Shown here piece after piece: positions 1-64,000 of a stretch of DNA of 64,000 bases; the first letter of the stretch is position 1; every line of letters starts with the position of its first letter. Under the pieces are notes generated by a model. The model searched no databases and was not told the DNA's origin. It worked only from the letters and a program-made list of their open reading frames with translations. The stretch comes from Mesorhizobium huakuii. Its GTDB lineage: Bacteria; Pseudomonadota; Alphaproteobacteria; Rhizobiales; Rhizobiaceae. Where the stretch lies: positions 6,134,001-6,198,000 of the forward strand of contig NZ_CP050296.1 in NCBI RefSeq assembly GCF_014189455.1, in the 5' to 3' direction. Both the position numbers and the translations under genes were made by a program.

Positions 1-355
1 CAGAAGGACGGTTCGCACGGCATAATCCGGATTCAAGCCGGCCGTCACAATGGCGCGATTCTGAATCGACGTCATCGACAATGGCAAAGGCCTGCCGCGC
101 GAGAATCGCCAACGGCTGCTCGAGCCCTATATGACCACACGCGAGAAGGGCACCGGACTTGGTCTCGCTATCGTCAAGAAGATCGTGGAGGACCATGGTG
201 GCAGGCTGGAACTTCATGATGCACCTGCGGATTTCCATGGTGGGCGCGGTGCGATGATCAGCATCATTCTGCCGCTCGCGGCTGCCATGCCGTTGCGCGG
301 TGAAGCCAAGACGGAACACGAAAGAGAAACTGAAAAGGTCGGTAATGGCGTCTGA
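1..355 (+). pseudogene. ntrY: NtrY nitrogen-regulation sensor kinase, C-terminal end, frameshifted
   Basis: This is the end of the membrane sensor histidine kinase that pairs with NtrX; the start lies outside the window. The ATPase domain is clear: VIDNGKGLP (N and G1 boxes) followed by a [20 protein letters not shown]2 region. The upstream part reads in frame 1 (KDGSHGIIRIQAGRHNGAIL, ending at base 63), while everything from base 65 reads in frame 2. Removing one A at 64/65 restores LIDVIDNG, the expected sequence. The frame is therefore broken by a one-base insertion in an AA pair. It could be a sequencing error or a real inactivation. The stop at 353-355 overlaps the ntrX start, consistent with translational coupling. 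Confidence 0.85.
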
Positions 356-1706
356 TATTCTCATCGTCGATGACGAGGAAGACATCCGCGAGCTCGTCGC
401 AGGCATCCTGAGCGACGAAGGTCACGAAACCCGTACGGCATTCGATGCCGACAGCGCGCTAGCTGCTATAGCTGATCGCGCGCCGAGGTTGATTTTCCTC
501 GACATCTGGCTGCAGGGTTCGCGTCTGGACGGCCTGGCGCTGCTCGACGAGATCAAGACCATGCATCCCACGCTGCCGGTGGTGATGATCTCCGGCCACG
601 GCAACATCGAGACGGCGGTCTCGGCCATCCGCCGCGGTGCCTATGATTTCATCGAGAAGCCGTTCAAGGCTGACAGGCTGATCCTCATTGCCGAGCGCGC
701 GCTGGAAACCTCGAAGTTGCGGCGCGAGGTTTCCGACCTCAAGCAGCGCAGCGGCGAGACCTTCGACCTGATCGGCATGTCGTCGGCGATGAGCCAGTTG
801 CGCCAGACCATCGAGCGCGTCGCGCCGACCAACAGCCGCGTGATGATCATTGGCCCTTCGGGCTCGGGCAAGGAACTGGCGGCGCGCGCCATCCACACGC
901 TGTCGGCGCGCAAGGGCGCGCCATTCGTGACGCTGAGCGCCGCCAACATCACGCCCGAACGCATGGAGATCGAGCTGTTCGGCACCGAATCGAATGGCGT
1001 CGAGCGCAAGGTCGGCGCGCTGGAAGAGGCCCACCGCGGCATTCTCTACATCGACGAAGTGGCCGACATGCCGCGCGAGACGCAGAATAAGATCCTGCGT
1101 GTGCTGGTCGAGCAGCAGTTCGAGCGGGTAGGGGGCACAAAGCGGGTCAAGGTCGATGTCCGCATCATCTCCTCGACCTCGCAGAACCTGGAAGCCATGA
1201 TCGCCGACGGACGTTTCCGTGAGGATCTCTACCATCGCCTGGCGGTGGTTCCGGTCATGGTGCCGGGGCTGGCCGAGCGGCGCGAGGATATTCCCTATCT
1301 CGTCGACAATTTCATGAAACAGATCGCCCGCCAGGCCGGCATCAAGCCGCGCCGCATCGGCGACGACGCGCTGGCCGTGCTGCAGGCACACAACTGGCCG
1401 GGCAACGTCCGCCAGCTGCGCAACAATGTCGAGCGGCTGATGATCCTGGCGCGCGGCGACGACGTCGATGCGCCGATCACCGCGGACCTTCTGCCGTCCG
1501 AGATCGGCGATGTCATGCCGCGCACGCCGAATCAATCCGACCAGCACATCATGGCGCTGCCGTTGCGCGAAGCGCGTGAACAGTTCGAGAAGGACTATCT
1601 GATCGCCCAGATCAACCGCTTTGGCGGCAACATCTCGAAGACAGCCGAGTTCATCGGCATGGAACGTTCCGCCCTGCACCGCAAACTGAAGTCGCTGGGC
1701 GTCTGA
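345..1706 (+). CDS. ntrX: NtrX nitrogen assimilation response regulator
   Basis: A 453-residue NtrC-family regulator, receiver of phosphate from NtrY. It has an N-terminal receiver domain (acidic pair DDEED near residue 10, phospho-acceptor D53 in LIFLDIW, lysine in IEKPFK), a central AAA+ domain (Walker A GPSGSGKE, Walker [12 protein letters not shown]) and a C-terminal Fis-type helix-turn-helix ([20 protein letters not shown]). The sigma-54 contact loop GAFTGA is absent: the region reads [14 protein letters not shown]. This is usual for alphaproteobacterial NtrX and suggests that it does not activate sigma-54 polymerase like NtrC. The ATG at 345 was chosen because it gives the canonical [13 protein letters not shown] start. 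It overlaps the ntrY stop by 11 bases. Confidence 0.97.
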
Positions 1707-1807
1707 CGCGCGCGATGTCCATTCAGTCGCGTGTGGGCCAACCATTTGCCGGTTACGGCAGCGACGGAATCGCATAAGACAGCCCGAGAATTTCCCAGGG
1801 GTCGCCA

Positions 1808-2671
1808 ATGCCGCGCATTACCTATGTCAACGGGCGCTACGTCGCTCACGCCGACGCTTCCGTGCATATCGAGGACCGCGGCTATCAGTTCGCCGACGGC
1901 GTCTATGAGGTCTGCGAGGTCGCGAGGGGCTTCATCGTCGACATGCCGCGCCATCTGGCCCGGCTGAACCGCTCGCTGACCGAACTGTCGATCGCCTGGC
2001 CGGTCGCGCGCAACGTGCTGCCGCTCATCCTGCGCGAAGTGGTCAACCGCAACCACGTCGTCAATGGCCTTGTCTATGTCCAGGTGACGCGCGGTGTCGC
2101 CAGCCGCGACTTTGTCTTCCCCTCGACGGACACCAAGCCAGCTTTGGTGGTGACCGCCAGGAAGGCCGACCCCGCCGCCGCTACAAAGCGAGCCGAAACC
2201 GGCATCGCCGTCATCACCGTATCCGAGAACCGATGGGACCGGGTCGACATCAAGACTGTTGGACTGCTTCCCAATGTATTGGCCAAGCAGAAAGCCAAGG
2301 AAGCCGGCGCTCAGGAGGCGTGGTTCGTAGATACCGATGGCAACGTCAAGGAAGGCGGTTCGTCGAACGCATGGATCGTCACGCGGGACGGCGTCCTGGT
2401 CACCAGGCCGGCCGATCATGGCATCCTGCGCGGCATCACCCGCACGACCATGTTCGAAGTGGCGGCAAAGCTCGGCCTGAAGATCGAAGAGCGCGGTTTT
2501 TCCGTCGCCGAGGCCAAGGCGGCGCGCGAGGCTTTCATCAGTTCGGCGACGACAATTGCCATGCCTGTCGTGGCCATCGACGGCGATCCGGTGGCCAACG
2601 GGCACCCCGGCTCTGTGACACTTTCGTTGCGGCAGGCCTTTTTTGACATTGCGGAAAAAAGTCCAGCCTGA
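1808..2671 (+). CDS. dat: D-amino-acid aminotransferase (class IV PLP enzyme)
   Basis: A 287-residue fold-type IV PLP aminotransferase. The start MPRITYVNGRYV with the VHIEDRGYQFADGVYE block is typical of D-alanine aminotransferase. The catalytic lysine is K149 in DIKTVGLLPN, followed by the cofactor-binding segments VKEGGSSNAW and the RGITR loop. The enzyme interconverts D-amino acids and 2-oxo acids, supplying D-Ala and D-Glu for peptidoglycan or breaking down D-amino acids. Its place between ntrX and hfq is a common rhizobial order. Length matches the family. Branched-chain aminotransferase or aminodeoxychorismate lyase are less likely alternatives in the same fold. Confidence 0.9.
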   Translation: MPRITYVNGRYVAHADASVHIEDRGYQFADGVYEVCEVARGFIVDMPRHLARLNRSLTELSIAWPVARNVLPLILREVVNRNHVVNGLVYVQVTRGVASRDFVFPSTDTKPALVVTARKADPAAATKRAETGIAVITVSENRWDRVDIKTVGLLPNVLAKQKAKEAGAQEAWFVDTDGNVKEGGSSNAWIVTRDGVLVTRPADHGILRGITRTTMFEVAAKLGLKIEERGFSVAEAKAAREAFISSATTIAMPVVAIDGDPVANGHPGSVTLSLRQAFFDIAEKSPA

Positions 2672-2712
2672 TAACCGCACAGGTGGAATGAACATCAATA
2701 TATCTCGTTCTG

Positions 2713-2733
2713 CTTGTCGTTACTGACGACAAG
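2713..2733 (+). other. Hairpin in the dat-hfq spacer
   Basis: A perfect 8-bp stem (CTTGTCGT / ACGACAAG) with a 5-base loop sits 42 bases after dat and about 84 bases before hfq. No T-run follows, so it is not a standard intrinsic terminator. It could be part of the hfq leader. Confidence 0.4.
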
Positions 2734-2816
2734 ACGGTGTTTGCGCGCTTGACATGTGCCCGACAATTTGGCGCATTGGCTTGCAAACCGAAGGGGATCG
2801 GCGAAAGACAAGAACA

Positions 2817-3062
2817 ATGGCGGAACGATCGCAAAACCTTCAGGACCTGTTCCTGAATTCAGTTCGCAAGAGCAAGAACCCGCTCACCATCTTCCTCATC
2901 AACGGCGTGAAGTTGACCGGCGTGGTCACTTCGTTCGACAATTTCTGTGTGCTGCTGCGCCGCGACGGTCACTCCCAGCTCGTCTACAAGCACGCCATTT
3001 CCACGATCATGCCGAGCCAGCCGGTTCAGATGTTCGATGGCGAGGAAAGCCAGGGCGCCTGA
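2817..3062 (+). CDS. hfq: RNA chaperone Hfq
   Basis: An 81-residue Sm-like protein that forms hexameric rings and pairs small RNAs with mRNAs. The Sm1 motif ([21 protein letters not shown]) and the Sm2 signature ([12 protein letters not shown]) are intact, as is the N-terminal [13 protein letters not shown] that lines the proximal RNA face. The tail after the Sm core is short, as in other alphaproteobacteria. An open frame extends upstream to 2754, but the ATG at 2817 gives the conserved [10 protein letters not shown] start. hflX follows with no spacer, the usual hfq-hflX pairing. Confidence 0.98.
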
Positions 3063-4454
3063 TTGGCACGTGAGAAGGACGCGGACGCGACCGTTCGCGG
3101 AAAACCAGCGCATCATCCCGGGACGCAAGCCAAGGGGCCGACCCGGGCTGTCGTCATCGTGCCTGTGCTTACCCGCCAGCCGCGTGGCGACGACGAGACG
3201 AACCGCCCAAGACTGACGCGTTCGGCCGAGGCTCGCCATGACGAGGCGGTCGGCCTTGCCCGCGCCATCGATCTTGACCCGGTCCATACGGCCGTCGTGA
3301 CCGTCAACGATCCGCGCCCGGCGACCTTGCTCGGCAGCGGCAAGGTCGAAGAGTTCGCCGAGATCGTCAAGGAGAAGGACGCGGAACTGGTCATTGTCGA
3401 CCATCCGCTGACCCCGGTGCAGCAGCGCAATCTCGAGAAGGAATTGCATGCCAAGGTTCTGGACCGCACCGGGCTGATCCTCGAGATCTTCGGCGAACGC
3501 GCCCGCACCAAGGAAGGCACGCTGCAGGTCGAGCTTGCCCATCTCAACTACCAGAAGGGCCGCCTGGTCCGCAGCTGGACCCACCTCGAGCGCCAGCGCG
3601 GCGGTGCCGGCTTCCTCGGCGGTCCCGGCGAAACCCAGATCGAATCCGACCGGCGGCAGTTGCAGGAAAAGATCATCAAGCTGAAGCACGAGCTGGAAAC
3701 GGTTCGCCGCACCCGCGACCTGCATCGCGCCAAGCGCAAGAAGGTGCCGTTCCCGGTGGTGGCAATCGTCGGCTACACCAATGCCGGCAAGTCGACGCTG
3801 TTCAACCGGCTGACCGGAGCGGACGTGCTGGCGCAGGACATGCTGTTTGCCACGCTCGACCCGACGCTGCGCCGCGTGCGCCTGCCGCATGGCACGCCGA
3901 TCATCCTGTCGGACACGGTCGGCTTCATCTCCGACCTGCCGACGCATCTGATCGCAGCTTTTCGCGCGACGCTGGAAGAGGTGGTGGAAGCCGATCTCGT
4001 CATCCATCTGCGCGACATTTCCGATCCCGACACGGCGGCCCAAGCCGAGGATGTCGAGCGTATCCTGGCGGATCTGGGTGTCGACGCCGGCGATACCAAG
4101 CGGGTGATCGAAGTCTGGAACAAGATCGATCTGCTCGACGAAGGCAACAGGAACCGCCTGCTTGCCGACGCCGCCGACGGCAACAAGGGGCCGCCGATCG
4201 CCATATCGGCGGTGACCGGCGAGGGCATCGATGCGCTGAAGGCAATCATCGAGACACGCATGGCAGGCGAGCTGGAAGACCTGACGGTGACGATCGAGCC
4301 GGCGCAGTTCGGTCTTGTCGACTGGCTTTATCGCAATGGCGATATTGTTTCGCGCACCGACAATGAAAACGGCAGCGCCACCATCTCGCTCAAGGCCACG
4401 CAAAGCGCCCGTGAAGAGATCGAAAGCCGATTGCGCCGTAAAAACAACGGCTAA
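3063..4454 (+). CDS. hflX: Ribosome-associated GTPase HflX
   Basis: A 463-residue GTPase that binds the 50S subunit and helps split stalled or hibernating ribosomes. It has the N-terminal HflX domain with the GPGETQIESDRR linker, followed by the G domain: P-loop GYTNAGKST near residue 237, switch II DTVGFI and NKID. The frame can begin at TTG 3063, directly after the hfq stop. No ATG lies in a better position, so this start is accepted but uncertain; an internal GTG is possible. It is almost certainly cotranscribed with hfq. Confidence 0.95.
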   Translation: MAREKDADATVRGKPAHHPGTQAKGPTRAVVIVPVLTRQPRGDDETNRPRLTRSAEARHDEAVGLARAIDLDPVHTAVVTVNDPRPATLLGSGKVEEFAEIVKEKDAELVIVDHPLTPVQQRNLEKELHAKVLDRTGLILEIFGERARTKEGTLQVELAHLNYQKGRLVRSWTHLERQRGGAGFLGGPGETQIESDRRQLQEKIIKLKHELETVRRTRDLHRAKRKKVPFPVVAIVGYTNAGKSTLFNRLTGADVLAQDMLFATLDPTLRRVRLPHGTPIILSDTVGFISDLPTHLIAAFRATLEEVVEADLVIHLRDISDPDTAAQAEDVERILADLGVDAGDTKRVIEVWNKIDLLDEGNRNRLLADAADGNKGPPIAISAVTGEGIDALKAIIETRMAGELEDLTVTIEPAQFGLVDWLYRNGDIVSRTDNENGSATISLKATQSAREEIESRLRRKNNG

Positions 4455-4459
4455 CTCGA

Positions 4460-4505
4460 GGCAATTCCAGCAAAAGTGTACAGCGGTTTTCCATCCGGAA
4501 TTGCC
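4460..4505. repeat. Rhizobial intergenic palindrome between convergent hflX and mazG
   Basis: A 9-bp perfect inverted repeat, GGCAATTCC at 4460-4468 and GGAATTGCC at 4497-4505, encloses a second pairing (AAAAG with GTTTT). The shape and sequence resemble a palindromic repeat that I recognise from many rhizobial intergenic regions. It lies between two converging genes and could act as a bidirectional terminator or mRNA-stabilising hairpin. Confidence 0.65.
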
Positions 4506-4516
4506 GGTCTATAGGC

Positions 4517-5341
4517 CTATTTCGCGCTCTTTGCTTCCTGCCAGAGCGTTTCCATCTCGTCCAGGGTGGCCTTGTCCAGCGTGTTGCCGGACTTTTCCAG
4601 GGCCTGCTCGACATAGTGGAAGCGCGACCGGAATTTCTCGTTGGTGCCGCTCAACGCCGCTTCAGAGTCGAGCTTGAGGTGACGGCCAAGGTTGACGACG
4701 GCGAACAGCATGTCGCCGAACTCGTCCTTGATCGACGCCGTATCGCCCTTGGCCAGTGCTTCGCGCAATTCGCCGATCTCTTCCTCGATCTTGTCGAGGA
4801 TCGGGGCAGCCTCGCTCCAGTCGAAGCCGACACGGGCAGCCTTCTCCTGAAGTTTGAGCGCCCGTGTCAGCGCGGGCAGGGCGACTGGAACACTGTCCAG
4901 AAACCCCTTGCCATTGTCCTCGGGGTCGAGGCCGCGGGCGAGGCGGGCTTGCCGCTTCTCCCTCTTCTCCTCAGCCTTGATCTTTTCCCACATGCCCTTG
5001 GCCATGCCGGCACTGCGGGCTTCTTCGTCGCCGAAGACATGCGGATGACGGCGGATCATTTTGGTGGTGATGGCCTGGACCACATCCGGGAAGGCAAATT
5101 CACCCGCTTCCTCGGCCATCTGTGCGTGGTAGACGACCTGCAGCAGCAGGTCGCCGAGTTCGTCGCGCAGATCGTCGAGGTCGCCGCGCGCGATGGCGTC
5201 CGCCACCTCGTAGGCCTCTTCGATCGTGTAGGGCGCGATGGTCGAGAAATCCTGCTCGATATCCCACGGACAACCGGTCTTCGGCGCACGCAGCGCCGCC
5301 ATGATCTCGATCAGGCGCGAAATGTCTTTGGATGGCGTCAT
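4517..5341 (-). CDS. mazG: Nucleoside triphosphate pyrophosphohydrolase MazG
   Basis: A 274-residue tandem MazG protein that hydrolyses (d)NTPs to the monophosphate and pyrophosphate, a house-cleaning and stringent-response role. The two MazG repeats are visible. The first has GCPWDIEQDF, EEAYEV and DELGDLLLQVVYH. The second has EEIGELREAL and DEFGDMLFAVVNL, which provide the acidic metal ligands. A lysine/glutamate-rich linker (EKIKAEEKREKRQ) joins them. The length is close to that of E. coli MazG. It runs convergent to hflX and ends just past the intergenic palindrome. Confidence 0.95.
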   Translation of the reverse strand: MTPSKDISRLIEIMAALRAPKTGCPWDIEQDFSTIAPYTIEEAYEVADAIARGDLDDLRDELGDLLLQVVYHAQMAEEAGEFAFPDVVQAITTKMIRRHPHVFGDEEARSAGMAKGMWEKIKAEEKREKRQARLARGLDPEDNGKGFLDSVPVALPALTRALKLQEKAARVGFDWSEAAPILDKIEEEIGELREALAKGDTASIKDEFGDMLFAVVNLGRHLKLDSEAALSGTNEKFRSRFHYVEQALEKSGNTLDKATLDEMETLWQEAKSAK

Positions 5342-5421
5342 GTGGCGGATGCTATCCCGCTGCCCGACGCGCGGCCAATGCTGTCAGCCGGCGAGGGCGC
5401 CTTGTCCACAGGTGAGCCGCT

Positions 5422-6606
5422 TTAGTCGAGTACGGAGACGATCGCCTTGGCGAGGTCGTCCATGCCGTCCTCGGGCAGTCCGGCGACGTTGATGCGGCTG
5501 TCGCCGACCATGTAGACGCCGTGCTCGTCACGCAGCCTCTCGACCTGCGCTTCCGTCAGGCCAAGCCGCGAGAACATGCCGCGATGGCTGGCGACGAAGT
5601 CGAAGCGGTCGGAGTTGGACTGCCGGCGCAGCGCCTCGGCGAAAGCCACACGAAGCCGCAGCATGCGCAGGCGCATCTCTTCCAGCTCGGCTTCCCAGTC
5701 GGCACGCAGGCTGGCGTCTTCCAGCACGATGCGCACCGCCGCGGCACCATGGTCCGGCGGCATCGAATACATGGCGCGCGCCGCCGACAGCATCTGGCTC
5801 ATCGCCACATCGGCCTGCGCGCCGTCCTTGGCCAGGACCATCGCCGCACCGACACGATCGCGGTAGACGGCGAAATTCTTCGAGCAGCTCGACGCAACGA
5901 CCATTTCCGGAACTTTTGCCGCCAGCAGGCGCAGGCCGAGGGCGTCGGCTTCAAGGCCGTCGCCAAAGCCCTGATAGGCGATGTCGACGAATGGCAGCAG
6001 GCCGCGCTCGACGATGAGATCGGTTACCGCCTGCCATTGGGCCGCATCGAGGTTGGCGCCGGTCGGGTTGTGGCAGCAGCCATGCAGCAGCACCACATCG
6101 CCGCTCTTGGCCGTGCGCAGTGCCGCCAGCATGTCGTCGAAGCGAACGGCACCGGAGGCCGCATCGAAATAGGGGTATTCGCGGATCTGCAAGCCGGCGG
6201 AACGCATCACCGGCATATGGTTTGGCCAGGTCGGATCCGACAGCCAGACGGTTGCGTCCGAACGTGTCCGCTTGAGCAATTCCGCCACCAGGCGCAGCGC
6301 ACCGGAGCCGCCAGGCGCTTGTGCTGCGCGGATGCGCGTCATGTCCGCGCCCGGGCCGAAGGCGAGCTTGGCCATCACCGCGTTGAAGCCGGTATCGCCG
6401 GCGAGCCCAAGATAGGTCTTGGTGTCCTGGCTGTTCAGCAGCCGCTTTTCCGCCTCGCGCACGGCGCGCATGACCGGCGTCTTGCCGTCGCGATCCTTGT
6501 AGACGCCGACGCCGAGGTCGACCTTGTTGGGGCGCGGATCGGCGCGATAGAGGCCGATCAAGGCCAGGATCTTGTCGGCGGGGGCTGGCTGCAGGTCTTC
6601 GAACAT
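5422..6606 (-). CDS. Aromatic/aspartate amino acid aminotransferase (class I PLP)
   Basis: A 394-residue class I aminotransferase of the TyrB/AspC type, moving amino groups between aromatic amino acids or aspartate and 2-oxoglutarate. Diagnostic segments are KVDLGVGVYKD, the NPTGANLD turn, the DIAYQGFGDG aspartate/tyrosine pair and the PLP lysine in SSCSKNFAVYRDR. The TyrB family is favoured by the YRADPRPNK start and overall length. The open frame extends to 6699, but the ATG at 6606 (MFEDLQPAPAD) is the conserved start, and the extension would run into a hairpin at 6683-6714. Substrate preference cannot be read from the sequence. Confidence 0.92.
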   Translation of the reverse strand: MFEDLQPAPADKILALIGLYRADPRPNKVDLGVGVYKDRDGKTPVMRAVREAEKRLLNSQDTKTYLGLAGDTGFNAVMAKLAFGPGADMTRIRAAQAPGGSGALRLVAELLKRTRSDATVWLSDPTWPNHMPVMRSAGLQIREYPYFDAASGAVRFDDMLAALRTAKSGDVVLLHGCCHNPTGANLDAAQWQAVTDLIVERGLLPFVDIAYQGFGDGLEADALGLRLLAAKVPEMVVASSCSKNFAVYRDRVGAAMVLAKDGAQADVAMSQMLSAARAMYSMPPDHGAAAVRIVLEDASLRADWEAELEEMRLRMLRLRVAFAEALRRQSNSDRFDFVASHRGMFSRLGLTEAQVERLRDEHGVYMVGDSRINVAGLPEDGMDDLAKAIVSVLD

Positions 6607-6682
6607 CGTTATGGTTCCGTTGGCGCGGCGGAGTGATACGCAAATCGAACGCGCTTCGCCAGCGGTTTTGGTTGCCTGAACG

Positions 6683-6714
6683 CGAAAGGCGGCAGCCACG
6701 GGCGCCGCCTTTCG
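6683..6714. terminator. Strong hairpin between divergent genes
   Basis: An 11-bp perfect inverted repeat (CGAAAGGCGGC / GCCGCCTTTCG) with a 10-base loop. It lies between the starts of two divergent genes, so its role may be transcriptional insulation or a leader structure rather than ordinary termination. Confidence 0.4.
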
Positions 6715-6787
6715 ATCGAAACGATAGCCGTTATTCTAATCCCGGCGTATGCGTCGCTAGGAAAGCAGTTCAAGGAATGACAGCTTC

Positions 6788-7381
6788 ATGCTCGTACGGC
6801 TGACGATGATCTGCAATGGCGCCACGGCCGCGACCCGGAAGGGGGCGTTCCCGTCGGACGAGCCGTTGGAGCCGCGATCGCTGACGCTGGCGAAGGCGAT
6901 GCGCGGGACGTTGCGCCGTGCCGACCGCGTGTGGACGGCGCCTTCGCTTCGCGCCAGGCAGACCGCCGAGGCGCTGGCGCTGGACGCATCGGTCGAGCCG
7001 CTTCTGGTGGACCAGGATCATGGAAGCTGGGCCGGCATGCGTTTTGAGGACGTGCAGACGAAACAGCCCGAGGACATCGCTGTCTGGCTGACAGACCCCA
7101 ATGCAGCGCCGCATGGCGGCGAGTCGTTGGCCGATGTTGCCCACCGGGCTTCCGAATTGATGGATCGGTTGATGGCCGAGCGTGGCCACACGATCGCGAT
7201 AACCCATGCCAGCGTCATTCGCACCGCGATCTTGCATGTTCTGGGTGCCCCGCTTGCTGCTAGTGGGAAGATCGACATCGAGCCGCTGAGCATCACCGAT
7301 TTTCGCAGCGACGGCCACAGGTGGGTGCTGCGCGCCTGCGGTGTACCCGCTCCGAAACCGGTAAAGCCACTTCGCACCTGA
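6788..7381 (+). CDS. Histidine phosphatase superfamily protein with altered catalytic motif
   Basis: A 197-residue phosphoglycerate-mutase-like (branch 1 histidine phosphatase) protein. The fold is supported by WTAPSLRARQTAEAL (the SPLxRARQTA box), the acidic HGSWAGM segment, PHGGESL and the second histidine in IAITHASVIRT. The N-terminal catalytic RHG box is replaced by ICNG, with asparagine at position 10 where the phospho-accepting histidine should be. If the base calls are right, the enzyme would be inactive or have a changed role. It stands alone between a divergent aminotransferase and an ECF sigma operon, so context gives no substrate. Confidence 0.75.
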   Translation: MLVRLTMICNGATAATRKGAFPSDEPLEPRSLTLAKAMRGTLRRADRVWTAPSLRARQTAEALALDASVEPLLVDQDHGSWAGMRFEDVQTKQPEDIAVWLTDPNAAPHGGESLADVAHRASELMDRLMAERGHTIAITHASVIRTAILHVLGAPLAASGKIDIEPLSITDFRSDGHRWVLRACGVPAPKPVKPLRT

Positions 7382-7468
7382 GAGTGAGGCAGGGCGAGGG
7401 GACTGCGAACGCGATCGTCCGGCGGAGCCCGGCAAGAAAAATGGCACAGTCGGGATTAAAATCTCCAC

Positions 7469-8020
7469 ATGCTCCGTAAACAGGGCATGAAACGGTCGAT
7501 GCCACGCTTTGACATCATAGGACAGCTCGGGTCTCTGCGGCGCTACGCACAGTCGCTGACGCGCGACAGTGCGGATGCCGAGGATCTCGTGCATGACGCG
7601 CTGGTGCGCGCCTATGAGCGGCGCGGCACCTTCCGCTCGGGTGGAAACCTGCGGGCCTGGCTGCTGTCGATCGTCCATAACGCGTTTGTCGACCGCGTCC
7701 GCTCGCGCCGCTCGGAAGCGGCGCGCATCGAACAGGCCGGATACCTCGCCGATGCCGCCACGCCGGCGCCGCAGGAACATTCGGTGCGCCTGGCGCAGGT
7801 GCGGGAGGCCTTTTTCAACCTGCCGGAAGAGCAGCGTTCGGCACTGCATCTGGTCGCCATCGAAGGGCTTTCCTATCAGCAGGCGGCCAATGCGACAGGC
7901 GTGCCGCTGGGTACGCTGATGTCGCGCATCGGCAGGGCGCGCGCCGCCTTGCGCCAGATGGAAGAAGCCGCCCCGGCGCGCGGCAAAAACCATCTCAGGA
8001 TCGTGGGAGGTGAGCAATGA
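7469..8020 (+). CDS. ECF-type RNA polymerase sigma factor
   Basis: A protein of up to 183 residues with sigma region 2 (YAQSLTRDSADAEDLVHDALVRA, then FRSGGNLRAWLLSIVHNAFVD) and region 4 (LPEEQRSALHLVAIEGLSYQQAA, then TLMSRIGRARAALR). It directs polymerase to a small stress regulon. The next gene overlaps by four bases (ATGA) and is its likely anti-sigma factor. No clear ribosome-binding site marks the start. ATG 7469, 7487 and 7499 are all possible, and the shortest gives MPRFDIIGQL, a common family start. Confidence 0.9.
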   Translation: MLRKQGMKRSMPRFDIIGQLGSLRRYAQSLTRDSADAEDLVHDALVRAYERRGTFRSGGNLRAWLLSIVHNAFVDRVRSRRSEAARIEQAGYLADAATPAPQEHSVRLAQVREAFFNLPEEQRSALHLVAIEGLSYQQAANATGVPLGTLMSRIGRARAALRQMEEAAPARGKNHLRIVGGEQ

Positions 8021-8790
8021 CCGCTCTTGTCGACCCCGTTACGGACACCGACCTCGACGCCTATGTCGACGACCAGCTGGATGTCACTCGCCGCATCGAG
8101 GTCGAGGCGTTCCTGTCGATCCGGCCGGAGGCCGCGGCACGCGTGATGTCGGATCTGCGGACCCGCGACGAACTGCGCGTGGCGCTTGCCGGTTCCAAGG
8201 GCATGGCACGGCCGGCGACTGCTGACGCGGCGCGGCGGCTGGAGAGGGGGCTTGTCCGTGGCCGTGTCTTCGGTGTTTTGCAGCGCGCCGCGGCCGTTGC
8301 CGCCTTCATCGCCGCCGGCTGGCTGGCGAACGGCATCATCGGGCCGATGTCCGTGACCAAGGTCGTCGCGTCGCCGCAGCCGCCCGCCTATGTCGACGAG
8401 GCCGTGCGCGCGCACCGGACGACGCTGGTGCGCGAAACCATGCCCTCGCAGCCGGAGGCGCCCAATTACAACGCCGGCGAGATCCGCGCCGCGACCGCGA
8501 TCATCATGCCGACGCTGCCCAAGGACTGGAAGGTGCGCGACGTGCAGATCTATCCGTCGCGCTTCGGCCCAAGCGTCGAGATGGCGGTCGACACCAAGGA
8601 TATGGGCCTGGTGTCGCTGTTTGCGATCCGGCCGGGAACCTTCGACGTGGTCAAGCCGACCGTCGCGCCCTCGGGCGACATTTCCTCGGCCTATTTCCAG
8701 ATCGGCGAGGTCGCCTATGCGGTGGTCGCCAAGAGCGGGGTTCATGACCTCGACCGCGCCGCCGAGGCGCTCGCCAAAACGCTTTACTGA
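8017..8790 (+). CDS. Membrane-anchored anti-sigma factor
   Basis: A 257-residue single-pass membrane protein. The N-terminal part (DTDLDAYVDDQLDVTRRIEVE) is the zinc-less anti-sigma type that begins with a short acidic helix. It is followed by a transmembrane segment near residues 88-105 (AAAVAAFIAAGWLANGIIG) and a periplasmic C-terminal domain. The overlap with the ECF sigma stop indicates coupled translation. It should hold the sigma factor at the membrane until an envelope signal arrives. The family assignment rests on architecture and gene order rather than on a strong motif. Confidence 0.85.
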   Translation: MTALVDPVTDTDLDAYVDDQLDVTRRIEVEAFLSIRPEAAARVMSDLRTRDELRVALAGSKGMARPATADAARRLERGLVRGRVFGVLQRAAAVAAFIAAGWLANGIIGPMSVTKVVASPQPPAYVDEAVRAHRTTLVRETMPSQPEAPNYNAGEIRAATAIIMPTLPKDWKVRDVQIYPSRFGPSVEMAVDTKDMGLVSLFAIRPGTFDVVKPTVAPSGDISSAYFQIGEVAYAVVAKSGVHDLDRAAEALAKTLY

Positions 8791-8813
8791 CCGATCCACA
8801 AAGGAGACTGCAA

Positions 8814-9530
8814 ATGAATACGCCCAATCTGGGATATCGCGTCGGCACCGGCGCCCACGCCGGAGCCGTCTTCGACGAGGGCCTGCGCCAGCACATGCTG
8901 CGCGTCTACAACTATATGGGCCTTGGCCTCGTGGTCACCGGCCTGGTTGCCTTCCTGGTGTCGTCGACGCCTGCGCTCTATGTCCCGATCTTCTCCAGCC
9001 CGCTGAAGTATGTGGTGATGCTGGCGCCGCTCGCCTTCGTCCTGCTGTTTTCGTTCAAGATGCAGACCATGTCGGCGGCCGGCGCCCAGGCGATGTTCTG
9101 GGCCTTCTGCGCGGTGATGGGCCTGTCGCTCGCCTCCGTGTTCCTGGTCTTTACCGGAACCAGCATCGCGCGCACCTTCTTCATCGCCGCCACCATGTTC
9201 GGCGCCACCAGCCTCTACGGCTACACGACCAGGCGCGACCTGACGCAGTTCTCGTCCTTCCTGATCATGGGCCTGATCGGCGTGGTGATCGCCAGCATCG
9301 TCAACATCTTCCTCGGCTCGACCGCGCTGCAGTTCGCCATCTCGGTGATCGGCATCGCCGTCTTCATCGGCCTGACCGCCTGGGACACGCAGACGATCAA
9401 GGAACAGTACGCCGAGAATTTCGACGCGGAATCGCGCCAGAAGCTGGCCGTCTTCGGCGCCTTCTCGCTCTATCTGAACTTCATCAACATCTTCCAGCTG
9501 CTGCTGAACTTCACCGGCGAGCGGGAGTAA
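8814..9530 (+). CDS. Bax inhibitor-1 / YccA family membrane protein
   Basis: A 238-residue protein with about seven hydrophobic segments, the TMBIM/YccA fold. Conserved features include the N-terminal soluble leader, the YGYTTRRDLT loop after the fourth helix, and the terminal LTAWDTQTIKE and SLYLNFINIFQLLL helices. Bacterial members have been linked to membrane-protease control (YccA with FtsH) and pH-dependent calcium leak. It follows the sigma/anti-sigma pair by 23 bases, so it may be a target or partner in the envelope-stress response. Confidence 0.92.
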   Translation: MNTPNLGYRVGTGAHAGAVFDEGLRQHMLRVYNYMGLGLVVTGLVAFLVSSTPALYVPIFSSPLKYVVMLAPLAFVLLFSFKMQTMSAAGAQAMFWAFCAVMGLSLASVFLVFTGTSIARTFFIAATMFGATSLYGYTTRRDLTQFSSFLIMGLIGVVIASIVNIFLGSTALQFAISVIGIAVFIGLTAWDTQTIKEQYAENFDAESRQKLAVFGAFSLYLNFINIFQLLLNFTGERE

Positions 9531-9547
9531 CGACTGTCCGCTGTGGG

Positions 9548-9608
9548 CAAGGGCGGGGTTCTCGCCCTTGATGCGGAGAGGTGGCCGGAGGAGAGATCCT
9601 CCGGCCAC
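9548..9608 (+). terminator. Tandem hairpins after the sigma operon
   Basis: Two consecutive perfect stems: CAAGGGCG / CGCCCTTG (9548-9570), then a 12-bp stem GTGGCCGGAGGA / TCCTCCGGCCAC with a GAGA loop (9581-9608). There is no T-run, so termination may be Rho-assisted. The structures argue that the next gene starts at 9701, not inside this region. Confidence 0.55.
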
Positions 9609-9700
9609 AATTCGTTCCGGCAAGATCCGACTACGTCTTGAGTCCCCAAGAGCTTTTGCTAGTCTGCCGCGCGGCAGCCTTTAATACCGCGCGAGGACAT

Positions 9701-10585
9701 GTGGCACAGGACAGCCAAACGCTTCAGGGCGACGGCATTTCGGCTGTTATAGTCGGGCAGGGCGCCGAACTGGTTTCGCTGCAGGATGCGAACGGATTTG
9801 AGTTCCTGTGGCAGGCCGGACCACAGTGGCGGCGCCATTCTCCGGTGCTGTTTCCGATCGTCGGCCGGCTGAAGGGCGACCAACTGCGCCATCGCGGCCA
9901 GACCTATCCGATGACACAGCACGGCTTCGCCCGCGACAAGCCGTTCACCTGGGTGGAGAGGGGGCCTCGGTCCTGCACGCTTGTCCTCACCGACGATGCT
10001 GACACGCGTGCGTACTACCCATTCGCCTTTCGCCTTGCCGTCACCTACACGCTCGACCGCCAGCGGCTTGGCGTGACCTTGGAGGTCACCAATACAGGCG
10101 ATGAGCTGTTGCCGGCCTCGATCGGTGCGCATCCGGCATTCAACTGGCCGTTGCTGCCGGAATTGCCCAAGGAAGCCTATCGGTTGACCTTTGCCGAGGC
10201 CGAGCGGGCACCGATCCGCCGCCTGAAGGACGGGCTTTTACTCCCCGACCTGCGGCCAACGCTGATCGACGGCAGGACGCTTGCACTGTCCGAACGATTG
10301 TTCGACGACGACGCCGTCATCCTGGACCGGCCCGCCAGCACCAGCGTGCGTTACGCCGCCGACCACGGTCCGGCGATCGAAATGTCATGGCAGGGAGCAA
10401 AGGAACTCGGCATCTGGTCCAAACCGGGCGGCGCGCCGTTTCTGTGCATCGAACCTTGGCATGGTGTTGCAAGTCCGGTCGATTTTGACGGTGAGGTCAG
10501 CGACAAGCCTGGCGTGATGCTGATCGAACCGGGGGCGAAGCGTTCGCTGAGCTACCGGATCAGCCTGGACGAGGGGCGGCAGTGA
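9701..10585 (+). CDS. Aldose 1-epimerase family protein
   Basis: A 294-residue galactose-mutarotase-like protein of the LacX/YihR type that interconverts sugar anomers or acts on related hexoses. It shows the conserved early block GAELVSLQD, FPIVGRLKGDQ, the TQHGFARDKPF histidine loop, SIGAHPAFNWP and the late FLCIEPWHGV. A GTG at 9701 preceded by GAGGA is the best start. The open frame reaches back to 9581, but that stretch would translate a 12-bp hairpin. It stands as a single gene and its substrate is not determinable here. Confidence 0.87.
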   Translation: MAQDSQTLQGDGISAVIVGQGAELVSLQDANGFEFLWQAGPQWRRHSPVLFPIVGRLKGDQLRHRGQTYPMTQHGFARDKPFTWVERGPRSCTLVLTDDADTRAYYPFAFRLAVTYTLDRQRLGVTLEVTNTGDELLPASIGAHPAFNWPLLPELPKEAYRLTFAEAERAPIRRLKDGLLLPDLRPTLIDGRTLALSERLFDDDAVILDRPASTSVRYAADHGPAIEMSWQGAKELGIWSKPGGAPFLCIEPWHGVASPVDFDGEVSDKPGVMLIEPGAKRSLSYRISLDEGRQ

Positions 10586-10680
10586 TCGGCGGACGGCCAG
10601 CCGGAATCCGACGCCATGGGACCATGCATCCTTCATAACGGATGCTCGGAGACCTGACTGTTCGAAAGAGAAGCCGGATT

Positions 10681-11592
10681 TCAAACCTGTCGGGAGATGG
10701 TGCCGATCACATTGACGAGAAGGCGCGCGGCGGTCAGCGCCGACAGGCCGTCAATATCGGCGGGCGGGTAGAGTTCGACAAGGTCGAATCCCACGATCCT
10801 GGCCCGCTTGCCGAGGCCCGCGATCAGGTCGATCGCCTGCGTATAGGTGAGGCCGCCCGGCGTACGCGCCGCCACGCCCGGCATGATGCCGGGGTCGAGG
10901 CTGTCGCAGTCGAAGGTGACGACGACGCGTGCGCCTTCCGGAATATGCCTGAGCGCCGCTTCCACGCCTTGGGCATGAACTTCGCGCGCGGTCACGAAAC
11001 GGCTGCCATAGTGCTGCGCTGCCTCGATTTCAGCGAGGCGGGCGCTGCCGACGCTGCGCAGGCCAACCTGCACCATGCCGGCGACATGCGGCATCTCGCT
11101 CGCCCGCCGCATCGGGCTCGAATAGCCATAGCGTTCGCCATGCACCTCGTCGCGCCAGTCGATATGGGCATCGATCTGCAGGATCCAGATCGGTCCGTGA
11201 TCCGCAAAGCCGACAAGGAACGGAATGACGACGGAATCGTCACCGCCAAGCAGGATCGGCACGGCCGGCAGGGCCAGGACCTCACGCGTCTTCGCCTCGA
11301 TCCGGACCCGGTTTTCGGCATTGTCGTGCAGGATGGTCGAGATGTCACCGGCGTCGACGCAGCAGGCCGGCTTGCCGTCGAACAACGGGCCGCCGAGATC
11401 GAAGTCCCAGTGCTCGACGAGCGGGGCATCACCCTGGCTGGCTGCACGGATGGCGTCGGCGGCCAACGCATAGCCGCTGCTGTCCTTGCCGGGATAGGTG
11501 CTGCCGTGACCGGCTCCGAAGATCACCGCGCGGAGCGGGCGGCCATCGGCGAGGCGATCGGGAAGGCCGAGAAAGGAAGGTGAGGCGGTCAT
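10681..11592 (-). CDS. Agmatinase/arginase family ureohydrolase
   Basis: A 303-residue manganese ureohydrolase. Metal-ligand boxes are present: LGGDDSVVIP (usually GGDHS, here with Asp for His), IDAHIDWRD and VTFDCDSLDPGIMPG. The agmatinase-like PGGLTYTQA follows. The His-to-Asp change in the first box removes one usual manganese ligand, so activity may be altered, or the enzyme may act on a different guanidino substrate. It converges with the preceding epimerase and has no operon partner. Guanidinobutyrase, proclavaminate amidinohydrolase-like and formimidoylglutamase activities are alternatives. Confidence 0.85.
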   Translation of the reverse strand: MTASPSFLGLPDRLADGRPLRAVIFGAGHGSTYPGKDSSGYALAADAIRAASQGDAPLVEHWDFDLGGPLFDGKPACCVDAGDISTILHDNAENRVRIEAKTREVLALPAVPILLGGDDSVVIPFLVGFADHGPIWILQIDAHIDWRDEVHGERYGYSSPMRRASEMPHVAGMVQVGLRSVGSARLAEIEAAQHYGSRFVTAREVHAQGVEAALRHIPEGARVVVTFDCDSLDPGIMPGVAARTPGGLTYTQAIDLIAGLGKRARIVGFDLVELYPPADIDGLSALTAARLLVNVIGTISRQV

Positions 11593-11781
11593 TTTTGACG
11601 GTCCTGACTATGAGTCCAGCGCGACGGCAGGCTAGTTGTTCGTCGGTTCGATGCCATCACCGAAATCGCGGCGGGCCGGTACGAGTTGCCGAGTTCGAAT
11701 GGGGCAGGGAGCGATCGCATCGCGGACCTTGTTGCAAAGGCCGCATTCTGCAAATCTGAAAGCAAAGTAGGGATCTGCGCG

Positions 11782-12345
11782 ATGAAAAGCCTTCTGCTGC
11801 TGGCGGCTTGTGGCTTGCTGCTTGCCGCCTTGGCGCCAGCCATGGCCAAGGATCAAGCACGTGCCTCGGACAAGGCGGCACTTGCCGAATGCCTAAAATA
11901 TGTCAGCGATTTTCCTGGCGACGTTCCCGGTGTGAATGAAGCGCCAAAGCCGGCATCCCATATCGACAACGCAATCAAGCTCGCCGGCCACGAACCTGCC
12001 TCGTGCATAAACTATGTAACCGATCTGTGCTCTTTCGAGATCGACGATGGCCAGTCACAGTTGGGCTTGATCGATTGCGCCGACCGCGAGGTCAGTGTGT
12101 GGGAGGATCGTCTCAACACGACCTACGATGCGCTCATGGCCAAGGCCGGCACACCCAAATTGCGGGAAGGCTATCGCAAGATGCAGCGCGCATGGATCGC
12201 TTATCTAAATGCGCGCTGTGCGGCAGAAGGGTCCGCCGAAACCGTCAACACCGATCGCCAGAGCAATATTATTGTCAGCTGCATGCTTGATGCGACGGCC
12301 CGGCAGGCACTGATCCTTGATGATGAGCTGTCGGATCTGAAGTGA
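11782..12345 (+). CDS. Secreted LprI-like (DUF1311) protein
   Basis: A 187-residue exported protein with a signal peptide ([22 protein letters not shown]) and cleavage expected after AMA. The C-terminal half carries the DUF1311/LprI pattern: [19 protein letters not shown] cysteine and tryptophan spacing, [15 protein letters not shown] and NARCAAEG. Mycobacterial LprI inhibits lysozyme, but most members are uncharacterised. The ATG at 11782 was chosen because it starts the signal peptide; upstream codons in the frame do not fit one. It is separate from nudI, which begins 46 bases later. Confidence 0.8.
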
Positions 12346-12391
12346 TCCAGCGACGAGAGATGGCGAAGGCAAATCACAGAAAGACCTGGCA

Positions 12392-12823
12392 ATGAAGCAG
12401 AGGATTATCGTCTGTCCGCTGATCGAGAACGATGGCGCATATCTGCTTTGCAAAATGCCAAGCGACCGAGGCGTGTTTCCAGGCCAATGGGCTTTGTCCG
12501 GTGGCGGGATGGAAGCCGGAGAGAACATCGAAGAGGCACTTCGCCGGGAGATCCGGGAAGAGCTTGGTGACAAGTTGGAGATCGTGCAAGCGACCCCTTG
12601 GACATTTCGCGATGATGTTCGGGTCAAGACGTATGCGGACGGGTCGACCGAGGAAATCTACATGATTTACCTCATCTTCGATTGCCGCGCCGCCAACCGG
12701 ACGGTGGAACTCAACGATGAGTTTGAGGATCACGCATGGGTTCGTGCGGGCGCGTTCGATTCCTATGACCTGAATGCAGCCACACTGATAACTTTGGCTG
12801 CGAAGGGCCTGATTCAGGGCTGA
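12392..12823 (+). CDS. nudI: Nucleoside triphosphatase NudI (Nudix hydrolase)
   Basis: A 143-residue Nudix enzyme. The start [19 protein letters not shown] and the segment [20 protein letters not shown] closely match NudI, which hydrolyses pyrimidine deoxynucleoside triphosphates. The Nudix box is complete ([18 protein letters not shown] followed by REELGD), as is the [12 protein letters not shown] strand. The resemblance to enterobacterial NudI is striking for an alphaproteobacterium and may point to transfer, which a phylogeny would settle. Confidence 0.93.
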
Positions 12824-13000
12824 CCTCTGGGGGCTGTGAAAGGACTGCAACGTCCGGCATCCACGACATCATAAAGTCGCATAAGATAGATTATGGAACT
12901 GAAGCATTGACCAGCAGCTGGAAATTGCTGCTGATTTTCATAGGCTTGGCACGATCGATGCGTATTGCCCTGAGCTGATGGCCAACGCTACGCTGCGTGA

Positions 13001-13305
13001 ATGACGACAGCAAAGCCTGAGATCGAAGTGGCGATTGAAGTGTTCGTGCATGGCTACAGCATGGGCAGAAGCCGCACCTTTCCGGTGCCACCTGGTGCGA
13101 GGCCATGTTTGTCGAGCCTTCTCATCGGCGCCGCGGCATCGGCCAGGCGCTGATGGCTAAAATGCTGCACGACGACCAGGCCCATGGATCGCGCTGCTCG
13201 GTGCTGATGGCGACACATGCCGGAGCGCTGCTTTATCCCCGCATGGGCTATGAGCGGATTGGAACGCTGCTGATATTCGGCCCAAAGAGCCGAACGCTCT
13301 CATAA
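13001..13305 (+). pseudogene. GNAT N-acetyltransferase remnant with internal deletion
   Basis: The first part, from ATG 13001, reads VAIEVFVHGYSMGRSRTFP, the usual N-terminal block of a rhizobial GNAT family. A different frame from about 13085 then reads EAMFVEPSHRRRGIGQAL, the acetyl-CoA-binding motif A, and continues to a normal GNAT end (YPRMGYERIG). Around 60-70 residues between the two blocks are missing and the frames differ, so this is a deletion plus frameshift and not a single-base error. The 3' part alone (13105-13305) is an open frame of 66 residues but lacks the N-terminal half of the fold. Confidence 0.7.
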
Positions 13306-13318
13306 GAGGTCGTTCATA

Positions 13319-14137
13319 TCACGCTGATTCATAAGGAATTTCGATCACCATGCCGTCATAGGCCGGCACCACGTGATCAGGCGTCTCGGCCATCACTGTG
13401 GCATAGTCGAGCGGCACGTGCATGTGGGTCAGCACGGCATTCCTCGGCGCCAGCCTCTCGATCCATTCCAGCGCCTGGCCGAGCGAGAGATGGCTTGGAT
13501 GGGTGTTGTACTGCAGCGCGTCGATGACCAGCATTTCCAGGCCTCGCAGCCGCTCGGCGGTGGCGTCGGGAAAGCCGCTAATATCAGGGCAATAGGCCAG
13601 GCCGCCAATGCGGAAGCCGAGCGAGATGATGTCGCCATGGAATTGCGGCAGCGGCTCGAGGGTGAGGGCACCCCCCTCGCCTTCGATCACCACGGGCTTT
13701 GCGTGGTCGATGATATGGGCCCGCACGATCGGCGGATAGGAGCTGCCCGCCGGTGTCTCGAAGCAATAGCCGAACGCCTGTCGCAGACGCAGCATCGTCG
13801 GCTGGTCGGCATGGATGTCAATCAGGTGGCGCTGCTCCTGCACATAGCCGCGCAGATCGTCGATGCCGTGGATATGGTCGGCGTGCGGGTGCGTGTAGAC
13901 GACCGCATCGATGCGTTTGACCGAAGCGAGCAGCATCTGCTCGCGGAAATCCGGCCCGGTGTCGATGACCACGGTGGTGCGGCCGCCATTGGCCGCAATC
14001 CGCTCGACCAGTGCCGCCGTGCGCATGCGCCGGTTCCTCGGATTGGTCGGGTCGCAATTGCCCCAGTCGCCGGTGATGCGCGGCGTACCTGGCGACGAGC
14101 CGCAGCCGAGAATGGTGAGGCGCAGCCGGTCAGTCAT
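13319..14137 (-). CDS. MBL-fold metal-dependent hydrolase (PhnP-like)
   Basis: A 272-residue metallo-beta-lactamase-fold phosphodiesterase. The metal-binding motif is intact (VYTHPHADHIHGIDDLRGY), and further ligands appear in PQFHGD, YCPDISGFPD and LTHMHVPLDY. The opening LTILGCGSSPGTPRI is typical of the PhnP/RNase Z branch. It ends the metG-tatD run, starting 4 bases after tatD stops. Rhizobial genomes often place it there, but the substrate is not known from sequence. Confidence 0.9.
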   Translation of the reverse strand: MTDRLRLTILGCGSSPGTPRITGDWGNCDPTNPRNRRMRTAALVERIAANGGRTTVVIDTGPDFREQMLLASVKRIDAVVYTHPHADHIHGIDDLRGYVQEQRHLIDIHADQPTMLRLRQAFGYCFETPAGSSYPPIVRAHIIDHAKPVVIEGEGGALTLEPLPQFHGDIISLGFRIGGLAYCPDISGFPDATAERLRGLEMLVIDALQYNTHPSHLSLGQALEWIERLAPRNAVLTHMHVPLDYATVMAETPDHVVPAYDGMVIEIPYESA

Positions 14138-14140
14138 CGT

Positions 14141-14935
14141 TCAGGCACTCTGCTCGGCAGGTCGCGGCATCTTGCCGAAAAGCCGGAAGAAATTGTTCGT
14201 CGTCAGATCAGCGACTTCAGCCTCGCTGACGCCAATCGTTTCCGCCAGCACTTTGGCAGTGTGCGCGACATAGGCCGGCTCGTTGCGCTTGCCGCGAAAC
14301 GGTATCGGCGCCAGATAGGGTGCGTCTGTTTCGACCAGCAGCCGGTCACGCGGCACGTCGGCTGCGATGGCGCGCAATTCAACTGAGTTCTTGAAGGTCA
14401 GGATGCCCGAGAACGACACATAGCCGCCGAGCGCGACGCCCACCTCGGCCAGCCGGCGCCCTGAGGAGAAACAGTGCAGGATGAAGGGGAAGGCGCCCTT
14501 CCCTGTTTCATCCTCGAGAATGGCTGCCATGTCGTCATCGGCGTCGCGCGAATGGATGACGAGAGGCAGGCCGGTCTCGCGAGCGGCGGCGATGTGATTG
14601 CGAAAGCCCTGCGCCTGCGCATCGCGCGGCGCCTTGTCGTAGAAATAATCGAGCCCCGCCTCGCCGATCGCCACCACCTTCGGATGAGCCGACAGACGGA
14701 CGAGCTCGGCAGTCGTGACGTCGAGTTCCTCGGCGGCATTGTGCGGGTGGGTGCCAACGGAACAAAAGACCTCGTCGAAACTCTCCGCGATTTCAAGTAT
14801 TTGCTGAAACCGCTTCACACGGGTCGAGATCGTCACCATGCGGCCGATGCCGGCCGCTTTGGCGCGGGCGACAATGGCCGCCCGCTCCTCGGTGAAATCC
14901 GGAAAGTCCAGATGGCAGTGGCTGTCGACGAGCAT
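14141..14935 (-). CDS. TatD-family metal-dependent hydrolase/DNase
   Basis: A 264-residue TIM-barrel hydrolase. The metal ligands are visible: DSHCHLDFPDF at the start, GEAGLDYFYDK, VIHSRDADDD, ILHCFSSG and LVETDAPYLAP. TatD proteins act as 3'-5' exonucleases in DNA repair and turnover; this branch (YcfH-like) sits in the metG-tatD operon across bacteria. The start overlaps the metG stop by one base, indicating coupling. Confidence 0.95.
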   Translation of the reverse strand: MLVDSHCHLDFPDFTEERAAIVARAKAAGIGRMVTISTRVKRFQQILEIAESFDEVFCSVGTHPHNAAEELDVTTAELVRLSAHPKVVAIGEAGLDYFYDKAPRDAQAQGFRNHIAAARETGLPLVIHSRDADDDMAAILEDETGKGAFPFILHCFSSGRRLAEVGVALGGYVSFSGILTFKNSVELRAIAADVPRDRLLVETDAPYLAPIPFRGKRNEPAYVAHTAKVLAETIGVSEAEVADLTTNNFFRLFGKMPRPAEQSA

Positions 14936-16488
14936 CAGGCGTTCGCACCCTGCTGTTCGACATAACGCGGAAACACGCCTTCCGGCACCGGCAATGCCGT
15001 GCCGGAAACCAGTGCATAGTCGGCGTGGACATACTCGAAGTTACGCTTGTCCGCCGGCACCGCCAGCAGGTCGAGCAGCTTGGCGGCCGACCCCGGAATG
15101 TAAGGCTGGCTCAGAAGTGCGACGCGACGGACGATTTCGGCGGTCGTCCACAGCACCGTTTCCATTCGCGCCGGGTCGGTCTTCTTCAGCGCCCAGGGCT
15201 CCTGAGACGTGAAATAGCGATCGGCCTCGGCGGCGACGCCGAAGATTGCCGCCAGCGCCAGATGGATACCCTGCTCCGTCATCGCCTTGCGCGCTGTGCC
15301 AAGCGCTTCCACTGCCTGGTCGAGGATCGCACTGTCGGCTTCGGTCAGCTCGCCACGCTGCGGCACCACGCCGCCACAATTCGCGGCGATCATCTTCAGC
15401 GAGCGTTGCGTCAGATTGCCGAGGCCGTTGGCGAGGTCGGCATTGGTGCGGTTGACGATCGCTTCATGGCTGTAGCTCCCGTCCTGGCCGAACGGCACCT
15501 CGCGCAGGAAGAAATAGCGCACCTGGTCGACGCCGTAGTGGTCGACCATGGTGAACGGGTCGATGACGTTGCCGACCGATTTCGACATCTTCTCGCCGCG
15601 GTTGAACAGGAAGCCGTGACCGAAGACGCGCTTCGGCAGCGGGATGCCTGCCGACATCAGGAAGGCCGGCCAATAGACTGCGTGGAAGCGCACAATGTCC
15701 TTGCCGATAATATGCGCATCGGCCGGCCAGAAGCGCCATTTCTCATCATTTTCATCGGGATAGCCGACGCCAGTAATGTAATTGGTCAACGCGTCGACCC
15801 AGACATACATGACGTGCTTCTCGTCGCCCGGCACCGGCACGCCCCAGTCAAAGGTGGTGCGCGAGATCGACAAATCCCTGAGCCCGGATTTGACGAAGCT
15901 CATCACTTCGTTGCGGCGCTCGGCCGGGCCGATGAAGTCGGGCTGGTTTTCGTAGAGCGCAATGAGCTTGTCCTGGTAGGCCGAGAGCCGGAAGAAATAG
16001 CTCTCTTCCTCGACCCATTCGACCGGCGTTCCCTGTGGCCCGTAGCGGACATTGTCCGGGCGGACCTCCGTCTCCTCCTCGCCGTAATAGGCTTCGTCGC
16101 GCACCGAGTACCAGCCGGCATAGCCGCCCTTGTAGATGTCGCCATTGGCGTCCATCGCCTTCCAGATCGCCTGCGAGGACGCGTAGTGCCGCTCTTCGGT
16201 GGTGCGGATGAAATCGTCATTGGAGGCGTTGAGCGCGGTCGCCATGCGCTTGAAATCGGCCGAATTGCGGTCGGCCAGTTCGCGCGCCGAAATGCCGTCG
16301 CGCTTCGCCGTCTGCAGCATCTTGATGCCGTGCTCATCCGTACCGGTAAGGAAGAACACGTCCTTGCCGTCGAGCCGCTGGAAGCGCGCAAGCGCGTCGG
16401 TGGCGATCAACTCGTAGGCATGGCCGATATGCGGCTTGCCGTTCGGATAGGAAATCGCGGTCGTGATGTAGAATGTGTCGCGTGACAT
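14935..16488 (-). CDS. metG: Methionyl-tRNA synthetase
   Basis: A 517-residue class I synthetase that charges tRNA-Met. HIGH is at residues 20-23 ([12 protein letters not shown]) and the KMSKS loop near residue 300 ([13 protein letters not shown]). The zinc-knuckle insertion lacks the four-cysteine pattern, as in the MetRS form common in alphaproteobacteria. It has no C-terminal tRNA-binding appendix. It lies downstream of holB in the same direction and upstream of tatD, the widespread holB-metG-tatD order. Confidence 0.98.
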
Positions 16489-16572
16489 GAATGAACCATC
16501 ATGAATGTCTGAATGGAAGCCGTGGCGGTGGATATCGCATCGGAATGGCGATTGCCATCCCGGTGGGGGCCG

Positions 16573-17628
16573 TCACATTCGCATCGCAGAATTCAGGCGG
16601 TCGATCATGGTCAAGGCGTGCTGCTTCTTGTCGAGATTGTAGGTGTCGGTCTCAGATATCGCGTCCAGCGCCTCATGCCAAGTGTCCGACAGGATTTTGG
16701 CCCGCGCGAGATCGCCCGACAGCGCTGCCTGGCTCGCGGCGTCCGACAACAAGTCGAGCGCCCGGCGGTTGAAGATATCGAACTGGATCGCCTGGTCGCG
16801 GCCGGCGACGGCTTCCGCTAGCCGATAGGCTCCGCCGATGTCGTTCTTTCCCTTCGCCACCAGCGCATCGAGCGTCTCGGCGATCTCAAGCCCACCATAT
16901 TGCGTCAACAGGATCGCGTTGCGGGCGCTGCCCCCTGCCCGTTCGACCAGTGCCGCCCGCGCAGCCGGATCGTCCGGTGGCGGCGGTTCGGCGGTCTGCA
17001 GCACCGCCAGCAAATCGTCGGCGTCGAGCGGCGTCAGGCGTATCACCTGGCAGCGCGAGCGGATCGTCGGCAGCAGGCTGCCCGGCGCATGGACGATAAG
17101 AATGAACAGCGTTCGCGCCGGCGGCTCCTCAAGATTCTTCAGCAAGGCATTGGCGGCATTGGCATTCATGTCGTCGGCCGGATCGACGATGACGACCCGG
17201 TAGCTGCCATCATGCGAGGTCATCGACAGGAAGCGGCTGACCCTGCGGATCTCGTCGACGGTGACGACTGTCTTGAAGCTCTTGGTCTTGTCGTTCATCG
17301 GCCGGGTCAGATGCAGCACGCCCGGATGCGCCCCGGTGGCGATCTGGCGAAACAGCGGCGAGGCAGGATCGGGACTGGCCAGGCTTTCCGGCGCCTGCGC
17401 GAAGGCTGGGTGCTTCAAGAGGTGATGGGCCAGATGGAAGGCCAGCGTCGCCTTGCCGATGCCGACCGGTCCGGCAAAGATCAGCGCATGCGGCAGCTTT
17501 CCCGATCGATAGGCGGCGGCGAGCATCTCGGCGGCCTGCCTGTGCCCGACCAGACGGGGCGTTTCGGACGGTTCGGGCACGCCGTCCAGCGTATCATGCT
17601 GTTCCGGTGCGATGCGTTCGAAGATCAT
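16573..17628 (-). CDS. holB: DNA polymerase III subunit delta'
   Basis: A 351-residue clamp-loader subunit. It shows the AAA+ P-loop region [20 protein letters not shown], the SRC motif ([13 protein letters not shown]) and the [19 protein letters not shown] sensor stretch. GPVGIGKAT keeps the P-loop lysine, but delta' subunits generally do not hydrolyse ATP. The zinc-module cysteines of E. coli delta' are not apparent. The start overlaps the tmk stop (ATGA). Confidence 0.95.
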
Positions 17629-18365
17629 ACCGGTGCGGCCTGCCTGTTGCGTGCGGGCGCCCTCGCCTCCAGAGCCGCGAATACGGCCGCTGTGACGACG
17701 TGCTCCACCGTATCGGGATCGGCGGACGCGTCGACGACGATGCAGCGTTCCGGCTCAGCCGCGGCGATCGCCAGAAAGGCATCGCGCCGGGCCTGATGGA
17801 TATCAAGCGTCTCCTTTTCGAAGCGGTCGGCGCCGGCATCGCTGCCGCGCCGCAGCGTCGCGCGCTTGAGGCCTTCGGTCGGATCGATATCGAAGATCAG
17901 CGTCATGTCGGGCATCATGCCGTTGATGGCGACCTGTTCGAGCGCAGCCATGAACGCCGGGTCGATCCCGCCGGTAACGCCCTGGTAGACGCGCGAGGAA
18001 TCCAGGAAACGGTCGCAAAGCACGATCGAACCGCGCTCGACCGCCGGCCGGATGACCTGCTCGACATGGTCGGAACGCGCGGCGGCGAAGAGCAGCGCTT
18101 CCATCTTCGGTCCGAACGGCTCCGCGGCACCCGAAAGCAGCACATGCCTGATCGCTTCGGCGCCCGGCGAGCCGCCCGGTTCGCGCGTCAGCAGGACATC
18201 ATATTTCTTGGCGCGCATCTTCCTCGCCAGCCGTTCGATCTGCGTCGACTTGCCTGCGCCCTCGCCGCCTTCGAAGGTGATGAAAAATCCGCGCGCCAAT
18301 CGAAAGGGCCTTTGTCCAGGTGGATTGTTGCGCTCTAGATAGTCCGCGTTCGGGAAAACGTCCAT
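17625..18365 (-). CDS. tmk: Thymidylate kinase
   Basis: A 246-residue dTMP kinase. The P-loop is [12 protein letters not shown], followed by the [10 protein letters not shown] (DR[Y/F]-loop) block, the DRFLDSS motif and a lid segment [14 protein letters not shown] 18365 lies 11 bases after the dacF-like stop. It gives an N-terminal extension of about 30 residues before [11 protein letters not shown]; a TTG start inside that stretch would give a more typical length. It belongs to the dacF-tmk-holB-metG-tatD operon. Confidence 0.95.
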
Positions 18366-18375
18366 GCCGTCGGTG

Positions 18376-19542
18376 CTATCGCAGCCAGCCGATGGCCAGT
18401 TCCTTGACGGCATCGAGCGCGCGCTGCGGCAACGTGCCGACGCCGATCGATTCTGCGGCGAAAAGCGGCGTCTCCTGGCTCAGCGTGTCGCCGATCCAGA
18501 CGCGCAGCGCACCCACCGGCTGGCCTTCCTCAACGGGCGCCGCAACCGGGCCGGTATAGACGATCCTGGCCGTCAGCTTGTCGCGGTTGGTGATCGGCAG
18601 GAAGATGTCGATCGGCCCTTTTGCCTTCAGCGTCACGCCGGATTTCGCCCCGCCAAAAACCTGGGCCTCGCCGACCACCTCGTCCTTGGCGAAGATCTCG
18701 GTCTTCTCGAACGAGCGCGCGCCCCAGTCGAGCAGCTTGCGCGCCTCCTCGGCACGCTCCTTGTCGTTGGCCAACCCGCTCATCGCCATGATCACCCGCG
18801 TGCCGTTGTGGGTGACCGAAGCGACGATGCCGAAGCCCGACACCTCGCTCGCACCGACAGCCAGGCCATCGGCGCCGATGTCCATGACCAGCAACGGGTT
18901 GCGGTTTTTCTGCGAGATCTTGTTCCAGGTGAAATCCTTCAGGCCGTAGTAGCGATAGAAATCCGGGTAATCGCGCCATAGATGCAGGGCCAATAGCGCC
19001 AGTTCGCGCACCGTCGTCTGCTGACCGTCGGCCGGCAGGCCGGTCGAATTGACGAAGGTCGATGTTTTCAGGCCGATCTGGCGGGCGCGCTCGGTCATTT
19101 GCGCGGCAAAATTGTCCTCGGATCCGGCCATGCCTTCGGCGATGACGATGCAGCCGTCATTGGCCGCCTGCACGGTCACACCCTGGATCAGGTCCTCGAG
19201 CCGGATCGCCGATTTCAGCTTGGCAAACATCGTTGATGTTCCCGACGGCGCGCCGCCCTTGCGCCAGGCGTTTTCGCTGACCACGAACGTGTCGTCGAGT
19301 TTGAGGCGCCCGGATTTTATGGCGTTGAAAACCACTTCCATGGTCATCAGCTTGGCCATCGAGGCCGGCGGGATCGGCTTGTCGGCATCTTTCGCGAACA
19401 GCACCGTGCCGGTGTCGGCATCGATCATGAAGGCCTGGGTGGCTTTGGTCTCAAAAAGCTGCGCGTGGGCTGGAGCGAGGCAAAGCAGCAGTAAAGCCAG
19501 TCCCAGAAAGCCGGCAAATGGCGGAAAGGCGCGCAACTGCAT
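18376..19542 (-). CDS. D-alanyl-D-alanine carboxypeptidase-like protein (PBP5/DacF family) with altered motifs
   Basis: A 388-residue exported penicillin-binding-protein-like enzyme. The signal peptide is [20 protein letters not shown] followed by CLAPAHA. The SxxK motif SMAK (S61-K64) is present, with the following [14 protein letters not shown] region. The SxN triad reads AAN (126-128), and the KTG box reads AVG (about 225-227, within [10 protein letters not shown]). A classical DD-carboxypeptidase needs the KTG lysine, so activity may be lost or altered. The C-terminal beta-rich PBP5_C-like domain is present. ATG 19542 starts the signal peptide. It precedes tmk in the same run. Confidence 0.88.
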
Positions 19543-19625
19543 GAAATCTTGACCCGTTTGCCGGTTTTGGCACAGCCAAGCTATCAGGGTTTTTTCCGCC
19601 GGATCAACCGCGCGGGCAAAATAGA

Positions 19626-20848
19626 TCAGTTGCGCACAGCCAGAGCGTCCGGCGCGCCGTGCGACCATGCCGCCTGCAGCAGCTCGTCCAGGCCGCCATG
19701 GCCATTCGGATAGAGATTGACCGCATACCAGTCATTGCCGTCGAGATCGGAACGCTGGATCTCCGTTCTGCCGAAGGGCTGAAGTGCCGTGGCCACGCGC
19801 CTGGCTTCGGCGGCGTCATCGAACGTGCCGGCCGCGACATAGTCGGCATTGGACGGCGACGCTTGCGGATTGGACTTTTCCAGGACCGCAGGATGTCGGC
19901 GGGCGACATGCCGCTGTCGTCCAGCGCGGCAAAGACATCGGCGCGCTGCACGCGTTCATCCGCATAGGACAGCGAGGCCACCGCGAACGGCGACTGCGGC
20001 GGCAGGCCGAGCTCCGGGCGCTCCGGCACGATCGGTCCGAAATCGGGCAGCACCAGGTCGCCGAAAGCCGGTGCCTGCGCCGACAAGGACGGTTGCGAGG
20101 CCTGGCCGGAATCCGTCAACTGTCTGGGGAACGGCACAGCGGCTGCGCCTACCGGCAGGCTGGGCGACGGCCCGTTCATCGCCACCATGACACCGGTCGG
20201 CAAGCCATCCGACGGATCCGGAATCCGGTTGCCCGGATGGTAGGATGCCATGAGATACTGGTCGTCGTTGCCGTCGAGCGGTGCGCGACCGACATATTCG
20301 ACCTTGACCTTCGCGGTGCCGACCTTGTCGTAGTCGAGCATCTGCGCCGCGCGCTCCGAGACGTCGATAATGCGGCCCTCATGATACGGACCCCGGTCGT
20401 TGACGCGCACGATGACCGAACTGCCGGTTTCGAGGTTGGTGACACGGGCGTAACTCGGCAGCGGCATGGTCGGATGCGCGGCGGTCAGTTGCGCCGTGTC
20501 ATACACTTCGCCATTGGCGGTCAGCCGGCCATGGAAGGCGTCGCCATACCAGGAGGCCAGGCCAACCTTGGCGTAGTGCCGATCTTCCTTGGGATAGTAC
20601 CACTTGCCGCGAACCTGGTAGGGTTTGCCAAGCTGGTCGCGACCGCCTCCGCGCCGCATGAAGTTGACGCGCGGGCTCGCCTTCACGCCATATTCGGTCT
20701 CGGCGAAATATTCCTTGGAGCGATGCTTGGGATTCACCATCGCCTTCGGCTCAGGCTGCGACGCGCAAGCCGCCAGCAATGCAGCCGACGCAGCCAGCAG
20801 CGTAAGCGTGGAAGCGCGACGAAGACGCGGGCGCGTCGTAGCCTGCAT
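19626..20848 (-). pseudogene. rlpA: RlpA-type septal-ring lytic transglycosylase, SPOR domain out of frame
   Basis: From ATG 20848 the protein has a lipoprotein signal (LLAASAALLAACAS, lipobox cysteine) and a complete double-psi beta-barrel: GLASWYGDAFHGRLTANGE, followed by TAAHPTMPLPSYARVTNLE and VNDRGPYHEGRIIDVS. RlpA cleaves glycan strands lacking stem peptides. The intact frame then runs to 19604 through an unnatural arginine/proline-rich tail. In the next frame the same DNA reads SNPQASPSNADYVAAGTFDD and on through a good SPOR (peptidoglycan-binding) domain to a stop at 19626. One missing C near 19883 (CC for CCC) explains it. Either a sequencing error or loss of septal targeting. Confidence 0.85.
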
Positions 20849-21977
20849 TATCCTGAAATCCCCTACAGTCTCAATCAAGACGCCGTCGTTTGAACAGCAG
20901 AGGAGCCAAAGCACTCACTCGACGATATCAACGACGCCCTGAACCCCGATCCTTTGTGCGCAGGAATTGTTTATCACGGTATTAATCGACTATGTTCGGA
21001 ACCCGGCAACATTGTGGCGCGAATGTGCATGCAGGATCGAGGTGACGGGACAGATAGCGCCCCTAGCGTCCCTTTTAGACTCGCCGAGATAACCCCAACG
21101 AAATCTCAGCGAGCCAGCCGCCCCGGTACAAGGGACAATAGAGCGACCAACTCCTCTACGAGTCCGTTACCCACAAAGTTGCCGGAAATCGTCAAACACG
21201 CCATTGCGGGGGTGAAGCTTGCGCGCAAAGCTGCATCATGAGGGCAGCGGTCTATCTCGTAGTTGTCGCGGCAATATCTATCCGCACTGCAACAGCCGAA
21301 ACGCGTGATCTCCTCGACCCGCACCTTGTCGCCGACCCCCTTGGCCGCGCCTTCTGCTTGTCCTTGGTAGTCGGCACGGTCCGCCAGTGCGTCTGTCGAA
21401 GACGCTGACGATGTAGGTTGTGGCCGGCTCGTCGTTCATCGCCAGGGCCTTTGCTTTTTCCTTCATTCACACGCTGCGATCATATTAGCATTAGTACATA
21501 TATTCGCCAGCCGGCGCGCTGTTGCTCACAAAACTGCCTGTCGGCTAGGCCCGGCGTCCTATTCACATCCCAATCTATAGGTGCCGGGCCGCATTGCTTG
21601 TGAAAGCATTAGCTAAAACCGCACGGCCATTGCGGTGGAACCTCGGGCGCCTGCTTCGCTGAAGGTCAGGGTCCGGCTATGGCTCGATGGCGTGACCCGA
21701 ATCTTAAGCGAAATGACGCGGCCTTATCTCTGCCGAACAGCTTCCGATCTTAACCATAAGACAGGCAAGACTAAGGTCTTGCGCCCTGCCAGCGAAGGTC
21801 TGACGTTACCGCTTTAGTTCCGCGAATGTCCGTTGGACGTTCCATTACTTTAGCTAAACGTGATATTGGTCATTTGGTACCGTTCACACCTTGGCGCTAT
21901 CCGGCGGTAGGGGAATGGCTAGGGGACTTGTATCGCCCCCGTTCGCGTTATGAGTAACCTGATTGGGATTGGGGCTT
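20849..21977. other. 1.1-kb stretch with little coding content
   Basis: I see no convincing complete gene here. It contains the decayed small gene at 21290-21439, described separately. The 300 bases upstream of rlpA are likely to hold its promoter, but no strong -35/-10 pair stands out. Composition is patchy and less GC-rich than the core. Confidence 0.5.
21290..21439 (-). pseudogene. Decayed small gene (TTYIVSVF family), copy 1
   Basis: ATG 21439 begins MNDEPATTYIVSVFD. The next block THWRTVPTTKDKQKA is in a second frame, and the end KGVGDKVRVEEITRFG in a third. Read across the shifts, it forms a small protein of about 50 residues that matches the relic at 24955-25105. Two frameshifts in 150 bases indicate a true relic. 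Function unknown. Confidence 0.5.
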
Positions 21978-22205
21978 ATGTCGCGAGATACTGTAATCTC
22001 ACTATTCCCGACAGTAGCAATGGGCGTTGCTACTGTCGTGTGCATATTCTTGCAAAAGTGGTACGCGATCTCGCGGGGGCGTCTCGTCCGCATATTTTTG
22101 TTGGTGACGCTGGCGACGGCTTTTCTTGAGATGCAGATAGTGACGGCTGTTACGGGGAGAGAGGATCACCACCCTATCTCGACCCACCCCCAAACCAGCG
22201 GATGA
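21978..22205 (+). CDS. Possible small two-helix membrane protein
   Basis: An open frame of 75 residues from ATG 21978 with two hydrophobic stretches (SLFPTVAMGVATVVCIFL and IFLLVTLATAFLEMQIV) separated by a basic loop (YAISRGRLVR), the topology of a small inner-membrane protein. No strong ribosome-binding site is visible and I recognise no family. It may be spurious. Confidence 0.3.
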   Translation: MSRDTVISLFPTVAMGVATVVCIFLQKWYAISRGRLVRIFLLVTLATAFLEMQIVTAVTGREDHHPISTHPQTSG

Positions 22206-22355
22206 ACTCCACTTCTTTCCCGGTGGCATCGGCGGTCGCCAGGCAGCTTTCCCTGTGGCGAACCAGCTTTTGCACAAAAAAGTCCCATCCTATGAAACCA
22301 TCGGCTCCTCCGTTCGTTTTGAGCACCGGTTTGCGAGTGGAAGAGAAGCAGTGCC

Positions 22356-22547
22356 ATGCCCTTGTCCGACGAGTTGCGCGATGTACCGGTCGAGTTTCAT
22401 TGTCCTGTCTGTTCCTATCCGACGGTGAGAAAGGGCTCCTGGCTGAAGACGATCGGCAGCTTCAAATGCGATGGCTGCGAGACGAAGGTGCGGATTGGCT
22501 ACGAAGAGAAGCTCACGATTTTCGAACATCACCTGAGAAAACGTTAG
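22356..22547 (+). CDS. Small zinc-ribbon protein
   Basis: A 63-residue protein with two CxxC knuckles (FHCPVCSYPT and FKCDGCETKV) spaced as in a zinc ribbon, a lysine-rich middle and an amphipathic end (LTIFEHHLRKR). A purine-rich AGAGAAG precedes ATG 22356. Proteins of this shape are common in rhizobial genomes without known function. It stands alone, upstream of the tRNA-Ser integration site. Confidence 0.6.
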   Translation: MPLSDELRDVPVEFHCPVCSYPTVRKGSWLKTIGSFKCDGCETKVRIGYEEKLTIFEHHLRKR

Positions 22548-22680
22548 CCGAACAGCCCGGCCATCCTGATGCATCGAACCCGTGATTATGCCCGAGCCGG
22601 TCGATCGACGCCTGAATATCGAGCTTGGTCGACGGTCAGCGCGCGCTAATGCCTTGCATTTTAGCCTAATTGAATGTGAG

Positions 22681-22716
22681 GTGGTCATGAAATTCCGAGC
22701 GGGGGCTCATGACCAC
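22681..22716. repeat. Perfect inverted repeat overlapping a small ORF start
   Basis: GTGGTCATGA (22681-22690) and TCATGACCAC (22707-22716) form a 10-bp perfect stem with a 16-base GC-rich loop. The right arm contains the ATG of the 24-residue ORF at 22709, so the hairpin would hide its start codon. Confidence 0.55.
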
Positions 22717-22783
22717 AGACCTATTTCTGACCGCTGTCGCGGCATTCTCGATTCTCGTCCCGCTGTACTTCATCCTTAAGTGA
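22709..22783 (+). CDS. Possible 24-residue hydrophobic peptide
   Basis: ATG 22709 opens MTTDLFLTAVAAFSILVPLY followed by FILK and a stop. The sequence is a single membrane-spanning helix, similar in shape to KdpF-like or toxin-like small peptides. GCGGGGGCTC before the ATG could serve as a weak ribosome-binding site. The start lies within a perfect hairpin, suggesting translational control if it is real. Confidence 0.35.
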   Translation: MTTDLFLTAVAAFSILVPLYFILK

Positions 22784-22806
22784 GGCATTAGGCCCGTTCC
22801 TCGGCC

Positions 22807-22895
22807 TCGCCAGCGCGTGTTTCCCGCGGGCCGCGACCTACACCGCGCCGACGCTTCCCGCGCGTCCTGGCGCCCGCCTGTGGCCAGTCGCAGTG
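22807..22895 (-). repeat. Dispersed relic repeat, copy A
   Basis: It shares blocks with 28993-29078 (copy B), 27234-27290 (partial) and the gene relic at 29640-29860. On the minus strand the best-conserved block reads RLATGGRQDA, so the repeat appears to be decayed coding DNA and not a structural repeat. Confidence 0.45.
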
Positions 22896-23233
22896 TCTGG
22901 TTGCCCTGCAATCTGCCTGAACGCAGAAACCTCGCCGCTCCATTTGCGAAGCGGCGAGGTCCGCCCCACGGCCCCAACAGCCGGCATTGCTGACAGTGCA
23001 ATTGTTGGGCCAGCGGCAATTGATCCATTATGGGACAGAAGGACCGGTCGCCGCATGTTTACGCGGCCGCATCGTCCGGACCTCAGTTGCCGCCGCAGTG
23101 GTTGACGCGGCCCTCAATGCCGCATTACAGGAATGAACAGCGAACCGGTCGGGAACGCCTTCGGTGCCAATCCGGTGCCAACCGCTCAAAAACGGCCGAT
23201 AGCGAAAGTCCTAAGTGATTGAATAATCACAAC

Positions 23234-23323
23234 GGAGGGATGGCCGAGCGGTTTAAGGCACCGGTCTTGAAAACCGGCGTGGGCGCAAGTTCACCGTGGG
23301 TTCGAATCCCACTCCCTCCGCCA
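23234..23323 (+). tRNA. tRNA-Ser (anticodon TGA)
   Basis: The acceptor arms GGAGGGA (23234-23240) and TCCCTCC (23313-23319) pair fully, followed by discriminator G and encoded CCA. The D-arm has TGGCCGAGCGG, the anticodon stem-loop CCGGTCTTGAAAACCGG gives TGA, a long variable arm follows (GTGGGCGCAAGTTCACC), and the T-arm has GTTCGAATCCC. The long variable arm confirms a class II tRNA. Its last 14 bases are duplicated at 41848-41861, marking it as the integration target of the downstream element. Confidence 0.98.
23310..23323 (+). other. attL: left attachment core in the tRNA 3' end
   Basis: The 14 bases CACTCCCTCCGCCA are the end of the tRNA-Ser acceptor stem plus CCA. An identical copy lies at 41848-41861, 154 bp upstream of the integrase start. 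Flanks differ immediately outside the 14 bases. Confidence 0.85.
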
Positions 23324-23357
23324 TAGGTGTCTGATTTACTTGATTTTATTCACTTTT

Positions 23358-24042
23358 CTAACTCTTACGCACAAATCTACGCATAATCTTTTCTTGGCGC
23401 TGATTCCACCGGCGGAGCAAGGCGCTGAATGGTGAGTCGTTCTGGACGATCGGGATGCAAATATCTTCCATCTCCCGTATCGCGGCGTGTAACAGCGGTC
23501 CAATTTTGTCCTGCGCTGACGGAAGACCCCAAACGGCGGCGTCAATCTCTTTGCGAAAGGCTGGGTCATCACCCAGTTCAACCCGCTCGCCCCTAATGCT
23601 TTCGTAGCGTGTGTAAGCCAAGGCGGTGAACGACCGGAGCGCTTCGTCAACCTTCTCAAAGGGCCGGCTAGCGTTCGGACCGAACAGCGCTCTCATTCGA
23701 AATTTGTAGGAGAAGAAGTCTTTCCAAAAATTACTCTGCGATTTCCACCTGGCAATGGGGACATAGTGCGTGTCGCGCACGCGGACTTCGCCCTCAGATT
23801 CATGATCACGCCTGGGTCGATCCGCGGATCTCTACCGCCGGATATGACATAGGGCTGCGGAGTTCTCTTACTTTCTCTTCGGCCTCATAAAACTGCGCAA
23901 TGACATGTTGGCAGAGTTCGATATCGCGACGCCCTTTCATTTCACGTTTCCAGGCGTGCAGGCCAGCAAATGCTATGTAGGTCCCTCCTCCGGTCGCGAC
24001 GATCGTCGCTATGGTCTGAAGCTTAACTAATAGATCGGCCAT
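23358..24042 (-). pseudogene. Membrane-anchored hypothetical protein, frameshifted
   Basis: ATG 24042 begins MADLLVKLQTIATIVATGGG, an N-terminal membrane helix followed by a soluble helical part (WKREMKGRRDIELCQHVIAQ). That frame stops at 23806. A second frame carries on through DHESEGEVRVRDTHYVPIAR and YKFRMRALFGPN to a stop at 23358. Removing one base near 23815 joins them into a protein of about 228 residues with one membrane segment. I recognise this architecture from uncharacterised proteobacterial proteins but can give no function. It is the first gene inside the element, reading towards the tRNA. Confidence 0.6.
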
Positions 24043-24179
24043 CAGCGTCCCCCGCGACATTTTGCTGGCAAGCAATACCTGCGGTTCTTCCTACTGCCAA
24101 TTGCGACCCCAATTTTTTCCTGCGACTATCTGCAAGTCCACGCGACATGGACGCGACATGTGGGGGCCTAAGAACAACG

Positions 24180-24542
24180 ATGCCAAATCGTCTATTGCGC
24201 AAATTGGGTCGCGCCAGGGTGTCTGATGCTTTCGGCTTCCTTGGAATTATCGCCGCTCTGGGGGCATTGACGATCTCAGGCCAAGCTTCTGGGGCCGACC
24301 TGTGTTCAATATCGCAAGATGAGGCAAACGCCTCATCCAAATGCATCCGATGGTATTTCGCCTGTCGAGGGAGAGTTCTTGGCAAGCCCGATAAGCGATT
24401 TGAGACAATGCCCTACACAACTCGCCTCAGATACGTAGCTCAAGCCCTTTACAAGGTGGCAGAGCAAAACTGCGAGCAATTCGATTATGTGCAGGCAAAG
24501 GCCGCACTCGACGCGAGGCTTGAGGAAATTGGAGGCCAGTGA
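24180..24542 (+). CDS. Secreted hypothetical protein
   Basis: A 120-residue protein from ATG 24180. A basic start (MPNRLLRKLGRARVSDAFGF) is followed by a hydrophobic stretch (LGIIAALGALTISGQASGA), a likely signal peptide with cleavage near SGA. The mature part has four cysteines (LCSIS, KCIRW, FACRG, NCEQF), consistent with two disulfides in the periplasm, and an alanine-rich helical end. An upstream ATG in frame at 24147 is less likely. I recognise no family. It is the first rightward gene in the element. Confidence 0.55.
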   Translation: MPNRLLRKLGRARVSDAFGFLGIIAALGALTISGQASGADLCSISQDEANASSKCIRWYFACRGRVLGKPDKRFETMPYTTRLRYVAQALYKVAEQNCEQFDYVQAKAALDARLEEIGGQ

Positions 24543-24735
24543 GACAAAGCAAAAGCCCGCCGCTGTGAAGGCAGTCTGGAGCCATCGCCGCGGGGTTACG
24601 TTCTCGCAACACCCTCAAAAACATCGCCTTCGCTGCCGTACTCAACTGCAAGTCGTGGGAATAGTTTTGCCAGGCGTCGAGTTCATTCGCCCCAGAATGG
24701 CGCCGGGGTGAGGCTCAGAAAGGCGGCACCTAGGA

Positions 24736-24951
24736 ATGGCTACGACCTCCGCACCAGCTTTGAATTTTGCGATCCTCGCTCTGGCGGCGATCGTTTGGCT
24801 TGCCGGCGCCGCATGCGCTTTCATAGAGCGCAGCCCCAAGTTAGACCGTGCCGCCGGCGTTGCCCTTTACGGTTTCGGCGCCATAATGTTGGTGGGCGGG
24901 ATATATGGCATGCTGTCGGCGATCGTCTGGACACTGCGCGCCATCTTCTGA
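24736..24951 (+). CDS. Small inner-membrane protein
   Basis: A 71-residue protein with two clear hydrophobic helices (NFAILALAAIVWLAGAACAF and ALYGFGAIMLVGGIYGML) joined by a charged loop (IERSPKLDRA). AGGA lies 2-6 bases before ATG 24736, close but plausible. No family is recognised. It is followed on the other strand by a decayed gene. Confidence 0.5.
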   Translation: MATTSAPALNFAILALAAIVWLAGAACAFIERSPKLDRAAGVALYGFGAIMLVGGIYGMLSAIVWTLRAIF

Positions 24952-24954
24952 TCA

Positions 24955-25105
24955 GCGCCTTTTCGGCTTCGGCGTGACCGCCTCGACCCGCACCTTGTCG
25001 CCGATCTCCTTGGCCATCGCCAGCGTCCTTGGCGGTCAGGACAGTGCGCCAATGCGGTTTCTCGAACACGCTCACGATGTAGGTGGTTCTTGCGGACTTA
25101 GGTCC
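24955..25105 (-). pseudogene. Decayed small gene (TTYIVSVF family), copy 2
   Basis: On the minus strand ARTTYIVSVFEKPHWRTVLT leads to KDAGD. After a one-base shift the end reads AMAKEIGDKVRVEAVTPKPK followed by RR and a stop at 24955. It is the better-preserved copy of the relic at 21290-21439 and needs only one frame correction. The two copies flank the tRNA-Ser locus, one outside and one inside the element. Function unknown. Confidence 0.5.
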
Positions 25106-25304
25106 GGCTGGCATACTTCACCTTGCCCCACTGGCTGCATTGAGGACACAAAGGGTGCAGATAGGCCAACTTGTCGCCTGGAATATTTCCGGAACTGGTG
25201 ATCGTCAGGCTACCGCCATTGAAACCCTCCAAGCTGTAGGATTCCCAGGTGCCACTGAGGGGCTGATCGTCTTCTCGTAGTTTCAAAATCCGGTGCGACC
25301 GCAT
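25098..25304 (-). CDS. Possible small protein with C-terminal CxxC
   Basis: A 68-residue open frame from ATG 25304 (MRSHRILKLREDDQPLSGTW) with a C-terminal zinc-ribbon half (LHPLCPQCSQWGKVKY). The end overlaps the decayed gene at 24955-25105 in another frame. Codon use is plausible but no ribosome-binding site stands out. It could be a fragment of a larger lost protein. Confidence 0.3.
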   Translation of the reverse strand: MRSHRILKLREDDQPLSGTWESYSLEGFNGGSLTITSSGNIPGDKLAYLHPLCPQCSQWGKVKYASRT

Positions 25305-25394
25305 TCGCAAACCAGCTTCTCCCTTAAAACAGTTGAGAGCACTTAAGGACTGACCTTCCGATGCGGCAAACAAGCCCGATGCTACATGGGCATT

Positions 25395-25548
25395 TTACGC
25401 TTGCCGCCATTCATTGTGATGATTGCAGACAACGCTATCGAACGTCGGTTTCCAGTCGCGATTGCGCTCTCGCTGCAGGCCCTCGTAGTCAGGAATGCAG
25501 GTGAAGAACACCGGGCGCCGATCACGGCCGGCGGCCTTGCAATTCAGA
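25395..25548 (-). pseudogene. Coding relic ending in a histidine-rich tail
   Basis: Without an ATG, the minus strand reads NCKAAGRDRRPVFFTCIPDY and EGLQRERNRDWKPTFDSVVC, then NHHNEWRQA and a stop at 25395. It looks like the C-terminal end of a small protein whose start has been lost. Nothing else is recognised in 25305-25642. Confidence 0.25.
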
Positions 25549-25642
25549 CGAACAGACGGTTTCGCAGGCCGGCCAGGAGTGCGGTTGCGTACTTAAGATC
25601 ACTCTAATAAAGAGGCTGACCAGACAACAAGGGAATCAACAA

Positions 25643-26068
25643 ATGACCGAAGCCGATACCCGCGCAGCCCAACTAGCCGGGTTAACCGCAGATGTCGTAT
25701 CCGCATATGTGAGCAATAACCCATTGCCAGCCGCCGCTCTGCCGGAGCTAATCGCGTCGGTGCATCTCTCACTATCAGGGCTTAGCCAGCCGTCAGCGCC
25801 GCTAGCCGAAGAGCTTGTGCCCGCGATCAACCCGAAGAAGTCGGTAATGCCCGATTTTATCATCTGCCTCGAAGACGGCAAACGGTTCAAATCTCTGAAG
25901 CGCCATCTACGCGTCGACTTCGGCTTAACGCCGGAAGCCTACCGCGCCAAATGGAACCTGCCGAGGGATTATCCAATGGTCGCGCCGAACTACTCCGACC
26001 GCAGGTCTGCTATGGCAAAGTCCATGGGCCTGGGCCGCAAGTCAGTGCCTGAGATGGGAGCAAAGTAG
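25643..26068 (+). CDS. Ros/MucR-family transcriptional regulator
   Basis: A 141-residue regulator. The central MucR domain is clear: PDFIICLEDGKRFKSLKRHL followed by VDFGLTPEAYRAKWNLP. MucR/Ros proteins are H-NS-like DNA-binding repressors in rhizobia that control exopolysaccharide, motility and virulence or symbiosis genes. The usual CxxC zinc ligand pair reads CLED, so the second cysteine is replaced. Zinc-free variants are known in Mesorhizobium loti and still bind DNA. AAGGGA precedes ATG 25643. Its position inside the element suggests either control of element genes or influence on host genes after transfer. Confidence 0.9.
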   Translation: MTEADTRAAQLAGLTADVVSAYVSNNPLPAAALPELIASVHLSLSGLSQPSAPLAEELVPAINPKKSVMPDFIICLEDGKRFKSLKRHLRVDFGLTPEAYRAKWNLPRDYPMVAPNYSDRRSAMAKSMGLGRKSVPEMGAK

Positions 26069-26965
26069 GTGCCTGCGAAGCTGAAAGCAAAGGCTTAGTG
26101 GCCGATCGACATGACGTCACGGAAAGACTCAGCTATGTCTGGAGTGCGGCGGGCCTGAAGAGGACCATCTGGCTGGCGCCATTCGGGCAACCTCCCCTCT
26201 GGCGCCGGCCTTTTCAAGCCCAGCGCTTTAGCGCGCCTTCCGCGATCACACCATATCCCCTGCCCTGACCTTTGATAATTTGCGCCGGCGGCGGACCCGT
26301 TTCCGCCTGGCCGGCGCCTTTTACCCCAACGCCCCCGTCCAACGAGGTGCCGGCCAACGCGCATCGGCCGAGGGCTAGAAGTCGAACAGATCGTCCTTCA
26401 CCTCATCGAGCAAATCAGGCGTCTTGTTTCGCGGATTGCTGCACGCCCTGTCTCTTCATCACAATGAACGGCGACACGCGTGAGCCTCCGTGGGACACCT
26501 TCTCGCATGGACAGAGCAGTTGGCCTTTACCGATGCCCGGGAAGTCCGCCCTTTGCCTGCATGCTGGAGAGCGGCAAATGCAGCTATATCGGCCACAGGG
26601 CCACAAAACAAAAGGCCTAAGGGGGAAACCCGCCGGGCGAAGACCCCAACCACCTCAAGCCCGGCGGGCCTACTACCTGATCAGCTACGCGATCAGGGCC
26701 GGGATTACCCGGTACGAAGTCCGAAGCAAGAGCAATGCCAGCACCGACGTCCCGAAATGGGACAATACCGGGGGAAAACGTCCGTACAGGGTTCTGTTGC
26801 GGAGTTGCTAATATTAGGGTCGAATCAGCCGGCGTGCCCTCGCCGGTTAGGCCCGGCGGTCGGTAAAAGTCACACCCCAACGGGCTGTCGGGCCGCCTTC
26901 GTCAAATCCGTAGTCGACGAAATATCGCCTTTGCGCTAAATCGGTCGCAACCAGGGGTGGGGTTC
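26069..26965. other. 900-bp stretch without a supported gene
   Basis: Open frames here are fragmentary. One minus-strand end, NPRNKTPDLLDEVKDDLFDF at 26377-26440, looks like a relic of an acidic C-terminus. The stretch also holds a 10-bp inverted repeat at 26629-26668. I would not annotate a gene. Confidence 0.4.
26629..26668. terminator. GC-rich inverted repeat
   Basis: CCCGCCGGGC (26629-26638) and GCCCGGCGGG (26659-26668) form a perfect 10-bp stem with a 20-base loop. There is no T-run. Role uncertain. Confidence 0.35.
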
Positions 26966-27133
26966 ATGTCCAAAAAGCAGCCGAAGCGCGAAGTCGTTGA
27001 GGTTCATGAGGACGGGGTTTTTGCCGTGGAAAACGGCATCACTCTCGACCAGTTGAGGTTTCTGATCAGGACACTTGGTAATGATCGAGAGACGTTAGTC
27101 GAAGCGGTTCGGGCGTTGCGAAACGTGGGGTGA
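26966..27133 (+). CDS. Small hypothetical protein
   Basis: A 55-residue open frame from ATG 26966 (MSKKQPKREVVEVHEDGVFA then VENGITLDQLRFLIRTLGND). AGGGGTGGGG lies just upstream as a ribosome-binding site. The sequence is soluble and helical, with a basic start. I know of no family. Codon use fits the neighbouring core, which supports a real gene. Confidence 0.5.
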   Translation: MSKKQPKREVVEVHEDGVFAVENGITLDQLRFLIRTLGNDRETLVEAVRALRNVG

Positions 27134-27233
27134 AGCTAGCTACGCATCCGTATGCCGAAGAAGGCGGACGACCAGCGGACAGTATGCCTATTGGGCCAAT
27201 TGGCCAATGAATTTCGTCGCGCCTCCTATAGAG

Positions 27234-27290
27234 CCCGCCAGCGCGCGCTCTCGCCGGCCGCTCTCCTACACCGCCGAAGCTTCCCTTTAA
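27234..27290. repeat. Dispersed relic repeat, partial copy D
   Basis: CCAGCGCGCG and CTCCTACACCGCCGA blocks match the left part of copies A (22807) and B (28993). Only the left half is present. Confidence 0.3.
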
Positions 27291-27508
27291 TTGTGGTTGT
27301 CCAACAAAAGGGCAAGCTTTCTGGTTGCGGCGCTTTCTACAATCAGTTCCTCCAAACCGCTGTCGCCGACGCGCGATTTGTTGACGCGACGCCTGATTAC
27401 ACGGAGTGCTTCAGATATCGAAACCGCGGTGGTCTTCGCGTGATTATCCAGATATCGGCCGATTTCAATCACGGCATCAGCATCGATGTCGAATGGTAAT
27501 TCTCGCAT
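27287..27508 (-). CDS. Small hypothetical protein
   Basis: A 73-residue soluble protein (MRELPFDIDADAVIEIGRYL start; SISEALRVIRRRVNKSRVGD middle). GGGAGGGTGCC directly before ATG 27508 is a strong ribosome-binding site. The SISEALRVIRR stretch could be a short helix-turn-helix or an antitoxin-like helix, but no toxin gene is adjacent. Function unknown. Confidence 0.5.
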   Translation of the reverse strand: MRELPFDIDADAVIEIGRYLDNHAKTTAVSISEALRVIRRRVNKSRVGDSGLEELIVESAATRKLALLLDNHN

Positions 27509-27718
27509 GGCACCCTCCCGCGCGTCACCCGAACCCTGCGAATATACAACTGCCAGCCAAAGGCAGCATCATCAATAAGGAGGAAGCCTGCGCCTCAATT
27601 CCACAATGACGATTGCAGGCTGGGATTCAGCCATAACGATGGTGACGCTATGCGGCCGCCCAGACCATAGATCCTACCGGAACTCTTAGAGCCGTCTAAC
27701 GTTCGGCCCAGCAAGAGA

Positions 27719-27919
27719 TCAGCGCAGATCCCGCATGATAAATTCATAGATCGTGCCAATTTCCTCGTCGATCTCTCGGCCGGGAATGCCTTCGGTTTCC
27801 GCCGCTCGTTTTGCGTCCGTAGCCATATCGATCACCATGAGGACGGGGTCGATAATCGGACTGTCCGCTAGATGGTCCGATATCCAGTGGTAGAGAAAAT
27901 CACTCCCGCGCTTGCTCAT
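27719..27919 (-). CDS. Small hypothetical protein coupled to the ligase gene
   Basis: A 66-residue protein (MSKRGSDFLYHWISDHLADS, ending in IDEEIGTIYEFIMRDLR). Its ATG at 27919 overlaps the ligase stop (ATGA), and GGGAAG in the ligase end supplies the ribosome-binding site. Translational coupling suggests a joint role with the ligase, but no domain is recognised. Confidence 0.6.
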   Translation of the reverse strand: MSKRGSDFLYHWISDHLADSPIIDPVLMVIDMATDAKRAAETEGIPGREIDEEIGTIYEFIMRDLR

Positions 27920-28773
27920 TCTTCCCGGAAATCCTGCAGTGAGGCGTGCCTCAAATCCTCCTCGCCCCGCAGATGCTTTACACGGCCGATCAGCCCTGGC
28001 TTGACCCACTGCGTCGCCGGCCGCCTCATGCCCTTTGGCGCCGCTCCTGCGTGGTCCTTGACGCGTTTCCAGAGCCGTTCGCGCATTTCCCGGTTCAAGG
28101 TGATGAAGGCGCTGCCGACATAGCGCCCGGTGCCACGCTCCGCCATCAGCGCGAAGGCCGGTTTGCCTGGCTCGCGCTCGACGCCGAGAAGTTCGTATTC
28201 GTCGATGGTATATGCCTTGATCTTCAGCCAGGCCGTCGATTTGCCGCTCCGGTACTTACTGTCTTTGCGCTTCGAGACCATGCCCTCCAGCCCGGCCTTG
28301 TCGACCAGTTCGAAGATCGCCTTGGCATCGCCGGGCAGCGCCTCGCTGAATTGGATGCGGAGCCCGGGCGGAACTATCGCGTATAGCCCAGCCCGGCGGT
28401 CTTTGAGTGGCATATCGCGAAGATCGTATCCGTTCAGGTGCAACAGATCGAAGGCCACGAAATAGAGGTCGTGCTGCCGGCTGGTGATTGCTTTGCGGAG
28501 TGCACGGAAGTCGGACAGGCCAGCCTCATTCGTGACGATCACCTCGCCGTCGAGGATGGCGCTTTTGACGTCGAGATCGCCGGCCGCTTTGGCGAGATCC
28601 CGGTACTTCGACGTCCAGTCGAGGCCGCGGCGGGTAAAGATCCGCACGCCTTCGGCGTCGACGATGACTTGAGTGCGGTAGCCGTCGAACTTGACCTCGT
28701 GAATCCATCCGTCGCCCTCGGGAGGCTTCTCGACCAGGGTAGGAATCAAAGGGTCGATGAACTTCAAACGCAT
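27916..28773 (-). CDS. ATP-dependent DNA ligase, LigD ligase-domain type
   Basis: A 285-residue stand-alone ligase domain of the non-homologous end-joining LigD family. The adenylation lysine is K28 in HEVKFDGYRTQV (motif I, KxDGxR). Motif III (FVAFDLLHLNG), motif IV (LEGMVSKRKDS) and motif V (TAWLKIKAY) follow, then a short OB-fold part (GRYVGSAFI). LigD polymerase and phosphoesterase domains are absent and no ku gene is in the window. Rhizobia carry several such ligases. Here it sits inside the element with a coupled small gene, and may repair or recircularise element DNA. Confidence 0.92.
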   Translation of the reverse strand: MRLKFIDPLIPTLVEKPPEGDGWIHEVKFDGYRTQVIVDAEGVRIFTRRGLDWTSKYRDLAKAAGDLDVKSAILDGEVIVTNEAGLSDFRALRKAITSRQHDLYFVAFDLLHLNGYDLRDMPLKDRRAGLYAIVPPGLRIQFSEALPGDAKAIFELVDKAGLEGMVSKRKDSKYRSGKSTAWLKIKAYTIDEYELLGVEREPGKPAFALMAERGTGRYVGSAFITLNREMRERLWKRVKDHAGAAPKGMRRPATQWVKPGLIGRVKHLRGEEDLRHASLQDFREE

Positions 28774-29186
28774 GCACTGGAACTCGCAAAATGCCGCGAC
28801 TCAATTAGCATGCGCTGAAATAGTTCCTGAAACTTATCTAGGCTGGTGGTCTAAAGGCAAAGCCCGCCGCTCGGAGGGGTACGGGGAGCGACGGGCCTTG
28901 TCGGTTGCCTGTAACTGCGGTGCTTGAGCCGCTCAATGAGGGTGATCCCGAATGGTTAACGGAACGTTAATAGGTCGATGCTCCGCAGGAGCCTCGTCGC
29001 CAGCGCGCGTTTCGGCTGCCCGCCGTCCTACACTGCCGACGCGCCCTGCACGTCCTGGCGCCTGCCTGTGGCCAGCAGCATAGCAGACCACTGCTTTGTT
29101 AAAAACGTACAATCGAATCCCCTTGAAGCCACGATGGAAGCAATTATGATTCCATCGTGTATTTTGGTTGCGTGAGGGCTGCCATT
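28774..29186. other. Spacer with hairpin and relic repeat copy B
   Basis: It contains a near-perfect 11-bp stem (GCCCGCCGCTC 28862-28872 with GAGCGACGGGC 28886-28896) and the dispersed relic repeat copy B. A single TTGTACG site (as CGTACAA, 29106-29112) matches the half-sites described at 34849 and 41721. No gene is supported. Confidence 0.5.
28993..29078 (-). repeat. Dispersed relic repeat, copy B
   Basis: Same block order as copy A: CCAGCGCG, then TCCTACACTGCCGACGC, then CGTCCTGGCGCCTGCCTGTG. The minus strand reads LLATGRRQDVQGASAV before a stop, matching the RLATG end of the relic at 29640-29860. Confidence 0.45.
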
Positions 29187-29378
29187 ATGGACGCGAACGG
29201 GACGGACAGACACATTTCGGCCTTCGACTTCGACATTGTGCGTGAGGCTTTCAGGAAATCGGTAAGAGAGTTGAACATGGCTGAAGAGCATTGGGCGGCG
29301 CATGCCAAATCGCTCTTTCAGGACTTCACCGGCACTGAGCCCGACGAGGCCATGGTCAACCATATCATCGGGCGCTAG
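29187..29378 (+). CDS. Small hypothetical protein
   Basis: A 63-residue acidic, helical protein from ATG 29187 (MDANGTDRHISAFDFDIVRE; end TGTEPDEAMVNHIIGR). An in-frame upstream ATG at 29157 is possible, but GAGGG before 29187 favours the shorter form. It converges with the next small gene. No family recognised. Confidence 0.5.
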   Translation: MDANGTDRHISAFDFDIVREAFRKSVRELNMAEEHWAAHAKSLFQDFTGTEPDEAMVNHIIGR

Positions 29379-29383
29379 GTCAG

Positions 29384-29554
29384 TTACCGGCCCTTAATCA
29401 TCCGCGCCTCTCGCAACAGCGATGACCAACTGTACGCGCCAAGAATGGCGACAAGATCACGAGCTTGCGCTTCGGTAATGCCTGCCTCAGCCACCAGCCG
29501 CCTAACGATAAAATCGATCTGTTTGGTGCGTGCTTCGTCCTGTTCATCGGCCAT
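29384..29554 (-). CDS. Small hypothetical protein
   Basis: A 56-residue protein from ATG 29554 (MADEQDEARTKQIDFIVRRL, then VAEAGITEAQARDLVAILG). CAGGAGATT upstream is a good ribosome-binding site. The ITEAQARDLVAILG helix pattern is found in small rhizobial proteins of unknown role. It may be transcribed towards the ligase gene. Confidence 0.55.
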   Translation of the reverse strand: MADEQDEARTKQIDFIVRRLVAEAGITEAQARDLVAILGAYSWSSLLREARMIKGR

Positions 29555-29639
29555 CAGCACAATCTCCTGAACGGCCAAACGCACTCATCAGGCGCTTGTT
29601 CCGCGAGAATTGTAAGGCTCGTACAGAGGATCTAAGCCC

Positions 29640-29860
29640 TACCTAGGTGCGGTACCGGTCCTGTCGAGCTGCCGGCCTGCGAAGCGTCGTGGCGCCAGCC
29701 TGTGGCCAGCCGCATGCATTGTGAGGCCATGCTCCGGGAAAGCCCTTCCTGCTTGTCGAGCCAAGGCCCGAAATGACCGTGCGGAAGCGACGCCTTGTTG
29801 TGCAGCAGCCAGCGGCCGATGGCGAGCTTCTGTCCGTCGGACAGGTGCCCGCGCGGGGAA
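29640..29860 (-). pseudogene. Relic of a DUF3102-like helix-turn-helix gene
   Basis: An open minus-strand frame without ATG reads HLSDGQKLAIGRWLLHNKAS, LPHGHFGPWLDKQEGLSRSM and ASQCMRLATGWRHDASQAG. The LPHGHFGPWL...ASQCMRLAT pattern resembles DUF3102-like proteins of plasmids and phages. Its RLATG end is the core of the dispersed repeats at 22807 and 28993. The 5' end has been lost. The rest of 29555-30072 shows no other gene. Confidence 0.45.
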
Positions 29861-30072
29861 TCGCTCGAGTGTCGGGCGGCGCCGGATCCGCCAGCGGCAC
29901 GACATTGGAAGGCGACATCAGCGCGAGATAGTCCTTGTGCACGTCATGCTGCTTGTAGGGAGCTTGGCGAACTAGCGCACCGTCATCCAGCAACCTATCG
30001 CCAGGACATCGGTATGGCGCTCATCGCCACGAAGGCGCCGCAGCCGCTTGACGCTGCCAACCCCGGGTGTCA

Positions 30073-30097
30073 GAAGGCGGGCACGCTGCCCGCCTTC
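30073..30097 (-). terminator. Terminator hairpin after the secreted protein gene
   Basis: An 11-bp perfect stem (GAAGGCGGGCA / TGCCCGCCTTC) with a 3-base loop lies 17 bases past the stop of the minus-strand gene at 30114. The T-tract is weak. Confidence 0.6.
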
Positions 30098-30113
30098 GAC
30101 TTTCAGGCTAAAT

Positions 30114-30395
30114 TCAGCCACCCATCATCTTTGCCATCGCACAGAAATCCGCGTGCGACTTGTTAATCGTGGTATCGCCGCAGTCTTTCAACACCGCCTT
30201 CTGCTCGTCGGGTTTCATGGCCGTCCATGCGGTCTTGAAATCCTTTTCCGACCTCAACGTTTTCATACCGGCATCGGTGAAGAACGGCGACATCTTTGCC
30301 GGATCGTCGAGTGCGGATGTGTTGCCAGCGGCGAGCGCCGAGCCGGTCATCATTGCAAGCGCCATCGCGCCCATCGTGAGCATCTTGAAGTTCAT
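30114..30395 (-). CDS. Small secreted protein
   Basis: A 93-residue protein with a signal peptide (MNFKMLTMGAMALAMMTGSA followed by LAAG). The mature part has two cysteines (LKDCGD and DFCAMAK), probably one disulfide, and ends KMMGG. AGGAGGAATTTTCC before ATG 30395 is a near-perfect ribosome-binding site, suggesting high expression. The pattern resembles small periplasmic proteins common in Mesorhizobium, with no known function. A hairpin follows. Confidence 0.75.
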   Translation of the reverse strand: MNFKMLTMGAMALAMMTGSALAAGNTSALDDPAKMSPFFTDAGMKTLRSEKDFKTAWTAMKPDEQKAVLKDCGDTTINKSHADFCAMAKMMGG

Positions 30396-30456
30396 GGAAA
30401 ATTCCTCCTGTTAGCAGCGAGGAGGCTGCCAGCGTTGAAACCAGCCGCTTAATATG

Positions 30457-30490
30457 AAAAAGCCCGCCCGGAATGGGATCACGGGCGGGC
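30457..30490 (-). terminator. Intrinsic terminator of the two-gene module
   Basis: On the minus strand a 9-bp perfect stem (GCCCGCCCG / CGGGCGGGC) is followed by five Ts. It lies 76 bases after the stop at 30566 and should end the 32070-30566 transcript. Confidence 0.75.
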
Positions 30491-30565
30491 CAGGGTCCGG
30501 GTGCTGGGATCAACCAGCGCAGGTCAACGAGCGGCGGAGGGGTTGGTTGCGGCGGCAGTTCGATA

Positions 30566-31582
30566 TCAATCGCTGTAAGCAATCCGCCCCTGCGCGAAGT
30601 AGGTAGCCGCATCATTCAGGCGACGGTAGAAAGACAAGACGACCTTTGCAGCCACTAGCGCATTCTGGTCAGTTAGATCCCACACTGCTTCGAAGTTTGG
30701 TGCCAGCATCTCATTTGCGAGTTCGCCCGCCCTGCTCTTCATAAACTTCTCAGTGGGGTCGCCTTTTGGGTAAAGCTGCCCTTCAATTTTAAAGTAATGG
30801 TTCTCTGAGAGGTACTGGTGGAAAGATCGATACTTTGCGCCTAGAAGCGCCCGTTTATGGAGAAAATTTGGTATAATGTTGTGGAGGTGGTCGAAAACAT
30901 CCTCGTTACCGAAAATTTCGACATGTCCCGGCGATTCATATTTTATTTTGCTGAGATTTAGCTGCTCGCTTCGAGGAACGTTCTCGCTCAGGTCCCGAAA
31001 AAGGTGCACATAGCTAAAGCCACCTCGGAAGGGTCGGTCCAAGAATGCCTCTTTCACCCTGCGTTTTGACGCGAGCGTCGCACTCGCCGAACTCCAGGTA
31101 TTCGTGGCAATGATGAAGGCATAAACATCGGCATACTTCTGTTGAAACTGGCCGAAATCCTGCAATTCCCATTCGCCATCGATGACGAGTTTTTCAGTGT
31201 CGCTCGCGCGGTCGTCAGCCTTGTATTCTTCCGTATGATTTGTCGAGAAGAACCGTGGCAGCGGCAGATACCGCTCGTCTATCTCGCCTTCCCAGGGGGT
31301 CATCATGACCTTGCCATCTTTCAGATGGTTCAAGTCGAAATGATACTGCACCCGCACTGTCGGGAATGTGAACAGGTAACGCAGATCGACCGTCCCATCC
31401 AGATACTTGGTCCAGTCTCGATCATTCGCAGTCGTAGCGAGGAACATCGAGCTATCCGGATTGCCATACGGTATCGCGATAGCGACCACGCGCGTCTTCT
31501 GGGAAACTAGGGTAATCACCTGAGGTTCATCCACGTAAACCAAGGTGGCGTCGTATATGGCAGATCTACGATGGATCGGCAT
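30566..31582 (-). CDS. Hypothetical protein, second gene of an unknown two-gene module (DUF6575-like N-terminus)
   Basis: A 338-residue soluble protein. The N-terminal region DATLVYVDEPQVITLVSQKT and the WTKYLDGTVDLRYLF segment resemble DUF6575-type proteins, which are uncharacterised; this resemblance is from memory and only moderate. The rest is charged and mixed alpha/beta, without catalytic motifs that I can name. ATG 31582 shares one base with the stop of the preceding gene, so translation is coupled. DNA here is clearly more AT-rich than the flanking element genes, suggesting recent acquisition as cargo. A strong terminator ends the unit. Confidence 0.7.
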   Translation of the reverse strand: MPIHRRSAIYDATLVYVDEPQVITLVSQKTRVVAIAIPYGNPDSSMFLATTANDRDWTKYLDGTVDLRYLFTFPTVRVQYHFDLNHLKDGKVMMTPWEGEIDERYLPLPRFFSTNHTEEYKADDRASDTEKLVIDGEWELQDFGQFQQKYADVYAFIIATNTWSSASATLASKRRVKEAFLDRPFRGGFSYVHLFRDLSENVPRSEQLNLSKIKYESPGHVEIFGNEDVFDHLHNIIPNFLHKRALLGAKYRSFHQYLSENHYFKIEGQLYPKGDPTEKFMKSRAGELANEMLAPNFEAVWDLTDQNALVAAKVVLSFYRRLNDAATYFAQGRIAYSD

Positions 31583-32070
31583 CAGACCGGCTCGACTTGA
31601 ATGGTAGCCGAGCACGGATCAAAGCTATCATACATCCAAAAATCGATATGCTTGCCTTTGGTTCTGGACATGCCGGCGCCGGTCGGTACCGCTAGCTTCG
31701 CCACGAAGGGCGATCCTGCGTCTCGAATTTTCGGAAGGCTATGCATATTTTTGACATGCGAAAGTGACGTAAAAAGTGAACATGAAGCCCACGAGCATGC
31801 ATCAACTGTCGGTGGTCTCGTCTTGCCCTTTTTCGCGTGTGAGGCGAAGTGCTCCTTCGCTGGGGGATTTGCTCCCACTAGGCGGTATGCTTCGGCTATT
31901 TCTATATCGGCAGCGTCCGCCGGAGGGCATTGCTGCGGCAACATCTCCCAGTACCCCATAGTCCCCCACCTGCTCTCAACTTGAGCGGCGTAGTCCAACG
32001 TCGGACGGAAATCAATCATTGGCTGCGTATTGAGCGGCCTAGACTCTGCCTTTTCTGTGTCTAAGTGCAT
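31582..32070 (-). CDS. Hypothetical protein, first gene of an unknown two-gene module
   Basis: A 162-residue protein from ATG 32070, with GAGGG 7 bases upstream. Notable segments are SRWGTMGYWEMLPQQCPPAD, AYRLVGANPPA and the C-terminal KGKHIDFWMYDSFDPCSATI. There is no signal peptide or membrane helix and no known family comes to mind. Its stop overlaps the start of the larger partner at 31582. A small-plus-large coupled pair, with its own terminator and foreign base composition in the cargo zone of an integrative element, fits a toxin-antitoxin or phage-defence module, but the sequence alone does not show this. Confidence 0.65.
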   Translation of the reverse strand: MHLDTEKAESRPLNTQPMIDFRPTLDYAAQVESRWGTMGYWEMLPQQCPPADAADIEIAEAYRLVGANPPAKEHFASHAKKGKTRPPTVDACSWASCSLFTSLSHVKNMHSLPKIRDAGSPFVAKLAVPTGAGMSRTKGKHIDFWMYDSFDPCSATIQVEPV

Positions 32071-33073
32071 AAAAAGCCCTCATGCGTGCGCAATCGGATC
32101 CACATCATCATTTGATCACCCGCCCCGCAGCACGCGCCAGATATCGGACCAGTAGGCCGTTATCAGGGACGCCAGGGCCGCTGCCGCCATGCCGGTGACT
32201 AGCTCCGGCGGCCAATCATTCAGTCGCTCCGGCGGCCGTAGCGCCGCATGAGGTCGGTGTCGCCGGACATCGGACGGAGTTCCCGTACTTCCGCGTGTTG
32301 GCGATGAAGCGCGATCTTTTCGAGACCAAGGGCATGCCGCTTGATGGCGGCAAGGGCTTTTTCGCCGACCGCCCGGAGTGGATCCGATTGCTCGCGCGCC
32401 GTCACGAGAGCGCTATGGGCGTTGGCAAGCCGGAGCTGGTAGGCCTCGTCACTCTCGCCTTTGCGATCGACGTTAAGCCGCCTCGCCAGCGCGTAGCGCA
32501 ACCGTTCGCGGTGGTCGGCCTCGGTTTCGCCGTTGGTTAGTTGCAAACGCAGGGCGCCGGCCACTGCGGCCCAACGACGAGCACTGTAGGCATCGTCACC
32601 CTCGTTCGCGCGCCGCTCGACATGCATGGCGCGGCATTCGGCGAGCACAGCTGCGCTCACGGTCGTGCCACGCTCTTTCTTGCCGTTCGGTGCGACCCCG
32701 GCATTCGAGGCAACCACGGACCATAGCCTGGCTTCGAACGCCTCGTCGGTTTCGCCCGTGCGGACAGGAACCACGATGCTGGCATGCCGGGTGCCGATCG
32801 TGTCGAGTACGGCCCTGCGCAGGATGTCCATGTCGATCACCAGGTCACGGCGGTCGTTTCCAAGCGCCTGCTGGTTCATCCCCTCGATGGCAAGCGCGTG
32901 CTGCTCAAGCACCAGTGCGCTGTGACAGACGCCGGCCAGCAGCTTGTACATGGTCTGCAAAGCCTCTGCCGCGGGGCCGTAGTGCTCAGCCCTGGCCGCC
33001 GCGGCTTGCCTCTCCAGCGCCGCCTTGCCGGCGGCTGCCTGGGCTTTCGCAAGCACGGCCCGCGCCGGCGCTA

Positions 33074-34115
33074 GAGCACGTCCCGCGATCGATGAATCGA
33101 TTGTGATGTGACGTCGGGCTGCATGGGTGATTCAACATCCCCTTTGATGAGGTGGATGATGGCAAGAGCACTGAGCGGCGACCTTCGATCCCGGGTCTTG
33201 AAGGCTTCGGACGCGGGCATGTCGGCACGGCAGGCGGCGGCGCGGTTCGGCGTCGGCATATCGAGTGCGATCCGGTGGATCGCACGGGCGAAGATCGGCG
33301 AGCGGATGCCTCGCCCGCAAGGCCGCCGACGCGCGTCCAGCCTTGATGCCCACGAAGCCTTCATCGTCGGGCTGATCGATGAGCGCAAGGACATCACGCT
33401 GAACGAAATGGTGGAACGGCTGGGGGACGAGCGGTCGGTACGGATCAGCCGCAGCGCCTTGAGCGCATGGCTTCGCGGCCACGGGTGGACGTTCAAAAAA
33501 AGTCCGCACACGCACTGGAGCAGGACCGCCCCGACATCCTGAAGCGCCGTCGCGCCTGGTTCGACGGCCAGCTCGATCTCGATCCAGCGAAGCTCGTCTT
33601 CATTGATGAGACCGGGCTATCGACCAAGATGGCCCGTCTGCGGGGACGTGCGCCGCGCGGTGAGCGCTGCCGGGCCGGCGTGCCGCACGGCCATTGGAAG
33701 ACCACCACCTTCACCGGCGCGTTACGGCTGACAGGAATGACCGCTCCGTTCGTCTACGACGGCGCCATGAACGGCAACGTGTTCCTGGCTTATGTTGAGC
33801 AGGTTCTGGTTCCGACCCTGTCGGAGGGCGACGTCGTCATCATGGACAATTTGCCGGCGCACAAGGCGGCCGGCGTGCGCGAGGCGATCGAGACGACCGG
33901 CTCGAGGCTCATGTTCCTGCCGCCCTACAGCCCCGACTTCAATCCGATCGAAAACGCCTTCTCAAAACTCAAGGCTCTTATGCGCGCCAAAGCCGAGAGA
34001 ACAATCACAGCCCTGTGGAACGCCGTCGGATCGCTCGTTGACCTCTTCACCCCAGCCGAATGCCAGAACTACTTCAAGGCCGCAGGCTATGACCCGGATT
34101 AAACCGGACGTGCTC
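33074..34115 (+). mobile_element. IS630-family insertion sequence
   Basis: 1,042 bp bounded by 10-bp perfect terminal inverted repeats, GAGCACGTCC (33074-33083) and GGACGTGCTC (34106-34115), flanked by TA on both sides (33072-33073 and 34116-34117). TA target duplication is the IS630 hallmark. It carries a frameshifted transposase and splits an element gene without leaving other changes. Confidence 0.95.
33156..34102 (+). CDS. IS630 transposase, two overlapping frames joined by -1 frameshift
   Basis: The first frame (33156-33542) holds the helix-turn-helix DNA-binding part (GMSARQAAARFGVGISSAIR). The second (33467-34102) holds the DDE catalytic domain: LVFIDETGLSTKMARL, VVIMDNLPAHKA and PPYSPDFNPIENAFSKLK supply D, D and E. 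A run of seven A (33495-33501) lies in the overlap. A -1 slip there gives GWTFKKSAHALEQDRPDILK, the usual family sequence, so programmed frameshifting is likely, as in other IS630 members. A homopolymer sequencing error would look the same. Confidence 0.92.
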
Positions 34116-34576
34116 TAGCCCCGCTTCAAGGGTCTTGACCAGCTGCTCGGCGTCTCGCAGACCGCTGTGCAGCGCGTCGAGATCGCCGCCGTTCAGAACG
34201 ACATCTGCCCGGCTGCCGTCCAGCTCTGCGAGGCGCTGTCTTGTTTTCGCGACGTCGGTTTCGAGCCGGTCGACCACGGCCTGCCGCCGCGCCACCTCAT
34301 CACCCAACGCCGTGGCGTCCACGGCCGGCGTGGTCTCGGCCGGCCGCAGCAGCTCGTCCAGCGGGGTCACCTCGCCCGGGCCATAGGTCTTGAATTCGGT
34401 CGCGGGCTGCTCGATAGGCCCCGATATGCCGCGCTGATCGCCATCGGCCGGCTGCGCAGGCGCTCCCGCGCCGGCGGTGGCTGAATTGTCGGCAACGCGC
34501 CCGCTTTTGCTTTCCTGAAGACGAGCGAAAACGGCTCGCTCTTCTGCGTCGGCCCCGGCTTCGGTGGTCCTGGCAT

Positions 34577-34768
34577 TCATGGGGTCACTCTTCGTCTGGT
34601 TGCGAGGTAAGCGGCAATGCGGGCAAGGTCCTGAGTAAACCACCGCGGGGCATGTTCGGCCAAGGCGTCGGCGGGCTTGCCGCCGGGGGAACGTGCGTCG
34701 TCGAGCGCCTTGTCAGCAACGCCCGGCTGCGGGGCGACCTGTGCGACGCTTTTTACGATGACAGCCAT
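34577..34768 (-). CDS. Small hypothetical element protein
   Basis: A 63-residue basic protein (MAVIVKSVAQVAPQPGVADK; end WFTQDLARIAAYLATRRRVTP). Its stop overlaps the start of the interrupted 438-residue gene (ATGA), showing an operon. A direct-repeat operator candidate lies 81-99 bp upstream of its start. No family recognised. Confidence 0.6.
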   Translation of the reverse strand: MAVIVKSVAQVAPQPGVADKALDDARSPGGKPADALAEHAPRWFTQDLARIAAYLATRRRVTP

Positions 34769-34848
34769 TCAGGTTCTGCCGTGGTCGTTTTGTGGGGCTG
34801 CCAGGGCGCTGGTTGCGGGCATGATTTAAGCTCCAAATTGCCTTCGAA

Positions 34849-34867
34849 TTGTACGCTAATTTGTACG
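34849..34867. promoter_or_regulatory. Candidate operator: TTGTACG direct repeat
   Basis: TTGTACG-CTAAT-TTGTACG, two half-sites 12 bp apart, upstream of the leftward 34768 operon. The same arrangement (TTGTACG-N5-TTGTTCG) lies just upstream of the integrase start at 41709-41727. A single half-site occurs at 29106-29112. A common element-encoded regulator, such as the AlpA-like protein, is the obvious candidate. Confidence 0.55.
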
Positions 34868-34968
34868 TAAATGGCAAGGATCGTTGCTTGTAGCCCAAGT
34901 ACCATACGGTCTTGGCGGACATACCCTCCGTATAACGATTCCTTGAGGCCAAGAGGCGGGCAGAAAGG

Positions 34969-35613
34969 TCACCAGTTATCCCGGGGATCATCCAACGGTA
35001 GAGGGTCGCCGGCACTTTCATCTTGCCAACCTTGCGGCTCTTCGGCAGCGGGCTCTGGCAGCTGGCGCCTGGCTGCTATGCGATCGGAGAGGCGTACAGC
35101 AGGGTCGGCAGGCGCCGGGCCTTGCGCCGCGGCATCGGGCTTGGCGAAGTCCTTCAGCATCTCATTCAGCGCCAGTGCGGCCTCGCGAACGGTTGCTTCG
35201 CCGGCGGCTTTGGCCTCGACCTGCTGGCGCTGTGCTTCCGCAACCTTGGCCCGGTCGGCGGCGGCCAGCTCGGCCGCGCGTCGCTCGCGGCCCCGATCGA
35301 GCGCCTCACGGAAGTCTGCATAGGCCAACCGCCACCGAGAGACCGTGCGGATAGTGCATCCCAGCTCGGCAGCGATCTCGGCCAATGTAGCGCCGCGCTC
35401 GGCGAGGTTCGCGGCCTCTGGGCGGTAGGTCGGCTGCCGGCCTTGGTTACCGGGGGCGAAATAACCTTTACCAGTGTTGTTGATGGGCTTCGCGCGCGTG
35501 GGCGCGCGAGCGCGCCCGCCTTTTGGGTGTGCTTTAATCCTATAGACTTTACGGTCCGCTGGCTGGCCTCGCGGTGCCGCTGTCGGTGGCTTGTCGCGCG
35601 TGGCCATTTTCAC
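34969..35613 (-). CDS. HTH protein resembling phage terminase small subunit
   Basis: A 214-residue protein. After a basic, disordered N-terminus (KAHPKGGRARAPTRAKPINN) comes a helix-turn-helix, YRPEAANLAERGATLAEIAA then ELGCTIRTVSRWRLAYADFR, of the type found in small terminase subunits and similar phage DNA-recognition proteins. A long charged alpha-helix follows (RGRERRAAELAAADRAKVAE), then an acidic proline-rich tail. Satellites often encode a small terminase that redirects helper packaging, so this is a functional candidate. A plain transcriptional regulator is the alternative. Its start overlaps the preceding gene (ATGA, 35610-35613). Confidence 0.6.
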   Translation of the reverse strand: MKMATRDKPPTAAPRGQPADRKVYRIKAHPKGGRARAPTRAKPINNTGKGYFAPGNQGRQPTYRPEAANLAERGATLAEIAAELGCTIRTVSRWRLAYADFREALDRGRERRAAELAAADRAKVAEAQRQQVEAKAAGEATVREAALALNEMLKDFAKPDAAAQGPAPADPAVRLSDRIAARRQLPEPAAEEPQGWQDESAGDPLPLDDPRDNW

Positions 35614-35828
35614 CGGCCGGTGGGCTTGGCCGGGGTAGCCGGCGCGCCCTGGAGCCGCCGTTCCACGTCCTTGAGTAACAGCCGAAGCTTCAGATCCATC
35701 TCCGCCATGTGCGCACTTTCGTCGGGCTTGGCCGGGGCCGCCGTTGCGTTCCGAAGCTGCTGCTCTAAATCGCGAAGCAGCAACTCCAGCGGGCTGGCAT
35801 CGTCGTCGCCAGGAGGGGACGTAGCCAT
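35610..35828 (-). CDS. Small hypothetical element protein with internal repeat
   Basis: A 72-residue protein from ATG 35828. Two related halves are visible: LELLLRDLEQQLRNATAAPA and LRLLLKDVERRLQGAPATPA, each ending in a proline/alanine linker with AKP. It is probably a helical oligomerising protein. It sits 5 bases after the preceding stop and overlaps the HTH gene start. The open frame extends to 35900, but the shorter start fits the operon spacing. Confidence 0.55.
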   Translation of the reverse strand: MATSPPGDDDASPLELLLRDLEQQLRNATAAPAKPDESAHMAEMDLKLRLLLKDVERRLQGAPATPAKPTGR

Positions 35829-35832
35829 CCTT

Positions 35833-36108
35833 TCACTCTGCCCGCGGCTGTGGACCGACCGTGTCGGCGCGATACGGCTCAGGGCGACGTGGCTCAGCAT
35901 GACCCAGCGCTCGGAGCCGCTTCGGCACCTTTGGCGCGGGCTCTGGCTTGCGAACCTTGGCGTTTAGGAGGGCTAGCATATGTTTCAGGTAGGTGACGCA
36001 ATCCATATCGTTCAGTCCTGTTTTCGAGCTGTCATCGGCCGTTCGGTTTCGCCGGGGGACTGCCTTGTTTTTCGCAACCGTCAGGTTGTATTGCCGTGGT
36101 GTAGCCAT
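35833..36108 (-). CDS. Small basic hypothetical element protein
   Basis: A 91-residue basic protein (MATPRQYNLTVAKNKAVPRR start; MDCVTYLKHMLALLNAKVRK middle). It is the first gene after the iteron-like array (36127-36245), reading away from the RepA-like gene in the same direction. No family recognised. The basic content suggests nucleic-acid binding. Confidence 0.55.
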   Translation of the reverse strand: MATPRQYNLTVAKNKAVPRRNRTADDSSKTGLNDMDCVTYLKHMLALLNAKVRKPEPAPKVPKRLRALGHAEPRRPEPYRADTVGPQPRAE

Positions 36109-36126
36109 CGACGGCGTGCGATTGGT

Positions 36127-36245
36127 GCGCTATGGAAAAAATGGCAATGCGCGCCTGCTGCGCCATTGCTTTTTACTAGCGCCAATCGGTCAATAGAGCA
36201 GACGACTTTGCGCTATTGATGCGCGATTGAAAAATTCAATAGCGC
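36127..36245. repeat. Iteron-like array, candidate replication origin
   Basis: Five copies of GCGCTATTGA or its complement occur within 119 bp with at most one mismatch: 36127-36136 (+), 36190-36199 (-), 36210-36219 (+), 36221-36230 (+) and 36236-36245 (-). Weaker copies lie at 36143 and 36160. Copies at 36208-36219 and 36236-36247 form a perfect 12-bp inverted repeat. The array fills the spacer directly after the RepA-like ATPase gene, with prim-pol adjacent, as expected for an element replication origin or a strong operator region. Confidence 0.6.
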
Positions 36246-36262
36246 AACACCTTGGGTTGCAA

Positions 36263-37564
36263 TCACGCATTTTCAGGCTCCGCCAAAACACGGCTGACAA
36301 ACAGCCCTTTCAAGGTCTTTCGCGTCACGGGGCTCTTGTAATCCTCGACGCGCACGACGCCATCCTTTATCCACTTGCCGACGATCTGGCGCGCGTCGGA
36401 AGCCGATTTGTTCTGCACATGCATTCCGAACGCGACCGATACGCAGCGATCGGTAGCCCGCGATGCGTCGGTGTAGCGCTCGCCGTTCTCGAGGCCGTCG
36501 CGTATTTCCATCAAAATGCGGTGGCAGGTGACGCCATCCATGCCGGCCATTAGGTCCGGCGGCGTCCACGGCACTATAGCCTGCACATCGTCGCCGTTGG
36601 GGTATTCGTGCGTTCCGTTGCCGATGTTCTGGCTGATCAGCTTGAACCACTGCGCACTCCGCCCTTGCCTGGCGATGTTGACCTTCGCCGGGTCGACACG
36701 GACATACTGCTTGCGATCATCTTCGGGGATGTGGAACGCTTTCGCTTCCTCTGCTGACATATGCGTCATCGTGTAGCCAAGTCGGATCGCATCCTTAAGC
36801 GCTGAAGCGCCCCGCCCCCGGTTGGCGTTGCCGGGGTCTGGCGTCCCCTTGGCCATATGATGAGGCAAGTCGATCGCGATATTGAGACGCGAGGCCATGT
36901 CGGTCAGAGTCTGAACGACGGCGTCCATGTGGTCGTTGCTGTTCTCTTCGACGCCGTGGATTTTCTTCAGCGGGTCGAGGATGACCAGATCGATTCTGTA
37001 TTTGGTGACCAACTGCTCCACCGTCGGGGCCAGGTTCGAAAGCGCCGGCTGCCTCGTACCGGGGTCGATGACCATAAGCTTGCCTGCGGACAGACCAGGC
37101 GTCGCCAGATGCAGGCGGTCCCCAATCTCTTCGTCCGTTATCTTGTGGTGCATCCTGGCTGCCGCGACGCGTCGCTTCAGCTCGTCCGCGTCATCTTCGA
37201 AACACATCAGCAGCACGTTGCAGCGCTTGTGGACACGCTCTTCGGTCAATCGCCGCCCGCTCGCCAGTGCAAGCGCCTGCGCGATCCGGAGCGTTGTCTT
37301 GCCGGTGGCGCCGTCGGCGAACAAAGAGCTGACGAAAGTGCGCGCGAAGACGTTGCCGAGGAGAAACTCGCGCGGCGGTATCTTGGTCGCGTCGATGCCA
37401 GCAGCGCTCCACACCTCGATATCCAGAGCCTTCGGCGGCTCGGGCGGCGCCGCCTGCTGCTTCTGACCGCCGTCAAGCTTGTTTGACATCAACTGCCTAA
37501 GCAGTTCCATCGCGGCGCCCTTGACCTCTTGGTCTGGCTGCACCGCTCCCTTAGCGATTATCAT
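36263..37564 (-). CDS. RepA-like AAA/RecA-fold ATPase (replicative helicase type)
   Basis: A 433-residue ATPase of the plasmid RepA/phage helicase-loader group (AAA_25 type). The Walker A is FADGATGKTTLRIAQALALA and the Walker B region is RIDLVILDPLKKIHG. The downstream LPHHMAKGTP segment and the GRGASALKDAIRLGYTM motif are typical of RSF1010 RepA-like hexameric helicases. The C-terminal part contains a winged-helix-like stretch (ARQIVGKWIKDGVVRVEDY). ATG 37564 is preceded by AGAGAG; a TTG at 37573 is possible. It overlaps the prim-pol end and is followed by the iteron-like array. Confidence 0.85.
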   Translation of the reverse strand: MIIAKGAVQPDQEVKGAAMELLRQLMSNKLDGGQKQQAAPPEPPKALDIEVWSAAGIDATKIPPREFLLGNVFARTFVSSLFADGATGKTTLRIAQALALASGRRLTEERVHKRCNVLLMCFEDDADELKRRVAAARMHHKITDEEIGDRLHLATPGLSAGKLMVIDPGTRQPALSNLAPTVEQLVTKYRIDLVILDPLKKIHGVEENSNDHMDAVVQTLTDMASRLNIAIDLPHHMAKGTPDPGNANRGRGASALKDAIRLGYTMTHMSAEEAKAFHIPEDDRKQYVRVDPAKVNIARQGRSAQWFKLISQNIGNGTHEYPNGDDVQAIVPWTPPDLMAGMDGVTCHRILMEIRDGLENGERYTDASRATDRCVSVAFGMHVQNKSASDARQIVGKWIKDGVVRVEDYKSPVTRKTLKGLFVSRVLAEPENA

Positions 37565-38729
37565 CACGCCCAACTCTCTTTCTGGCTACTTCCGTGACCA
37601 GCTCCACCAAAGTGCCAGCCAAGAGATCGACAACATCGATTTGCCGGGCTCCGATCAGCTTCTGCAGTTTCTCCGCGAGGGCGCTGGCATCGCCCGGCTG
37701 CAGGCTCGCCGGTAGATGCAGCGTGTTTTCCTGCCAGTCGACAATGGCCGGCGCACCGTTGGACGCCACGGTAAGGCAGCAGGATGCCCCGCTGCGGCTG
37801 CTTTTGCGTAACCACGGCACCGGGCTGATCGGCGTGCGGATGCCGCCGCCTATCTCGCCGCTCTCGGCCATCTCGTATAGACGCGCCAGCGTGTGGCCAT
37901 CGATGTCCATGTCGTGCGTCAGGTCGTAGACCCGGACCATCTGTCCGGACAGGCTGCCACCACCAGCACCACCAGGTGCCTCGCGCCAGCCGAGATCCTT
38001 GAATGCGGCTTCCGACACGTCTTGCGCCTTGAACAGGTCGGCTTTCGACAGTAGCGGCAGTTCGGCGCGGGGTGCCGTCAGCGGCGAGTAGTCCTCAACC
38101 CAGCGGTAGGACTTCAGGACTTTACCCGTCGCCGTCTCGACCGTGTGTGCACCGAAAGCGCCGAAGTACCTTTTCGGCTGCCTGTACGTGCCGTCTTCGC
38201 GCCATCTGTACTCGCCGCCGCCGCCAAATATTTCAACCTGGTGCGTGTCGACGCCAGGGTCATCCGGATCATCGCCAGGGGCTATCCACCGCCTGTTCGG
38301 CAGTCGGTAGATATCATCTGCGTCTTCGCCGACGCGGAAGAACCACGCTTCCTTAAGCCCGGATCCAAGGCGCACCGGAGCATCGTATAAAGCCGGTACC
38401 GCTTCCAGCACCGGCCGCGCTACGTTCTCGATGTCGGGATGGTCGGTATCAAAGTCGAGCACACCAATGCCGTCCAGCCGCAGCGCGACCGACCGGGGCG
38501 GCATCCACCAACCTTGCTCATAGCGCTCGGTCTTTCTGTTCCAGCGCTTCGCCGGCCCACCCTTGTCGACGATGAATTGCGGCTTGCGAAGCATACCCCG
38601 CAGCGTTCTGTCGGTTGGGGTCTTGGCCGGCCAGCCGGGCGTCGAACACACTTTGTCGACCCCGAAAAACGGCGTGAAGTCGTTGCGCAGACACTGGCCC
38701 GCTGTCTCAAGGAGTTCTTCGTCGGTCAT
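37551..38729 (-). CDS. Prim-pol type DNA primase/polymerase
   Basis: A 392-residue bifunctional primase-polymerase. Prim-pol signatures are seen: the catalytic DxD in GIGVLDFDTDHPDI, the GSGLKEAWFF segment with its glycine-rich turn, and DTHQVEIFGGGGEYR, which supplies the third acidic residue and the nucleotide-binding patch. The C-terminal half is helical and may contact the helicase. It overlaps the genes before (ATGA at 38726-38729) and after it, forming a replication cassette with the RepA-like ATPase. Confidence 0.82.
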   Translation of the reverse strand: MTDEELLETAGQCLRNDFTPFFGVDKVCSTPGWPAKTPTDRTLRGMLRKPQFIVDKGGPAKRWNRKTERYEQGWWMPPRSVALRLDGIGVLDFDTDHPDIENVARPVLEAVPALYDAPVRLGSGLKEAWFFRVGEDADDIYRLPNRRWIAPGDDPDDPGVDTHQVEIFGGGGEYRWREDGTYRQPKRYFGAFGAHTVETATGKVLKSYRWVEDYSPLTAPRAELPLLSKADLFKAQDVSEAAFKDLGWREAPGGAGGGSLSGQMVRVYDLTHDMDIDGHTLARLYEMAESGEIGGGIRTPISPVPWLRKSSRSGASCCLTVASNGAPAIVDWQENTLHLPASLQPGDASALAEKLQKLIGARQIDVVDLLAGTLVELVTEVARKRVGRDDNR

Positions 38730-39244
38730 TGGATGCCCCCTTGCGGCTTCTCGCAGATCAGGAGGACCTGACGCCCCGGCGCTAGCGCTTTGATTGTTTC
38801 GACCCACTGGGCTTCCTGCTTCGGTCCGGTGTCGACCAGAAACACATGTTCGCCTCTGGCCGCGGCGATTGCGGCGACAACATAAAGTTCGGGAGCTTGG
38901 GAAGATTGAACGACAATATTAGCGGCCATTTTCAAGGCCCGCCGCAGCGATGCTCGGTGGAAGGCACCGGGGCCAGATGCTCCAGAGGCGAGGTCTTCAG
39001 CCAGCGCGATGACAGGCCTGCCTGTGGGCAGCCTGAACGGCTGTCCCCATGGCGGCAGCATTGCCAACACGACACCGTGGTCGCGCACGGCGGTCAGGAT
39101 CGCACCGAAGCGGGTGTCGGCGCCTTGCGTGGCGATGCCTGCGGTCAGCCCTTGGTGAAAGGCGGCAGTGCCGTCATGAGCGAAGATGAATACGCCGCGC
39201 GGCGCCTTGTTATTTTTTGCGGGATTTGATCGGACGTTCAACAT
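38726..39244 (-). CDS. Hypothetical protein of the replication cassette
   Basis: A 172-residue protein with the segments GVFIFAHDGTAAFHQGLTAG, RPVIALAEDLASGASGPGAF and ANIVVQSSQAPELYVVAAIA. The alternating beta-alpha pattern hints at a Rossmann-like or Toprim-like fold, but the acidic residues of Toprim (E...DxD) are not found. Its stop overlaps the prim-pol start, so it is part of the replication operon. Function unknown. Confidence 0.6.
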   Translation of the reverse strand: MLNVRSNPAKNNKAPRGVFIFAHDGTAAFHQGLTAGIATQGADTRFGAILTAVRDHGVVLAMLPPWGQPFRLPTGRPVIALAEDLASGASGPGAFHRASLRRALKMAANIVVQSSQAPELYVVAAIAAARGEHVFLVDTGPKQEAQWVETIKALAPGRQVLLICEKPQGGIQ

Positions 39245-39386
39245 TGGTCGGACTGCCTCTGATGCAGGCCGGACGCGGAGATTGACAAAGCGGGTCTAGG
39301 CTTTTATTCCTAGGACGTTCTTCAGTGCCCTCGGTGCTCCCTAAGTCCCCGCCGGTCGTCCTCTCAGCGATCGGCGTTTTTCTTTG

Positions 39387-39581
39387 TCATGCCGCGAAAG
39401 CGTCGCGCGCTTCGATGCGCGCTTGCTGCCAAGCCGCTATATCCCGCTCCAGCCACCCGACTGATTTGGCCGACAGTTTGACCTGTTTCGGGAACGTTCC
39501 TTCTTTGATGCGCGCGTAGATCGTAGAGCGTGGCAGCCCCGTAACCCGTTCAACTTCATGTCGCCTGAGAATTGTCTGCAT
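39387..39581 (-). CDS. AlpA-family DNA-binding regulator
   Basis: A 64-residue winged-helix protein: MQTILRRHEVERVTGLPRST then IYARIKEGTFPKQVKLSAKS, ending GWLERDIAAWQQARIEAR. This is the AlpA/excisionase-like pattern. P4-type satellites and CP4-57 use AlpA to switch on integrase or excision genes. GATGAGG precedes ATG 39581. It is transcribed divergently from the zinc-ribbon gene across a 104-bp spacer that has repeated sites. It is a likely master regulator of the element. Confidence 0.88.
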   Translation of the reverse strand: MQTILRRHEVERVTGLPRSTIYARIKEGTFPKQVKLSAKSVGWLERDIAAWQQARIEARDAFAA

Positions 39582-39653
39582 GGCCTCATCTCTTTCGTGG
39601 TTTGCCTTGGCCTTGACTAGACACGTAACGCAGGGTAATTGCACGGCTGTTAT

Positions 39654-39673
39654 CGTTAAAATTGCCGTTAAAA
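39654..39673. promoter_or_regulatory. Candidate operator in the AlpA divergent spacer
   Basis: CGTTAAAA occurs twice, at 39654-39661 and 39666-39673, 12 bp apart on the same face of the helix, in the spacer between alpA-like (leftward) and the 39686 gene (rightward). It is an AT-rich tract in GC-rich surroundings and likely covers one or both promoters. Confidence 0.4.
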
Positions 39674-39685
39674 CGAAGCTTCGAT

Positions 39686-40447
39686 ATGACAGCGAAACAG
39701 GCAACAGTCCGCACCGTCCAGCTCTGGCGTGACACGGCCGGGTACGAGATCAAGGATTACGGCCATCCGCCATCCGACATGGCCTCTCTAGGCCCTTCCG
39801 GCAGGTGCATCGAAGGCAGGTCAGCGAAGGTGGTTCCAGTCGTCTATGGCATCGCGCCTGGTAAGACCGGAGAAGCGTGGAGAAGGGCGTCGCGCAAGCT
39901 TCGCCGCGTTAAATCCCTTGATGATCTATGCCGCTTCATGACGGAGTTCGGGCCGATCGACCAAGCGGCAGGTATGTTGCCAATTGGCGCTTTCTTCAAT
40001 CCCTCCTGTGGCAGCGACCACGCAGGCCACGTCGAGCTACCCCACGCGCAATCACTCCCCCAGGTCTTTGCAGATGGCTACATTCGTGACATCGCTGCGC
40101 TCGTGGACTACAGCGCGAGCGACGACAGCGAGGGGTTTTTGTCGGCGATAAGCGGCACGCTGGCAACTCGCGCTGTCTTGCGGCCAATGTCGGGAGCGCT
40201 TTGGGTCACCGAACTGCCGTCCATCCTCGCTCTTCTAAAGTATGACATGTGGTGCAGTTTCGGCGAAGGCCGGTCTGTACCTTCTGCACGGCGCTTATGC
40301 GCTAATTGTGGGACAACAATGCATGTCGGTGACGCGCGAAAGCGCGGCGGGAAGCCCGTTACCGCCCGCTTCTGCAGCAACAAGTGTCGCGTCGGATCCC
40401 ACCTACGCCAGAAGCGCATCGAGGCGCGCCGTCTCGCCGGATTCTGA
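39686..40447 (+). CDS. Hypothetical protein with C-terminal zinc ribbon
   Basis: A 253-residue protein. The C-terminus carries LCANCGTTMHVG, then ARFCSNKCRVGSHLRQK, a CxxC...CxxxC zinc-binding module followed by a basic tail that suits DNA or RNA binding. The N-terminal two-thirds is of mixed fold without a recognised domain. The ATG at 39686 follows an AT-rich spacer. It is the only rightward gene near the right end of the element and converges with the integrase gene. Similar zinc-ribbon proteins occur next to integrases in alphaproteobacterial elements, role unknown. Confidence 0.6.
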   Translation: MTAKQATVRTVQLWRDTAGYEIKDYGHPPSDMASLGPSGRCIEGRSAKVVPVVYGIAPGKTGEAWRRASRKLRRVKSLDDLCRFMTEFGPIDQAAGMLPIGAFFNPSCGSDHAGHVELPHAQSLPQVFADGYIRDIAALVDYSASDDSEGFLSAISGTLATRAVLRPMSGALWVTELPSILALLKYDMWCSFGEGRSVPSARRLCANCGTTMHVGDARKRGGKPVTARFCSNKCRVGSHLRQKRIEARRLAGF

Positions 40448-40461
40448 CCTTCTGCCGTCTC

Positions 40462-41694
40462 TCAAGCCCGCGCCTTGATAGGCGTAACGTTGCCCGACGC
40501 CGCCGACTTCACCGTGCTGCAGAAAGCGGCCCAGTCGGCCATAAGCCGGCGGCGCTTCTCCATCATGTCGCCGCGGCGATAGGCAGCTTCGGTCTTGTCG
40601 CTGACAGTGTGCGCCAGCGCCATTTCAAGCAGTTCGTTCGGGTATGCCGTCTGCTCGGCGGCCCAGTCGCGGAACGTGCTGCGGAAGCCGTGCGCGGTCA
40701 GGTCAGCGCGTTCCATCCGGCGGAGCGTCATCAGCAACGCCATGTTCGAAAGCGGCTTGCCGCCCTTCTCGCCGATGAACACGGAATCGTTCCCCTTCTC
40801 GCGAGGCAGGCTCTCGAGGATTTCGAGAGCGCGATCGGACAGCGGAACGCGGTGTTCCTTGCCGGCCTTCATGCGGTCGCCGGGGATGGTCCACAGCGCG
40901 TTCTCGGTGTCGATCTCACTCCAGCGAGCGCCGACGACTTCGCCGGTTCGAGTGGCCGTCAAGATGGCGAACTCAAGCGCCTTGGGGCTGACGCCTTCCA
41001 TCGGCCGCAATGTGTTCACGAACTCGCCGATCTCTGGATAGGGCAGCGCGGCGTGATGCTTCACCTTGGCAACCTTGCTGCGGGCCGGCAGCAACTTGTC
41101 GAGATGGCCCCGCCACCGGGCCGGGTTCTCGCCCTGGCGGTAGCCGCGCGCCGTCGCCCAATCGAGAATGCTCTCGATGCGTCCCCTCACCCGCGTTGCG
41201 GTCTCAGGCTTTGTGGTCCAGATGGCCTCCAGCGCCTTCAACACCAGCGCCGTGTCGACGCGCGAGACTGCGAAACTCCCGAACTGAGGATAAGCGTAGG
41301 CCTCCAGCGTGGCCTTCCACTGAGCAGCATGCTTGATGTTTTTCCACCCCGAGCGATGCGCCTTGATATAGGCCTCGGCCGATTCCTTAAAGGTCAGCAC
41401 GGTTGCCGACGCCGCCAGCTTCTCCAGTCGCTCAGCCTTGCGCTGCTCGATCGGGTCGTCGGCATCGAGGAGCTTTAGCCGCGCCTCCCCTGCCCGTTCC
41501 CGCGCCAGCTTCAACGTCACGGTGTTGACAGAGCCCAGGCCCATCTTGCGCGGCCGGCCGGCGAGCATATAGCGGAAGATCCAGCTCTTGGCGCCGCCGG
41601 AGGAAACCTGGAGGTAAAGGCCCATGCCGTCGGCATAAAGGCCGGGCTTGGTCTTTGCGTTTACGGCGGCGACGGACAGGCGGTTGATTTGCAT
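40462..41694 (-). CDS. int: P4-type tyrosine integrase
   Basis: A 410-residue tyrosine recombinase with an N-terminal DUF4102 arm-binding domain (KTKPGLYADGMGLYLQVSSG; GLGSVNTVTLKLARERAGEA), a core-binding domain and a catalytic domain. The catalytic set is intact: R249 (TATRTGEVVGARW), H335 and R338 (HGFRSTFRDW), H362 and the nucleophile Y372 (HTVSDKTEAAYRRGD). ATG 41694 has GGGAGAG upstream; the open frame extends to 41727 without support. This family commonly targets tRNA 3' ends, matching the duplicated tRNA-Ser tail 154 bp beyond its start. An operator-like repeat overlaps its upstream region. Confidence 0.96.
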   Translation of the reverse strand: MQINRLSVAAVNAKTKPGLYADGMGLYLQVSSGGAKSWIFRYMLAGRPRKMGLGSVNTVTLKLARERAGEARLKLLDADDPIEQRKAERLEKLAASATVLTFKESAEAYIKAHRSGWKNIKHAAQWKATLEAYAYPQFGSFAVSRVDTALVLKALEAIWTTKPETATRVRGRIESILDWATARGYRQGENPARWRGHLDKLLPARSKVAKVKHHAALPYPEIGEFVNTLRPMEGVSPKALEFAILTATRTGEVVGARWSEIDTENALWTIPGDRMKAGKEHRVPLSDRALEILESLPREKGNDSVFIGEKGGKPLSNMALLMTLRRMERADLTAHGFRSTFRDWAAEQTAYPNELLEMALAHTVSDKTEAAYRRGDMMEKRRRLMADWAAFCSTVKSAASGNVTPIKARA

Positions 41695-41708
41695 TCGAAC
41701 TCTCCCTG

Positions 41709-41727
41709 CGAACAAGTCTACGTACAA
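41709..41727. promoter_or_regulatory. Candidate operator upstream of integrase
   Basis: On the minus strand TTGTACG-TAGAC-TTGTTCG lies 15-33 bp upstream of the integrase ATG. It matches the 34849-34867 site in 13 of 14 half-site bases with the same 5-base spacer. A protein bound here would block or position polymerase at the integrase promoter. Confidence 0.55.
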
Positions 41728-41847
41728 CTTGATCCGGGACTTTGCAAGACACCCTTAGACGCTATGAGCGCTCAAATGCATACTTTGCAAGGGTTTTGGC
41801 CGGGGTATGGGAAGCTCTCGGAACGCCTTGGATTAGGCGGAGACGGA

Positions 41848-41861
41848 CACTCCCTCCGCCA
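41848..41861 (+). other. attR: right attachment core
   Basis: CACTCCCTCCGCCA, identical to the last 14 bases of tRNA-Ser at 23310-23323. It defines the right edge of the element next to the integrase. Confidence 0.85.
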
Positions 41862-41886
41862 GATATTTGGCTATGACTTGAATACG

Positions 41887-42121
41887 CTAATCAATTTGCG
41901 TGACGTTCATCGAGAAGCCCTCCCGAACCGGCATCATGTGCGATCCCGTCTGGTGGACAGTGGTGGCAAGGGCATAGGCCAGGGTCTTGGCTCGTCCATC
42001 CCCATGGGTCAGGAAACCGTCAAGAATGCCCTTGATGCCGGCGACTTGGGCCGGTGAAAGGCTGGTGCCGAACACGCCCGAGTGCGAGAGCGAAGAGCGG
42101 CATAAAGGCGCTGCGGTCCAT
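41887..42121 (-). pseudogene. Relic of a GH19/chitinase-like phage lysin
   Basis: ATG 42121 opens MDRSAF. A second frame reads LYAALRSRT. A third frame gives SGVFGTSLSPAQVAGIKGIL and LAYALATTVHQTGSHMMPVR, ending in EGF. The order MDRSAF-ALR-SGVFG-LSxAQV-LAYxLAT-HxT matches the N-terminal half of GH19-like lysins and chitinases found near phage lysis genes. Two frameshifts and loss of the C-terminal half make this a true relic. It lies 26 bases outside attR, so an earlier phage-related insertion may have used the same site. The remainder up to 42320 shows no gene. Confidence 0.55.
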
Positions 42122-42320
42122 GGCTGATCCTTGCGGGGTTTACGAACCGGAGCAGGATGGGACCACGAAAAGCGAAAACAGTAGCCGTTTGATTTTTGGA
42201 ACCGAACAAAGGTTGCGGGAACATCTTGGCTGCGGTTATAGATCCCCACTGGGAGCATATATGCCGCTGAAGCGGCGCCAATATTGCTTATAATTCAGTT
42301 GTAGGTTGCGGGGGGCGACG

Positions 42321-43076
42321 ATGAAATGTTTGGTGATTAATCTTGACCGGTCAGTTGATCGGCTTGCTGCCGTCAAATCTGAATTTTCTCGTATTGGGGT
42401 AGCCTTCGAGCGCGTAGCTGGGGTTGACGTGAAAGAAGGGCTCCCGTTTGAAGCGCCCCCGCTCACCGCGACTGAGGTTTGTTGTTTTCTCAGTCATCGG
42501 CTCTGCTGGAAAATAATAGCAGACGGCCCTGATGAATTCGGCGCCGTATTCGAGGACGATGTTGTTTTTAGCCAGGACGCCGGGTCGATGCTTGCTGACA
42601 GTAGTTGGATCCCGCCGAATGCCGACATCATTAAACTCGAAACATTCTTCAATCGAGTGAGGCTGGGCAGCCAGCACTTTGCCGTTGCGGGAGCATACTC
42701 AGCCCGGCTGCTTCTGGGGCAGCACTTAGGGGCATGCGGTTACGTCGTTTCCAAAAAAGCGGCGCAGAAGCTATTCAACAGCACTGAACGCCCCAAGGTC
42801 GCGGTCGACGTTGCCCTCTTTAGCCCAAATCAGATGACAGCTGCTCGAAACACAATTTACCAGCTAACCCCGGCTCTGTGCATGCAGGCTCATTTTTTGG
42901 GTGGCAAAATGCCCCAAAGCCTGGTCCAAGTTGCCCCGAGAGTCCACGTCAACAAGCGGATGATCGATAGGTGCAGAGCAGAGGTTGCGCGCGTTTTCTG
43001 GTACTTCCACAACAGGCCATTTTTTCAAGCAGCAGAGAAAGTTGACGCTGTGCGCCTAGGCGGCAGCAACGTCTAA
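42321..43076 (+). CDS. Glycosyltransferase family 25 (LPS-type)
   Basis: A 251-residue GT25 enzyme. The start MKCLVINLDRSVDRLAAVKS, the middle EVCCFLSHRLCWKII (the C/G-x-x-x-S-H block) and the FGAVFEDDVVFS DxD-like motif are diagnostic of LPS galactosyltransferase-type GT25. It adds a sugar to a lipopolysaccharide or capsule acceptor at the inner membrane. GGGGGCGACG precedes ATG 42321. It is the only rightward gene of the glycan cluster and begins just outside the integrated element. Confidence 0.87.
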   Translation: MKCLVINLDRSVDRLAAVKSEFSRIGVAFERVAGVDVKEGLPFEAPPLTATEVCCFLSHRLCWKIIADGPDEFGAVFEDDVVFSQDAGSMLADSSWIPPNADIIKLETFFNRVRLGSQHFAVAGAYSARLLLGQHLGACGYVVSKKAAQKLFNSTERPKVAVDVALFSPNQMTAARNTIYQLTPALCMQAHFLGGKMPQSLVQVAPRVHVNKRMIDRCRAEVARVFWYFHNRPFFQAAEKVDAVRLGGSNV

Positions 43077-43120
43077 CGGATGGCGCTGACCAATTAATTC
43101 TCTCCCGCCTGCCTCTCCCT

Positions 43121-44279
43121 CTAAGGACTAGGGCTGGCGCTGGCCGGAATGTGAACGGCGGAATCTTGCGGGCGCGTGGGTGATCTCCGAGTTAGCTTCC
43201 GACCGAGCCAAATGCCTCCTTGCTCGAAGATGCGCTCGGAGAATGCCGCGAACGGAATGGTAATTAGCAGCACAACACTCCCGACGATCAATCCGGTCAA
43301 AAGCGGATGCGTTGGGTATACGTCTAGAGGGGCTGCGATCGACCACGCAACAAACAAACCAAGGACGTTGAGCAGATAAAGGCTATAGCTGATACGCCCC
43401 AAAAAACAGGACCGGGTGCCAGTTTAGAAAGCGAATCACTGCCAGCTTCGGCGACGCGTAATAGACAGCACCGACAAGGCCTCCGCAGATCACGGTCTGC
43501 CCTATCGCGCTCTGGACGCTGCCCATATTGGTGGCAGCCCTCAGGACAAAGTACGCGACGCAGAGCAGAGTAAGCGCCGCCCCCGTCGCGTCTGAGAAGA
43601 ACGGTTTCAAACGCTTATCGGCGACCAGCATCCCGACCATGAACGCGGATAGCCAACTGTGCATGTTTGGAGCCCAGAGGACCATTTCCGGATCGCCAAA
43701 AGCAAAGATCGAATAAACCACGCAAGTGAGCAATGCAAATGAACCAAGTATGCGACCTACAAAGAACGCGGCAAGGATGAACGGCACTGCCAGAAACTCT
43801 GCCTGGATAGTGCCTGACGGACCGTGCCAGCTGATCTTGAAAAGCAAAGCGTTGAGCAGCGGGTCTGTTAGGTTGGGGGCTGGAAATCCTGACCAACCCA
43901 TCTTCTGATAGAGAATCGCCAGAGCCAGAAAACACGCCATGCAGAAGAACATCGCAGGATACAGCCTACAAAGTCGCCGCAGGATAAAATTCACAATGAC
44001 GACGCCTGGACTGCCGTCATGCCGCTCGAGCGACAGCCGGAGCACAAAGCCGCTGAGAACAAAAAAGAGCAGGACTGCATTGCTCCCGTTGAAAAGTGCG
44101 AGCACGACCTTAGTCGCGATGTCCCCAAACGTATTCAGTTGCTGTATTGGCGGCATCAGCACCTTGTTTATCAGAGCCTGGTGATAGAGTATTGCGTGAT
44201 AGAAAATAACCGACGCCGATGCTATGCCCCGAAGACCGTCAAGAGAATTGTTCCTATATTTATCAGTTGATTCGGACAT
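43121..44279 (-). pseudogene. Acyltransferase 3 (OafA/ExoZ-type), frameshifted
   Basis: The first frame (44279-43383) starts NNSLDGLRGIASASVIFYHA, the acyltransferase-3 signature, with the LLFFVLSGFVL and FILRRLCRLYPAMFFCM motifs and eight or so membrane helices. It stops after HPVLFFGAYQL. The next frame (to 43121) continues GRISYSLYLLNVLGLFVAWS, the conserved final helices, and a cytoplasmic tail. Removing one base from the T6G4 run (plus strand C4A6, 43397-43406) gives FLGRISYSLYLLN, the family consensus. It would acylate surface polysaccharide. The break may be an artefact or a homopolymer-based on/off switch. Confidence 0.8.
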
Positions 44280-44325
44280 TTCCTACCCGTATCAGCACAA
44301 GCCGAAATAAGTCCAGAATATCAGC

Positions 44326-44942
44326 TCATCTCATGAGCCGAGCGGGTGTCCCGACATAGGTACCAGCCACATCGATATTGTCGGTCACCGTTGCGCCCGC
44401 CCCGATGATGACATTATCACAGATGGTTACTCCATCGATCACTGTTGCACCTGCGCCGACAAATACGTTCGAGCCTATCCGAGCACGACCGGCGACGGTT
44501 GCATTGACCGATACGTGGGAAAAGTCCCTCACCTCGCATTCATGCTCGATGATTGCACCAGTGTTTACAATGACACCGCGACCCACGCGCGCTGCGGGGC
44601 CTACATGCGCGTGGTGGGCGACAAGCGTCCCTTCGCCTATTTCGGCCAATGTGCCAATCGTAGCCGCCTGCGAGATCAGGGTGGCGATCGGCAAGATCGG
44701 ATCATTCCATATCCCCTTGCGGCGCAGATTGTCGCCCATGGCTGGGAACAACAACCAGCCGTTGACCAGATCGGGGGCAAGGCGCTGATTACTGGAAAAC
44801 CGGCGAAAGCCTCATTCGGACGGGCGTTGCTATCGACAAATAGCAGTTCCTTGACCCCAACGCTGAGCGCCACGTCAGCCACACAGCGGGAATGACCTCC
44901 AAAGCCCAGAATGCAAATGCTGCTGTCAGCGGGGTCCCTCAC
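44326..44942 (-). pseudogene. PglD/NeuD-type sugar acetyltransferase, frameshifted
   Basis: The N-terminal half (44942 on) reads ICILGFGGHSRCVADVALSV, the nucleotide-like binding fold of PglD/NeuD. In another frame the left-handed beta-helix part continues: hexapeptide repeats GEGTLVAHHAHVGPAARVGR, GVIVNTGAIIEHECEV, FVGAGATVIDGVTICDNVII and GAGATVTDNI. One missing C in a C5 run (plus strand G5, 44773-44777) explains the shift; correcting it yields SALPPDLVNGWLLFPAMGDN. The protein N-acetylates UDP-4-amino sugars, which suits the DegT aminotransferase in this cluster. Its start overlaps the glycosyltransferase stop (44939-44942). Confidence 0.78.
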
Positions 44943-46570
44943 GCGGGCACCGGTGGCCGAGCGCGCATCGAGATTTCGTCAAGAATAGCAATGTGCTCAT
45001 CAACCACGTCGTGCCAAGACCGCTTGGACAGAACATCGTCGTAGTACCTACGCTGCTGTGTATAGAGGTCGTCCGTATGTTTCAGCGCCCATTCGATTTT
45101 ATCGGCGAGGGCTCGCCAGTCATAAGGGTCAAACAGCGACGATTCGCACAGCGCCGGATCTGTCAATATCTCACGGGTTACTTCGATATCACCCATAATC
45201 ACCGGCGTTCCGACCGATAGCGCCTCTGTGAACGTAAAAGGCATTCCGCCCTCGGAAAGACTGGGGTTCACCGCCAGGTCCGCCAAGCTGTAGCAAGCGG
45301 CGAGTTCAGGTTCGGTAAGAGCATGAAGGCAGAGCACGTCTGCACCCAATTTTCGCTCGTCCAGGAATGCCTTGACGCTTCCGTAGTCTCCACGGCCAGT
45401 AAGGAGTAGCTTGTGGCCAATACGTCGTTTGCGCAACAGCCATTCGTACGCACGCAGCAATGTCATCACATTCTTTGAAGGACGGAATTGGCTCGCGTAA
45501 AACAGGAACTTAACCTCAGGATTTCCAAAGGTGCTGCCATAACTAACGTTACTCGCCTTTCGAATTGCTCCGAGCAATAAGGACTTTGCATACGTTCGGC
45601 TGGTTGCCTCATTGTCGGGGAAACCCGTGATCTTTATTGGTCCGCTCAAATCGTTTGGCGCATGATGGACAATTCGGACGGCCATCGGATCGATCCCAAA
45701 CCTCTGAACGAGAGTATCGCGCTTGATGTGCTCGCTATAGGTGACGAAATTTTTGCTCGCACGAATGGTGCTGGCGACCGTTTGGTACGAATGAAACATG
45801 GGCTCGCCCCCTATTTCAGAAAACCCCGCCGGAAACTCGGTCATAACAACGTCAGGTACGCACGTAAGAACAGGTACTTTCAGTTTGTTCACATTTGGCC
45901 AAAAGGCTGCTGGCGTGTACCAAGCAGCTATATCCCCTTCGGCATTTCCAGCCTCGATCATCAAAGCCGTTTCCCGGGCCAGCATACCCTCGTACAACCG
46001 GAAAGGAATATTAGAGGGCAGCGCAATTGGGAGCCTTTTCAAAACCCGCCAGATCCGCCTGGGAGCCTGCTTGATCCCTCGAAATGTAATACGCGCGGTT
46101 TTGCGAATAAGGCGGAGTGCGAGAAGTCCCACCGCTGCGGGCAACGCCAGCAACGCGCTATAAGCAAGCCAACCGAAAAGCGCGGGAAAACTCCGAGCGC
46201 TTGCAATGCGTTCCTTGAGCCATTCGGCATGCGCGATCGCCGCAGGGTACATGCGACTAACGAACCACCCGGATCGTCTCTGCTTTTTCTCAGGCGGTCT
46301 CGGTCGCCGCAGGAATTTATGCAATCGGTAAAGTGCCGGGGTCCGAGAGGGCCCCAAAAGGCTGTACGAATGATCCTGGATGCCGGCGTCCATGCACAAG
46401 TCGATTAGAGCGGGTCGCGACCAGCTAGGGCACAACACCGAAAAATGGCAATCGCCTTTCGCCGTTGCTGCCTTTAGAAACGCCGCCAAATAACGGCCGA
46501 GGCCTTCGGTCCGAAGATCCATATTCGGGGGTAGGCAATGAAAATTCCGTATTTCTTCATATGAACTCAC
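44939..46570 (-). CDS. Glycosyltransferase family 4
   Basis: A 543-residue GT-B enzyme. The C-terminal nucleotide-sugar domain is clear: FLFYASQFRPSKNVMTLLRA, KLLLTGRGDYG, ALTEPELAACYSLADLAVNP and SLSEGGMPFTFTEALSVGTP, including the family E(x7)E. The N-terminal acceptor domain contains an inserted hydrophobic stretch (FGWLAYSALLALPAAVGLLA), suggesting membrane attachment. GTG 46570 with GGAAAG upstream is the most likely start, overlapping the previous gene by 14 bases. The frame extends to 46639, and ATG 46522 is another option. It acts in surface-polysaccharide assembly. Confidence 0.87.
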   Translation of the reverse strand: MSSYEEIRNFHCLPPNMDLRTEGLGRYLAAFLKAATAKGDCHFSVLCPSWSRPALIDLCMDAGIQDHSYSLLGPSRTPALYRLHKFLRRPRPPEKKQRRSGWFVSRMYPAAIAHAEWLKERIASARSFPALFGWLAYSALLALPAAVGLLALRLIRKTARITFRGIKQAPRRIWRVLKRLPIALPSNIPFRLYEGMLARETALMIEAGNAEGDIAAWYTPAAFWPNVNKLKVPVLTCVPDVVMTEFPAGFSEIGGEPMFHSYQTVASTIRASKNFVTYSEHIKRDTLVQRFGIDPMAVRIVHHAPNDLSGPIKITGFPDNEATSRTYAKSLLLGAIRKASNVSYGSTFGNPEVKFLFYASQFRPSKNVMTLLRAYEWLLRKRRIGHKLLLTGRGDYGSVKAFLDERKLGADVLCLHALTEPELAACYSLADLAVNPSLSEGGMPFTFTEALSVGTPVIMGDIEVTREILTDPALCESSLFDPYDWRALADKIEWALKHTDDLYTQQRRYYDDVLSKRSWHDVVDEHIAILDEISMRARPPVPA

Positions 46571-48866
46571 GCACAACTTTCCAGTACTCGGGAGCGAGGC
46601 AGTCGATGGATTGGCTGGCGAGTTGTTCGGCGGCGACAACTGCTCGCTCCCTTTCGACCAAATTGATCTCCATCGCGTGCAGTTGAGCAGCCATATGGTC
46701 GGGGTCTCCCTGATCCATAAAATTCAAACCGAGCTTGAACTGCTCTTCAATCTCGCGCATGGCAGGGTAATCGCTCGAAAGTGAAGGTACACCATAGTGG
46801 GCAGCCTCAATGACACTGAATGTTCCATTGTCTAATTCAGCCGGATGCCAAAGAAACGCTGCGGTAGAAAGTTTTTGTCGGTAAGAGGCCTCCGAGAGTT
46901 CGCCAACAAATTTGACCATCTGCTTTAGAACTCGGCTGCCGGCGATGGTGCGAGCAAGGCCCTGGAGATGCGGCAATTGACTCTTGAGGATTCTATCGGT
47001 GCCGACCCCCGTCACGTGGCATTCAAGCCGCCCCCCATAAATCTCATAGTAGAGCTGCAAGGCGGCGAGAGCACGCATATGGTTTTTGTGCTCTCCCAAG
47101 TTGGTGGTCCACAAAAAATGGCTCTTCTCGATACCCTGGATACGAGCAGCATTTCCCCGTTCTGGCGCCAACATCGGCACTTTGGTTATTCGGCTCGCTT
47201 CGACCCCAGCGTACTGAAGAGCGTCCTGACGAGCAAACTCTGTGGTCACTAGAATGTGGTCCGCGCCGCGGTTGGTAACGAGGATTTGCTCTTCCAAATC
47301 TGTTATTCGATAATGGCGCTGCAAATAATCGAATATCATCAATATCTTAGGACGCAGAGGCAAAAGCGGCAGGGAAAGCCGATCCGAGACGACCACCCAC
47401 AAATCGCAATCTCCAAGTTCCTGGATTCCGTCCTCCATTACGAGGTATTTTGCAAACTCCGGCTCCCACTCAGAGTGCCCCGCATATCGCATTGTTCGTA
47501 GCGCTTCGGCCGCTTCAATGGCGCGCCACCTAAATGAACGGATGTCAATTGAGGTGGGCAAATCCGCCCAGTCGTGCGAAGAGTAGACGGATGGATCGTC
47601 GAGGTGAACTAGCACCACCTCCGCCGGTTCCCCGGCTTGTACGCCTCCTAAGGAAATCGCCATCGCCAACAGTTTTGCGGCACGTAAAGTCCCGCCGCGG
47701 TAGCCCACAGGGATGATGACCGCTATGCGCCGTTTGCGTGGGGAAGCATTATTCGGACGCGTTTTGCCCACCTGCAACTGGCCGACGAGCTGTGAAAGGT
47801 TGTCACGCCAGACTTGCTCCAGACGATCGGTTTTCATTGCGTCAAGCAGTTTGGTTTGACTTTGCCTGATCTCGTCGGCCAAGCGCGTGTCTCCTTGCAA
47901 CAGCTTCAGCAATTTTGCCCTGGCCTCGGCTACTGATCGAGCTCGACCTGGAAGATCCTCGCCGCCGAGCTTGTCGAGCATTCCGTCAGCCATGAAAATG
48001 AGCGGCATCCCCGCGCGCACAGCTTCGAAGGGGTGAAAGTGGACATGACGCGGCTCGCGCGAATGGTAGAACATCGCTCGCAGGTCCCGCATGTTGCGTT
48101 CATGCACCTCGTTCGAGACAAACCCGAGCACGTTTGGATCTTTCACCGCAATCGGCTGGCTCCCACCAATTACATAGGGCAAGCCGGAGAAGTCACGTTT
48201 GAAATCTTCATAGATTTTTCTGTAGTACGGATTGAAGCCAAGGTCCGGACACACAAAGAATACGCGCTTGTCGCCTCCATTCCATTGATCGTCGATCTTC
48301 AGAGATGGAAGTCCCAAAGGAAGGTAAACGGCCCGCTTGCGAATAAATTCTTCCTCAACTTCACTTAGGTCTTTGTAAGCCTCGCCGAACCAAAAACGAT
48401 CTCCCATATTTTCGAGATTTCTTAGCCCCCCAGTGAAATGTTTGCGGACTTTCGAGTAGGTCAGTGTGCGATCGAGGCCGTAGGCACGCCAGACAGCTGT
48501 TCCCTTAAAGTGGCGAGATACGCCTTCAAGAGTCTCTCGTGACTGAACGATAAAGAAAATAAGGGAAAAGTGGCGATTAGCGATGGACCACACTTCTCTC
48601 CCTGGATCACCATACCAGTCGGCCTCATTGAGGATGGCCAAATCCCGGGACGGAATTGTCAGGTGTTGGTCTTCAGAAAAATCAACGGAAGCGCTTCGAA
48701 AGCTCGGATCAGCAGGATAGTTCTTCGGGAGAAATATCTCATTGAAGCCACAGGCCTTGAGCATTGGTATTTCAAATCGACGGGCCGCTCCGTGATTCAA
48801 CAGCCACATGACGCGGGGCATTTTTCCCGCCATCGGATGAGTCCGCATCGTTCCAGCAATCGTCAC
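46557..48866 (-). CDS. Large two-domain glycosyltransferase
   Basis: A 769-residue protein with two GT-B-like halves. The first (residues 1-365) has VMWLLNHGAARRFEIPMLKA and FHPFEAVRAGMPLIFMADGM, reminiscent of a nucleotide-sugar-binding end. The second (380-769) has RRIAVIIPVGYRGGTLRAAK, SHFLWTTNLGEHKNHMRALA and the late GT4 motif HPAELDNGTFSVIEAAHYGV. Bifunctional glycosyltransferases of this size are typical of O-antigen and capsule clusters. The start overlaps the sulfotransferase stop (ATGA). Confidence 0.8.
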   Translation of the reverse strand: MTIAGTMRTHPMAGKMPRVMWLLNHGAARRFEIPMLKACGFNEIFLPKNYPADPSFRSASVDFSEDQHLTIPSRDLAILNEADWYGDPGREVWSIANRHFSLIFFIVQSRETLEGVSRHFKGTAVWRAYGLDRTLTYSKVRKHFTGGLRNLENMGDRFWFGEAYKDLSEVEEEFIRKRAVYLPLGLPSLKIDDQWNGGDKRVFFVCPDLGFNPYYRKIYEDFKRDFSGLPYVIGGSQPIAVKDPNVLGFVSNEVHERNMRDLRAMFYHSREPRHVHFHPFEAVRAGMPLIFMADGMLDKLGGEDLPGRARSVAEARAKLLKLLQGDTRLADEIRQSQTKLLDAMKTDRLEQVWRDNLSQLVGQLQVGKTRPNNASPRKRRIAVIIPVGYRGGTLRAAKLLAMAISLGGVQAGEPAEVVLVHLDDPSVYSSHDWADLPTSIDIRSFRWRAIEAAEALRTMRYAGHSEWEPEFAKYLVMEDGIQELGDCDLWVVVSDRLSLPLLPLRPKILMIFDYLQRHYRITDLEEQILVTNRGADHILVTTEFARQDALQYAGVEASRITKVPMLAPERGNAARIQGIEKSHFLWTTNLGEHKNHMRALAALQLYYEIYGGRLECHVTGVGTDRILKSQLPHLQGLARTIAGSRVLKQMVKFVGELSEASYRQKLSTAAFLWHPAELDNGTFSVIEAAHYGVPSLSSDYPAMREIEEQFKLGLNFMDQGDPDHMAAQLHAMEINLVERERAVVAAEQLASQSIDCLAPEYWKVVREFI

Positions 48867-49648
48867 CGTCGGGAGGCTCCTCGAATTCGCTTGTCGAACA
48901 GCCTGCAGCCAAACTCGTACAGTTCAAAATCATTCGAATTCAGGCTGCGCAGACGTGCCATCGCGCTGGGCGACAATTCGGAAGTTGCCTTGTTCGACCT
49001 ATTTTCGCTTCCGGTAGAAACCGTGTAGGGCAATGTGCTCGCAAAGCTCGATCTGAACAATTGGATCGATTCTTCAAAACGTTCAACTATGCCAAAATAG
49101 CTAAAAGCATCTTCGAGATTGCGCTTCGCACTATTGAGCATGCCCGGTCTGTCGGGTTGATCTGCCAAATACCGAGTTTGCACGTCCCTGATATGCCCCT
49201 CGATATAGAGGTTCTCCGACATAATGAACTCTTCAAGGGTTGCCGTTTGCGAAAAGCGTACAGCTTCTATTTGGTAGGGTTGCATCGCTTTCAGCCACTC
49301 GTCGGTCAGATTGCTAGGAGTTGACCACGATTTCCATTGTGAAACTGCTCGGGCCAATGGGTGCCGAAGGAAGGTCAGGTAAGTGAATTTTCTCCCGGTC
49401 CCTTTGAGCAGAAAATAGTCGTAGTGCCCCCAGTAGAGTCTGAATGGGCTGCTAGAATCCTGCGTAGCCGCCATATCCCCCATAAAGGGTGGAGCGATCT
49501 TCGAGGGATCGCCGATATTCGTCATTAGGTATTCCACGAATGCAGTCCCTGCCGTCTTCGGGATATGAACGAACGCTAACGGGTCCTTGGGATCGCGGAT
49601 GTCTATCCGCGCTGGTTTGTACAGACGTTGCAAAATGCCCTGCATCAT
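48863..49648 (-). CDS. Sulfotransferase family protein
   Basis: A 261-residue enzyme with the PAPS-binding loop LAFVHIPKTAGTAFVEYL (5'-phosphosulfate loop) and the 3'-phosphate site FTYLTFLRHPLARAVSQWKS. The family transfers sulfate from PAPS to carbohydrate hydroxyls. In this cluster it would sulfate a surface glycan, notable because sulfated surface sugars matter in rhizobial symbiosis. ATG 49648 begins MMQGILQRLYKPARI. It is coupled with the large glycosyltransferase. Confidence 0.87.
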   Translation of the reverse strand: MMQGILQRLYKPARIDIRDPKDPLAFVHIPKTAGTAFVEYLMTNIGDPSKIAPPFMGDMAATQDSSSPFRLYWGHYDYFLLKGTGRKFTYLTFLRHPLARAVSQWKSWSTPSNLTDEWLKAMQPYQIEAVRFSQTATLEEFIMSENLYIEGHIRDVQTRYLADQPDRPGMLNSAKRNLEDAFSYFGIVERFEESIQLFRSSFASTLPYTVSTGSENRSNKATSELSPSAMARLRSLNSNDFELYEFGCRLFDKRIRGASRR

Positions 49649-49776
49649 GGATTAGTTATCTTCACGGCACAGGATCGCCTGCGTGACTAGCGGCTCCGAC
49701 ATTGGCCGTCCGTCGCCGAACACCAGCTTCCGCTGAGGAGTTCGCCGCAGAGTCCTTCGTTCATGTTTCGCCAGGG

Positions 49777-50991
49777 TCACGATTCCGGGTGCACCTCTAG
49801 GTAGTCCACAGCTGGTTCCAATAGCCCGAGGCCGGGCCGCGTCGTTACGAAACTCCTCAGATTACCCAAAAAGGAACGCACGTCGGCGCAAATCCTACCG
49901 ACCTGCCCGGAGGTCAAGCCAGGGTAGCTTGGGAGATTGATCCCGCGAGCACTAAGGCTCTCACCAACCGGGAAGTCCCCTTGGGCGGAACAATGAGGCA
50001 TTCGATGGGCCTGGCGGAAAAATGGACGGGTTTCTATTCCTCGTTCTGACAGATGTACCCGAAGCGGGTCCCTGTCTTTCGGATCATCGACAATTACTGA
50101 ACACATCCAATGAGAATGGACAACGTCCCCGATAGGATCATGCGTGCGTAGAGGCAGGCCTGACAAGTCAGAACGATAGGCTTCCGCCAGTCGGCGCTTC
50201 ATCTCCAGAATGCTCGAAGCGATCTCCATCTGCGCCACACCGATGGCCGCCTCAATATTTGTCATGCGATAGTTATATGCCAACATATCGTGCCAATATT
50301 CGCGACTGGTCGAAACTCCCTGGTTCTTAAGCCTACGGCATCGCTCCAGAATTTCTGGATCACGCGCTAGCACCATGCCGCCCTCCCCCGTAGTGATCGT
50401 TTTGTTGCCGAAAAAACTGAATGTCGCTGCGTCCCCGAAGGTTCCGACGTGCTGCCCACTCCACCGGGACCCGAAGGCTTCCGCGCAGTCTTCTATCAGA
50501 AGAATTCCGAACTCTTGGCAAAGGGCGACGATCGAGTCCATCTCGCACGGGTGGCCGTAGAGATGAACAGCCATGACCGCTTTGGTTCGCTGTGTAATAG
50601 CTTTTCGAATCGCAGAAGGATCGATCTGAAGCGTCGATTCGAGTGAATCGACAAAGACTGGCGTCGCGCCGGTTTGCAGGATGGTGTTCACTGACGCGAT
50701 ATACGTGAAACTTGGCACAACGATCTCGTCGCCGGGCCCTATCCCCAGTGCCACTAGCGCCAGGTGGATGGCTACAGTGCCGTTGGCGACACTTACTGCG
50801 TCATCCGCGCCGACAAACTCCGCAAATGCGGTCTCGAACCTCGATATGAATCCGCCGCGGGACGAAATCCAACCCGTGGAGAGGCATTCGTTCACATAGT
50901 GAGGTACATTCCCGGCCAAAAAAGGCTCATAGACGGGAATACGGCTTATGTCGGCACCCTTTAATACTTCTGGCGCAAGCGTGATGTCCAT
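49777..50991 (-). CDS. DegT/DnrJ/EryC1/StrS sugar aminotransferase
   Basis: A 404-residue PLP enzyme making 4-amino (or 3-amino) sugars from nucleotide keto-sugars. Conserved blocks are GWISSRGGFISRFETAFAEF, VSVANGTVAIHLALVALGIG, the PSFTYIASVNTILQTGATPV segment, the DCAEAFGS aspartate and the PLP lysine in FSFFGNKTITTGEGGMV. The ISRIPVYEPFLAG start and WISS block are like perosamine synthase/PglE types. With the PglD-like acetyltransferase this suggests a 4-acetamido sugar. The keto-sugar dehydratase is not in the window. Confidence 0.92.
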   Translation of the reverse strand: MDITLAPEVLKGADISRIPVYEPFLAGNVPHYVNECLSTGWISSRGGFISRFETAFAEFVGADDAVSVANGTVAIHLALVALGIGPGDEIVVPSFTYIASVNTILQTGATPVFVDSLESTLQIDPSAIRKAITQRTKAVMAVHLYGHPCEMDSIVALCQEFGILLIEDCAEAFGSRWSGQHVGTFGDAATFSFFGNKTITTGEGGMVLARDPEILERCRRLKNQGVSTSREYWHDMLAYNYRMTNIEAAIGVAQMEIASSILEMKRRLAEAYRSDLSGLPLRTHDPIGDVVHSHWMCSVIVDDPKDRDPLRVHLSERGIETRPFFRQAHRMPHCSAQGDFPVGESLSARGINLPSYPGLTSGQVGRICADVRSFLGNLRSFVTTRPGLGLLEPAVDYLEVHPES

Positions 50992-51159
50992 CGGTTATAC
51001 TCACTACCGCGCCCGCCCGTTATTTCAGGGGTAACGCCACAATCGCAGACACACAAGTTGAAATGCCTGTCTTTGCACAACGAATGGACTAATCGATGAC
51101 TTTTGTAGCAGACGGCACCCTTAAGATGCCTTCTAACGCGCCGCAAGATCGCGCCACCT

Positions 51160-51354
51160 CTAGGCCTTGAAATCGCAAGGTGCTCCGATTACGAGCCTCG
51201 GTTCCCCGCTTATGGCTGCCTGGCCAAATGCGCGGGCGCCCCGATCCCAGGCTCCGTCATCGTGGTGGCGAACTGCAATCTTGTAGGAGTGAGGCGGCGT
51301 CGCCCGGACTTGGTCGGCGAACCGCCGGCACAGCTGGAATCGATGGGCTGCCTA
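51160..51354 (-). pseudogene. Coding relic, C-terminal fragment
   Basis: A minus-strand frame without a start codon reads AHRFQLCRRFADQVRATPPH, SYKIAVRHHDDGAWDRGARA and FGQAAISGEPRLVIGAPCDF before a stop at 51160. The composition is protein-like, but the 5' end is missing and no family is recognised. The rest of 50992-51429 shows nothing else. Confidence 0.3.
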
Positions 51355-51429
51355 TACGGCAAATCAATCGGATAGGACCGGCTTCCTCGGCCACCCAATG
51401 AGGTCGCCCGCGCAACACCAGGCGATTGC

Positions 51430-51663
51430 TCACTCGGACGGCTGGGTACGCTCCGCGATGGCGAATGCCTGTAGGTTCTTGGCCTTGCCGATGTCCTGAT
51501 CCGCATTGGCGATGATCGAAAAGAAGGCCGCTCTGGCGATGTCCTTCTTCGAGGCCTTGGGGTGGGCTTTCTGGGCTGCCTTGACAAGCTGCTTGGGTGA
51601 CATGTCTGGCGTGACGATCCTCATGAGGGTGTCGCCGATCGCGCTCAATTCACTTGCGTCCAT
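51430..51663 (-). CDS. Small hypothetical rhizobial protein
   Basis: A 77-residue soluble helical protein from ATG 51663 (MDASELSAIGDTLMRIVTPD; KAAQKAHPKASKKDIARAAF). The segment MSPKQLVKAAQKAHPKASKK may be a short DNA-binding or Lsr2-like helix pair, but this is only a guess. It marks the return to chromosome-like composition after the glycan cluster. Confidence 0.55.
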   Translation of the reverse strand: MDASELSAIGDTLMRIVTPDMSPKQLVKAAQKAHPKASKKDIARAAFFSIIANADQDIGKAKNLQAFAIAERTQPSE

Positions 51664-51741
51664 GACGGGGTGTCCTGTGCTGACCGTAGGCCACGATAGC
51701 AAGGACAGTTCGCGACTGCCAAGATGCTATATGAAATAGAA

Positions 51742-51770
51742 AACCCCACCGGCAGGGAACCGGAGGGGTT
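51742..51770 (-). terminator. Hairpin with T-rich minus-strand tail
   Basis: AACCCC-A-CCGG pairs with CCGG-A-GGGGTT around a 7-base loop. On the minus strand the next bases are TTTTCTATTTC, a terminator-like tail. No minus-strand gene lies upstream, so it may end an unannotated small RNA. The remaining sequence of 51771-52000 shows no gene. Confidence 0.5.
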
Positions 51771-52000
51771 GGTCTTGGGAGGACGCGCGGCACACGCTGC
51801 GATCATCAACCGCGCAATGCTGAGATACCGCCTGGTTGCGACACCGTTATGACAGACCGGCGAGCGCTTCGATCGCGGGCCCTGCCCTCAGCAAGACCGG
51901 GAGACCGGCATCAAGCCTTTGGAAAGGAGAACTGTGGTTCTGTCCGGAAGCTGACGCGCGAGCGGGTGCTGGCCACAGGCAAGGCCATAGAGGCGGGTGA

Positions 52001-52798
52001 ATGGACATATTTGGCATCAAGGCACTGTTGATCTCCGCATTGATCTTCATTCCGTTCGAACATCTGTTCCACGAACGCCCCCAGAAGACCCTCCGCAAGG
52101 GCCTGGGTGTCGATCTGATCTATGTGCTATTCAACGGCCTCATCATAAAAGCAGTCATCGTTCTGATCGCGGCCAACACACTCGACGCCGCCGCAATCCT
52201 GGTCCCGCAATCCATGACGCACGCCGTCGGTGGCCAGCCCGTCTGGCTGCAGGTCGCGGAAATCATCTTGATCACCGATATCGGCGTCTACTGGACACAC
52301 CGGGCCTTCCACGAAATCCCCGCGCTTTGGAAATTCCATGCCGTTCACCACGGCATCGAGGATTTGGATTGGCTCGGCGCTTTCCACTCCCACCCGGTCG
52401 ACGCCATCCTCACTAAGGCAATATCGCTGACGCCGATCTTTTTCCTTGGATTCTCGGAAACCTCGATCGCCGTCTTTTCATCCATCTATTTTGGACACAC
52501 GCTGCTTGTTCATTCGAACCTGCGGATTCCGTTCGGCCCCTTGAAGTGGCTGATCGCCAGCCCGCAATTCCATCGCTGGCACCATGCCAACCAGCGCGAG
52601 GCCTATGACAAGAACTTCGCCGGGCAATTGCCTGTCCTCGACATGGTGTTCGGCACCTACAATGCCACTGGCAACAAGGTGCCGGAAAAATACGGCGTCG
52701 ATGATCCGATCCCATCCAGCTACGTCGGGCAGGTCAGCTATCCGCTCCTGCCTCGTGGGAAACGATCGGATCGTCCAGTGCCGAGCACCGAAGCCTGA
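52001..52798 (+). CDS. Sterol desaturase / fatty acid hydroxylase family protein
   Basis: A 265-residue integral membrane di-iron enzyme. The histidine boxes are complete: HRAFH (in YWTHRAFHEIPALWKFHAVHH, with HAVHH), GAFHSHP, and HRWHH (SPQFHRWHHANQ). Four or five membrane helices surround them. The family hydroxylates or desaturates lipids such as sterols, fatty acids, carotenoids or ornithine lipids; the actual substrate is unknown. It is followed on the same strand by an alpha/beta hydrolase after a 137-bp spacer. Confidence 0.9.
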   Translation: MDIFGIKALLISALIFIPFEHLFHERPQKTLRKGLGVDLIYVLFNGLIIKAVIVLIAANTLDAAAILVPQSMTHAVGGQPVWLQVAEIILITDIGVYWTHRAFHEIPALWKFHAVHHGIEDLDWLGAFHSHPVDAILTKAISLTPIFFLGFSETSIAVFSSIYFGHTLLVHSNLRIPFGPLKWLIASPQFHRWHHANQREAYDKNFAGQLPVLDMVFGTYNATGNKVPEKYGVDDPIPSSYVGQVSYPLLPRGKRSDRPVPSTEA

Positions 52799-52935
52799 CA
52801 TCGACGGTGCACGGCCTTTTGCCGCTCCAAATTGATGGTGTCGCCTGATGGCAGCAGACTTTTCGTCGCGGGTTGGTTTCGGCAGATACCAGCAATAATT
52901 CTAGGTCCTGCGCTTCGCCTCAGGACTTTCTCAGC

Positions 52936-53742
52936 ATGGACCATCGCGACGACGATCTCAGGAAATTCGAAGCACATAGCGCCACGCCCCTGCCGACCGC
53001 GGGGGACGAAGGCCATGTGGAACATGAGGGCGCAAAAATCTGGTACGCCACGTTTGGCGCCGGCTTTCCCGTGATCTTGTTGCATGGCGGCCTCGGCCAT
53101 AGCGGCAATTGGGGATTTCAGGTTCCCGCACTGGTGGAGGGTGGCTACCGGGTCGTGCTGATCGACAGCCGCGGCCACGGGCGCAGCACCCACGACGAAC
53201 GGCCTTACAAATACGAACTGATGGCTTCCGACGTCCTGGCCGTGATGGACACGCTGAACTTGAAAAAGGCGGCCGTGGTGGGTTGGAGCGATGGCGCCTG
53301 CGTTGCCCTGATCCTTGGCATGAAAGCCGCCGACCGCGTCACGGGCGTCTTCTTCTTCGGCTGCAACATGGATGCGAGCGGTACGAAGGACTTCGAGCCC
53401 AGTCCGGTTATCGAGCGGTGTTTCGGCCGGCACGCCAAGGACTATGCCGAACTGTCGGCGACGCCGGACCAGTTCGACGCATTCGTCAAAGCCGTCAGCC
53501 TGATGATGAAGACCGAACCCAATTATTCCGCCGCCGAGCTGGCACTGACGCGCGTGCCCGTGGCAATCGTTCAAAGCGAGCATGACGAGTTCATTAAAGA
53601 CGAACACGCGAACTATCTCGCCCGCAGCGTCCCGGGAACGGAATTGATCATCCTGCCTGGCGTCAGCCATTTCGCGCCGCTGCAACGGCCCGGGCAGTTC
53701 AACGGCGTGCTGCTGGCCTTCCTCGGAAAAATTCATTCTTAA
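52936..53742 (+). CDS. Alpha/beta hydrolase
   Basis: A 268-residue alpha/beta-fold hydrolase. The oxyanion loop is VILLHGGLGHSGNWGFQ, the nucleophile elbow GWSDGA (serine near residue 117), the acid in IVQSEHDEF and the final histidine in LPGVSHFAP. The IDSRGHGRS strand is typical. The nearest shape is the epoxide hydrolase/haloperoxidase-like or esterase group; no substrate is indicated. The ATG at 52936 was chosen over an in-frame start at 52873 because homologous proteins start shortly before the fold. Confidence 0.88.
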   Translation: MDHRDDDLRKFEAHSATPLPTAGDEGHVEHEGAKIWYATFGAGFPVILLHGGLGHSGNWGFQVPALVEGGYRVVLIDSRGHGRSTHDERPYKYELMASDVLAVMDTLNLKKAAVVGWSDGACVALILGMKAADRVTGVFFFGCNMDASGTKDFEPSPVIERCFGRHAKDYAELSATPDQFDAFVKAVSLMMKTEPNYSAAELALTRVPVAIVQSEHDEFIKDEHANYLARSVPGTELIILPGVSHFAPLQRPGQFNGVLLAFLGKIHS

Positions 53743-53809
53743 GGATCCGCTGCGCCGCGCTTCCTCAAGCCGGAGGGCTTTTCGCGCCGAATCGGCTAAG
53801 CCTTGAGGC

Positions 53810-54508
53810 ATGAACGAGACCTCACTCTATGCGCCGGTGAAGCGGTTCCTCGAAAGTCTCGACTTCGTCGTGAAGGGGGAAATTGGCGGCTGCGACATCG
53901 TCGCGCTGCGCGAGGGCGAGCCGCCGGTCGTCGTCATCTGCGAGTTGAAGCTACAGTTCAATCTGGAACTGGTGCTGCAAGGCGTCGACCGTGCGGCCGC
54001 TTGCGACGAAGTCTGGCTGGCGGCACGCATGTCGGCGCGGGGCAAGGGGCGCGAAAGCGACGCCCGCTTCCGCAATCTCTGCCGCCGGCTTGGCTTCGGC
54101 GTGCTTGGCGTGACAGCCAGTGACAAGGTCGAAGTGCTTGTCAGTCCTGCCGCGCCGGAGCCGCGCAGGAACGCGCGGAAGCGATCCCGCCTTGTCGACG
54201 AGCACCAGCGCCGCCGCGGCGATCCTGTCGCCGGTGGAGGATCGCGCAATCCAATCATGACCGCCTACCGCCAAAGCGCCCTCACCTGCGCGGCTGCGAT
54301 GGCAGACGGACCCAAGCGACCGCGCGATCTGAAGGCCTTGACGCCGATCGCGCCGAAAATCCTGCAGCACAATGTCTATGGCTGGTTCGCGCGCGTCGAC
54401 CGCGGCCTTTACGATCTCACCGATGCCGGCCGCGCCTCGCTGGTCCGTTGGCCGCAAGCCGCGCAAGACGAGGCTCGACACGAGATTTTGATTGCGTCGA
54501 CCGCCTGA
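53810..54508 (+). CDS. DUF2161 family protein (PD-(D/E)XK-like)
   Basis: A 232-residue protein. The N-terminal half fits a PD-(D/E)XK nuclease-like core: LYAPVKRFLESLDFVVKGEI, GGCDIVALREGEPPVVVICE and LKLQFNLELVLQGVDRAAAC place D and ExK as in DUF2161. The C-terminal half (PRDLKALTPIAPKILQHNVY) is a winged-helix-like domain. The family is widespread in alphaproteobacteria without an assigned function. It appears to be a stand-alone gene. Confidence 0.8.
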   Translation: MNETSLYAPVKRFLESLDFVVKGEIGGCDIVALREGEPPVVVICELKLQFNLELVLQGVDRAAACDEVWLAARMSARGKGRESDARFRNLCRRLGFGVLGVTASDKVEVLVSPAAPEPRRNARKRSRLVDEHQRRRGDPVAGGGSRNPIMTAYRQSALTCAAAMADGPKRPRDLKALTPIAPKILQHNVYGWFARVDRGLYDLTDAGRASLVRWPQAAQDEARHEILIASTA

Positions 54509-54582
54509 ATACGGGGGCTTGCCGAGCATGAAGCGCCCCTCTTGGTTGATTTTTCAGACAAAACATGCTGCTTGTCCCGCCC

Positions 54583-54972
54583 ATGAAGACACTCTGCATG
54601 ATGGCCGTTGCGTCCCTGACGCTGGCTTTCCCGGCCAGCGCAATGGACAACGCATTGCGTGCCGGGCTGATGAAACTCGATCCGCAAACACGCCTCGAGC
54701 AGCGGTGCGATGCCGAGGTTCTGGACCGGATCACTCACGATGACCGCAAGTTCAAGGCCGACCGTGTCGTCGCCTACGCCTTCGCGACGCCCGAGATGAG
54801 CGCCGATGCGATCAGGAGCCCGGGTGCGGCGTTCCGCAGCAAGGGACAGTGGTATCGGCTGAAGTTCAAATGCCAGACCGGGCCGGACCATATGGAGGTC
54901 CTGCAGCTGCGCTACCGGATCGGCGACGAAATTCCGGAAGCCGACTGGGCGAAGTACAATCTCTACGATTAG
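54583..54972 (+). CDS. DUF930 periplasmic protein
   Basis: A 129-residue exported protein with a signal peptide (MKTLCMMAVASLTLAFPASA). The mature part has the DUF930 pattern: LRAGLMKLDPQTRLEQRCDA, YAFATPEMSADAIRSPGAAF and FRSKGQWYRLKFKCQTGPDH, with two conserved cysteines likely in a disulfide. Rhizobial DUF930 proteins are small periplasmic proteins of unknown role. ATG 54583 begins the signal peptide; an in-frame ATG at 54565 is less suitable. Confidence 0.82.
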   Translation: MKTLCMMAVASLTLAFPASAMDNALRAGLMKLDPQTRLEQRCDAEVLDRITHDDRKFKADRVVAYAFATPEMSADAIRSPGAAFRSKGQWYRLKFKCQTGPDHMEVLQLRYRIGDEIPEADWAKYNLYD

Positions 54973-55157
54973 TTTTTCGCAGGCGCTCGTCCGCTTCGGC
55001 TCACGTTCCGGCGGCGGCTGAAAATCCCCTGTAAAACCCCTGCCACGAAAGTGGTTTTCCAGTGTTGTCTGTCGCAGCGTCTTGACGCCAGCGGACCATG
55101 CCTTTAGGCCCGTCTGGACAATCGACAACGAACACTCGGCGAAGGGCTTCCAGGTCG

Positions 55158-55844
55158 ATGGAAATATTTACCGCCGCGGGCATATCGGCTCTTTTTCAGG
55201 TCATCGCCATCGACCTCGCGCTCGCGGGCGACAATGCCATCGTCATCGGCCTTGCCGCGGCCGGCCTGCCGGCCGCCCAGCGCAAGCGCGCCATTCTCGT
55301 CGGCATCGCGGCGGCCACCGTGCTGCGCATTTTCTTCGCCCTGATCACGCAATGGCTGCTGACCATTGGCCCGATGCTGCTGATCGCCGGCGGCCTGCTT
55401 TTGCTGTGGGTGTGCTGGAAGATGTGGCGCGAATTGCGTGTCACCCATGAGCAGGAGCGCGACGCCACCGAAGCGTTGTCGAATGGCGATTTCGACAAGG
55501 ACGGCGCCATTGGCGGCAAGGGATCGGGCAAGACCTTCTCGCAGGCCGCCTGGCAGATCGTCATCGCCGACGTGTCGATGTCGCTCGACAATGTCCTTGC
55601 CGTAGCCGGCGCGGCCATGAACCATCCGACAGTGCTGATCATCGGATTGGCCCTGTCGATCGCCCTGATGGGCTTTGCCGCGTCGTTCGTCGCGCGCCTG
55701 CTGCACAAATACCGCTGGATTGCCTATATCGGCCTGGCGATCATTCTCTATGTCGCGGTCAAGATGCTGCTTGACGGGGCCGTGCAGCAATTCCCCGACC
55801 ACTTCGCTTTCCTAGCGCCCTGGTTCGGATCGGGAGGCCACTGA
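55158..55844 (+). CDS. TerC/YjbE-family integral membrane protein
   Basis: A 228-residue protein with seven hydrophobic helices. The paired acidic motifs IDLALAGDNAIVIGLA and IVIADVSMSLDNVLAVAGAA are the TerC signature, placing Asp-Asn pairs inside the membrane. TerC proteins are proposed metal (manganese) exporters or insertases at the membrane. A charged loop (ERDATEALSNGDFDKDGAIG) separates the halves. I looked for a yybP-ykoY manganese riboswitch upstream and did not see its conserved core. Confidence 0.88.
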   Translation: MEIFTAAGISALFQVIAIDLALAGDNAIVIGLAAAGLPAAQRKRAILVGIAAATVLRIFFALITQWLLTIGPMLLIAGGLLLLWVCWKMWRELRVTHEQERDATEALSNGDFDKDGAIGGKGSGKTFSQAAWQIVIADVSMSLDNVLAVAGAAMNHPTVLIIGLALSIALMGFAASFVARLLHKYRWIAYIGLAIILYVAVKMLLDGAVQQFPDHFAFLAPWFGSGGH

Positions 55845-56009
55845 GCCACCCCAATGGCGCGGACCAGCCTGCCGGCCGGTTTGCTTGATTGCGCAACCCA
55901 TGCTATTGCGCCGCGCGTATTGGCTGCTGCCACGCGCCACAGACCGACATTTACAACGATTTGAGGCCGGACCAGCGTTTCGGCCCGTGCCCCCATTGGA
56001 AACTTGCCT

Positions 56010-57323
56010 ATGTCCGCCCCTCGCGTCAGTTTCGTCAGCCTTGGATGTCCGAAGGCGCTCGTGGATTCCGAGCGCATCATCACGCGCCTGCGCGCCGAAG
56101 GCTACGAGATCGCCCGCAAACATGACGGCGCCGATCTCGTCGTCGTCAACACCTGCGGTTTCCTGGATTCCGCCCGCGACGAGTCGCTCAACGCCATCGG
56201 TTCAGCGCTTTCGGAAAACGGCAGGGTCATCGTCACCGGCTGCCTCGGCGCCGAGCCGGATGTGATCCGCGAAAAGCACCCCAATGTGCTGGCGATCACC
56301 GGGCCGCAGGCCTATGAGAGTGTGATGGCGGCCGTGCATGAGGCGGCGCCGCCTTCGCACGACCCCTACATCGATCTCCTGCCGCCACAGGGCGTCAAGC
56401 TGACGCCGCGCCACTATGCCTATCTCAAGATTTCGGAAGGCTGCAACAACCGCTGCACCTTCTGCATCATTCCCGCCCTGCGTGGCGATCTCGTTTCGCG
56501 CCCGGCAGCCGATGTGCTGCGCGAAGCCGAAAAACTGGCCAAGGCCGGCGTCAAGGAGCTGCTCGTCATCTCGCAGGACACCAGCGCCTACGGCATAGAC
56601 ATCAAATACCAGACGTCCATGTTTGGTGACCGTGAAGTGCGCGCGAAGTTCCTCGATCTGTCCGAGGAGTTGGGCAAGCTCGGCATCTGGGTGCGCATGC
56701 ACTATGTCTACCCCTACCCCCATGTTGCCGACGTCATCCCGCTGATGGCCGACGGCAAGATCCTTCCCTATCTCGACATCCCGTTCCAGCACGCGTCGCC
56801 GCAGGGGCTGAAAAACATGCGCCGGCCGGCGCATGGCGAAAAGACACTGGAGCGCATCCGCGGCTGGCGTGATGTGTGCCCCGATCTCGCCATCCGCTCG
56901 ACCTTCATCGTCGGCTTCCCCGGCGAGACGGATGAGGATTTCGAGATACTGCTCCACTGGCTGGACGAGGCCAAGATCGATCGCGCCGGCTGCTTCAAAT
57001 ACGAACCGGTCAAGGGCGCCCGTTCCAACGAGCTCGGCCTCGAGCAGGTTCCGCAGGACGTCAAGGAAGCACGCTGGCACCGCTTCATGCAGCGCCAGCA
57101 GAAGATTTCGGCGACGCAGCTGGCCAAGAAGGTCGGCAAGCGCCTGCCGGTGCTGATCGATGAAGCGCATGGCACATCGGCGAAGGGCCGCACCAAATAC
57201 GACGCGCCCGAGATCGACGGCTCGGTCCACATCCAGTCGCGCCGCCCGATGCGTGCCGGCGACATCGTCACCGTCAAGATCGAGCGCGCCGACGCTTATG
57301 ATCTCTACGGTTCGGCTGTCTAA
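56010..57323 (+). CDS. rimO: Ribosomal protein S12 methylthiotransferase RimO
   Basis: A 437-residue radical-SAM enzyme that adds a methylthio group to Asp88 (E. coli numbering) of ribosomal protein S12. It has the N-terminal UPF0004 domain ([23 protein letters not shown] and [10 protein letters not shown] supply the auxiliary cluster cysteines), the SAM domain with [14 protein letters not shown] (CxxxCxxC), and a C-terminal TRAM domain ([20 protein letters not shown]). The ATG at 56010 was chosen; an in-frame TTG lies two codons earlier. An intrinsic terminator follows. Confidence 0.97.
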
Positions 57324-57351
57324 GCCTGCCGTCGGTTTCTTCGGGAAATGA

Positions 57352-57375
57352 AAAGGGCGCCTCGCGGCGCCCTTT
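57352..57375. terminator. Bidirectional terminator between rimO and the ABC operon
   Basis: AAAGGGCGCC and GGCGCCCTTT form a perfect 10-bp stem with a TCGC loop. A-rich and T-rich flanks on both sides suit termination of rimO and of the leftward ABC operon, which ends at 57400. Confidence 0.8.
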
Positions 57376-57399
57376 CCTATTCGAGATGTGGTGCGCCGC

Positions 57400-58467
57400 C
57401 TATTGCGGCAGCTTGTCGTCGACGCCCTTGACGTAAAAGTTCATGCCGAGCAGCGTGCCGTCGTCGGCGACTTCGCCGTCCTTCAGCCATGCCGAGCCGT
57501 CCTGCTTGGCTATCGGTCCGGTGAAGGGGTTCCAGCCGCCGGCGATCTTCTTCTCGGTCGCCTCGGCCATCGCCTTCACGTCGTCGGGCATGTTGGTATA
57601 AGGCGCGAGCTTCACCGCGCCGTCCTTGATGCCGAGCCAGACATTGTCCGGCTTCCAGGTGCCGTCGATGGCTGCCTGCACCCGGCTGATGTAGTAGGGC
57701 CCCCATTCGTCGGTGAGCGAGGTCAGCTGCGCGTTGGGCGCGAACTTGATCATGTCGGACGACTGGCCGAAGCCGTGCAGCTTGCGCTCCTCGGCGACCT
57801 GCAGGGCGGCGGTGGAATCGGTGTGCTGGACGATGATGTCGGCGCCCTGGTCGAACAGCGCCTTGGCGGCGTCTGCTTCCTTGCCTGGATCGAACCAGGA
57901 GTTCACCCAGACGATCTTGGCCTTGAAGTTCGGGTTGATCGACTGCGCGCCGAGCATGAAGGAGTTGATGCCCATCACCACTTCGGGAATCGGGAAGGAG
58001 ACGATGTAGCCGGCGACACCGGACTTCGATTCCTTGGCGGCGATCTGGCCGAGCACGTAGCGGCCTTCGTAGAAGCGGGCATTGTAGATGCCGAGATTGT
58101 CACCGGTCTTGTAGCCGGTGGCGTGCTCGAACATCACTTTGGGAAACTTCTTGGCGACCTTTACCTCGGCATCCATGAAGCCGAACGACGTGCCGAAGAT
58201 CAGCTTGCAGCCTTCGCGCGCCAGCCGCTCGAAAGCACGGTCGGCGTCGGGGCCTTCGGAGACGTTCTCCAGATAAGCGGTCTCGACCTTGTCGCCGAGC
58301 GCCTTCTCGACTTCGAGCCGGCCCTGGTCGTGCTGGTAGGAGTAGCCGAAATCGCCGATCGGGCCGGTATAGACCCAGCAGGCCTTCAACTTGTCGGCAG
58401 CCTCTGCGGACGCGGCCAGCGACAATGCCGCTGTCGTCGTCATCAGGGCAATAAGCAGTTTTTTCAT
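57400..58467 (-). CDS. BMP-family nucleoside ABC transporter substrate-binding protein
   Basis: A 355-residue periplasmic binding protein of the basic membrane protein (Med/TmpC) family. It has a signal peptide (MKKLLIALMTTTAALSLAAS then AEA) and the BMP fold blocks ACWVYTGPIGDFGYSYQHDQ, LIFGTSFGFMDAEVKVAKKF and TDSTAALQVAEERKLHGFGQ. Members bind purine nucleosides such as guanosine or adenosine. It is the last gene of the operon ATPase-permease-permease-binding protein, 51 bases after the second permease, and likely the most expressed. Confidence 0.95.
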   Translation of the reverse strand: MKKLLIALMTTTAALSLAASAEAADKLKACWVYTGPIGDFGYSYQHDQGRLEVEKALGDKVETAYLENVSEGPDADRAFERLAREGCKLIFGTSFGFMDAEVKVAKKFPKVMFEHATGYKTGDNLGIYNARFYEGRYVLGQIAAKESKSGVAGYIVSFPIPEVVMGINSFMLGAQSINPNFKAKIVWVNSWFDPGKEADAAKALFDQGADIIVQHTDSTAALQVAEERKLHGFGQSSDMIKFAPNAQLTSLTDEWGPYYISRVQAAIDGTWKPDNVWLGIKDGAVKLAPYTNMPDDVKAMAEATEKKIAGGWNPFTGPIAKQDGSAWLKDGEVADDGTLLGMNFYVKGVDDKLPQ

Positions 58468-58518
58468 CGTGTTACCTCTCTGTGTTAAGCCTTGGAGCTT
58501 CCCGTCTTTTTGTTGTTG

Positions 58519-59439
58519 TCAACGATCCGGAACGAATGGCTGCCCCAGGGATGCCGGCGTGTTCATCATCGTCAGACGCTTATTGCGCGAGATTAGAACG
58601 AGAACCACGACGGTTGCCAGATAGGGCAGAGAAGAAAGCATCTGCGAGGGCACCGGAATGCCAAAAGCCTGTGCATGAAGCTGGCCGATCCAGACCGCGC
58701 CGAAGATGTAGGCGCCGGCCAGCACCCGCCACGGCCGCCACGACGCGAACACCACCAGCGCCAGGGCGATCCAGCCGCGGCCCGCGCTCATGTTCTCGAC
58801 CCACTGCGGCGTGTAGACCAGCGACAGATGACCGCCGGCGAGACCGGCGCAGGCGCCGCCAAAGATGACCGAGATATAGCGGTAGCGGATGACCTTGATG
58901 CCGAGCGCATGCGCCGACGTGTGGCTGTCGCCGATCGAGCGCAGCGTGAGGCCAGTGCGCGTCTTGAACAGGAACCACATGACGGCGGCGGTCAGCGCGA
59001 TCGAGATGTAGAAGACCGGATCCTGGCCGAACAGCAGCTTGCCCACGATCGGGATCGAGCTGAGGCCGGGAATATCGAGATTGGGCAGCCTGACGCCGGG
59101 CTGGCCAACGAAGCTCGTGCCGATCATGCCGGAGAGACCGAGGCCGAGCAGCGTCAGCGACAGGCCGGTCGCCACCTGGTTGGTTGCAAGCGACAGCGTC
59201 ATCACGGCAAACAGCAGCGAGAACAGCGCCCCCATGGCGATCGCCGCCAGCAGGCCGATCCAGGGCGAGCCTGTCAGGTAGCCGGCGCCGAAGCCGCCGA
59301 CCGCGCCCATGATCATCATGCCCTCGACGCCGAGATTGAGCACGCCGGAGCGTTCGACCACCAGTTCGCCGATCGCCGCGATCAAAAGCGGCGTTGCCGC
59401 GGTGGCGATAGTCAAAAGGATGTTGACGGTGATGTCCAT
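58519..59439 (-). CDS. Nucleoside ABC transporter permease (second)
   Basis: A 306-residue BPD_transp_2-type permease with about nine membrane helices. The motif GELVVERSGVLNLGVEGMMI after helix 1 and the EAA-like cytoplasmic loop FLFKTRTGLTLRSIGDSHTS are characteristic of nucleoside and sugar permeases of this class. It overlaps the upstream permease stop by one base. It forms the membrane channel together with that permease. Confidence 0.94.
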   Translation of the reverse strand: MDITVNILLTIATAATPLLIAAIGELVVERSGVLNLGVEGMMIMGAVGGFGAGYLTGSPWIGLLAAIAMGALFSLLFAVMTLSLATNQVATGLSLTLLGLGLSGMIGTSFVGQPGVRLPNLDIPGLSSIPIVGKLLFGQDPVFYISIALTAAVMWFLFKTRTGLTLRSIGDSHTSAHALGIKVIRYRYISVIFGGACAGLAGGHLSLVYTPQWVENMSAGRGWIALALVVFASWRPWRVLAGAYIFGAVWIGQLHAQAFGIPVPSQMLSSLPYLATVVVLVLISRNKRLTMMNTPASLGQPFVPDR

Positions 59440-60569
59440 CAGCGGGCTTCCTTCAACTTCGGCGTGGCTTCGAGCTTCGCCGCGCCTTCTTGTTTCGTCA
59501 GCGCCAGTCCGATCAGGCGGATGCGGTAGTGGATGAGCGTGTCGCAGCCGAGCACGAAGAACAAAAGCATGCCCTGGAACACCCTTGCCACCTTGTCGGA
59601 AATGCCGAGCGCGCTTTGCACCGCCTCACCGCCGAGATAGGTCAGCGCCAGCACCAGACCCGCGGCGATGATGCCGAGCGGATTGAGGCGGCCGAGGAAG
59701 GCCACGATGATGGCGGTGAAGCCGTAACCGGGAGAAATCACCGGCTGCAACTGTCCGATGGCGCCGGAGACTTCAGAGATGCCGGCAAGGCCGGCCAGCG
59801 CGCCCGACAGCAGGAAGGCGAAGAACACCATGCGGCTGAGGCCGAAGCCAGCGAAGCGCCCTGCCCGCGGGCTGGAACCCAGCACGCGCACCTCGAAGCC
59901 CTTAAGCATGCGGCCCATCAGGATCCAGATCAGCACCGCGGCAACCAGCGCGAAGACAAAGCCCCAGTTGGCGCGTCCGGCATCCGGCATCAGTTCCGGC
60001 AGCACGGCGGAGTCGCCGAACTGGATCGTCTGCGGGAAACCATGACCCTGCGGATCGCGCCATGGGCCGCGCACCAGCCAGTCGAGGAAGAGCTGGGCGA
60101 CATAGACCAGCATCAGGCTGGTCAGGATTTCATTGGTGTTGAAGCGGGTCTTGAGCAAGGCCGGGATCGCCGCATAGGCGGCACCGCCGACCATGCCGAG
60201 CAGCAGCATCAGCGGCAGCACCAGCGGGCCTTCGAACTGCGGAAACAGCACCGGAATGGCGGAGCCGAAGATGGCGCCGAAAATGAACTGGCCCTCGGCG
60301 CCGATGTTCCAGATGTTGGCCTTGTAGCAGACCGACAGGCCGACAGCGATCAGGATCAGCGGTGCCGCCTTGATCGCAAGTTCATGCAGCTGCCAGACCT
60401 GGCTGACCGGCTCGATGAAGTAGATCCGGAACGCGGTCAACGGGTTGACGCCGAGCAGCGCAAACAGAACCGCGCCGGCAATGATCGTCAGCGCGAAGGC
60501 AATGAATGGCGACAGGGCCGAAAACAGCGCGGAGCGCTGCGGGCGTTTGACGAGTTCGAGGCGCATCAT
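59439..60569 (-). CDS. Nucleoside ABC transporter permease (first)
   Basis: A 376-residue permease. The region CYKANIWNIGAEGQFIFGAI, the coupling loop GFEVRVLGSSPRAGRFAGFG and SGALAGLAGISEVSGAIGQL are typical of the larger permease of BMP-type systems. ATG 60569 overlaps the ATPase stop (ATGA). A much longer open frame extends upstream to 61463, but that part is an out-of-frame reading of the ATPase gene and is not protein-like. Confidence 0.93.
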   Translation of the reverse strand: MMRLELVKRPQRSALFSALSPFIAFALTIIAGAVLFALLGVNPLTAFRIYFIEPVSQVWQLHELAIKAAPLILIAVGLSVCYKANIWNIGAEGQFIFGAIFGSAIPVLFPQFEGPLVLPLMLLLGMVGGAAYAAIPALLKTRFNTNEILTSLMLVYVAQLFLDWLVRGPWRDPQGHGFPQTIQFGDSAVLPELMPDAGRANWGFVFALVAAVLIWILMGRMLKGFEVRVLGSSPRAGRFAGFGLSRMVFFAFLLSGALAGLAGISEVSGAIGQLQPVISPGYGFTAIIVAFLGRLNPLGIIAAGLVLALTYLGGEAVQSALGISDKVARVFQGMLLFFVLGCDTLIHYRIRLIGLALTKQEGAAKLEATPKLKEAR

Positions 60570-62131
60570 GCCGTCTCCAGCGTGTGTTCGGCGTGGCCGG
60601 GCTCGGCGCCGCCCATCAGCAGGCCAACCTTCTCGAAGGTCGCCTCGGCGATCGGCATCGGCTTGGACAATTCGCCATTGTGCATGACCGCGATCGCATC
60701 CGATATTTCGAACAGTTCGTCGAGATCCTGGCTGATCACCAGCACCGCCGATCCGCTGCGCGACAGTTCGATCAGCGCCTGCCTTATGTGGGCAGCGGCA
60801 CCGGCGTCGACGCCCCAGGTCGGCTGGTTGACCACCATGACGCTTGGGCGGCGATCGAGTTCGCGGCCGACGATGAATTTCTGCAGATTGCCGCCTGAAA
60901 GCGCTGCCGCTTCCGGATCCGGCGCGCTCTTGCGCACGTCCATCGCCTCGATGATGCGTTGGGACGCAGCGTAAACAGCGCCGCTCTTGACCATTCCACC
61001 GGTGCCGACAAAGGCCTTGCCGTCGGTGGCATGGCGCGACAGCAGGAGATTTTCCGAGAGTTTCATGCGCGGCGCCGCGCCATGGCCGAGGCGCTCCTCC
61101 GGCACGAAGGCGGCACCCAGCAGGCGCCGTCCGGTGATGGTGAGGCCACCCGCATCCTTGCCGCGGATGCGCACCGAGGTGGCATCCTGCTGCGAGACCT
61201 CGCCGGAGACGGATTCGAAGAATTCGCCCTGGCCGTTGCCGGCGACACCGGCAATGCCGATCACCTCGCCGGCGCGGACATTGAGGCTGATGGCCTTGAG
61301 CGGAATGGAGAACGGCGTCGCCGGCTTGCGGCTGAGATTGCGGATTTCGAGCAACGGTTGAGCGGTTTCGATCCCTTCGACCGGTGCACGCACCACGGCC
61401 TGCACTTCGTTGCCGACCATCATGCGGGCGAGCGAAGCGGCAGTTTCCTCGCGCGGGTTGCAATGACCGACCACCTTGCCATGCCGCAACACGGTGGCAC
61501 GGTCGCAGATGCGTTTGACCTCTTCGAGCCGGTGCGAGATGTAGAGGATCGATTTGCCTTCCGCGCGCAGCCGCTCCAGCGTCTCGAACAGCTTGTCGGC
61601 TTCCTGCGGCGTCAGCACCGAGGTCGGCTCGTCGAGAATGATGAGCTGCGGCGTCTGCAGCAGGCAGCGGATGATCTCGATGCGCTGGCGCTCGCCGACC
61701 GACAGGTCGCCGACCAGCGAGTCTGGATCGAGCGGCAGGCCATAACTGTAGGAAAGCGCCCTCGCCTTCGCGGCGATGCTGCTGATCGGCGAACCGTCAT
61801 CCAGAGACAGCGCGATGTTCTCGGCCGCGGTCAGCGCCTCGAACAGCGAAAAATGTTGGAACACCATGCCGATGCCGAGCTTCTTGGCAGCACCCGGGCT
61901 GGTGATCCGCACCGCCTGGCCGTTCCAGAAAATCTCGCCGGAATTGGGCTCCAGCGAGCCGAACAGCATCTTGACCAGCGTCGACTTACCGGCGCCGTTT
62001 TCGCCGAGCAGAGCGTGGATTTCACCCTTGGCGATGTTGAGGTCGATATGATCGCACGCCGTCAGCGTGCCGAATATCTTGGTCAGGCCACGAACCTCAA
62101 GCAGGTTCGCCCCATCATGATTTGCACTCAC
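60566..62131 (-). CDS. Nucleoside ABC transporter ATPase (double ABC domain)
   Basis: A 521-residue protein with two fused ATPase domains, as in sugar/nucleoside importers. The first has Walker A LGENGAGKSTLVKML, signature LSVGERQRIEI and Walker B LIILDEPTSVLTPQE. The second has a degenerate Walker A (GVAGNGQGEF), the signature LSGGNLQKFIVGREL and NQPTWGVDAGA as Walker B. GTG 62131 is preceded by GGGAGG; an ATG at 62143 overlaps that site. It opens the nucleoside-import operon. Confidence 0.95.
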   Translation of the reverse strand: MSANHDGANLLEVRGLTKIFGTLTACDHIDLNIAKGEIHALLGENGAGKSTLVKMLFGSLEPNSGEIFWNGQAVRITSPGAAKKLGIGMVFQHFSLFEALTAAENIALSLDDGSPISSIAAKARALSYSYGLPLDPDSLVGDLSVGERQRIEIIRCLLQTPQLIILDEPTSVLTPQEADKLFETLERLRAEGKSILYISHRLEEVKRICDRATVLRHGKVVGHCNPREETAASLARMMVGNEVQAVVRAPVEGIETAQPLLEIRNLSRKPATPFSIPLKAISLNVRAGEVIGIAGVAGNGQGEFFESVSGEVSQQDATSVRIRGKDAGGLTITGRRLLGAAFVPEERLGHGAAPRMKLSENLLLSRHATDGKAFVGTGGMVKSGAVYAASQRIIEAMDVRKSAPDPEAAALSGGNLQKFIVGRELDRRPSVMVVNQPTWGVDAGAAAHIRQALIELSRSGSAVLVISQDLDELFEISDAIAVMHNGELSKPMPIAEATFEKVGLLMGGAEPGHAEHTLETA

Positions 62132-62276
62132 AGTGCCTCCCATCTGGTTCGCCAGATATGTTCTGTGTTCCCGCAAGCATGGTAGGCGCCGCCGGCTCTC
62201 GACGGAAAGCGGCACGCGTCTTGAAAGAGCTTCAAGAATTTCAGCGGAAATTCAAGGGATAGCAAGCCTGGCGGGA

Positions 62277-63254
62277 CTAAGGGATGAGAATGGTCGTCCC
62301 TGTGGTCCTGCGACCCTCAAGGTCGGCATGCGCCTTGCCCGCATCCTCGAGCGCATAGCGCTGGTTGATCTTGATCTTGACGGCACCGCTGAGCACCACC
62401 TCGAACAGCGCCGCCGCGGAGGCATCGAGGTCCTCGCGTTTTGCGTTGTAGACGAACAGCGTCGGTCTGGTCGCGAACAGCGAGCCCTTCTGCGCCAGCA
62501 ACGACATCGAGAATGGCGGGATCGGTCCCGAGGACTGGCCAAAGCTGACGAACATGCCGAGCGGCTTCAGGCAGTCGAGCGAGGCCGGAAAGGTGTCGTT
62601 GCCGACCGAATCGTAGACGACATCGCATTTCCTGCCGCCGGTGATGGCCGCGACGCCGGCGACGAAATCCTGTTCCTTGTAGTTGATGACATGGTCGAAG
62701 CCGTGCGCCCTGGCGAGTTCGATCTTGTCGGTCGAGCTTGCCGTGCCGATGACGGTTGCGCCGAGGTGTTTCGCCCATTGGCCGAGAATGAGCCCGACGC
62801 CGCCGGCAGCGGCATGGAACAGGATCGTGTCGCCCGCCTTCACCTTGAAGGTGCGGCGCAAGAGATATTCGGCGGTCATGCCTTTCAGCATCATCGCGGC
62901 CGCCTGCTCGTCGCTGATGCCCTCGGGAATCTTGACCACGAGGCTGGCGGCGATGACGCGTTGCTCTGCATAGGCGCCGACATTTGTCGAATAGGCGATG
63001 CGGTCGCCCGGCTTCAGCCAGTCGACGCCTTCACCGATCTCCTGAACCACGCCGGCGGCTTCGCTGCCCGCAATGAGCGGAAAGCCGCCGGGCGGCGGAT
63101 AGAGGCCGGAGCGATGATAGACATCGATGAAGTTGAGGCCGATGGCTGTATGCTTGACCAGGATCTGCCCGGAACCCGGCTGGCCGGGATCGGTATCCTC
63201 ATAGGTCAGAACTTCCGGGCCGCCATGGGCGTGGATGCGGATGGCTTTGGACAT
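62277..63254 (-). CDS. NADPH:quinone oxidoreductase (zeta-crystallin-like)
   Basis: A 325-residue medium-chain dehydrogenase/reductase without catalytic zinc ligands. Matching segments are MSKAIRIHAHGGPEVLTYED, GLNFIDVYHRSGLYP (the QOR signature NFIDxYxRxG), AGVVQEIGEGV, and the nucleotide fold ILFHAAAGGVGLILGQWAKH with TVIGTASSTDKIELARAHGF. It reduces quinones by one-electron transfer using NADPH. It lies alone between the ABC operon and pcs. Confidence 0.95.
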   Translation of the reverse strand: MSKAIRIHAHGGPEVLTYEDTDPGQPGSGQILVKHTAIGLNFIDVYHRSGLYPPPGGFPLIAGSEAAGVVQEIGEGVDWLKPGDRIAYSTNVGAYAEQRVIAASLVVKIPEGISDEQAAAMMLKGMTAEYLLRRTFKVKAGDTILFHAAAGGVGLILGQWAKHLGATVIGTASSTDKIELARAHGFDHVINYKEQDFVAGVAAITGGRKCDVVYDSVGNDTFPASLDCLKPLGMFVSFGQSSGPIPPFSMSLLAQKGSLFATRPTLFVYNAKREDLDASAAALFEVVLSGAVKIKINQRYALEDAGKAHADLEGRRTTGTTILIP

Positions 63255-63282
63255 GGACTAGGATTCCTCTGGGAGCGGCTGA

Positions 63283-64000
63283 TCAAGCCTTCTTGGCGCC
63301 GAGATTTGGAAAGAACTGCATGATGCCGCCGATGCAGCCCAGGTAAAGCCCGCTCACGGTGATGCCGATCTTGATGAAGGTGCTGACCTGCTCGCCCAGC
63401 ACACCGATCTGATCATAGAAGGCGGCTAGAGCCGCCTGCGCAAGCGCAAGCGCGCCGAAGGCGCACCACAACAGGGTCATTGTGAGATTGATGCGGCGCA
63501 GCCGCACCACCCGCACCGGATGAATGAAATTGATCGGGACGAAGGTCAAGATGCCGGCGACCACCACCACAGCGAACGACACCCATTGTCCCGGCTCGAT
63601 GACGAACAGTGTGAACACCACCATGTTCCAGACCACAGGGAATCCCTTGAAGAAATTCTCCTTCGTCTTCATGCCGGTGTCGGCATAGTAGATCGCGCTG
63701 GAGACGACGATGATCGCCGCCGACAGGAACGACAGACCCTCACCCATGAAGCCGCGCTGGTAGAGCGCGAAGGCCGGAATCAGCACGTAGGTCACATAGT
63801 CGATGATGTTGTCGAGGAGTTCGCCCGACCAGGTCGGCAGGATTTCCTTGACCTCGAGCTTCCTGGCGATCGGCCCGTCGATGCCGTCGACGAACAAAGC
63901 CAGTCCGAGCCACCAGAACATCGCCGTCCATCGTTCCTCGCTCGCCGCCACCAGCGACAGGAAGGCCAGGAACGAGCCTGACGCTGTCAGCAGATGGACG
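63283..64000 (-). CDS. pcs: Phosphatidylcholine synthase (5' end outside the window)
   Basis: The visible 238 residues belong to a CDP-alcohol phosphatidyltransferase with seven or more membrane helices. The catalytic motif appears as FVDGIDGPIARKLEVKEILP then TWSGELLDNIIDYVTY, matching DG(x)2AR(x)8G(x)3D(x)3D with adapted spacing. Pcs condenses choline with CDP-diacylglycerol to make phosphatidylcholine, typical of rhizobia and related host-associated alphaproteobacteria. The frame is open through base 64000 (HLLTASGSFLAFLSLVAASE), so the start lies outside. Confidence 0.93.
   Translation of the reverse strand, partial: VHLLTASGSFLAFLSLVAASEERWTAMFWWLGLALFVDGIDGPIARKLEVKEILPTWSGELLDNIIDYVTYVLIPAFALYQRGFMGEGLSFLSAAIIVVSSAIYYADTGMKTKENFFKGFPVVWNMVVFTLFVIEPGQWVSFAVVVVAGILTFVPINFIHPVRVVRLRRINLTMTLLWCAFGALALAQAALAAFYDQIGVLGEQVSTFIKIGITVSGLYLGCIGGIMQFFPNLGAKKA

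Follow-up and report, generated by a model that had tools for sequence, protein, structure and literature searches.

Gram-negative PICIs are among the described systems closest to the locus analyzed here. According to PMC6092414, EcCICFT073 and PmCI172 carry an integrase at one end, an AlpA regulator, and an attachment site of their own, and Gram-negative PICIs have a primase and replication initiator followed by an ori, together with phage-resistance genes but no virion genes; terS is present in some PICIs. P4-like satellites have hotspots of anti-phage cargo (PMC9122126). In the open-access PMC literature searched, to the extent that its texts were available, no description of phage satellites of rhizobia was found.

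A 64-kb stretch of the Mesorhizobium huakuii chromosome (the window) carries an integrated element of 18,552 bp between 14-bp exact repeats. Judged by its gene content, the element is probably a PICI-type phage satellite, which would depend on a helper phage for its packaging.

Ends and Layout of the Element

The last 14 bp of tRNA-Ser(TGA) have one further exact copy in the window, 121 bp upstream of the integrase start (Table 1). Assuming equal base frequencies, a match of 14 bp would arise by chance within those 120 bp with a probability of ~4e−7. In genome G078, an identical tRNA-Ser(TGA) is joined directly to the right flank of the window (∼94% identity), and the left side is colinear with window positions 17119 to 23272. 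The first-pass annotation had bounded an 18.5-kb insert by a 14-bp duplication of the tRNA end, and both the exact repeats and the junction in G078 agree with this. G078 does not represent a fully empty site, because the 5′ half of its tRNA holds a different insertion of ∼13 kb. In G066, another element ends in this 14-bp core, and the right flank that follows is the same; analogous short tRNA-Ser-type cores adjoin related integrases in G050, G093, G089, and G144b.

Reading inwards from attR, the order is integrase, AlpA, prim-pol-like protein, RepA-type ATPase, ori-like region, and TerS-like helix-turn-helix (HTH) protein, followed by a large gene split by an IS630-type insertion and then a PD-T4-10 toxin-antitoxin pair. 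Coding density is low from 23.3 to 30 kb.

Table 1. Positions in the window of the features of the element and its target
Feature	Position	Strand	Basis
tRNA-Ser(TGA), integration target	23234..23323	+	ARAGORN; 100% identical in G078 beside right flank
attL, 14-bp core	23310..23323	+	Exact repeat, tRNA-Ser(TGA) 3′ end
Unnamed gene at left end	23358..23780	-	No Pfam match
Ros/MucR regulator, cargo	25643..26068	+	PF05443, 1.4e−47
ATP-dependent DNA ligase, cargo	27916..28773	-	PF01068, 4.3e−30
PD-T4-10_B, toxin-type defense protein	30566..31615	-	PADLOC, 1.3e−26
PD-T4-10_A, antitoxin-type partner	31582..32070	-	PADLOC, 2.1e−6
C-terminal part of split gene	32220..33056	-	32%, 1.8e−27, to 497-aa G048 protein
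IS630-type insertion (DDE_3 ORF, 33467-34102)	33071..34119	+	100% identical to contig C3 copy
N-terminal part of same gene	34074..34643	-	35%, 2.4e−8, to 497-aa G048 protein
TerS-like protein, HTH plus long helix	34969..35613	-	phrog_309, position, structure model
Small gene	35610..35900	-	No Pfam or PHROG match
Small gene	35833..36108	-	No Pfam match
Ori-like iteron region, directly after RepA	36115..36262	-	Best word CAATAGCGCA
RepA-type ATPase/helicase	36263..37573	-	AAA_25, 5.5e−31; 50-70% in five other Mesorhizobium genomes
Prim-pol-like replication protein	37551..38807	-	55% to G144; distant phage similarity
172-aa gene	38726..39244	-	No Pfam or PHROG match
AlpA-type regulator	39387..39704	-	PF05930, 3.6e−18
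Possible zinc-finger protein (weak)	39662..40447	+	PF10782, 18.4 bits (cut-off 19)
Tyrosine integrase (Arm-DNA-bind_3, Phage_int_M, catalytic domains)	40462..41727	-	Pfam profiles
attR, 14-bp core	41848..41861	+	Exact repeat; same core at attR in G066

Integration, Replication, and the Ori-Like Region

The integrase matched Phage_int_M (7.4e−31) and Arm-DNA-bind_3 (2.8e−18), and relatives with 41 to 48% identity were found in G066, G050, G144b, G093, and G089. The relative in G066 (41%) has an adjoining AlpA match (58%); tblastn searches of the five RepA relatives described below found no AlpA. Profile matches thus uphold the integrase, AlpA-like regulator, and RepA-like ATPase of the first-pass annotation, while three of its other calls stand in part. 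The proposed zinc-ribbon gene is present as an ORF, with a low coding score, but its domain falls under the Pfam cut-off. The prim-pol-like protein shows distant similarity to a phage "DNA primase/polymerase" (24.7% identity; E value, 1e−12), but Pfam and PHROG profile searches returned no match; its structure model is of low confidence (mean pLDDT, 46.6). A ProQ/FinO protein is encoded just upstream of the prim-pol gene in G144.

The third such call is the iteron-like array. In the window, the observed iteron count was reached in 62 of 1,000 shuffles and is not significant alone, but at the equivalent place in each of five relatives it was reached in none of 1,000, so the repeats are significant in five of the six elements, with the window copy the most degenerate. 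The ori layout directly after RepA is common to all six, and the 10-bp iteron word is lineage specific, mostly altered in concert. The prim-pol-like protein, AAA_25 RepA, and iterons would together correspond to the pri-rep-ori arrangement of PICIs.

Relatives in Mesorhizobium

A search of 146 Mesorhizobium genomes, the host's own included, gave RepA matches at 1e−3 in 25 and at an E value of <1e−100 in five besides the host. Three elements of these RepA relatives are delimited by 47- to 50-bp tRNA repeats: 16.4 kb at tRNA-Lys in G048 (50-bp repeat), 18.6 kb at tRNA-Val in G128 (48-bp repeat), and 22.4 kb at tRNA-Gln in G144 (47-bp repeat). The core order is kept at these other tRNA genes, as the first-pass annotation would expect of a satellite family. 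Replication modules vary among elements and include D5_N/DUF5906, toprim plus VapE-like, DUF3987, and AAA_25.

The proposal of a terminase-small-subunit-like HTH protein rests in the window on a weak match to phrog_309 ("terminase small subunit"; 1.9e−10), alongside HTH_23 (3.7e−7), and on a structure model comprising an HTH and a 58-residue helix, for which the top viral fold match was a putative terminase small subunit (E value, 2.9e−3). This HTH/phrog_309 family lies downstream of RepA in the window, in G048, and, by homology, in G144. The protein corresponds in place to TerS of G128, G103, and G135. G128 TerS matched Terminase_2 (5.7e−11) and phrog_51 (1.8e−18), with a best match of 8e−11 among annotated phage small terminases; that of G103 matched phrog_51 (5.9e−18), and that of G135 is a small terminase by homology. 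The TerS-like call is strengthened because this sister lineage has a true small subunit at the corresponding place; with regard to the terS of some PICIs, the window protein itself is weakly TerS-like.

TerS of the G128 type was found in 20 of the 146 genomes at 1e−8. Among 13 such loci examined, a serine recombinase was near TerS in 11, and an integrase match lay within ∼6 kb of it in 10 (that of G046 being weak).

Cargo

The insertion of the IS630-type element, which splits a large gene shared with G048, is recent. Together with the degenerate iterons, the split gene may indicate that the window copy is partly decayed or inactivated. The PD-T4-10 A and B ORFs overlap at 31582 to 31615, matching the overlapping A and B ORFs described in PMC9519451. 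DNA ligase homologues also occur in the TerS loci of G119 and G020. Other defense genes are a type I restriction-modification (RM) system inside the G128 element and ZacABC beside the G103 element.

Virion, Packaging, and Conjugation Families

The first-pass annotation had reported no capsid, tail, large terminase (TerL), relaxase, or T4SS genes, and this extends to the five delimited elements, in which no family for any of these was recognized; virion and conjugation families were likewise lacking among their 57 otherwise unassigned ORFs. Related islands with structural phage or conjugation genes, which would have spoken against a satellite, were not recognized among the delimited relatives. 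TerL-family matches (PF03237 and PF03354) in 15 element-bearing genomes all lie outside the elements, and the prophage set of TerL, portal, capsid, and tail was not found by ORF profile scans and the genome search for TerL families. For an ICE or IME, no relaxase or T4SS Pfam family was present in the scanned ORFs, a result that covers known families and not oriT-only elements. Psu, Sid, and delta are the P4-type hijacking families, and P4 itself is not known to carry terS. None of the three was matched in Pfam and PHROG scans of the window genes and the 57 ORFs, where diverged versions are possible. A cfPICI has its own capsid and packaging genes; none was recognized in the ORF scans and genome search.

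Origin and Possible Mobility of the Element

An integrative mobilizable or self-replicating island, conjugating with a helper ICE or plasmid and using the HTH protein as a regulator, is an unlikely explanation. RepA-type ATPases of the same superfamily, with toprim partners, occur on alphaproteobacterial plasmids, and sister elements carry serine recombinases; however, the scanned ORFs hold no relaxase or T4SS family, and where the HTH protein lies in the window, the sister lineage has a true small terminase. Slightly less likely still is a decayed prophage, that is, a temperate phage whose structural genes have been lost while integrase, replication, and terS remain. These three families are also found in phages and the window copy has suffered an IS insertion, but in a prophage TerL is expected near TerS, and here tRNA-Ser, -Lys, -Val, and -Gln all carry a similar compact, TerL-free order bounded by exact repeats, which makes independent decay to one gene set improbable; the recombinases near TerS at the further loci argue the same way. 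An ordinary immobile defense island with a relic integrase would fit the IS insertion, degenerate iterons, and sparsely coding left part, but is very improbable given the exact att repeats, the open integrase and replication frames, and relatives sharing the core order at other tRNA genes.

The element and its relatives are best read as a group of PICI-like satellites in Mesorhizobium that carry TerS-type genes. Of the P4- or PICI-like satellite first suggested, the PICI-like side is favored by the set int, alpA, pri, rep, ori, and terS-like, whereas no P4-specific family was matched; the suggestion of a new group accords with the literature search.

As a PICI-type satellite, the element would rest integrated and quiescent in tRNA-Ser(TGA) until excised by its own integrase, with AlpA as the activator or excision factor. 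The prim-pol/RepA pair would then replicate it from the iteron ori after repA. The HTH protein, acting as a small terminase, could redirect the large terminase of the helper to satellite DNA, which would by virtue of this protein be packaged into helper phage particles. Between rounds, PD-T4-10 may benefit the host as an abortive-infection toxin-antitoxin pair.

Tentatively, and with somewhat more doubt than belief, the satellites may form a lineage, mostly within Mesorhizobium, that hijacks packaging through TerS and is assembled from interchangeable cassettes, with a fixed iteron geometry and a 10-bp word that changes in concert within an element. Such a lineage would combine integrases of three or more clades, which differ in their tRNA targets, with four or more replication modules and two families of TerS type, and its defense cargo would change. 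It would have private replication addresses, and perhaps a private packaging address beside terS; private replication addresses would allow several satellites to share one host, as the two elements of G144 do.

If real, the group, with five delimited elements and others with one known end, extends PICI-like biology to nitrogen-fixing symbionts. It would suggest a between-strain carrier of anti-phage genes (PD-T4-10 and type I RM inside, ZacABC beside one) and offer a natural ori series, in which the geometry stays constant and the iteron word is exchanged, bearing on RepA specificity and satellite coexistence.

Comparison with Known Satellites

The element resembles the Gram-negative PICIs, as set out in PMC6092414, in its terminal integrase, specific attachment site, AlpA regulator, putative primase and initiator followed by an ori-like region, lack of recognized virion genes, and, by profile match, phage-resistance genes. 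It differs from them in that its host is alphaproteobacterial, its prim-pol-like and RepA-type proteins are separate, its tRNA-Ser att core is short, its cargo is PD-T4-10, and its group has two TerS-type families. Phage-dependent induction, packaging, and transfer also mark PICIs and are predicted for the Mesorhizobium element. With P4-like satellites it shares an AlpA/Vis-type regulator and a replication module (PMC8628076 and PMC9122126) as well as anti-phage cargo (PMC9122126). Unlike P4, it has a TerS-like gene and no recognized Psu, Sid, or delta family. Like the Vibrionaceae PICMI described in PMC10803314, it would be a small integrative satellite with no capsid-remodeling genes; compared with that description, it is set apart by its TerS-like gene, larger cargo, and different host group.

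Integration site and boundaries

The final 14 bp of tRNA-Ser(TGA) have a single further exact copy in the window, lying 121 bp upstream of the start, at 41727, of a gene for a tyrosine integrase that is transcribed leftwards. The DNA between these repeats spans 18,552 bp, with a GC content of 0.60 overall (0.54 to 0.67 per kb). In G078, another Mesorhizobium genome, an identical tRNA-Ser is joined directly to the right flank (flank copy, 94%), and the left side is colinear with the window. Judged by this comparison, the integration site is real, and the tRNA-end duplication that the first-pass annotation had proposed as bounding ∼18.5 kb is upheld by both the exact repeat and the G078 joint.

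The G078 site is itself partly occupied by another insertion of ∼13 kb in the 5′ half of tRNA-Ser(TGA), which duplicates the initial 39 bp of this gene; one of its ORFs, by reading alone, reads like a putative integrase. One tRNA gene thus offers a site at either end, each used by a different element type (the window element and the G078 insertion). In genome G066, a further element adjoins the same right flank and ends at the same 14-bp core, carrying an AlpA-like match and an integrase 41% identical to that of the window. A 46-nt repeat has copies both outside and inside the window element (70 to 85% identity to the reference copy).

In relatives with other integrases the tRNA repeats are 47 to 50 bp, whereas beside the integrases of the window clade (G050, G144b [a second element in G144], G093, and G089; 43 to 48% identical) only a short tRNA-Ser-type match of 14 to 16 bp was found. 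Among these four, G050 alone had both ends within the fetched DNA, giving an 11.7-kb element with a 16-bp repeat at tRNA-Ser(CGA). Because of this difference in length, the short att core looks like a trait of the integrase clade rather than the mark of a false repeat. Beyond attR, from 42 to 51 kb, GC is 0.54 and a glycan-type gene cluster looks like a surface-glycan locus.

Gene order and cargo

Reading inwards from attR, mostly on the minus strand, the element carries the integrase, a weak zinc-finger gene on the opposite strand, AlpA, a 172-amino-acid gene, a prim-pol-like protein, a RepA-type ATPase, the iteron region, two small genes, a helix-turn-helix (HTH) protein, a gene split by an IS630-type element, PD-T4-10 A and B, and last, in a gene-poor stretch, an ATP-dependent ligase and a Ros/MucR regulator. 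The zinc-ribbon gene annotated initially is present as an ORF, but its zinc-finger identity is weak. Both PD-T4-10 partners were matched and their ORFs overlap; PMC9519451 describes PD-T4-10 as a toxin-antitoxin system of two ORFs that provides abortive defense against T-even phages. Genes 69 to 77% identical to the ligase occur in fetched small terminase (TerS) loci of G119 and G020, and a ZacA-ZacB-ZacC defense set lies beside the G103 element.

The sequences flanking the IS630-type element match successive parts of one 497-amino-acid G048 protein, for which no Pfam or PHROG family was matched and whose few database matches are all from Mesorhizobium. Contig C3 of this genome holds another copy of the IS630-type element with 100% identity, so the insertion is probably recent.

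Locations of features in the window, fetched loci (L numbers), and the host genome
Feature	Location	Remarks
tRNA-Ser(TGA)	window 23234-23323	
14-bp copy of tRNA end	window 41848-41861	
Stretch colinear with G078	window 17119-23272	
46-nt repeat	window 22847-22892, 29035-29080, 29669-29714	
ATP-dependent DNA ligase	window 27916-28773	
IS630-type element	window 33071-34119	
Flanks matching G048 protein	window 34074-34643, 32220-33056	
HTH protein	window 34969-35613 (-)	
Surface-glycan-like cluster	window 42306-50991	GT25 glycosyltransferase, acyltransferase, hexapeptide protein, two large glycosyltransferases, sulfotransferase, DegT aminotransferase
G078 insertion	L063 6098-19178	
Ligase homologue, G119	L094 530-1417	
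Ligase homologue, G020	L093 13947-14782	
ZacA-ZacB-ZacC	L047 6157-12106	PADLOC names
PF03237 matches, own genome	G000:C1:477686-479470	three separate stretches

RepA relatives and a shared ori layout

RepA was matched in 25 of 146 genomes of the genus (own genome included) at 1e−3 and, at E < 1e−100, in the own genome and five others: G048 (70% identity), G144 (63%), and G135, G103, and G128 (50 to 51%). Cleanly delimited elements were found in G048 (tRNA-Lys; 50-bp repeat; 16.4 kb), G128 (tRNA-Val; 48-bp repeat; 18.6 kb), and G144 (tRNA-Gln; 47-bp repeat; 22.4 kb), while in G103 and G135 a tRNA end was located on the integrase side only. G144 shares the window order of prim-pol, RepA, ori, and HTH gene, and so provides a relative with conserved core order at another tRNA gene. 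Using tblastn, prim-pol was not found in G103, G128, or G135 and gave a short C-terminal match only in G048; AlpA was not found in any of the five relatives.

Directly 3′ of the RepA stop codon, all six elements have a common layout: first an inverted iteron, next a direct pair 11 bp apart, a second inverted iteron, a central block, and finally a direct and an inverted iteron. The 10-bp iteron word differs by lineage, changing mostly together within one element (CAATAGCGCA in the window, CAATGACGCA in G048, CAAATGCGCA in G144, CAATTGCGCA in G128, and CAATGGCGCA in both G103 and G135). Repeated 7-mers exceeded all 1000 dinucleotide shuffles in five of the six. The window array is the most degenerate, and because 62/1000 shuffles reached its observed value it is insufficient standing alone; the iteron-like array noted earlier is thus supported by the layout shared across 6/6 elements but not by its own repeats.

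The putative terminase slot

One HTH family lies downstream of RepA in the window, G048, and G144 (the last by homology), matching the phrog_309 terminase small subunit at 1.9e−10 (window) and 6.5e−7 (G048). G128 and G103 instead carry a small terminase there, with a homologue in G135 (phrog_51, 1.8e−18 for G128 and 5.9e−18 for G103; Terminase_2, 5.7e−11, in a Pfam scan of G128 only). Small ORFs separate RepA from the slot gene in the window and G135. By tblastn, the G128 protein matched 184 phage records at 1e−2 (best, 8e−11), most of the 20 listed being annotated as small terminases. That one family stands in for the other at the equivalent position is the strongest argument that the window HTH protein would act as a small terminase. 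Its predicted shape, an HTH followed by a 58-residue helix, is compatible with such a role, and the top viral fold match was a putative terminase small subunit (2.9e−3; none below 1e−3). For the terminase-like assignment of the first-pass annotation, such matches are weak when taken alone.

TerS of the G128 type was found at 1e−8 in 20 of the 146 genus genomes, the own genome not among them, and at 1e−20 in 16, as well as in 2 of 297 family genomes, both outside Mesorhizobium. Loci were fetched for 13 of 23 listed places, apart from G128, G103, and G135. A serine recombinase of the G128 cluster lay near TerS in 11/13 (nine by cluster, two by tblastn), and an integrase match lay within ∼6 kb in 10/13 (weak in G046); G020, G047, and G079 had none in the fetched stretch. 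Replication genes between recombinase/TerS and integrase vary: D5_N/DUF5906 in G053 and three homologues, toprim plus VapE-like in G093, DUF3987 in G057, and AAA_25 in G046. A conserved block matching CGGTAWNNTGAY stands a few bases 5′ of the terS start codon in 6/13 loci (L088, L089, L091, L092, L094, and L100), with near variants in others and one further match elsewhere, in L096; it may be a promoter or operator common to these loci.

Searches for virion and conjugation genes

The delimited elements (window, G048, G144, G128, and G050) comprise 84 called ORFs. PHROGs and Pfam were scanned at 1e−3 with 57 ORFs (54 of the 84 plus three further window ORFs); the remaining 30, comprising integrases, TerS/HTH, RepA, prim-pol, recombinases, restriction genes, ligase, MucR, IS, and similar genes, were scanned singly or assigned by homology. 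Named matches among the 57 were regulators, DNA-binding proteins, invertase/resolvase, transposases, an endonuclease, domains of unknown function, YgjP-like and MutS-type domains, and one more terminase small subunit (phrog_57). Families of capsid, portal, tail, or large terminase proteins were not among them, nor were those of relaxases or type IV secretion. In whole genomes, large terminase matches were found in 3/15 (PF03354) and in 12/14 plus the own genome (PF03237), none inside an element (G046, G047, and G079 lay outside the search set). The proposed lack of virion and conjugation genes agrees with these results. The own-genome PF03237 stretches are perhaps a gene transfer agent (GTA) or prophage remnant.

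Comparison with known satellites

No description of such phage satellites in rhizobia was found in the portion of the open-access literature covered, subscription papers and preprints lying outside it. Confidence in the satellite reading, fairly high overall, is slightly lowered by two results: no AlpA match in the RepA relatives, and an integrase match near TerS in no more than 10/13 loci. As set out in PMC6092414, Gram-negative PICIs carry an integrase, AlpA, a primase/initiator followed by an ori, sometimes terS, phage-interference genes, and their own att sites, and show phage-dependent induction and packaging. The window element shares the sequence features of this set apart from terS, for which its HTH protein is a candidate by weak matches; induction and packaging would be predictions for it. 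The element is therefore best termed PICI-like, short of a proven PICI.
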